DNA from: a virus | Virus record (IMG/VR): IMGVR_UViG_3300008107_000684 | Coordinates: 1-21,437 of that record | DNA length: 21,437 bases | Reading direction: 5' to 3' (one strand) | Shown here: in pieces, positions 1 to 21,437 of the stretch | Position numbering within the stretch: the stretch's first letter is position 1 | How the letters are laid out: every line of letters starts with the position of its first letter | Translations under genes and position numbers: made by a program | The notes under the pieces: model-generated | The model's database searches: none | The model's input: the letters and a program-made list of their open reading frames with translations, nothing else | What the model was told of the DNA's origin: nothing

Positions 1-174
1 AGACCAGGACAAGAAATTACTAAAGACAATATTATTAAGAATATAGATAATCCAAATGCGACTTGGATAATAAGATTCTATATTAAAAGTGAATTACCTC
101 TTGAGACATTCCTATCAAAAATAAATTCATATGCAAAAAATGAACCAAGAAGATCAGACACCTACAACGTTTAA
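1..174 (+). CDS. C-terminal fragment of an unidentified protein
   Basis: Frame 1 is open from the first base to a TAA at 172-174, giving the last 57 residues of a protein that starts outside the window. The fragment is rich in Lys, Asn and Ile, with no motif I recognise; it ends NEPRRSDTYNV. The next gene starts inside it (131 or 140), a close overlap like others on this strand, which suggests one transcript. No function can be assigned. Confidence 0.6.
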   Translation, partial: RPGQEITKDNIIKNIDNPNATWIIRFYIKSELPLETFLSKINSYAKNEPRRSDTYNV

Positions 175-415
175 CAACATAAAAAATGTGGCGTTCACCA
201 TATATTTTATTTTGGTTACAATATTTTGTTTTTTTCTTTTTTCATTAATAGAAGAGAAGGATTATGAACTAAAAGAAAAAGAAGAACAGATTCTTGAATA
301 TAGTATAATGATTGACAGTTTGATGGATGAACAACATTATTTCCTCGAGTATTTAAAAATTGAAAAACAATGGAACTATCCGAAAGAGAAAAAGATGACA
401 TATGGGCAGGAGTAA
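131..415 (+). CDS. Small membrane-anchored coiled-coil protein
   Basis: 94 residues. A hydrophobic segment (about residues 20-40, rich in Phe, Ile and Leu) is followed by a charged Glu/Lys-rich region (about 41-78) that should form a helix or coiled coil. One N-terminal membrane anchor plus an extended helix is the layout of inner-membrane spanins and of many small phage membrane proteins, but no diagnostic motif is visible. Met4 at 140 is an equally good start and would shorten the overlap with the upstream gene. The next small membrane gene starts at 370, inside this one, so the two are probably co-expressed. The spanin idea is inference from layout only. Confidence 0.55.
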   Translation: MQKMNQEDQTPTTFNNIKNVAFTIYFILVTIFCFFLFSLIEEKDYELKEKEEQILEYSIMIDSLMDEQHYFLEYLKIEKQWNYPKEKKMTYGQE

Positions 416-468
416 TTGTGATTACTATGGTGTCTTTTTTTATTATCATGAGTTTTATGTCAACATAA
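370..468 (+). CDS. 32-residue single-span membrane peptide
   Basis: ATG at 370, TAA at 466-468. A charged N-terminus (MELSEREKDD) is followed by one hydrophobic helix (about residues 12-30) and an almost empty tail. It overlaps the preceding gene by 46 bases in another frame. This fits a small phage membrane protein, perhaps a partner of the upstream coiled-coil protein. Overlapping coding and the clean hydrophobic segment support it, but the size leaves real doubt. Confidence 0.4.
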   Translation: MELSEREKDDIWAGVIVITMVSFFIIMSFMST

Positions 469-494
469 ACCCGGTGAAGAATTCGGCCACTAAC

Positions 495-540
495 TATATA
501 ATGGGCATGATGTGATCCAAGAACTAATCACGGATTCTTT
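495..540 (-). pseudogene. Degenerate remnant of an SGNH-hydrolase gene 3' end
   Basis: Read on the - strand, this stretch ends LDHIMPII-stop, nearly the same as the LDHIMPNI-stop end of the SGNH-like gene at 1734-2351. The best block (495-521) matches 1735-1761 at 25 of 27 bases, and weaker similarity runs to about 540. An in-frame stop sits just upstream, so it does not code. The metalloprotease gene lies between the two copies, as expected if it was inserted next to an existing SGNH gene end or if the region was duplicated. Confidence 0.6.
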
Positions 541-569
541 TATTTATACTTGTTGAATATTTATAAAAG

Positions 570-1727
570 ATGAGAATTTTAGTCACTGAAAACCAATTAT
601 TAAGATTAATTGAAGAATCAAAACCGGGACCCCTTCAATACTTAGGTAAGAAATTAGCAAGTGCCGCTAAAGATGCATTAGGAATGACACCTAAGGTTAC
701 AGATCTAAGAGATCTCAGGTTTAAATATTTAAAATTAAAAGATGCAATTGGTAGGTTCAAATATGAGTATATAAAAAAGAATTCATCCAACAAATACGAT
801 GAATTGGTCTCAAAATATAAACTTGGATTAATTTCTTCAGATGATTTTATCAAAACTTTAGAGATAGGAACAAGAATAAACTTTATAAAACCCGTTACTA
901 AAGTTTATTCATATAAAGGCGTGAAGTTTAGTGAAAAGGAACACGATGACATTATAAAAATTCTTGATCAAATTGATTACAGGGTAAATAATGGTGGTAT
1001 AAACACAAATGAGGCCCAGGTACTTGGTTCGTTAGAAATAAAAACAACAAGAGGAAATGAAAGTGATATAATTGGATATAACGATCAATGGGTTGATAAT
1101 GTTGCCAAACAATATAATTGGGATCAGATATCCATCGATGCTTGGAAGAGTGCTGGTGGATTTGCACCTGACGGAACATCAAATATTTATATCAACCTTC
1201 AAAAAATATATTACACAAAACCGGATTTGAGGTTCATATTTTTTCATGAGTTTGCACACATGAAAGATCCGGCAATGATACCATCAGTATCACCTAAATA
1301 TCGTAAAAATTATGTTCCAAAAGATTTTCCACTCACAAAAAAATATGAATTTCACCAAGCAGAATTGGTTGCAAATAGGGCATCTTTAGTAAATTCTATT
1401 GTAGACATAACGAATACTTGGTTAAAAAATAAAGTACCTAAACAAACCATTATATTAAAGTTACAAGAGTTGGTAAAACTTCTTCGACAAGGTAAAATTG
1501 ATAAAGAATCTGTTGGAAAAGTTATCGGGAACAATGAGGCTGAGGGGTACATTTCAGATAAATTACATATCTTTTTTTCAAAAAAGAAAGAATTTCCTAA
1601 AGAAGTAAATAAAACCATAACAGATTTGGTTGTACAAATAGACAGGATTATATTACAACTAAATAATCAAAGATTAAAGGAATCTGTACATTCTTCCGAG
1701 TCTATTATGGTGACCCATTTCCGTTAA
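570..1727 (+). CDS. HExxH zinc metalloprotease with N-terminal tag
   Basis: 385 residues. The zinc-binding motif HEFAH is at residues 226-230, and AELVANRAS (E265) supplies a likely third ligand. HExxH followed some 35 residues later by an E..AN motif is the arrangement of gluzincin/IrrE-ImmA-like peptidases. The first 17 residues, MRILVTENQLLRLIEES, closely resemble the start of the acetyltransferase at 5434 and end in L-I-E, like sites cut by T4-type prohead proteases; the tag may be removed during capsid assembly (inference). The gene converges with the SGNH-like gene, stops 6 bases apart, and is flanked by two copies of that gene's 3' end. It carries one copy of the window's repeat core at 1102-1115, read as AKQY. 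There is no signal peptide. Substrate unknown. Confidence 0.8.
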   Translation: MRILVTENQLLRLIEESKPGPLQYLGKKLASAAKDALGMTPKVTDLRDLRFKYLKLKDAIGRFKYEYIKKNSSNKYDELVSKYKLGLISSDDFIKTLEIGTRINFIKPVTKVYSYKGVKFSEKEHDDIIKILDQIDYRVNNGGINTNEAQVLGSLEIKTTRGNESDIIGYNDQWVDNVAKQYNWDQISIDAWKSAGGFAPDGTSNIYINLQKIYYTKPDLRFIFFHEFAHMKDPAMIPSVSPKYRKNYVPKDFPLTKKYEFHQAELVANRASLVNSIVDITNTWLKNKVPKQTIILKLQELVKLLRQGKIDKESVGKVIGNNEAEGYISDKLHIFFSKKKEFPKEVNKTITDLVVQIDRIILQLNNQRLKESVHSSESIMVTHFR

Positions 1728-1733
1728 CCAAGA

Positions 1734-2351
1734 TTATATATTGGGCATAATGTGATCCAAGATTTGACCTTGGACTCCTTTGGTATAATGGCAACACTGA
1801 TGTTTATTATATCCATTATCAACCAACCACCGATTAAATCCAACATCGAACTTGATGTGTTTACCGCATTTTAATAACTGATCCGACCATTCGGTGTTCT
1901 CGTTGTAGATATAAAATATCTTAACTCCCCTACTTTCCAACTGTTCAAAGATTATATTGAATTGGTGGAATAGTCTTCTATTATAATCCTCACTATAATC
2001 TAAAAGGTGGGTGATGATATCAAACATATGTTTTTCATTAGTCAGGATCTTTCCATTCTCGTCCATACCATCCACATAGAATCTGTTGGTTGATTTGATT
2101 TCGTTATCGTTTTTATCGTAGAAACATCCTCTAACGAAATAACTGAAGTTAAAGAATAGGATATCATTTGGTTTGAACTCGAATAGTTTTTGTAGGAGAC
2201 GATGGAGGATCATTTCGTTGGATCCGCCGGGGAGTATACTGTTATTACAATTATATTCATAACCAATTCTATGGGACAGAAGTTCAACGAAGTGAGGTTC
2301 CTTATTTTCTGTGTACCCATAACTGTCCCCGAAGTGATATATTGTGTTCAT
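1734..2351 (-). CDS. SGNH/GDSL-hydrolase-like protein
   Basis: 205 residues. Visible blocks: GDS at residues 8-10 (nucleophile Ser10), a Gly-rich turn PGGSN at 41-45 (block II), Asn68 in FFNFSY (block III) and a C-terminal His188 in CCHYTKG (block V). The family usually has Asp three residues before that His; here it is Gln185, so the protein may use a Ser-His dyad or be altered in activity. SGNH proteins are esterases or lipases and occur in phages as glycan-modifying enzymes, but nothing here gives the substrate. It diverges from the + strand operon promoter at 2373, and a degenerate copy of its 3' end lies at 495-540. Confidence 0.7.
   Translation of the reverse strand: MNTIYHFGDSYGYTENKEPHFVELLSHRIGYEYNCNNSILPGGSNEMILHRLLQKLFEFKPNDILFFNFSYFVRGCFYDKNDNEIKSTNRFYVDGMDENGKILTNEKHMFDIITHLLDYSEDYNRRLFHQFNIIFEQLESRGVKIFYIYNENTEWSDQLLKCGKHIKFDVGFNRWLVDNGYNKHQCCHYTKGVQGQILDHIMPNI
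1735..1761. repeat. Flanking direct repeat, intact copy
   Basis: 27 bases at the 3' end of the SGNH-like gene, 25 of them identical to 495-521 in the same orientation. With that copy it brackets the metalloprotease gene. Confidence 0.6.
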
Positions 2352-2372
2352 ATGTTTAAATAATAAATAAAT

Positions 2373-2404
2373 TTTGGGATATTGCGAATAATATTATATA
2401 TTTG
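2373..2404 (+). promoter_or_regulatory. Bacteroidota-type promoter for the + strand operon
   Basis: TTTG at 2373-2376 and TATATTTG at 2397-2404, exactly 20 bases apart, match the Bacteroidota consensus TTTG-N20-TAnnTTTG. The next ATG (2422) is 18 bases downstream, close to the 19-22 base spacing of the - strand promoters. It should transcribe the gene run from 2422 to 5778. Confidence 0.75.
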
Positions 2405-2421
2405 GGGTATAATACTAAATT

Positions 2422-2550
2422 ATGGATATGTTTCAATTTATTTGGGGATTCTTAATAGGAATCGGAGTAGGTTTTATAATTGGGTTGCTTATAGCAAAAC
2501 GAATTGTAAAAGATACAATTAGAAAAGTTTTAAATAATGTGAGACCATGA
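2422..2550 (+). CDS. 42-residue membrane microprotein, first gene of operon
   Basis: ATG at 2422, 18 bases after a promoter -7 box; TGA at 2548-2550. A Gly/Ile-rich hydrophobic helix (about residues 4-26) is followed by a basic tail (AKRIVKDTIRKV), predicting a single span with the positive tail in the cytoplasm. Its stop overlaps the next start as ATGA, so the genes are probably translationally coupled. Role unknown. Confidence 0.65.
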   Translation: MDMFQFIWGFLIGIGVGFIIGLLIAKRIVKDTIRKVLNNVRP

Positions 2551-2861
2551 GCAATTTTAATTTGGTACCAGACAACGGTAGTTTGACAATGAAAGGAAGT
2601 GGTTTGGTGAAAATCAAAACCCGAATAAAGATTTATGGTACGGGTACGGAATTGCCGGTGGAGATTACTGCAGACTTTAACAACATACCACATCATTTAC
2701 ACCAATCCTATCTTCAATCCTTAACCTACCAATACAATACATCGGTTAGTGTATATAACAACACAGAAGAAGAACCATACCCAATGACAATTAAAGAGAG
2801 ACAAAGGGAATGGAGATTGAATAAGATTGTGGATATTATTTGTAAAGGATTAAAAAAATAA
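2547..2861 (+). CDS. Hypothetical protein, 104 aa
   Basis: The start overlaps the preceding stop (ATGA). The N-terminal half is beta-like (alternating Lys/Ile/Thr around KIKTRIKIYGTG), and the C-terminal half is helical and basic (TIKERQREWRLNKIVDIICKGLKK). No family recognised. It is followed after 3 bases by the zinc-ribbon gene, so it is part of the operon. Confidence 0.7.
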   Translation: MSNFNLVPDNGSLTMKGSGLVKIKTRIKIYGTGTELPVEITADFNNIPHHLHQSYLQSLTYQYNTSVSVYNNTEEEPYPMTIKERQREWRLNKIVDIICKGLKK

Positions 2862-2864
2862 AAT

Positions 2865-3050
2865 ATGTCAGGAGATATTGAAATGGGTAAATGTGATTTC
2901 TGTAAAGAAATTAAACCTGTACAAAGAACGTACTTGGAACCAACCAAATATTCAAAACCCGAACATCCCAACAATGTTAAATTATATAATGAGGGTAATT
3001 ACTTTTTCATTATAAGAACTTGCAGTGATTGTGGTGAACCAAAAATATAA
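2865..3050 (+). CDS. Small zinc-ribbon protein
   Basis: 61 residues with two CxxC pairs, C10/C13 (KCDFC) and C53/C56 (TCSDCGEP), spaced as a zinc ribbon. It starts 3 bases after the upstream stop; Met7 (2883) is an alternative start that keeps both pairs. Such small phage zinc proteins often bind nucleic acid or act as adaptors, but nothing here is more specific. Confidence 0.7.
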   Translation: MSGDIEMGKCDFCKEIKPVQRTYLEPTKYSKPEHPNNVKLYNEGNYFFIIRTCSDCGEPKI

Positions 3051-3054
3051 ACAT

Positions 3055-3141
3055 ATGTCACAATCAGATGGGATTTTATTTTTTATTGCAATATGGATTC
3101 TTGGATTTTTGGCTGGATACTTTAAAGGAAAAAATAAATGA
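3055..3141 (+). CDS. 28-residue membrane microprotein
   Basis: ATG at 3055, TGA at 3139-3141 overlapping the next ATG at 3138. One hydrophobic helix (ILFFIAIWILGFLAGYF) is followed by a basic KGKNK tail, the same plan as the 42-residue protein at 2422. The ATGA overlap on its 3' side and the tight gap on its 5' side support it as a real gene. Confidence 0.55.
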   Translation: MSQSDGILFFIAIWILGFLAGYFKGKNK

Positions 3142-3737
3142 TAGACAACATTGAATTAATAAAACCATTATTAAACTTTGAGAAAGAAGGTGACTTCTAT
3201 ATGCTTTATGTTTTCAAACGTAAGAAAGATCAACCAGAGGATGAGAGAGATAATCATCAGTCGGTAAGAACTATTAAAACATATTGTATTGAAAGTATTG
3301 ATCATCTTAATAGAAGGTACGATGAAATCAAACAGTTATGTGAAATGTTCAAAGCACGTGCATACATTCATGTTCAGAAACAGAATCACTTTGACGTATC
3401 ATTGAGTATGATGGTTGATCTTGCTCAACGAATTCAGAATGGACAACACAATCAAAAAGGATTGTTTGATAGTGTTGTTGGTCAAATTAAAACACAAGAA
3501 AAAAGATGGATTGTTGATTTAGATACAAAGGATGAAAATGAAATTGTAAGAATGACTAAAGTAATCAATGTTACAAGACCTGAAGGTGATAAAATTGAGG
3601 CAATTATTCCTACAAAGAATGGTTACCACTTTATCACTAAAAGATTTGATGTTCAGATGTTTGGTAATGTTTATCCTGATATTGATATTCAAAAAAAGAA
3701 CCCAACATTACTTTATCTTCCAAATTCTTTAAATTAG
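3138..3737 (+). CDS. Possible primase-fold (AEP-like) single-domain protein
   Basis: 199 residues. Two motifs suggest an archaeo-eukaryotic primase-type core: a DxD in RWIVDLDTKD (D127, D129) and a small-x-His segment in TKNGYHFITKRFD (H164). Upstream, RAYIHVQ (75-80) could be a core strand. A helicase or zinc domain, usual in complete replicative primases, is absent, so this may be a stand-alone catalytic domain or a different fold with chance resemblance. The start overlaps the preceding microprotein (ATGA). Among genes of the + run it is the longest. The call is tentative. Confidence 0.4.
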   Translation: MIDNIELIKPLLNFEKEGDFYMLYVFKRKKDQPEDERDNHQSVRTIKTYCIESIDHLNRRYDEIKQLCEMFKARAYIHVQKQNHFDVSLSMMVDLAQRIQNGQHNQKGLFDSVVGQIKTQEKRWIVDLDTKDENEIVRMTKVINVTRPEGDKIEAIIPTKNGYHFITKRFDVQMFGNVYPDIDIQKKNPTLLYLPNSLN

Positions 3738-3746
3738 GAAAATAAT

Positions 3747-4025
3747 ATGATACAAAAACTTTCAATAAAAGGATGGAGAATAAACTTTGTTTTCAGACAC
3801 AAGTTTGAAAAAGAAATGGAACTCCTTGACAAAATGCGTTGGAATAAATACGAACTTGGACTTTGGTTTAAGAAATACAAAGCAATTGGTCGTCCCAAAG
3901 AAGGTCCAGCAATAATCGGAAAGGATGCACATTTAACCAATTGTTATATGTTCGGAGTTGAGTTACTCATTTGCAAGTTTTGGATAGACATTTCCTATAG
4001 ACCACTCACATTAAAGATTGATTAA
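3747..4025 (+). CDS. Hypothetical basic protein, 92 aa
   Basis: Basic and aromatic, with many Lys, Trp, Tyr and Phe; segments include RWNKYELGLWFKKYKAIGRPK. No motif recognised. It starts 9 bases after the upstream gene and ends 18 bases before the next, so it is within the operon. Confidence 0.65.
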   Translation: MIQKLSIKGWRINFVFRHKFEKEMELLDKMRWNKYELGLWFKKYKAIGRPKEGPAIIGKDAHLTNCYMFGVELLICKFWIDISYRPLTLKID

Positions 4026-4043
4026 ATTTTAAAAACAAATAAT

Positions 4044-4379
4044 ATGAAAAATCAAATGATTGAAACTGAAATTAACTATGACTACATCAATGCTTTGGTA
4101 GAAATTGAACAAAAAAAAGCAGAGTATGAAATGGGTCATCCGTTACCAACAATAGCACAAACATTTATTGAACTTGGTCAAAAAAGAGGTATAGCCATAG
4201 ATATTGAGTATGGCGTATCTAAAAACACGGTTGGATATTTTATTACCGCCTTTGACAAGAGATTATTTCTACCTGATTTATGGATAGAAGATAATTCTCC
4301 TTCTAATGTAGCTATGGCTACACAATGGTTTGAAAATATGCTCAACAAATTATCTTCCCCTAACACACAAAACAAATAA
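4044..4379 (+). CDS. Hypothetical protein, 111 aa
   Basis: Soluble, mixed helix and strand; begins MKNQMIETEINYDYINALVE. No signature recognised. The stop at 4377-4379 is one base from the next ATG (4381), indicating tight coupling. Confidence 0.65.
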   Translation: MKNQMIETEINYDYINALVEIEQKKAEYEMGHPLPTIAQTFIELGQKRGIAIDIEYGVSKNTVGYFITAFDKRLFLPDLWIEDNSPSNVAMATQWFENMLNKLSSPNTQNK

Positions 4380-4380
4380 T

Positions 4381-4515
4381 ATGAAACTATATACAGAAGA
4401 ACAAGTAAAGAACTTTCTTAAAGAAAGAACATTTATGACAGAAGATGCTATTGATAAATTATGTGCTCCTTTGACACCAATAGAACTACCAAGTTATACA
4501 AAGAAGGGATATTGA
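4381..4515 (+). CDS. Hypothetical protein, 44 aa
   Basis: Begins MKLYTEEQVKNFLKE, a charged helical N-terminus of a type often seen in small phage proteins. An upstream in-frame start at 4330 is possible but would overlap the previous gene by 50 bases, whereas 4381 abuts it. The Thr-Glu-x-Gln near the start faintly recalls the tag of the metalloprotease and acetyltransferase genes, but the match is too weak to group them. Confidence 0.55.
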   Translation: MKLYTEEQVKNFLKERTFMTEDAIDKLCAPLTPIELPSYTKKGY

Positions 4516-4667
4516 TTCCCAAATCATTTGAATTGGCCAAACAAATGGAACAAGATATTATCTCCGAGTCATGGAACGATGGAAATCTAATTGGAAGGAA
4601 TGGATGGATCATAGAGGAATATAGCACGGGGAAACAATATTATAAGAAGAAGTATAAGGATAAATGA
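4512..4667 (+). CDS. Hypothetical protein, 51 aa, start uncertain
   Basis: An open frame ending at 4665-4667 encodes PKSFELAKQMEQDIISESW and then a Trp/Tyr/Lys-rich tail. No ATG gives a clean junction: 4461 overlaps the upstream gene by 55 bases, and 4545 would lose part of the helix. A TTG at 4512 overlaps the upstream TGA and fits operon spacing best, so it was chosen. Its stop overlaps the next ATG (4664). Confidence 0.45.
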   Translation: MIPKSFELAKQMEQDIISESWNDGNLIGRNGWIIEEYSTGKQYYKKKYKDK

Positions 4668-4981
4668 AATCATTTAAGTTTTTGGATAACAATGGGGATG
4701 ACTACACCTTAATACCTGATGAAACGGCATCATGGATGTGGCATAATGACTTTATGTTAAGAGATAACATAGAGGGTTACACTTGGCAGTTAAAAACAAT
4801 TAGGTGTGATGGAATAATCAATTTTTTGAATCAGTTTCCAAATTTGTACATTGTTCCCGTATATTCGATCACGGGGAATAACATTCGTCACGATTCATTT
4901 AATCAGGGACACGGCTGGGGTTTTAATATACAAACGGAACATTTAAATATAGAATACTTTCAATTGGTACCAAATAATTAA
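4664..4981 (+). CDS. Hypothetical Trp-rich protein, 105 aa
   Basis: Acidic and rich in Trp, Asn and Asp (segment ASWMWHND near the start, QGHGWGFNIQ later). No family recognised. The ATG overlaps the preceding TGA (ATGA). A 57-base gap separates it from the next gene, with no clear promoter in it. Confidence 0.6.
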   Translation: MKSFKFLDNNGDDYTLIPDETASWMWHNDFMLRDNIEGYTWQLKTIRCDGIINFLNQFPNLYIVPVYSITGNNIRHDSFNQGHGWGFNIQTEHLNIEYFQLVPNN

Positions 4982-5038
4982 ATAGTTTAGGTGATAGTGT
5001 GTGAAGATGGAGAAATATAATAGGATATTTATAAGGAT

Positions 5039-5437
5039 ATGGATAAGATTGACACAGAACATAAAAAAGGAATACGTGATCTTGCGATTATGATGGAAAT
5101 TATCATAAGAGATGGAATGGAGGATATTCATGCGAGTGGTGAACTTGATCAGGAGGATATGAAGAGTATGAACATATCCCTAAGAAATAATTTCTTTACT
5201 TATTTAACAAGAACTAATAAATTTGACATCCATGATGTTCACGGTATGTTAAAGAAGGTCATGTTACCATTTCGTGATAAGGTTAAAAATAAACGAAACT
5301 TTGATAAAGCACTTTTAAATGCGGTTCACGAATTGAGAACAATATTAAAAGACGCCCTTAAAGACCCGAGTATTTTAAGTATACTATATGCGAGGGTAAA
5401 AGGATTTAAGTACGAGGAACCTGAATTTATAATATGA
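5039..5437 (+). CDS. Hypothetical helical protein, 132 aa
   Basis: Predicted almost wholly helical, with charged heptad-like stretches (LAIMMEIIIRDGMEDIHASGEL and LLNAVHELRTILKDALKD). No motif recognised. Its stop (5435-5437) overlaps the ATG of the acetyltransferase gene, so the two are probably made together. Confidence 0.65.
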   Translation: MDKIDTEHKKGIRDLAIMMEIIIRDGMEDIHASGELDQEDMKSMNISLRNNFFTYLTRTNKFDIHDVHGMLKKVMLPFRDKVKNKRNFDKALLNAVHELRTILKDALKDPSILSILYARVKGFKYEEPEFII

Positions 5438-5778
5438 AAATCTTAATCACCGAGCAACAGTATAATAGATTGATGGAAGGGTTTGTGGACATTCCGGTGG
5501 AGGAAGATATTACACTTGAACTATGGGAAGATAAGAATAGATTGGAACTATCCACAATAGTAATTCCCAAACATCTAAGAGGTCAGGGTAAGGGAACTGA
5601 GATAATGAATAAGGTTATTGAATACTCCGAACAAGTTAACAAACCGATCTATCTAACCCCTGACACCAGTTTCGGGGGAACATCTATAAACAGACTTAAA
5701 AGATTCTATAGAAGATTCGGATTTACAAAGAACACAGACCAAGAGGTTTCACATAGTATGGTGAGATATCCTAATTAA
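5434..5778 (+). CDS. GNAT-family acetyltransferase with N-terminal tag
   Basis: 114 residues. LRGQGKGTEIM (about residues 48-58) is the acetyl-CoA pyrophosphate-binding motif A (R/Q-x-x-G-x-G/A) of GNAT enzymes, preceded by the expected strand (ELSTIVIPK). The C-terminal RLKRFYRRFGFTKN resembles the family's usual FYxxxGF element. It is shorter than typical GNAT proteins (140-180 residues). The first 16 residues, MKILITEQQYNRLMEG, match the metalloprotease tag and end at a possible L-M-E/G cleavage site. The acceptor substrate cannot be read from sequence. It is the last gene of the + run, starting by ATGA overlap. Confidence 0.8.
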   Translation: MKILITEQQYNRLMEGFVDIPVEEDITLELWEDKNRLELSTIVIPKHLRGQGKGTEIMNKVIEYSEQVNKPIYLTPDTSFGGTSINRLKRFYRRFGFTKNTDQEVSHSMVRYPN

Positions 5779-6394
5779 GAAAGTCCTCACCTGTAATGGG
5801 TGGGGATAATTGGGAGAGAATAGAGAGATAGGTACCAGAAGACAGGAAAGATTTTCACTTCTTTAAAGGTTCACACTTTCCCGAATAGATCCCCTGAAGG
5901 GGTCCGTCAGGACCCCGTAAATTACCCCCGATTTATTCCGTCTAACTACCCTGAAAACCCTATAAAATTCCCCCTGTTTTTAGGTACATTTTGTCGTAGT
6001 TATTTTATATACAGATATAACCATATAAACTTGTTAAATTCCGTGTAGGATATATACCAGCCACGATTTGGGGAAAAAGTGGGGAAAAGTGGTAATATGT
6101 GGGGGATTGACCCTTGCGTGAATTAAGACCCATATTATAAAAATTTATATGCATAACTGTTATTGCGGGGTCCTTCGGACCCCTTCAGGACTGACATAGT
6201 GTCCGTTTTCATTATATATACGTATATATTATATGTGTAATACGGTGAGTGTCATACGATTAGTTTCTACTTAACATAATCGTAGTTATAAGACACAATA
6301 TAACCCCCTCACGTCATACGAACGGGATGAAGGGCCACCGAAGGTGGCCCGTAATTCTGTTTAACTTTTTAAGATCGTTGTTTAAACAACTATT

Positions 6395-6440
6395 AATATT
6401 GTCTGGCAAATGTCATACGAAGTTTTTGCCAAACAATATT
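6395..6440. repeat. Palindromic island 1
   Basis: Left arm AATATTGTCTGGCAAA and right arm TTTGCCAAACAATATT enclose a 14-base spacer containing GTCATACGA. The one arm mismatch (C against A on + strand RNA) becomes a U-G pair in - strand RNA. Confidence 0.75.
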
Positions 6441-6477
6441 GGCGAGGACCAGTCTGACCCCAGTGTTGTCATACGAA

Positions 6478-6491
6478 TGTTGTTTGGCAAA
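6478..6491 (-). repeat. Single repeat arm
   Basis: TGTTGTTTGGCAAA, the core in reverse orientation, preceded by GTCATACGA at 6469, just downstream of the 6503-7471 gene's stop. Confidence 0.65.
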
Positions 6492-6502
6492 ATGGTCGGG
6501 TA

Positions 6503-7471
6503 TTAACTAAAGTCGATTTCGTATTTAGCGAACTGTTTTTTTAGGTGATCTTTAATTTCTCTATAAAGGTCCCAATCATCAGTTGCTGTAAGTGGTTTCC
6601 CGTCATACGACTCAAATGACGCAGTAAGTGAAATACTATAATCGGGGATGATGGTATTTGTTCGAGGGTCTATCAATGTTGCGGGATTATAGTCGTATTT
6701 GCTGGTTGAATATAGATATATACCATTACCCATACCCATTCGTAATACGTATGGTTTCCCTTTGTACATACCCTTGGATAATGCTTTGAGAATTACTTTT
6801 CCTCTTTTAACGGATCTTAATCTTTCCTCATCAAAATTATCAGAGAACTTAGCAATTAAGTTTTCAGGGATAACAAGTGTATTACGAATGGCCTGTCTTT
6901 GAAAACTATTTAAATCATTAAACGACTTAACCTCTTGTTTGGGTACGTCGAATATGTTTTCCTGTATTGTTTGTCCGTGACCGAAAAGAAACTTCATATC
7001 TAATTCCGTCATCAAAGTTTTTGCAACCTGACTTGGAATTACTTCTCTTAAATTAAAATTAAACGAACCATTGTCATACGTTCTAAACCCTTCGATTGGA
7101 TAATCCACATCTGGCATTGACATTGACATTTTACCATTACCTATGGCTTCATTGGTGAACAGGTGTAATCCATGTTTTATACCTAAGTTATATATGTGTA
7201 CAAAAATATCGAACATACATGTGGGACTTATTTGTGCACCTCCGTCTAATCTAAAATCAGGTAATATTCTTAAGTTACCCTCATGGGAACTACTTGAGCT
7301 GATTGCACATTTTGCTTCAGCGTTTTCAATTCTGAAGTCTAACGATGAAAAGTCTTTTGAAATTTTAAATATAGCCTCTTCAAAATCAACCTTACTATCA
7401 TTGAATTCAAATTCCTTCTTTGGTTCTTGGTTCTCCCCGTCTTCCATTAGTATGTCATACATCTTGATCAT
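6503..7471 (-). CDS. Hypothetical protein, 322 aa
   Basis: First of the - strand genes at the convergence. I do not recognise the family. The start at 7471 (MIKMYDILMEDGENQ) is preferred over an upstream TTG at 7492 that lies inside a repeat arm; 7462 (MYDILMED) is also possible. The N-terminus is acidic (about residues 9-30), followed by mixed alpha/beta sequence with a Ser-rich patch (AISSSSSHEG) and a Gly/Met-rich one (GMGNGIYLYS). The opening ILMED again contains L-M-E, as in the two tagged proteins, though the rest of the tag is not conserved. A repeat arm lies 14 bases upstream of the start. Confidence 0.7.
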   Translation of the reverse strand: MIKMYDILMEDGENQEPKKEFEFNDSKVDFEEAIFKISKDFSSLDFRIENAEAKCAISSSSSHEGNLRILPDFRLDGGAQISPTCMFDIFVHIYNLGIKHGLHLFTNEAIGNGKMSMSMPDVDYPIEGFRTYDNGSFNFNLREVIPSQVAKTLMTELDMKFLFGHGQTIQENIFDVPKQEVKSFNDLNSFQRQAIRNTLVIPENLIAKFSDNFDEERLRSVKRGKVILKALSKGMYKGKPYVLRMGMGNGIYLYSTSKYDYNPATLIDPRTNTIIPDYSISLTASFESYDGKPLTATDDWDLYREIKDHLKKQFAKYEIDFS

Positions 7472-7484
7472 AATAATAAATACT

Positions 7485-7500
7485 TTTGCCAAACAATATC
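7485..7500 (+). repeat. Single repeat arm upstream of a gene start
   Basis: TTTGCCAAACAATATC. In the - strand reading direction it precedes the ATG at 7471 by 13 bases. Confidence 0.7.
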
Positions 7501-7541
7501 TACCGTCTTCTTGGATCCTGAATCAGGAGACACTGTTTAAT

Positions 7542-7567
7542 AAAAAAATCCCAAGTGCAGACTTGGG
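7542..7567 (-). terminator. Intrinsic terminator
   Basis: On the - strand CCCAAG-TCTGCA-CTTGGG is followed by A and seven T. It lies downstream of the 7634-7822 gene; a longer alternative pairing AATCCCAA/TTGGGATT spans 7546-7585. Confidence 0.8.
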
Positions 7568-7633
7568 GGTCTACACGTTGGGATTTAACGACCGATATAT
7601 AATTAAAGGGCTTTAAAACCCTCAAATCATATA

Positions 7634-7822
7634 TTAGGCTGTTGCAAGGAGCTGATTGCGATAAGCAATTGCATTTCTCTTAGAAGAGAAATTCTTGCTG
7701 TATTTAGTTCCAGCTACACTTACACGTACACGATAGGATGAACCATCGAAGTACACATTGCTTGAAACCGGTACATAAGTAGTTTTAGTACGACGGTTTC
7801 GGTTGGTTGTTGATTTTTTCAT
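7634..7822 (-). CDS. Small basic AP2/Arm-like DNA-binding protein (likely)
   Basis: 62 residues, strongly basic. The N-terminus (TTNRNRRTKTTYVP) is disordered and Arg/Lys-rich. The core, SNVYFDGSSYRVRVSVAG then SKNFSSKRNAIAYRNQLL, reads as three beta strands and a helix, as in AP2 and integrase Arm-type DNA-binding domains. Proteins of this plan occur as stand-alone genes in phages, but their role is unclear. A weak promoter-like TATATTTT lies about 20 bases upstream; downstream is a strong terminator, so it may form a one-gene unit. Confidence 0.6.
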   Translation of the reverse strand: MKKSTTNRNRRTKTTYVPVSSNVYFDGSSYRVRVSVAGTKYSKNFSSKRNAIAYRNQLLATA

Positions 7823-7900
7823 ATAACATTTGGTTTATATTAAAATATAACATCCAAAAGTCATAAAAAAAAATATCCGGCAACTTTTTTTAAAAAAGTT

Positions 7901-7916
7901 TTTGCCAAGCAATATC
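7901..7916 (+). repeat. Single repeat arm, variant
   Basis: TTTGCCAAGCAATATC, one base from the core, between the 7634-7822 and 7935-8078 genes. Confidence 0.65.
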
Positions 7917-7934
7917 GCCCGATCATCTCCTCCC

Positions 7935-8078
7935 TCAGGGTTTCTTCTTATATCGAGAACCCCACTTGATGGACATGTATGCATCATACCTGTGTCTCTT
8001 CATCCCATTGAAGAGAAAGTACACAAAGTAGTAATCCCAAATCCATTCCAACTCTTTAAAGAACTTCTTCATAAGCAT
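7935..8078 (-). CDS. Small basic aromatic protein, 47 aa
   Basis: ATG at 8078, TGA at 7935-7937; a second ATG at 8072 is in frame. The N-terminal half is rich in Phe, Trp and Tyr (KKFFKELEWIWDYYFVYFLF), the C-terminal half is basic (KRHRYDAYMSIKWGSRYKKKP). It could be an amphipathic or membrane-associated peptide. A repeat arm ends 3 bases before the ATG. Coding is plausible from composition and fit between neighbours, but unproven. Confidence 0.55.
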   Translation of the reverse strand: MLMKKFFKELEWIWDYYFVYFLFNGMKRHRYDAYMSIKWGSRYKKKP

Positions 8079-8081
8079 AAT

Positions 8082-8097
8082 TTTGCCAAACAATATC
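8082..8097 (+). repeat. Single repeat arm abutting a start codon
   Basis: TTTGCCAAACAATATC, 3 bases upstream (in - strand sense) of the ATG at 8078. Confidence 0.7.
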
Positions 8098-8123
8098 CGA
8101 CAGACTCATCCTGATCTGAACCG

Positions 8124-8324
8124 TCAGATATTATTATGATACTCGAGATCTTCTTTGTTTATTGATTCAAGATTGAACTCATCGTACAATTGTTTCAGGA
8201 CCCTGAGTTCACCTTCAGATCGATACTCTTCTTCAGGGCTGTCGAAATATCCTAAATCAATTCTGTTTGTTAATGAGTCGATCTTAGTAACGATCCACAA
8301 CATTAAAATGGGTTTATTTATCAT
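8124..8324 (-). CDS. Hypothetical protein, 66 aa
   Basis: Begins MINKPILMLWIVTKIDS and continues with an acidic helical part (SPEEEYRSEGELRVLKQLYDEF). The strand-rich start and acidic helix suggest a small soluble domain. No family recognised. It lies downstream of the terminator at 8354-8379, so it should have its own promoter, but none matching the consensus was found. Confidence 0.55.
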   Translation of the reverse strand: MINKPILMLWIVTKIDSLTNRIDLGYFDSPEEEYRSEGELRVLKQLYDEFNLESINKEDLEYHNNI

Positions 8325-8353
8325 GATATAATAGTTTTACAATTTTATGGGAC

Positions 8354-8379
8354 AAAAAAAAGGACTCTTGTTAGAGTCC
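8354..8379 (-). terminator. Intrinsic terminator of the 8.4-12.4 kb operon
   Basis: GGACTC-TAACAA-GAGTCC followed by eight T on the - strand. The stop codon of the 8371-8958 gene lies in the hairpin loop. Confidence 0.85.
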
Positions 8380-8958
8380 GTGTAAAGCTGGATGAATCTT
8401 TCCTTTTACTCCCCTTGGTCGATACTTACCCTCCTCATCGATGTAGAAGTCAATAATCAATCCAACCACCTTACGGTTAACTCTTGCCACATACAGTGTA
8501 TATGACCCATCTCCAATTCCTGAACGAGTCACCACACCATTTTCATATGAACCCCACTCAAGTTTTGCTAAAGTGATCTTACACATCTTCAGGTACCAAT
8601 CGTCCCCGTCTTTGGTGACAGGAAGCTCGAACGGTCTTCCATCATATGTTTCTGTTGGTACATCCATATCAATACCGTCGACTCTGTAAGTTTCCTTACT
8701 GAAGATACCGGCCTGACCTGAATCAACACCAATCTCAGCAGAATACTTTCTCCACGTGAGATCCTGATCAAGATAATCCTCGTGGATAGCTGTTAGATAC
8801 GCAATTCTGTTGCCCCAACCATCTGTTTCCATTTCAGTGGCATTAGCAACATAGGATCCAGGTAATACATTCTTTACAATGGCTTGGCACCAAGTTGGAA
8901 TGGTGTAGCAGGGATCGGATACTACTACTTCTTTTCCGAGTGTGATTTTGTTTGTCAT
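8371..8958 (-). CDS. DUF4241-like protein
   Basis: 195 residues. DPCY at 15-18, a Trp-Gly pair with RIAYLTAIH (48-59) and VDSGQAGIF (78-86) are hallmarks I associate with the DUF4241 family, whose function is unknown. The start at 8958 falls in TTCGTATGAC, the reverse complement of the GTCATACGAA word found repeatedly in this window's non-coding DNA; the ATG of that word is the start codon. It is the last gene of a long - strand run and its stop lies in the loop of the terminator hairpin. Confidence 0.7.
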   Translation of the reverse strand: MTNKITLGKEVVVSDPCYTIPTWCQAIVKNVLPGSYVANATEMETDGWGNRIAYLTAIHEDYLDQDLTWRKYSAEIGVDSGQAGIFSKETYRVDGIDMDVPTETYDGRPFELPVTKDGDDWYLKMCKITLAKLEWGSYENGVVTRSGIGDGSYTLYVARVNRKVVGLIIDFYIDEEGKYRPRGVKGKIHPALHGL

Positions 8959-8963
8959 ACGAA

Positions 8964-9194
8964 TCAGGGTTTTAATGTTTCTAATATTCTTTCGTAAATC
9001 TTTCTTGTTAAAGAACTGTCCACTGTTCCACCAGGTATTACACGGTCCCTACAGACGATATCACCTGATAAACAATCAACCTCTTTTACCAAAACAGAAT
9101 CAAAAAGTATTGGAGATGGGAATCTAACAATACCCTTTGTTCCTTTTGATAATCCAACTTGGAGTGCTTCATTTCTAAGCTCTAAGAATTCCAT
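8964..9194 (-). CDS. Hypothetical protein, 76 aa
   Basis: A small soluble protein with helical ends (MEFLELRNEALQVG and RKIYERILETLKP) and a strand-rich centre (FDSVLVKEVDCLSGDIVCRD). No family recognised. Its stop is 5 bases from the next start, so it is co-transcribed with the DUF4241-like gene. Confidence 0.6.
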   Translation of the reverse strand: MEFLELRNEALQVGLSKGTKGIVRFPSPILFDSVLVKEVDCLSGDIVCRDRVIPGGTVDSSLTRKIYERILETLKP

Positions 9195-9230
9195 ATGATA
9201 AAGGTATTACATTAACTGGAATATTCCAAA

Positions 9231-9731
9231 TTAATTTGTGATATTTTTATAGATGCTTTCGTACTTCTTGATATTCTCCTGAATTTCAACATCCATAGCT
9301 TTTACTAACTTGGAATATGCTTTATCCATAAAGTCCTGATTGCCAGACAATTTATCAAGATCACCGTCCCAAAACTCGAGGTTATCTACAATGACACGTA
9401 TATCCTTAGTTGTCTTATCAGTTCTAAAAAATGGACAACGAGCGTAGATATATTCATTACGTACTATGTTGAGCTTGATGTCATCGTTCGTCAGATTTTC
9501 CTTGGACCTGATTTGCATGATGATCACTTCAAGATCAGCAAGTTGCTGAATCTCTGTCTTTGTCTTCGTGATTAGATCCTGATATGATTTAACAAACTGA
9601 CCCAACTTCTTGGATTCCTTATTTGCCAGTGAACTTCCATAATCCATGAACCTGTCGTAAGAACTTTTTTCTTTTTCATTACCTACGACATTTACAAACA
9701 CACCTTCGATGTTCTTGTTTACTCTACCCAT
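9231..9731 (-). CDS. Hypothetical coiled-coil protein, 166 aa
   Basis: Central helices with heptad spacing (GQFVKSYQDLITKTKTEIQQ, then LADLEVIIMQIRSK) suggest a coiled coil, with a second helical region near the C-terminus (KAMDVEIQENIKKYESIYKN). No enzyme motif seen. Inside it, 9340-9351 carries TTGCCAGACAAT, the variant repeat arm, here in coding sequence. Confidence 0.65.
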   Translation of the reverse strand: MGRVNKNIEGVFVNVVGNEKEKSSYDRFMDYGSSLANKESKKLGQFVKSYQDLITKTKTEIQQLADLEVIIMQIRSKENLTNDDIKLNIVRNEYIYARCPFFRTDKTTKDIRVIVDNLEFWDGDLDKLSGNQDFMDKAYSKLVKAMDVEIQENIKKYESIYKNITN

Positions 9732-9754
9732 AATTGCAGTTTTTGTTTTTTGTT

Positions 9755-9952
9755 TTAAAAATTATTTTGCCAAACAATATTGGACATCTCCTCAGATCTG
9801 TTGTTCTTGAGATGTTCAATGTACTCGAGAAACGTCATTCCGAATCCATTCGGAACATCGTGCAACCTCCTACCGACATTGAATTCGTTAATCCAATCTT
9901 GTTCCGATGGTTGATCCACGGGATACGTGCTTGTCATGATGTTAATACTCAT
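9755..9952 (-). CDS. Hypothetical protein, 65 aa, ending in a repeat arm
   Basis: Begins MSINIMTSTYPVDQPSEQDW, with a short central helix (MTFLEYIEHLKNN). The last eight residues, NIVWQNNF, are encoded by the repeat arm at 9766-9780. The rest of the gene may therefore have been extended or trimmed when the repeat arrived. No family recognised. Confidence 0.5.
   Translation of the reverse strand: MSINIMTSTYPVDQPSEQDWINEFNVGRRLHDVPNGFGMTFLEYIEHLKNNRSEEMSNIVWQNNF
9766..9780 (+). repeat. Repeat arm inside a gene's 3' end
   Basis: TTTGCCAAACAATAT, read by the 9755-9952 gene as NIVWQN and lying about 35 bases before the start of the 9231-9731 gene. Confidence 0.7.
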
Positions 9953-9962
9953 TTGTTATGAT

Positions 9963-10193
9963 TTAACGGTTATAAATTTTTTTATATTCCTTATCGGTCA
10001 AGAACCTGAAAGGTGAAGTAATCTTCTTACCAAGAAGCAAGAGTCCCATCACATGGTCAATTTTCTCGATGTCATCAATAAGAGCTCGATTACCCTGTGC
10101 AGGATGTTTGATGTTGTTGATTGTTGTGTACAATCTTTCTTCGATGGAATCAACTACATAAGTTGACTCGAAGGTTTCTTTTTTCTTTGCCAT
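9963..10193 (-). CDS. Hypothetical protein, 76 aa
   Basis: Begins MAKKKETFESTYVVDSIEER. Helical and basic, with GLLLLGKKITSPFRFLTDKE near the C-terminus. No family recognised. It lies 12 bases after the upstream gene's stop and 10 bases before the next start, within the operon. Confidence 0.6.
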   Translation of the reverse strand: MAKKKETFESTYVVDSIEERLYTTINNIKHPAQGNRALIDDIEKIDHVMGLLLLGKKITSPFRFLTDKEYKKIYNR

Positions 10194-10205
10194 GGTTTTT
10201 TGTTT

Positions 10206-10616
10206 TTAAAATTTAGTTACGAAAAGTTTATAATCAACTGTACCGATTTCAATGAAACTAAGGTTATCCGCATTTACACTATCATTATAAATCCAATTGG
10301 GATTCTCTCTCGGATTATATTTCAACCTAACACACATGGAGTACGTGTCATACGGATCAAACCCATCAAACTTTACATCTATCGAATCACACAAGATCCA
10401 TGCACAAACTGTCTTGTGTTCACCGTCAAAGATCTTCTGTGCGGTCTTCTTATTGTTCTTGAGTGTACATCCTTTCATCACGAGCTGCGTTGATGTAGGT
10501 GATACATATTCCACCTCACCAGATGGATACTGTATTTTCCATTTCATATAATTCTGACCTCGCCCAAGATTAAAACGAACTTTAATTTTCTTGCTCATGT
10601 TTTTGATCTGTGTCAT
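10206..10616 (-). CDS. Conserved phage-type hypothetical protein, 136 aa
   Basis: The start is placed at 10616 (MTQIKNMSKK) because it is 21 bases from the -7 box at 10637-10644, the spacing seen in other units; an ATG at 10667 would lie upstream of the promoter. The ATG again lies inside a GTCATACGAA word. The sequence has strand-rich segments (RGQNYMKWKIQYPSG), a TAQKIFDGEHKTVCAWILCD stretch and a C-terminal beta region. I have a general impression of similar phage proteins of unknown function, but name none. Confidence 0.7.
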   Translation of the reverse strand: MTQIKNMSKKIKVRFNLGRGQNYMKWKIQYPSGEVEYVSPTSTQLVMKGCTLKNNKKTAQKIFDGEHKTVCAWILCDSIDVKFDGFDPYDTYSMCVRLKYNPRENPNWIYNDSVNADNLSFIEIGTVDYKLFVTKF

Positions 10617-10636
10617 ACGAATAATATTAGGAGTTA

Positions 10637-10668
10637 CAAAGATATAACAGGGATACGAATATACCAAA
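10637..10668 (-). promoter_or_regulatory. Internal promoter with overlapping inverted repeat
   Basis: TATCTTTG (10637-10644 on + coordinates) and TTTG (10665-10668) are 20 bases apart on the - strand. A 12-base perfect inverted repeat (10644-10655 and 10671-10682) overlaps the promoter. Confidence 0.7.
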
Positions 10669-10682
10669 TATATCCCTGTTAT
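10644..10682. promoter_or_regulatory. Operator-like 12-base inverted repeat
   Basis: ATAACAGGGATA and TATCCCTGTTAT, exact inverses, are separated by 15 bases that hold the -33 element. On the + strand a T-run follows, so it could instead terminate + strand transcripts. It lies between the GP88-like gene and the 136-residue gene. Confidence 0.55.
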
Positions 10683-10691
10683 TTTTTTATA

Positions 10692-11450
10692 TTATTGGAT
10701 TACAAATTTATTTGTATCCACGAGTTTATTTCGGACCCGTTTAAATTTCAAACCGACAATGACGTTTTTATCATCTCTGTACCTCATGTCATAAAGATCT
10801 CCATTGATTACAGGACGACCCCAAAAGGTTTCGGGTACATCTTTAAAAACTACCGCCACCCTGATGTCATTGTTCAACATACTAATACAGTCCTGAAAAT
10901 TAGAACCACTGTAGGAAAATGTGATATCATAATTCGGATACTTCTTTACCAACTCCAAACGTTTAGCAACCTTTGTGTAATCGTAAAATTGAACGTCAGA
11001 AAAGATCTCCAAAATATTTTGTTTGCGACCGTCAACATCTAAGTAAAATGATTCAGGTGAGATGTCACTCGTGTTATTCAGACGTACACTGAAATGAAGA
11101 TCTTCATTGATCGATCTTTGCCAGGCATTATAGATCTCATCGATCATCCACTTCATAAAGAATTCTCGATGTTCAAAAAACAGTTTTGTCTTCTTGATTC
11201 GTGATGCATTAATCTTGTTCTCCTTAACGTCCATTTTATTACGCCCTGATTCATTCAAACACAATTGTGTACATTCAGGGGTCCTTTTCGGACAAACTTC
11301 GTATCCACTCATTTTAGCAGGTGCGAGATAAAGTGTGTAAACAAGTTCGTCATACTTATAAGCTTTCTCATGTTTGGTCGAATTGTTAACCATTCCGAGG
11401 TATGACAAACCTGTCAACTTCTTTGCTTGTGCAATTGATTTGTATTCCAT
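10692..11450 (-). CDS. GP88-like phage protein
   Basis: 252 residues from 11450. That ATG is 19 bases from the -7 box; an upstream start at 11471 would overlap the box. Features of the GP88 (gene product 88) family: LYLAPAKMSGYEVCP (41-54), three Cys (C53, C60, C64) in a CP-x-C-x-CL arrangement, VRLNNTSDI (122-130) and FYDYTK (155-160). The family is widespread in phages; its biochemical role is not established. It could be a metal-binding enzyme, since the Cys cluster is conserved, but I infer no reaction. Confidence 0.75.
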   Translation of the reverse strand: MEYKSIAQAKKLTGLSYLGMVNNSTKHEKAYKYDELVYTLYLAPAKMSGYEVCPKRTPECTQLCLNESGRNKMDVKENKINASRIKKTKLFFEHREFFMKWMIDEIYNAWQRSINEDLHFSVRLNNTSDISPESFYLDVDGRKQNILEIFSDVQFYDYTKVAKRLELVKKYPNYDITFSYSGSNFQDCISMLNNDIRVAVVFKDVPETFWGRPVINGDLYDMRYRDDKNVIVGLKFKRVRNKLVDTNKFVIQ

Positions 11451-11468
11451 ATAATTTGATTTGTGATA

Positions 11469-11500
11469 CAAAGATATAAATTTTATTTAATTCTACAAAA
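11469..11500 (-). promoter_or_regulatory. Promoter of the GP88-like gene
   Basis: TATCTTTG (11469-11476) and a TTTG at 11496-11499 on the - strand, spaced 19 bases. It begins just after the upstream gene's stop (11501). Confidence 0.65.
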
Positions 11501-12112
11501 TTAATCCTCAGCTTTAGCAACTTCCTGCATGTCCTCAATAAATTGTGCAACAGATTTAGGGAGTTGTTTCAGGTCATATGACTTGATCATTTTAACAGGT
11601 GAATACTCTCCCTCATTTTTCATGTGATAAAATCTATCTTCTTTAGTTAAAGGATTTGTATTAAAACCCTCATAGATCTCGAAAGTATTCTTATCAAGGT
11701 CGATAACATAAGCCCACTCACAGAACAAACTATCTGCAGCAAAATCCTCGCTATTGTTCAGCCAAATAAGTTTATCCGTGTCATCCTCATAAACCATGTT
11801 CAAAATATTTGCACCATTGTCACGAGTAAGGAGTGGATATTTTTTATGATACTTTTGTGCTTGTTCACCATTCATCCAACCATCAGAAGCGTCGATTTTT
11901 GCCAGAAAATTTTCCATCTCCTTTTGCTTCCGTGGACTCTTTTCAATAAATCGGCAACGTTCCAAAGTTTGTTTAAACTTTTCCATGTCGGAGTTCAACA
12001 AAAATTCTACAACTGTTACCCCTTGTCCTGATGGATACCCATCCCATTGTCCGTACTGTGCGATCTTGGTTTCTCCGTTTGAGATTACCATCGTGAGGTT
12101 TCTTGTTCCCAT
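11501..12112 (-). CDS. GTRNLT-type conserved hypothetical protein
   Basis: 203 residues. The N-terminus MGTRNLTMVISNGE followed by AQYGQWDGYPSGQG is a strongly conserved pattern I associate with a widespread phage family of unknown function. The C-terminus is helical (PKSVAQFIEDMQEVAKAED). It follows the 12125-12445 gene after 12 bases and should be co-transcribed from the promoter at 12466. Confidence 0.7.
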   Translation of the reverse strand: MGTRNLTMVISNGETKIAQYGQWDGYPSGQGVTVVEFLLNSDMEKFKQTLERCRFIEKSPRKQKEMENFLAKIDASDGWMNGEQAQKYHKKYPLLTRDNGANILNMVYEDDTDKLIWLNNSEDFAADSLFCEWAYVIDLDKNTFEIYEGFNTNPLTKEDRFYHMKNEGEYSPVKMIKSYDLKQLPKSVAQFIEDMQEVAKAED

Positions 12113-12124
12113 GTGTGTGTTTAT

Positions 12125-12445
12125 TTAAAGTAAAGCAATGATTTGTTTTCTTTTATCTACGTATTTTACAAGTCGTTTGATAAATGCATCGGCACCCTGT
12201 TTGCTCTTGAAGTAAGCAAAGAATTGACAGTACTCACTATCCTCGTCCGCAGATTTAGTAAGAACTTTGTTTTCTTTAAGACGTTCAACAACATCGTAAT
12301 TACTTTCGCAGTTGTCAAATGTTTCGAGTGCTCTAAGATCTGCAGTGACGGTCCAATGTTTGTCATCACTACCCTTGTACGGTTTCAAACTTTCAGCCTT
12401 AAATGATCTCCCTTCTGTTGAGAGAGAATAGAATACTTTGTCCAT
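12125..12445 (-). CDS. Hypothetical protein, 106 aa
   Basis: Begins MDKVFYSLSTEGRSFKAESL. A ferredoxin-like alternation of strands and helices is plausible (DKHWTVTADLRALETFDN, then FFAYFKSKQGADAFIKRL), but no motif confirms it. It is the first gene after the promoter at 12466-12497. Confidence 0.65.
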   Translation of the reverse strand: MDKVFYSLSTEGRSFKAESLKPYKGSDDKHWTVTADLRALETFDNCESNYDVVERLKENKVLTKSADEDSEYCQFFAYFKSKQGADAFIKRLVKYVDKRKQIIALL

Positions 12446-12465
12446 GGTTATAATGTTTTAGGATA

Positions 12466-12523
12466 CAAATATACTACGTATAAATTGATAATCCAAATTT
12501 AATTTGTTAAAATTTTGTGAAGG
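12466..12523 (-). promoter_or_regulatory. Promoter with upstream box
   Basis: On the - strand: TATATTTG (12466-12473), TTTG (12494-12497), spacing 20. The box TGTTAAAATTTTGTGAAGG (+ strand) is at 12505-12523, 7 bases upstream of the -33 element. ATG 21 bases downstream. Confidence 0.8.
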
Positions 12524-12549
12524 TGAATTCACCTGTGCCGGGATTCGTT

Positions 12550-12604
12550 GATATTGTCTGGCAAGTCGAGTAGATCCCGTCCAACCTATTTGCCAAACAA
12601 TATC
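12550..12604. repeat. Palindromic island 2
   Basis: Arms GATATTGTCTGGCAAG and TTTGCCAAACAATATC around a 23-base spacer. 12578-12611 is identical to 14899-14932 of island 4, and spacer piece TCGAGTAGATC occurs inverted in island 3. Confidence 0.8.
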
Positions 12605-12647
12605 CTTAGCTGTTGCTGCGCACAGTAGAAGATGAGGTAACAGCAAT

Positions 12648-12675
12648 AAAAAACCCCCTGAAACCAGGGGGTTTT
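12648..12675 (-). terminator. Intrinsic terminator
   Basis: CCCCCTG/CAGGGGG stem around a 4-base loop, extended by A/T pairs and followed by T-rich sequence on the - strand. Ends the unit of the 12711-12944 gene. Confidence 0.85.
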
Positions 12676-12710
12676 GACACTTACTAAACCATTAGAAAAA
12701 AAACCAAATG

Positions 12711-12944
12711 TTACTTCTTTTTCACAGTAACGATTTCGAATAGGTTCTTATAGTTGTTATTTATAATTTCATCTTGGTACATCATAGCATCATCTAATGA
12801 AAGTTTGGACTTTGATATTTCCCAATTCTTCTTTGTTTTAGATGTCCATACTTCCCAATACTTTTTCGCATCGTCTAATTTGATACGAACGAAAACTTGT
12901 TTGGAGTGATCAAACAATGCTTTTCTTTTTTCTGGTTCTACCAT
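12711..12944 (-). CDS. Hypothetical basic protein, 77 aa
   Basis: The start at 12944 (MVEPEKRKALFDH) is 22 bases from a TACTTTTG -7 box (12966-12973); an ATG at 12968 would overlap that box and was not chosen. Basic protein with Trp pairs (KKYWEVWTSKTKKNWEISKS) and a helical C-terminal part (SLDDAMMYQDEIINN). No family recognised. A single-gene unit with its own terminator. Confidence 0.65.
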   Translation of the reverse strand: MVEPEKRKALFDHSKQVFVRIKLDDAKKYWEVWTSKTKKNWEISKSKLSLDDAMMYQDEIINNNYKNLFEIVTVKKK

Positions 12945-12965
12945 ACGTTTGTTTTTTTGGTTATG

Positions 12966-12996
12966 CAAAAGTAGTGAAATATATTAAATAAACAAT
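12966..12996 (-). promoter_or_regulatory. Promoter, weak -33
   Basis: TACTTTTG at 12966-12973 fits TAnnTTTG. ATTG at 12993-12996 is a partial -33, about 19-20 bases away. No upstream box of the usual form. Confidence 0.55.
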
Positions 12997-13076
12997 AAAA
13001 TATTTTAAATGTTTAATTTTAGGTAAAAAAAAACTAAACAAATCTTTTATCTAATTGATTACCATTGTCATACGAA

Positions 13077-13088
13077 TTGCCAAACAAC
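13077..13088 (+). repeat. Single repeat arm with GTCATACGA
   Basis: TTGCCAAACAAC, preceded immediately by GTCATACGAA at 13067. No second arm nearby. Confidence 0.6.
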
Positions 13089-13132
13089 TTGTGCGATCGG
13101 ATTTCCCGCTGCGGGTTTTAGGTAATACAAAT

Positions 13133-13157
13133 AAAAAGGGACACCTTTCGGTGCCCC
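13133..13157 (-). terminator. Intrinsic terminator
   Basis: GGGGCACC-GAAA-GGTGTCCC followed by five T on the - strand. Ends the ParB-like gene unit. Confidence 0.85.
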
Positions 13158-13188
13158 TCTGTTCTTACTAACACTATTCACAACAAAC

Positions 13189-13974
13189 TTAAATCAAACG
13201 AAGATTCAACTTCTCATTTTCCCTACGGCGATAATTGTAAATGTCCTCAATCATCACAGAGTAAGCTCTCTTATCACCGCAAAGATGAATTGAACCCGGA
13301 CGAAGTTTAACCTTATGGATAAATTCATCAAACTTAAATCCCTTCTTCTTCTCGGCAATAGTGAGAATTGCTCTCACAAAGTTTGACTTATTGTACCCCT
13401 TTTCAAAGTAAGGTTTAATTTCAAGAAGGTGATTTGCCCACTTCTCAGCGGTTTTCACACTTGCGATATTAAACTTACCTTTTTGGAATTGCTCCGTACT
13501 TGGATGCTTTGTTCCGCTATTTTGCAGAAGCATCATTCTTTCGGTAAGTGAGAACATTGGGTACTTATCACCAAACTCTTGGAGAATTTGGAAGTTCTCA
13601 TTTCCCATTTCGGAGTAACCATGAATATAATCGTTCTTACGAACTTTCTTCTTCCACATATTATATTTGAGGAAGGCGTCAAAGATACCCTTTTTGGTGA
13701 GAGGAATTTCCTCATCAATTACATAATACACACCAACACCCGCGAGTCTTGCTGCGGACAATCTATGTTGTCCATCGGCAGTCCAATGAACACCATTCTT
13801 ATCTTTTCTTGTTACAACAATAGGTTCAGTATAACGAAACCCATTGACCTTCATGTCATCAGCGATTTCACGAATTTGGTTTTGAGATTGAGAATCCGTG
13901 ATTTCACGATTAACTTTTACGAGTTGAAATCTATCAAGATTCGTTTCGTAGAGAATACTTTTATTCTTACTCAT
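13189..13974 (-). CDS. ParB/Srx-fold nuclease-domain protein
   Basis: 261 residues. PIVVTRKDKNGVHWTADGQH and RLSAARLAG place the ParB/sulfiredoxin-like signature DGQHR at residues 67-71 in the N-terminal third. Phage and plasmid proteins with this domain act in partition, as DNA-modifying enzymes or as small-molecule kinases, so function is open. The C-terminal two thirds are helical and Lys-rich with no visible second domain. The leader is unusually long (58 bases from the -7 box), containing a 27-base element shared with the secreted-protein gene at 17430. This is a one-gene unit. Confidence 0.75.
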   Translation of the reverse strand: MSKNKSILYETNLDRFQLVKVNREITDSQSQNQIREIADDMKVNGFRYTEPIVVTRKDKNGVHWTADGQHRLSAARLAGVGVYYVIDEEIPLTKKGIFDAFLKYNMWKKKVRKNDYIHGYSEMGNENFQILQEFGDKYPMFSLTERMMLLQNSGTKHPSTEQFQKGKFNIASVKTAEKWANHLLEIKPYFEKGYNKSNFVRAILTIAEKKKGFKFDEFIHKVKLRPGSIHLCGDKRAYSVMIEDIYNYRRRENEKLNLRLI

Positions 13975-13983
13975 AGTAAGTGA

Positions 13984-14010
13984 TGTTCAGAACACCTGTC
14001 CCCGTGTTTG
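13984..14010 (-). promoter_or_regulatory. 27-base leader element, copy 1
   Basis: The + strand begins TGTTCAG and ends CCTGTCCCCGTGTTTG. It matches 18141-18167 at 25 of 27 bases. In the mRNA it contains a possible hairpin AACAC-GGGGACAG-GTGTT, 10 bases before the ATG. Confidence 0.65.
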
Positions 14011-14031
14011 TTGTGAATTTGTTTACGAGTA

Positions 14032-14099
14032 CAAATATATAACATTAATAACTCCAATCCAAATTTATTTTTTTATATTCTGTTAAAATAATGTTAAGG
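14032..14099 (-). promoter_or_regulatory. Promoter of the ParB-like gene
   Basis: TATATTTG (14032-14039) and TTTG (14060-14063), spacing 20. The upstream box (14081-14099, TGTTAAAATAATGTTAAGG) is 17 bases from the -33 element, 10 more than elsewhere, which is about one helical turn. Confidence 0.75.
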
Positions 14100-14153
14100 T
14101 AATACAAATGATATCTTGATGACACCAGTCTGATCGCCTGGGCTGCCTGGGCA

Positions 14154-14212
14154 ATGTTGTTTGGCAAATTGATCTACTCGAGATCTCCTCACTGTTAATT
14201 GCCAAACAAATT
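14154..14212. repeat. Palindromic island 3
   Basis: Arms ATGTTGTTTGGCAAATT and AATTGCCAAACAAATT around a roughly 27-base spacer starting GATCTACTCGA, which is the inverse of a piece in island 2. Confidence 0.75.
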
Positions 14213-14248
14213 TCGTAATCCGATGACGATCGTCAACATCTTGGAAAT

Positions 14249-14277
14249 AAAAAAGGGAGATACGAAATGTATCTCCC
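14249..14277 (-). terminator. Intrinsic terminator
   Basis: Nine-pair stem GGGAGATAC/GTATCTCCC with a 5-base loop followed by six T on the - strand. Confidence 0.9.
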
Positions 14278-14356
14278 AAACAAAACACCAAACACAGATT
14301 ATGAACAACTAATAAAATATAGTTATATTATTTCAATAAATCAAGTGTACTATCAA

Positions 14357-14563
14357 TCAAATAGTTTTGAATGTACAATAATCTTCTAAACGATCTAATG
14401 AAATTCTACCATAGTTTGTTGAACTATAATAACCTTGAACGGAATACCTTTGTTTCCATTTGTTGAAGGACTCCATCATTTGTTTCTTTGATGGATATGT
14501 CCACTTGTCGAACTCAATAGTAAAACCATCGGGTGACAATACTTGATACTTTTTATTTTTCAT
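14357..14563 (-). CDS. Conserved hypothetical protein, 68 aa
   Basis: The start at 14563 (MKNKKYQVLSPDG) was chosen since it overlaps the upstream gene by 11 bases; longer readings run far into that gene. KKQMMESFNKWKQRY followed by QGYYSS and RISLDRLEDYC is a pattern I associate with a small family common in phages and plasmids of Bacteroidota, function unknown. Second gene of a two-gene unit. Confidence 0.7.
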   Translation of the reverse strand: MKNKKYQVLSPDGFTIEFDKWTYPSKKQMMESFNKWKQRYSVQGYYSSTNYGRISLDRLEDYCTFKTI

Positions 14564-14762
14564 CTTCTTGTGTTTTAATAATTGTTTGTGAATATTCAAC
14601 CTCAATTCGTGTATCCATATGTTGCATACCACTATATCGGTTTTGTCTATGAATTTCGACAACCGAATGTCCACCAAATGGTTTCCATCCTTCTTGAATA
14701 AATTCATTTACTTTTCTTGTCAGTTCTTCGGGAGAACGTGATGATACGATTTTGTATTCCAT
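14553..14762 (-). CDS. DUF1737-like small protein
   Basis: 69 residues. The pattern Y-x-I-V-S near the start, LTRKVNEFIQEGWKPFGG (14-31) and a following strand resemble DUF1737, a small domain of unknown function frequent in phages and bacteria. ATG 19 bases from the -7 box. The C-terminal tail (QTIIKTQEDEK) is charged. Overlaps the next gene by 11 bases. Confidence 0.7.
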   Translation of the reverse strand: MEYKIVSSRSPEELTRKVNEFIQEGWKPFGGHSVVEIHRQNRYSGMQHMDTRIEVEYSQTIIKTQEDEK

Positions 14763-14780
14763 TGTTATTAATTTAGATTA

Positions 14781-14838
14781 CAAATATACAACGAATAAAT
14801 TAATATTCCAAATAATAATTGTTAAAAATTTGTGAAGG
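14781..14838 (-). promoter_or_regulatory. Promoter with upstream box
   Basis: TATATTTG (14781-14788), TTTG (14809-14812), spacing 20; box TGTTAAAAATTTGTGAAGG at 14820-14838, 7 bases upstream. Confidence 0.8.
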
Positions 14839-14872
14839 AAATCAATGGTTTCAGCCGATCTGATTCGGCGCC

Positions 14873-14925
14873 AATATTGTTTGGCAAGTGAATATGGTCG
14901 TCCAACCTATTTGCCAAACAATATC
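14873..14925. repeat. Palindromic island 4
   Basis: Arms AATATTGTTTGGCAAG and TTTGCCAAACAATATC around a 21-base spacer. 14899-14932 is identical to 12578-12611. A third arm follows at 14994. Confidence 0.8.
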
Positions 14926-14945
14926 CTTAGCTCACGGTACCACTC

Positions 14946-14988
14946 GTACCCGAAGTACCCGAAGTACCCGAAGTACCCGAAGTACCCG
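14946..14988. repeat. Tandem repeat of GTACCCGAA
   Basis: Four full 9-base units and a partial fifth. On the - strand it reads Gly-Thr-Ser repeated, then VS-stop, like the end of a collagen-like protein gene. Two units, with CCACTC before them, recur at 20534-20557. Confidence 0.85.
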
Positions 14989-14993
14989 ATCTG

Positions 14994-15008
14994 TTTGCCA
15001 AACAAATT
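14994..15008 (+). repeat. Single repeat arm
   Basis: TTTGCCAAACAAATT, directly after the tandem repeat. Confidence 0.7.
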
Positions 15009-15049
15009 ACAATCTGTTGCACATGCGTTGCAGCCAAATTGCACAAAAC

Positions 15050-15073
15050 AAAAAACCCCAGCAAGTGCTGGGG
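15050..15073 (-). terminator. Intrinsic terminator
   Basis: CCCCAGCA/TGCTGGGG, 8 perfect pairs, followed by six T on the - strand. Ends the four-gene unit starting at 17171. Confidence 0.9.
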
Positions 15074-15100
15074 TAAATCAAAAACACTATGAAAACAAAA

Positions 15101-15799
15101 CTAACTTTCCAACTCCAAAAGAGTTTTATATTCTTCTTCGGTAAGGTGTCGTGTATTTTCACTTCTTACTCCTTCCTTCTTCTTAATCAAAATACAATCA
15201 CCTTGCCTAACAATCTTTTCAATACAACCCTTTGGAATATCAGTTTGAATTGTCCAAGCAATTGCGTCAATTGCCGTGATTTTACTTCCATAATCATCTT
15301 CACTACTATACCAACGATTTGTTGTTCTGTTATCGTTTGTTTCAAACACACTACGGGCGTCAATCCAAATCATATACTCTCTATCGGTTGAGGTGTCTTT
15401 ACACTTTACATAATAAACTGGTTGTGGTTTCCGCCAAGCGTTCTCAACTCCTTTACTCCAAACATCGCCATCTACTTTGTAAAGTTCATAAGTATCGTTG
15501 AACTCTTTTGTAATCAACTCACCACTTTGAGTTACCCAAGTAGTTTGTTTCTTCAAAGTTTCCTTATCAATCAATTTAGGTTTGACTTCTTTAACCAATC
15601 TTTCCAATCCAAGACAACCAACCGCCACTCGTCTCTGTTCTGTATTACGAAACAATGTGGCAATTTCTTTGAAGGTCATTGGAACAATATCGTTCCAAAT
15701 ATCTTCAATCTCTTTCATTGGACATTCGTTATATTTCAATTTCAAAAGGCGACAACCTTCGTTGTACGGAAATTCAATGTTGTTGATAATAATTTTCAT
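15101..15799 (-). CDS. Hypothetical protein, 232 aa
   Basis: The N-terminus (MKIIINNIEFPYNEG) is followed by a helical segment with a Cys-Leu-Gly-Leu-Glu run (VGCLGLERLVKEV), a Trp-rich beta part (DVWSKGVENAWRKPQPVYYV) and a C-terminal IPKGCIEKIVRQGDCILIKKK module. No family recognised. Last gene of the unit from the promoter at 17191; its start is 21 bases from the upstream gene's stop. Confidence 0.7.
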   Translation of the reverse strand: MKIIINNIEFPYNEGCRLLKLKYNECPMKEIEDIWNDIVPMTFKEIATLFRNTEQRRVAVGCLGLERLVKEVKPKLIDKETLKKQTTWVTQSGELITKEFNDTYELYKVDGDVWSKGVENAWRKPQPVYYVKCKDTSTDREYMIWIDARSVFETNDNRTTNRWYSSEDDYGSKITAIDAIAWTIQTDIPKGCIEKIVRQGDCILIKKKEGVRSENTRHLTEEEYKTLLELES

Positions 15800-15820
15800 T
15801 TGTTTTGTTTTTAATTGTTT

Positions 15821-16501
15821 TTAATCTTCGCTTGGTCTGTAAATAGTAAAACTGCGACTGACTTGAATTGTAATACCTTTCTTTGTGAACTCCATATCTG
15901 TTTCACTATTTTCCAAGTTAGTAGTCCAATTAAACCACTCACTCGCCTCGCCATTAGTATCTTCGTTTGTGAAAGTATGAGTGTCGGCTTCATATTCAAA
16001 CTTTTTCAAAAGTTTATCAATGATATTAGCTTCATCATTGTTAATCACACAATCAATTTTGTAATTAACATTCTTCTCGCCATCACCGCCATTCATACTA
16101 CCAATCTTTGATTGTAATACTTCCTTTTCTTCTTTACTCAAAACAACTTCAAAAGTATCAGTAAAGGTTTCACTAAACTCAGCCTGAGCGTCTTTGTGAT
16201 AATCAAAGTCAGGTTCATCTTCATCATCATTAAATGTAATGATAACCTTACCAGCTTCACCCATATAGTAGCCATCACTATTCACATAGAACTCCACACG
16301 CTTAAACACTTCGTCCTCAAAGAAATTTTTAAGTTCTTCTGTTTTCTTATTACTAATCTTCTTTGCTTTACTATCGTAAAAATTAAATTCATAGTCGTTC
16401 ATACTATCGCCACCAGCGGAAAATTCCATTTCACACTCAGCGACTTTTGCTTCTTTCCAAAGCAACATTTCGGGGGTAAGTTTCAAGTTTTCAGTTTGCA
16501 T
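15821..16501 (-). CDS. Hypothetical acidic protein, 226 aa
   Basis: The start at 16501 (MQTENLKLTPEMLLW) overlaps the upstream gene by 11 bases and is preferred to 16552, which would overlap by 62. Strongly acidic, with Asp/Glu-rich stretches (FNDDEDEPDFDYHKDAQAEF) and a Gly-rich GGDG loop. The acidic surface could mimic nucleic acid or bind metal; neither can be shown. No family recognised. Confidence 0.65.
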   Translation of the reverse strand: MQTENLKLTPEMLLWKEAKVAECEMEFSAGGDSMNDYEFNFYDSKAKKISNKKTEELKNFFEDEVFKRVEFYVNSDGYYMGEAGKVIITFNDDEDEPDFDYHKDAQAEFSETFTDTFEVVLSKEEKEVLQSKIGSMNGGDGEKNVNYKIDCVINNDEANIIDKLLKKFEYEADTHTFTNEDTNGEASEWFNWTTNLENSETDMEFTKKGITIQVSRSFTIYRPSED

Positions 16502-16889
16502 GAATTTTGTTATTAAGTTGTTGAACAATAAGTTTTCCTTCTTCGGTATCAAGTTCTTTTACTCCATTACACATCCAGGGTTGGACTTCCAAATGTTTCA
16601 AATAATCTTGTGGTGTTGGTACGAACTTCATACGAAAGTCCTCTGCGATATGTAACATCGCCACATCAACTACATCAACACTTTTGCCATCACTATTAGT
16701 GATATTGTAACCAAAAATTTTTGGTACAATAGTATAAGCGAACCAAGTGTTATGAGTAAGGAGCCGTGAACTATTATTGTTCATTGTCGCTTTTGGACTA
16801 TCAATCAATTCGTGGATAGCGAGGTAATCTTCTACTTTACCACCCCAACGCTTGACCGAAGATTTTGAATGAATGAGAGGATTTGCCAT
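16491..16889 (-). CDS. DUF6915-like protein
   Basis: 132 residues. HSKSSVKRWGGKVEDYLAIH (7-26), IDSPKATMN, then FGYNITNSDGKSVDVVDV and PTPQDYLKHLEVQPWM follow the pattern of DUF6915, a family of unknown function. The family's usual RHR after the first helix is reduced here to SRLLTH. It shares 11 bases with the next gene. Confidence 0.65.
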   Translation of the reverse strand: MANPLIHSKSSVKRWGGKVEDYLAIHELIDSPKATMNNNSSRLLTHNTWFAYTIVPKIFGYNITNSDGKSVDVVDVAMLHIAEDFRMKFVPTPQDYLKHLEVQPWMCNGVKELDTEEGKLIVQQLNNKIHAN

Positions 16890-16907
16890 AGTGTTTTGTT
16901 TTGTTGG

Positions 16908-17171
16908 TTAATCCCAAACTCTTTCAATAGTTTGTGTAAATGGATTGTACTCAACTTGTTTTCCCATTGACCACTCACCTTTTTCAATTTTCAATGTTTG
17001 GTGTTCATTACTGAATGAGCCGTCAGGTTGTTCGTGTTTCAACAAACTATCTTTTGTTACAACCAGATCAGTAAATTCGGTTTCCGTTTCATCAATTTTG
17101 AAATCACCATACAAAGTGTGTTGATTTACTCCTTCACCTTTGAGGAGCGTGTGTTTCTTTTTTGCTTTCAT
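16908..17171 (-). CDS. Hypothetical protein, 87 aa
   Basis: Begins MKAKKKHTLLKGEGVNQHTL. Beta-rich with many Thr, Glu and Lys, so perhaps a small barrel; no family recognised. First gene after the promoter at 17191, ATG 20 bases from the -7 box. Ends 18 bases before the DUF6915-like gene. Confidence 0.65.
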   Translation of the reverse strand: MKAKKKHTLLKGEGVNQHTLYGDFKIDETETEFTDLVVTKDSLLKHEQPDGSFSNEHQTLKIEKGEWSMGKQVEYNPFTQTIERVWD

Positions 17172-17190
17172 TGTTTAATAATTTAGAATA

Positions 17191-17248
17191 CAAATATAAA
17201 GATAATAAATGAATAAAACAAATTTATTTTGTTAAAATTTTGTGAAGG
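17191..17248 (-). promoter_or_regulatory. Promoter with upstream box
   Basis: TATATTTG (17191-17198), TTTG (17219-17222), spacing 20; box TGTTAAAATTTTGTGAAGG at 17230-17248, 7 bases upstream. Confidence 0.8.
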
Positions 17249-17273
17249 AAGAAGACAGGTGTGGCCCAGTTTT

Positions 17274-17336
17274 GATATTGTCTGGCAACCCCTTCCACAT
17301 CTGTCCCTGTCATACGAATCTTTGCCAAACAATATC
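17274..17336. repeat. Palindromic island 5
   Basis: Arms GATATTGTCTGGCAA and TTTGCCAAACAATATC around a 32-base spacer ending in GTCATACGAATC. 17308-17376 is duplicated at 18239-18307. Confidence 0.8.
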
Positions 17337-17376
17337 GGCGCATGCGCACGCTGCGATCGACAGCAACTTCAGAGCA
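17308..17376. repeat. 69-base direct duplication, copy 1
   Basis: Runs from TGTCATACGAATC through the repeat arm and a GCGCATGCGC/CGATCG region up to the terminator. 68 of 69 bases match 18239-18307. Confidence 0.9.
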
Positions 17377-17377
17377 T

Positions 17378-17406
17378 AAAAAAACCCCACCATTTCTGAT
17401 GAGGTC
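17378..17406 (-). terminator. Intrinsic terminator
   Basis: ACCTCATC/GGTGGGGT stem (with G-T pairs) followed by seven T on the - strand. Ends the secreted-protein gene. Confidence 0.8.
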
Positions 17407-17429
17407 TTTCTATTATGAACCACTAATGT

Positions 17430-18131
17430 TTATCTTTTAGTTAATATTGTTAAATCAGACACTTCAAAATATTCATCATTCATATTTTTTGATTCGTAAA
17501 CTTTTTTTGTGTCAAAATCTTTACCATCATAAAGGGTTGTTGGTAATAAAAATCGATAAACAATTTTACCCTCTGACATTGTTTTCTTTATTTTCATTAC
17601 ATAATTAAATTTAGATGATTTTTTATTTAACACATCTTTTAATCTAACTCTTAATCCTCTATCAACAATATCTACATTAGACTCGTCGATGTTTGTTATA
17701 CTCTCACATCTAATTGTTTGTATTGTTAATTCACCTTCAATATTTTTTAATTTATTAAAATCGGATTCATCTATAACATAACCAGTAATTTTTTTAAATT
17801 CAACAGGGTCTTGTCTAATAGCAGGATATTTGTAATAATTATCTAATTCATCAATTAATAAAACATAATAATTTTTATTCTCAAAATTTAAATTTTTGAT
17901 TTGAATCTTTGTAAAATTAACCGAACCATAAAACATATAATTAAGTTTTTTTGGGTATATCATATTTTCATTACCCACCCATATTCCCATATCGGTATTA
18001 TATTTCCATCCAGTTGATTTAAGAATCGGTTGATACTCACCACTCCAAGTTGGGATTGTTGTATTAACTCTGTCTTGTCCGTATGATACGAACGATACTA
18101 AAACCATTGTTAATACTAATAACTTTTTCAT
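17430..18131 (-). CDS. Secreted protein with signal peptide
   Basis: 233 residues. MKKLLVLTMVLVSFVSYGQD is a Sec signal peptide: basic n-region, hydrophobic core, likely cut after SYG before Gln19, in the style of flavobacterial exported proteins. There is no lipobox Cys at that site. The mature part is beta-rich (many Asn, Lys, Tyr; MKIKKTMSEGKIVYRFLLP). No family recognised. The leader is long (50 bases from the -7 box) and includes the 27-base element shared with the ParB-like gene. As a phage gene it may alter the host envelope; this is inference. Confidence 0.75.
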   Translation of the reverse strand: MKKLLVLTMVLVSFVSYGQDRVNTTIPTWSGEYQPILKSTGWKYNTDMGIWVGNENMIYPKKLNYMFYGSVNFTKIQIKNLNFENKNYYVLLIDELDNYYKYPAIRQDPVEFKKITGYVIDESDFNKLKNIEGELTIQTIRCESITNIDESNVDIVDRGLRVRLKDVLNKKSSKFNYVMKIKKTMSEGKIVYRFLLPTTLYDGKDFDTKKVYESKNMNDEYFEVSDLTILTKR

Positions 18132-18140
18132 AATAGATTG

Positions 18141-18167
18141 TGTTCAGTAAACCTGTCCCCGTGTTTG
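18141..18167 (-). promoter_or_regulatory. 27-base leader element, copy 2
   Basis: 25 of 27 bases match 13984-14010. Possible mRNA hairpin AAAC-ACGGGGACAG-GTTT. It lies 9 bases upstream of the ATG. Confidence 0.65.
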
Positions 18168-18180
18168 ATTGGTTAGAATA

Positions 18181-18238
18181 CAAATATACAATGTATATAA
18201 TCATATTCCAAATAATAATTGTTAAAAATTTGTGAAGG
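18181..18238 (-). promoter_or_regulatory. Promoter with upstream box
   Basis: TATATTTG (18181-18188), TTTG (18209-18212), spacing 20; box TGTTAAAAATTTGTGAAGG at 18220-18238. The 69-base duplication starts at the very next base. Confidence 0.8.
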
Positions 18239-18307
18239 TGTCATACGAATCTTTGCCAAACAATATCGGCGCATGCGCGCGCTGCGATCGACAGCAACTT
18301 CAGAGCA
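18239..18307. repeat. 69-base direct duplication, copy 2
   Basis: One mismatch to 17308-17376. It carries one repeat arm (18252-18267) but, unlike copy 1, no left arm or spacer lies between it and the promoter box. Confidence 0.9.
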
Positions 18308-18336
18308 AAAAAAAGCCCCTCGTAGAAACGAGAGGC
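18307..18336 (-). terminator. Intrinsic terminator
   Basis: GCCTCTCG/CGAGGGGC stem followed by eight T on the - strand. Ends the DUF932-like gene. Confidence 0.9.
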
Positions 18337-18374
18337 GTGGTTAAAAAGATTAACCTAAACCAACATCTTATGTC

Positions 18375-19223
18375 TTACACCAGTTGAGCCAAGTCATTAA
18401 AGATTTCAAGTTCTCTTTTACCATACACATTAAACATCTTCTCATCAGACCTATCATCTTTTGAAACCGAATGTGTAGTGTATTTTGTTACGCCACTAAA
18501 CAATCCCCAAAGGTTCTCACCCTTTGTTCTCAATTCACCATTAAGGTCAATATAAAAGCGAGAGAGTTTGTTACGAGTAACGGTTGGAATAGCGTCCTCA
18601 TTTTTCAAATCAATTTCTTTTTTGATATTGAAAAGTTTTCTAATCACATTATCTTGAATAGCGTCATCAAATCTTGTTTCGCTAAACCTAACAATGTTAT
18701 CAAATACATAACGTTCTTCAACCAATGCGTTATCCAATCTGCGACAAATTTCGTCAATCCTCACATTCATATTTTTGGTATGACGAACCTTTGTTTCCAA
18801 TTCACGAAAAGCTGCGAAGAATTTATTTTGACAACTAATCGTAATGTTACTGGGTCCAAAAGCAAGTGAAGTTGAGCCGTCAAATGAATTAATGCCAGTC
18901 AAATATCCTTCAATCCTATCATTACCAAGAGTGAGGTTATTTGATTTAAGTTGAATGAATACGCGAGCACCTTCTTTGAAGTGTCCACCATTTTTAATCT
19001 CCAATCCACTACGTTGAGAAACTTTGTCAAGAAGTTCAATCAGCTCATAGTTCTGAAAAGGGAAATACTCATCACTACGAATAGACAAAGGAACATTCGT
19101 ATCATCACGAATAATTGCTTTTTGTCCAGGAATTTCAATTCCGCTTTCAGTAACTACATTTTCTGTTCTTACTTTCCAATTAAGACCAGTTTTTTCCAAC
19201 AGTTCAATAAGTTGTTCGTTCAT
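18375..19223 (-). CDS. DUF932 phage/plasmid-like protein
   Basis: 282 residues. The order of elements matches DUF932: an N-terminal part with IRDDTNVPLSIRSDEYFPF, then YELIELLDKVSQRSG, GGHFKEGARVFIQLK, YLTGINSFDGSTSLAFGPS and ISCQNKF. Its function is unknown; it is common on phages and plasmids. The start at 19223 (MNEQLIELLEKTG) is 20 bases from the -7 box; an in-frame ATG at 19256 would lie upstream of the promoter and was rejected. The length is near the family's usual size. It is a one-gene unit with its own terminator. Confidence 0.85.
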   Translation of the reverse strand: MNEQLIELLEKTGLNWKVRTENVVTESGIEIPGQKAIIRDDTNVPLSIRSDEYFPFQNYELIELLDKVSQRSGLEIKNGGHFKEGARVFIQLKSNNLTLGNDRIEGYLTGINSFDGSTSLAFGPSNITISCQNKFFAAFRELETKVRHTKNMNVRIDEICRRLDNALVEERYVFDNIVRFSETRFDDAIQDNVIRKLFNIKKEIDLKNEDAIPTVTRNKLSRFYIDLNGELRTKGENLWGLFSGVTKYTTHSVSKDDRSDEKMFNVYGKRELEIFNDLAQLV

Positions 19224-19242
19224 ATAAATTTGATTTAGGATA

Positions 19243-19274
19243 CAAAGATATATCATTTATATTCCTTTTCCAAA
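19243..19274 (-). promoter_or_regulatory. Promoter of the DUF932-like gene
   Basis: TATCTTTG (19243-19250) and TTTG (19271-19274), spacing 20. No upstream box of the TGTTAAAA form. Confidence 0.75.
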
Positions 19275-19314
19275 TTATTTTGAATCTTTTTTTCAGGATC
19301 TGCCGGCGTATCCC

Positions 19315-19383
19315 AATGTTGTTTGGCAAATGTAATACCTCGACTCAAGAAAATTTGTTCCGAACCACTTGCCAAACAATATC
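19315..19383. repeat. Palindromic island 6
   Basis: Arms AATGTTGTTTGGCAAA and CTTGCCAAACAATATC around a 37-base spacer. A third, variant arm TTGCCAGACAAGATC follows at 19452-19466. Between them, two GCAGCGCTTCTGG copies (19392-19404 and 19424-19436) form a short direct repeat. Confidence 0.75.
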
Positions 19384-19499
19384 AAGCCAGAGCAGCGCTT
19401 CTGGTGCAACTGGCACTTCTGAAGCAGCGCTTCTGGTAGATGTAGTACATCTTGCCAGACAAGATCGAGAGCTTTGCGCTAAACTGTATCCTGAACAGC

Positions 19500-19527
19500 A
19501 AAAAAAATCCCCGACTTTCGCCGAGGA
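19500..19527 (-). terminator. Intrinsic terminator
   Basis: TCCTCGGC-GAAA-GTCGGGGA followed by eight T on the - strand. Ends the 19552-20342 unit. Confidence 0.9.
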
Positions 19528-19551
19528 CCTTTCTAAACTAAAACACAGAAC

Positions 19552-20127
19552 CTACACTTTCTCCATTTCATTCTTCATGTAATACTCCACCATACCTTTC
19601 GCTTCACCCATACAATCTTCTTCACCATAATAACCCCAACAACTATCCAATTCCTTTTTGTGTTCGTGTCCGTGGTCACATTCACTTACTTCATATACTT
19701 TGTAACCATAAACGTCACCCGTAAGGTATTGGTCATACGTTTCAACTTCACCTTTAAGGTATTGTTCAATTTTACTTTCATCAATCCCATCTTTCTTCAC
19801 TTTGTCTTTTGATACAAAGATCCAACCAACTTGTCCACTATCCCAACGACAACTAAAACCCGTTGTGTTCATTGTAATACCCGAGTGGTCATAAAGATAC
19901 AAAGGTAAGATAGTGTGTACATTTTCTTGTTTAATAATTTCTTCTTTCATTTCCTCCCACCCGTCGTAATTGCCAGAACAATAGTCGTGTTTATCACCCA
20001 GATCATATCTTCGATGAAAACATACCATTGTACCCAAGTTATCCCATTCCCGAGGACTTTCAGGACTTTGGTCAGGGTAAATTTCAATAAGATACTTTCC
20101 GATTCTTTCAGTGTTTACTGTTTCCAT
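19552..20127 (-). CDS. Conserved hypothetical protein, 191 aa
   Basis: SPESPREWDNLGTMVCFHRR (20-39) then DLGD is a conserved N-terminal motif in a phage/plasmid family I recall but cannot name. The middle has LPLYLYDHSGITM and SCRWDSGQVGWIFVSK; the C-terminus is acidic with Cys and His (ECDHGHEHKK, SCWGYYGEEDC), suggesting metal binding. Second gene after the promoter at 20362, 11 bases after its neighbour. Confidence 0.7.
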   Translation of the reverse strand: METVNTERIGKYLIEIYPDQSPESPREWDNLGTMVCFHRRYDLGDKHDYCSGNYDGWEEMKEEIIKQENVHTILPLYLYDHSGITMNTTGFSCRWDSGQVGWIFVSKDKVKKDGIDESKIEQYLKGEVETYDQYLTGDVYGYKVYEVSECDHGHEHKKELDSCWGYYGEEDCMGEAKGMVEYYMKNEMEKV

Positions 20128-20138
20128 TGTGTTTAGTA

Positions 20139-20342
20139 TTAGTAGTTAAAAATAAGGTCAGATACCATTCTTTGTACATTCGGTACGGTTACACAAAGAT
20201 TATCCCTTGTATTACCCCATTGTTCCCATTCACCTTGTTTGTCAATACAGAACATTGTTTTGGTACCATCAGTCAATTTGAAGTACCCCTTAATTTCTTT
20301 ACCAATTTTGGTAAGTTTCGTTGTTTTTACTTTTGTTGTCAT
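20139..20342 (-). CDS. Hypothetical protein, 67 aa
   Basis: Begins MTTKVKTTKLTKIGKEIKGY, basic at the N-terminus, followed by a beta-rich part (FKLTDGTKTMFCIDKQGEWE). No family recognised. First gene of its unit, ATG 20 bases from the -7 box; the next gene starts 11 bases on. Confidence 0.65.
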   Translation of the reverse strand: MTTKVKTTKLTKIGKEIKGYFKLTDGTKTMFCIDKQGEWEQWGNTRDNLCVTVPNVQRMVSDLIFNY

Positions 20343-20361
20343 GTGTTTAAAATTTAGAATT

Positions 20362-20393
20362 CAAATATACAACTAATAAAATGATATTCCAAA
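20362..20393 (-). promoter_or_regulatory. Promoter of the 19552-20342 unit
   Basis: TATATTTG (20362-20369) and TTTG (20390-20393), spacing 20. A degenerate upstream box (TGTTAAGATTATC) begins at 20401, 7 bases away. Confidence 0.75.
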
Positions 20394-20446
20394 AAATAAT
20401 TGTTAAGATTATCATAATACATCCAAGATCCCTGAAGACGCCAGAT

Positions 20447-20510
20447 AATATTGTTTGGCAATTCACACCAAGACATCTTGAGTCTCGATCTACATTTGCC
20501 AAACAAGATT
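20447..20510. repeat. Palindromic island 7
   Basis: Arms AATATTGTTTGGCAA and TTTGCCAAACAAGATT around a 33-base spacer. Followed by a collagen-like GTACCCGAA remnant at 20534-20557. Confidence 0.75.
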
Positions 20511-20559
20511 CAACATCCGGAGAACCTGATGTCCCACTCGTACCCGAAGTACCCGAAAT

Positions 20560-20584
20560 AAAAAACCCCCGATTAATTCGAGGG
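20560..20584 (-). terminator. Intrinsic terminator containing a stop codon
   Basis: CCCTCGA/TCGGGGG stem followed by six T on the - strand. The stop codon of the 33-residue gene (20573-20575) lies in the loop, so coding runs into the hairpin. Confidence 0.75.
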
Positions 20585-20674
20585 TTCTTCAATATCACAA
20601 TGTTCTTTACATTCGGAACATATTGGGTCTTCGGTGTTCCACACTTCAGCCCCACAACAAGTACTAACATTCAT
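20573..20674 (-). CDS. 33-residue Cys-rich zinc-binding peptide
   Basis: ATG at 20674, TAA in the terminator loop. MNVSTCCGAEVWNTEDPICS then ECKEHC has C6, C7, C19, C22, C26 and H25, the pattern of a minimal zinc ribbon. The CCGAE...C..C..HC arrangement is common in tiny phage proteins. It is the last gene of the unit from the promoter at 21248 and starts 10 bases after its neighbour. Confidence 0.7.
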   Translation of the reverse strand: MNVSTCCGAEVWNTEDPICSECKEHCDIEEPSN

Positions 20675-20684
20675 GTTATAATTT

Positions 20685-21011
20685 TTAAATAGTGTAACAA
20701 TATCCTCTAACAACTTCACAAACATTCTTCATTGTTTTTTCTTTAAGTTTGGGGTATTGTGTTAATTGTTTTTTTAATTTCTTAATTTCTTTTTCAATTT
20801 TAGTATGTCTATTAGACATCATAATAATTAAAACATTTTCTCTATCGGCGGTATCACCATCACCCCAATAATCAGTATCTACAATTTCAAGGTACTCATC
20901 AATACCGACATTAATTTCTTTATCGGTAAAAAAATTGGTCATCTCACCTTTACCATAAAACATTTTAACGTAATCAAAAAAACTTTTTCTCTCGGTGTTG
21001 TTTAATTTCAT
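20685..21011 (-). CDS. Hypothetical protein, 108 aa
   Basis: Begins MKLNNTERKSFFDYVKMFYG; acidic middle (DEYLEIVDTDYWGDGDTAD) and a Lys-rich coiled-coil-like end (KIEKEIKKLKKQLTQYPKLK). No family recognised. It sits between two genes in one unit, 9 bases from the upstream stop. Confidence 0.65.
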   Translation of the reverse strand: MKLNNTERKSFFDYVKMFYGKGEMTNFFTDKEINVGIDEYLEIVDTDYWGDGDTADRENVLIIMMSNRHTKIEKEIKKLKKQLTQYPKLKEKTMKNVCEVVRGYCYTI

Positions 21012-21020
21012 ATAGTTTAT

Positions 21021-21227
21021 TTAGTAGTTATCGTGTAATAGTTTCTCTATCTTATCCCACTCTTTCATTGGGAGAGGTTTTAATATTCCTTCATTAACGT
21101 GATTAACACAAATCGCCGAACCAATATCATACGGGTCTTGTGTCAGTACATCATAAGTTTCTTCACCATTGATACTAACACGATATACCACAAAATTGGT
21201 TTTCTCAACTTCAACTTGATTTTTCAT
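21021..21227 (-). CDS. Hypothetical protein, 68 aa
   Basis: Begins MKNQVEVEKTNFVVYRVSIN. Beta-rich N-terminal half, then a helix ending KEWDKIEKLLHDNY. No family recognised. First gene of the three-gene unit, ATG 21 bases from the -7 box. Confidence 0.65.
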   Translation of the reverse strand: MKNQVEVEKTNFVVYRVSINGEETYDVLTQDPYDIGSAICVNHVNEGILKPLPMKEWDKIEKLLHDNY

Positions 21228-21247
21228 AGTGGTTTAAGTTTAGGATA

Positions 21248-21305
21248 CAAATATACAATGTATATTGTTAATGTGGTGTTAAAGATCGTTAAAGTTTTGT
21301 TATGA
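21248..21305 (-). promoter_or_regulatory. Promoter with weak -33 and upstream box
   Basis: TATATTTG (21248-21255) is perfect; no TTTG lies at the expected place (21276-21279). A variant box CGTTAAAGTTTTGTTATGA occupies 21287-21305, the usual position, and may compensate. Confidence 0.65.
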
Positions 21306-21329
21306 AATTTAACCCGTGGTGTGACACGA

Positions 21330-21344
21330 TTTGCCAAACAATTT
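21330..21344 (+). repeat. Single repeat arm
   Basis: TTTGCCAAACAATTT, between the promoter above and the last terminator. No second arm in the window. Confidence 0.65.
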
Positions 21345-21376
21345 CCAACTGGAGACGACTCAGGAATTCTTTGGAC

Positions 21377-21404
21377 AAAAAAAACCCCTGACTTTCGTCA
21401 AGGG
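21377..21404 (-). terminator. Intrinsic terminator of a gene beyond the window
   Basis: CCCTTGAC-GAAA-GTCAGGGG followed by eight T on the - strand. The gene it ends must lie to the right; only a few bases of it, if any, are in the window. Confidence 0.85.
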
Positions 21405-21437
21405 TTAGGGGGATTGGGGGGAACTTGTTAGTTCCAT

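Follow-up and report, generated by a model that had tools for sequence, protein, structure and literature searches.

Large phages gain, lose and rearrange small genes and yet keep each of them expressible, and how they do so is a question made testable by a phage fragment of 21,437 nucleotides (the window, meaning the whole stretch of DNA analysed), in which a short repeat recurs between gene units. An earlier note had described about two dozen copies of this repeat, here called arms, and had offered operator sites, REP-like elements, RNA-processing hairpins and recombination linkers as possible explanations.

A family of directed sites

The arm reads GATATT-GTT-TGGC-AAA and is a directed site. 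Allowing up to three mismatches to TTTGCCAAACAATATC, 25 matches were found in the window versus 0.63 expected by dinucleotide shuffling (with a maximum of 3 in any of 100 shuffles), and the family of about two dozen is therefore real. Six copies are exact, every one of them on the + strand, and 23 of the 25 arms are held by positions 6395-21345 (Table 1). Arms are found either alone, mostly in gene sense, or as inward-facing pairs. All seven inverted pairs listed previously were recovered (6395/6425, 12550/12589, 14153/14198, 14873/14910, 17274/17321, 19315/19368 and 20447/20495), with 14-37 nt between the paired 16-mers, arm 14198 being counted at four mismatches. Across 198 loci, redundant contigs included, inward-facing pairs numbered 643 versus 53 in the opposite order. 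Single copies were distributed 19:3 between gene sense and antisense in the window, and 352:116 when summed over 23 representative loci with loose matching; locus L279 is an exception, its single sites being opposite in strand to its promoters (24:2).

The statements made about particular arms fared unevenly. Single arms do stand shortly 5' of start codons at 7485, 8082 and 9766, and the last of these also supplies a gene's C-terminus, as had been claimed. The arm reported as coding in a metalloprotease gene (1101) lies outside the family region and is near chance level, likewise the arm at 4508. The coding variant at 9339 falls within conserved LSGN codons of a protein, and the corresponding place in two relatives is arm-like too. 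A reading of the arm as a coded peptide (DIVWQ-like) was dropped, because by our reading the arm sequence stands in three different frames in different genes.

A second dispersed motif, motif B (CGTATKACA), was missed in the earlier note; in the window its + strand form GTCATACGAA has 13 matches at one mismatch or fewer versus 1.34 expected. CGTATKACA is common to the relatives, and shows a sense bias of 163:14 (44:5 within the loops of pairs); islands often carry it, either within the loop or close to the promoter.

Islands between terminator and promoter

The gene units share one order: a promoter is followed by a small gene or a few of them and then by a terminator, and an island separates this terminator from the next promoter. 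The islands are flanked by GC-rich DNA, the promoters are of the Bacteroidota type, and in 22 of 23 representative loci the sequence alone was enough to recognise arm-bearing islands. The reported location of pairs between a terminator and the next promoter was borne out, as a consensus promoter lies downstream of six of the seven window pairs and a terminator, called by a simple scan, upstream of four; the pair at the array's end, 6395/6425, lacks both. Of the arms in the relative G001, 18 of 20 had a terminator no more than 200 nt upstream and a promoter no more than 200 nt downstream, versus 11% of random positions; in the window this was true of 8 of 20 arms versus 4%. With strict patterns, both features accompanied only 4/30, 4/28 and 1/11 arms in G002, G003 and G004, respectively. 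Tracking of promoters by the arms, which had been proposed as a check, was confirmed: a promoter lies within 160 nt downstream in 84 of 132 islands and a run of five or more T within 110 nt upstream in 111 of 132, and in every one of 17 loci both terminator and promoter features were commoner at arms than at randomly chosen positions.

Table 1. Coordinates of arms, islands, the extra cassette and motif B in the window
Feature	Position	Strand	Context
Inverted arm pair, 3' end of array	6395-6440		Further + strand arm 6476-6491
Single sense arm	7485-7500	-	Just 5' of the start of gene 6503-7471; preceded by terminator 7542-7568
Single sense arm	7901-7916	-	Upstream of gene 7634-7822
Single sense arm	8082-8097	-	Just 5' of small ORF 7935-8078
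Single sense arm	9766-9781	-	3' end of ORF 9755-9952; precedes gene 9231-9731
Inverted arm pair (island)	12550-12604		Terminator 12648-12671 on one side, promoter 12466-12497 on the other
Degenerate single sense arm, 4 mismatches	13076-13091	-	Then motif B 13067-13076; terminator 13133-13157 precedes
Inverted pair, weaker arms	14153-14213		Between terminator 14249-14277 and promoter 14032-14063
Inverted arm pair	14873-14925		Between terminator 15050-15073 and promoter 14781-14812; additional sense arm 14994-15009
Inverted arm pair, motif B in loop	17274-17336		Upstream of promoter 17191-17222
81-bp direct repeat, copy 1 (motif B, arm, GC-rich segment, terminator start)	17308-17388		One end of the extra cassette
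Cassette: gene 17430-18131 and its promoter	17389-18238	-	Missing in two relatives whose aligned parts are about 99.9% identical
81-bp direct repeat, copy 2	18239-18319		Sense arm 18252-18267, motif B 18240-18249; neighbours are promoter 18181-18212 and terminator 18307-18336
Inverted arm pair	19315-19383		Upstream of promoter 19243-19274; weak further sense arm 19451-19466
Inverted arm pair	20447-20510		Between terminator 20560-20584 and promoter 20362-20393
Single sense arm	21330-21345	-	After terminator 21377-21404
Motif B span	6251-18249	-	Sense CGTATGACA, + strand TGTCATACG; 12 of the 13 GTCATACGAA-like window sites on this strand
Ten motif B sites	6251, 6313, 6412, 6468, 6602, 8954, 10612, 13067, 17309, 18240	-	

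Relatives and lineage-specific letters

The phages that carry these islands are probably large and T4-like, and the promoter type points to Bacteroidota as their probable hosts. Among six records searched, the T4-type capsid protein Gp23 (PF07068) was above the cut-off in G001 (1.3e-64) and G003 (1.8e-63), below it in G002 (6.2e-4) and not found in the other three; the window is too short to show Gp23 itself. A search for isolate relatives found no near match to positions 6300-21437 among 50,697 phage records, and single window proteins had only distant matches or none. A pattern scan of bacterial genomes yielded three stretches with 1, 0 and 2 arms at three or fewer mismatches, the reversed-pattern control giving 1 each.

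The search for the core across whole contigs and relatives revealed a distribution that is not random. Five larger contigs (97-336 kb) were searched over their full length, and of the 123 exact copies in them, counted per contig with each lineage's own pattern, 122 fall within a single region of 14-30 kb (G002 19/19, G003 18/18, G001 20/21, G022 49/49 and G026 16/16). The layout is constant in relatives while the letters of the arms differ, for instance TTCTGTGGC, TAGTGGGGC and TTGTCTAGTT. TGGC arms occur in 14 lineages, with a sense NNN identity of 0.78 within lineages and 0.57 between them, and six further site types have letters other than TGGC. As the island letters diverge and the layout stays, the islands point to a putative DNA-binding factor of fast-evolving specificity, and the lineage-specific spelling suggests that the sites are read by such a putative regulator.

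No factor that binds the arms was found. Among the candidates for this role, F1 (window 7634-7822) is not supported as an arm binder, because it escaped detection in three long contigs that bear the sites (G022, G024 and G026) and stays conserved between lineages whose sites differ. It was detected in 12 of 17 records and in 8 of 16 of another set. Its AlphaFold model (pLDDT 84) weakly resembles arm-type and AP2 DNA-binding domains (Foldseek E 0.3-0.4; VIA-align Z 4.2-5.8, a range that may only reflect a common arrangement), and F1 had no Pfam match, while a sequence comparison with solved structures gave nothing meaningful. The ParB-like F0 likewise fails to track arm type. Neither a Y1 transposase (Y1_Tnp) nor Phage_integrase (PF00589) was found in any of six records, which may be incomplete.

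Tens of directed intergenic sites per phage, with a lineage-specific consensus and mostly in sense orientation when single, might also represent stoperator-like roadblocks, where a phage repressor bound to directed intergenic sites would stop RNA polymerase and the inverted pairs would be operators. We consider this unlikely, as the sites are located in one region instead of genome-wide and many of them are arranged as inverted pairs 5' of promoters. The six records also yielded no Phage_integrase, a repressor was not found, and the orientation is reversed in L279.

Pairing and spacing of partner arms

Covariation of the arms, another check that had been proposed, was not detected, as own partners matched no better than permuted ones (2.211 versus 2.215, p = 0.60, 133 islands; p 0.2-1.0 for 23 pairs from four genomes and 0.86 for 45 pairs). 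Arm-pair mismatches in the relatives are without compensation, and an identical partner mismatch, GTT with GGT or GAT, is kept in several lineages. The outer flanks were no more complementary than permuted pairs (p 0.285, 44 pairs), which lends no support to a long flank-to-flank stem, and the window had no Rfam match at the gathering score. The argument that a shared mismatch pairs as U-G in - strand RNA is correct for three pairs but selective, since by our reading pair 19315/19368 shows A.C in RNA of the - strand, with G.U in that of the + strand.

These results bear on the possibility that the pairs fold in read-through or leader RNA and are processed or bound there, with CGUAUKACA as the recognised loop. 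The inward orientation of the pairs, the good folding of some islands (z-scores among 23 islands down to -4.7 on the gene strand and -5.7 on the other) and the sense bias of the loop motif would fit a role at the RNA level. Nevertheless, RNA hairpins appear quite improbable: the RNA-processing explanation is weakened because partner arms lack covariation and most pairs lie upstream of promoters, and the uncomplementary outer flanks, the retained mismatch, the partnerless single arms and the lack of an Rfam match in the window also speak against it.

The spacing of pairs concentrates near 10.5 bp (R = 0.55, above all 3000 jittered nulls taken over all periods), a period that was chosen after inspection of the data. 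This helical spacing reaches significance in only 11 of the 22 loci and does not do so in the window (R 0.28, p 0.57), and in G001 alone the peak is at 8-8.5. Together with the directed sites, the lineage-specific letters and the proximity to promoters, it would favour operator sites among the explanations offered earlier.

Gain and loss of cassettes at islands

Cassette gains and losses favour the islands, whose status as seams is thus supported. The extra unit of the window (931 bp; 17389-18238 flanked by 81-bp repeats) is missing from two relatives. For 13 gain or loss events, which were merged by hand and some of which share breakpoints, 21 of 26 breakpoints coincide with arms versus 12.7 expected under an intergenic null (p = 0.0007); without filtering, the numbers are 48 of 78 versus 15.5 for random positions. 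The 39 unfiltered insertion/deletion rows have arms at both ends in 21 cases, at one end in 6 and at neither in 12, and in 13 rows the two ends have 50-81 nt of homologous sequence in common. Long-range gene-order breaks showed no clear enrichment at arm gaps (58/112 versus 42/100); the recombination-linker explanation is supported for the gain and loss of cassettes. As similar islands stand at the ends of units, homologous recombination between islands could gain or lose units; whole expressed units would be added or removed in this way, a mechanism of the kind put forward for promoter early stem-loops (PeSLs) in T4-type phages.

Recombination between islands can also homogenise copies, and in view of the end homology in a third of the rows the arms might be mere remnants of this process, without a binding factor. 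Such passive seams are rather improbable: islands share the conserved short arm and CGTATKACA but have widely different flanks, and neither the constant inward order nor the spacing of about 10.5 bp in half of the loci would be expected. Mobile repeats, whether REP/REPIN elements with a RAYT transposase or integron-like attC cassettes, are highly improbable, since the likeness of the former (singlets and inverted pairs) and of attC arrays (one island per unit, lineage-specific repeats) is countered by the lack of Y1_Tnp and Phage_integrase in the six records, by copies staying in one region (which, with the missing Y1 transposase, leaves the REP-like explanation unsupported) and by the own promoters of many units.

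Interpretation

On balance, the islands are probably PeSL-like seams that carry lineage-specific operators of a putative phage factor. The arms would be DNA operators through which the lineage's own phage-encoded factor regulates or insulates the promoters of these units. Selection driven by the factor, together with recombination, would keep the arm copies alike, and a shift in its specificity would change the whole set of arms. The islands provide a marker for the plastic gene region in uncultivated phages of the Bacteroidota type.

A more tentative and rather doubtful extension is a regulon of T4-type phages without detected integrase, in which a group-specific DNA address at cassette seams (16-49 exact copies per contig counted whole) is read by the fast-evolving putative factor. 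The address would mark cassettes as 'own' and control their expression, and it may serve to exclude or silence cassettes and competitors that bear another address, in analogy to the repressor-stoperator pairs that set immunity groups in temperate phages.

Comparison with known systems

In the literature covered, mostly outside subscription papers, PeSLs, HGTV-1 and stoperators were mentioned, and no description of such islands in Bacteroidota phages was found. REP and REPIN elements of bacteria are short, lie outside genes and occur singly or as inverted pairs. The arms share these properties but are confined to one region, and no RAYT-type transposase was found in the six records.

In a PeSL, promoter and terminator are reported to form one composite motif, whose stem-loop terminates the gene before it; the PeSLs of T4-type phages are the reported subject of Arbiol 2010 and Comeau 2014. 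In the part of PMC4503421 considered here, PeSLs are 'mobile regulatory cassettes' of T4-type phages. The islands are like PeSLs in their T4-type relatives, in a stem-loop-like inverted sequence by a host-type promoter among small genes of a plastic region, and in the link to shuffling of gene units. They differ in that the terminator is often additional to the inverted pair (a separate one precedes 4 of 7 window pairs by the simple scan), the arm is directed, lineage-specific and also single in sense orientation, a second motif is shared, the inverted pairs of half the loci keep a spacing near 10.5 bp, and the hosts are probably Bacteroidota.

The passage of PMC3950731 on the haloarchaeal virus HGTV-1 describes a conserved PeSL-like motif, a promoter element joined by an inverted repeat, which precedes most of the ORFs on one side of the genome. 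A conserved promoter element with an inverted repeat 5' of ORFs is common to both systems, whereas HGTV-1 is an archaeal virus with a TATA-like element, and lineage-specific letters are not described in that passage. Cluster A mycobacteriophages, according to the passages on stoperators in PMC6550527 and PMC9283540, carry 20-30 directed, transcription-oriented and in many cases intergenic sites, with a subcluster-specific consensus and a cognate repressor. On this description, directed sites along transcription with a lineage-specific consensus are shared with the arms, L279 excepted; stoperators, however, are spread through the genomes of temperate phages and lack dyad symmetry, whereas the arms are regional and often paired.

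Arm family and terminator-island-promoter architecture

The dispersed repeat family proposed in the earlier note is real: the 21,437-base virus record holds 25 copies of the arm's 16-base core with no more than three mismatches, compared with 0.63 expected, and 23 of the 25 lie within 6395-21345. The arm is a directed site whose gene-sense reading is GATATTGTTTGGCAAA. All seven inverted pairs have GGCAAA as their inward-facing ends. Window genes from 6503 onwards are encoded on the - strand, which also carries nine promoters of the Bacteroidota type (TTTG, 19-20 bases, TANNTTTG), accompanied by intrinsic terminators; two promoters of this pattern lie on the opposite strand.

A paired-arm scan recovered two contigs ~99.9% identical to the window over the aligned parts, and DNA pattern and protein searches added more remote ones, whose homologous genes stand in a partly different order. 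The T4-type gp23 capsid gene is present in relatives G001 and G003, the G001 protein showing 28.7% identity to that of Rhodothermus phage RM378 across 95% of its length. Exact arm copies are regional in long contigs, with 19/19 within 56.9-71.4 kb in G002, 18/18 within 25.4-39.6 kb in G003, 20/21 within 141.7-171.7 kb in G001, 49/49 within 91.8-114.1 kb in G022, and 16/16 within 255.4-269.1 kb, the end of the contig, in G026.

A terminator upstream and a promoter downstream, each within 200 nt, accompany 18 of 20 arms in G001 (random positions, 11%) and 8 of 20 in the window (random, 4%); the corresponding counts are 4/30 in G002, 4/28 in G003 and 1/11 in G004 (random, 2-3%), where the strict promoter pattern fits only 5 promoters in G002 and 2 in G003. 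Of the islands, the arm-bearing stretches between units, 132 were examined: a promoter follows within 160 nt in 84 of them, at a median of 63 nt, and 111 are preceded by a T-run. Promoter and T-run are both commoner at arms than at random positions in 17/17 loci, with few promoters recognised at all in L281, L270, L278 and L183. Single arms are mostly in the sense orientation (G001 10:0, window 11:1, G004 10:1, G002 15:5, G003 12:4), the exception being L279 (2:24).

A second, strongly sense-biased motif is CGTATKACA (163:14 across 23 representative loci totalling 411,142 bases), a bias that also holds inside island loops (44:5 sense versus antisense, 231 islands). At one site each in G000, G001 and G003 this motif lies 35-36 nt upstream of the first promoter box. 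In two window islands the - strand encodes GTS GTS through 9-base tandem repeats, with a collagen-like G-x-y periodicity, and GC-rich repetitive stretches occur in relatives' islands too.

Lineage-specific letters

ATTGTYTGGCA has zero copies in G001, which carries TTCTGTGGC in positions comparable to those of arms elsewhere; other relatives have the differently lettered sites TAGTGGGGC, TTACTGGGG, TTACCGGGA, TTAGTCTGG, TTGTCTAGTT and TTGTTTCGC. With the generic half-site TTNNNTGGC, pairs facing inward are recovered from many relatives, 643 against 53 facing outward across 198 loci (redundant contigs counted). For the fourteen lineages with at least five distinct islands (133 in total), agreement of the sense NNN triplet is 0.78 within and 0.57 between lineages, GTT being common to several. 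In a ten-gene-family tree of only five taxa the window groups with G004, despite which its arm letters are common to G002 and G003; arm type thus does not simply track gene ancestry.

In the relative IMGVR_UViG_3300032288_004603, searches found neither ATTGTYTGGCA arms nor F1, a basic protein considered below; a different promoter-proximal repeat, TTGTCTAATT, adjoins its Bacteroidota promoter -7 box (23 copies on one strand, 2 on the other, at up to one mismatch). Another stretch, CATAACTCATTGATTATCAA, is common to islands of two lineages, and in a third its complement, with one difference, adjoins an arm.

Cassette gain and loss

One window unit, a gene with its promoter, is absent from both near-identical relatives. 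It is flanked by two copies of an 81-bp repeat composed of the second motif, an arm, a GC-rich segment and a terminator start, of which the relatives retain one copy; two further base differences beside the junction keep the exact exchange from being read. In 39 insertion/deletion rows from oriented relatives, some repeating one event and some outside the arm region, 48 of 78 breakpoints were at arms versus 15.5 at random positions, with arms at both ends in 21 rows, at one end in 6 and at neither in 12. After merging, 13 well-flanked, not fully independent events had 21 of 26 breakpoints at arms versus 12.7 expected from random intergenic positions (p = 0.0007). Both ends have 50-81 nt in common in 7 of the 13, which fits homologous recombination between islands. 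Long-range order breaks were not clearly commoner at arm gaps (58/112) than at gaps without arms (42/100). The ParB-like protein of the window is 71% identical to that of G004 and 38% to those of G001-G003, G001 and G002 sharing 78%; such lineage-dependent closest relatives point to lineages exchanging cassettes.

A second cassette, outside the arm region, consists of a metalloprotease-like ORF (HEFAH motif) absent from relative G008, and its flanking 47-bp direct repeats are unlike the arm-region repeat. Two different genes, at window 570 and 5434, begin with almost identical peptides (M-K/R-I-L-V/I-T-E-x-Q), a recurrent N-terminus.

Coordinates of cassettes, repeats and genes in the window and of a stretch found in relatives' islands
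Feature	Record	Position	Remark
Unit absent from near-identical relatives	window	17389-18238	gene 17430-18131
Metalloprotease-like ORF	window	570-1727	
47-bp direct repeats	window	495-541, 1735-1781	
GTS GTS repeats	window	14941-14998, 20535-20556	
GP88 family protein	window	10692-11471	PF17338; cassette region
DUF932 protein	window	18375-19256	PF06067; cassette region
ParB-like protein	window	13189-13974	phrog_12305
CATAACTCATTGATTATCAA stretch or complement	L012	2060-2120	
CATAACTCATTGATTATCAA stretch or complement	L108	3830-3892	
CATAACTCATTGATTATCAA stretch or complement	L147	8110-8150	
F1	window	7634-7822	

DNA or RNA recognition

Covariation of paired arms, raised in the earlier note, was not borne out when each arm's own partner was compared with partners drawn from that phage's other islands, a comparison in which selected pairing would give a better own match: own partners matched at 2.211 of 3 positions and permuted ones at 2.215 (p = 0.60), and they were no better matched in the first five genomes either (p = 0.86, 45 pairs). 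Gaps between inner ends peak at 4, 14-16, 24, 36-37 and 44-46 nt; the best period between 7 and 15 is 10.5 (R = 0.55, exceeding all 3000 jittered sets taken across all periods), and mean phases are concordant among 14 lineages (R = 0.84, p = 5e-5). This period, first noticed in the data and tested afterwards, speaks for protein sitting along a single face of the DNA helix; periodicity reaches significance at just 11 of the 22 loci, the window not among them, and G001 by itself favours 8-8.5.

F1, a conserved basic protein of 62 residues whose predicted beta-sheet/helix fold weakly resembles AP2 and integrase arm-binding domains, is not supported as the arm reader, being undetected in G022, G024 and G026, three long contigs that carry sites, and having a core that is conserved where the sites differ.

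Comparison with known systems

PeSLs of T4-type phages combine a promoter and a stem-loop between small genes and are tied to shuffling (PMC4503421, PMC3950731); they are the closest kind to these islands. Mycobacteriophage stoperators are numerous directed sites oriented with transcription and having lineage-specific letters (PMC6550527, PMC9283540), and are closest to these arms in site behaviour. The islands join features of PeSLs and stoperators, with a full match to neither.
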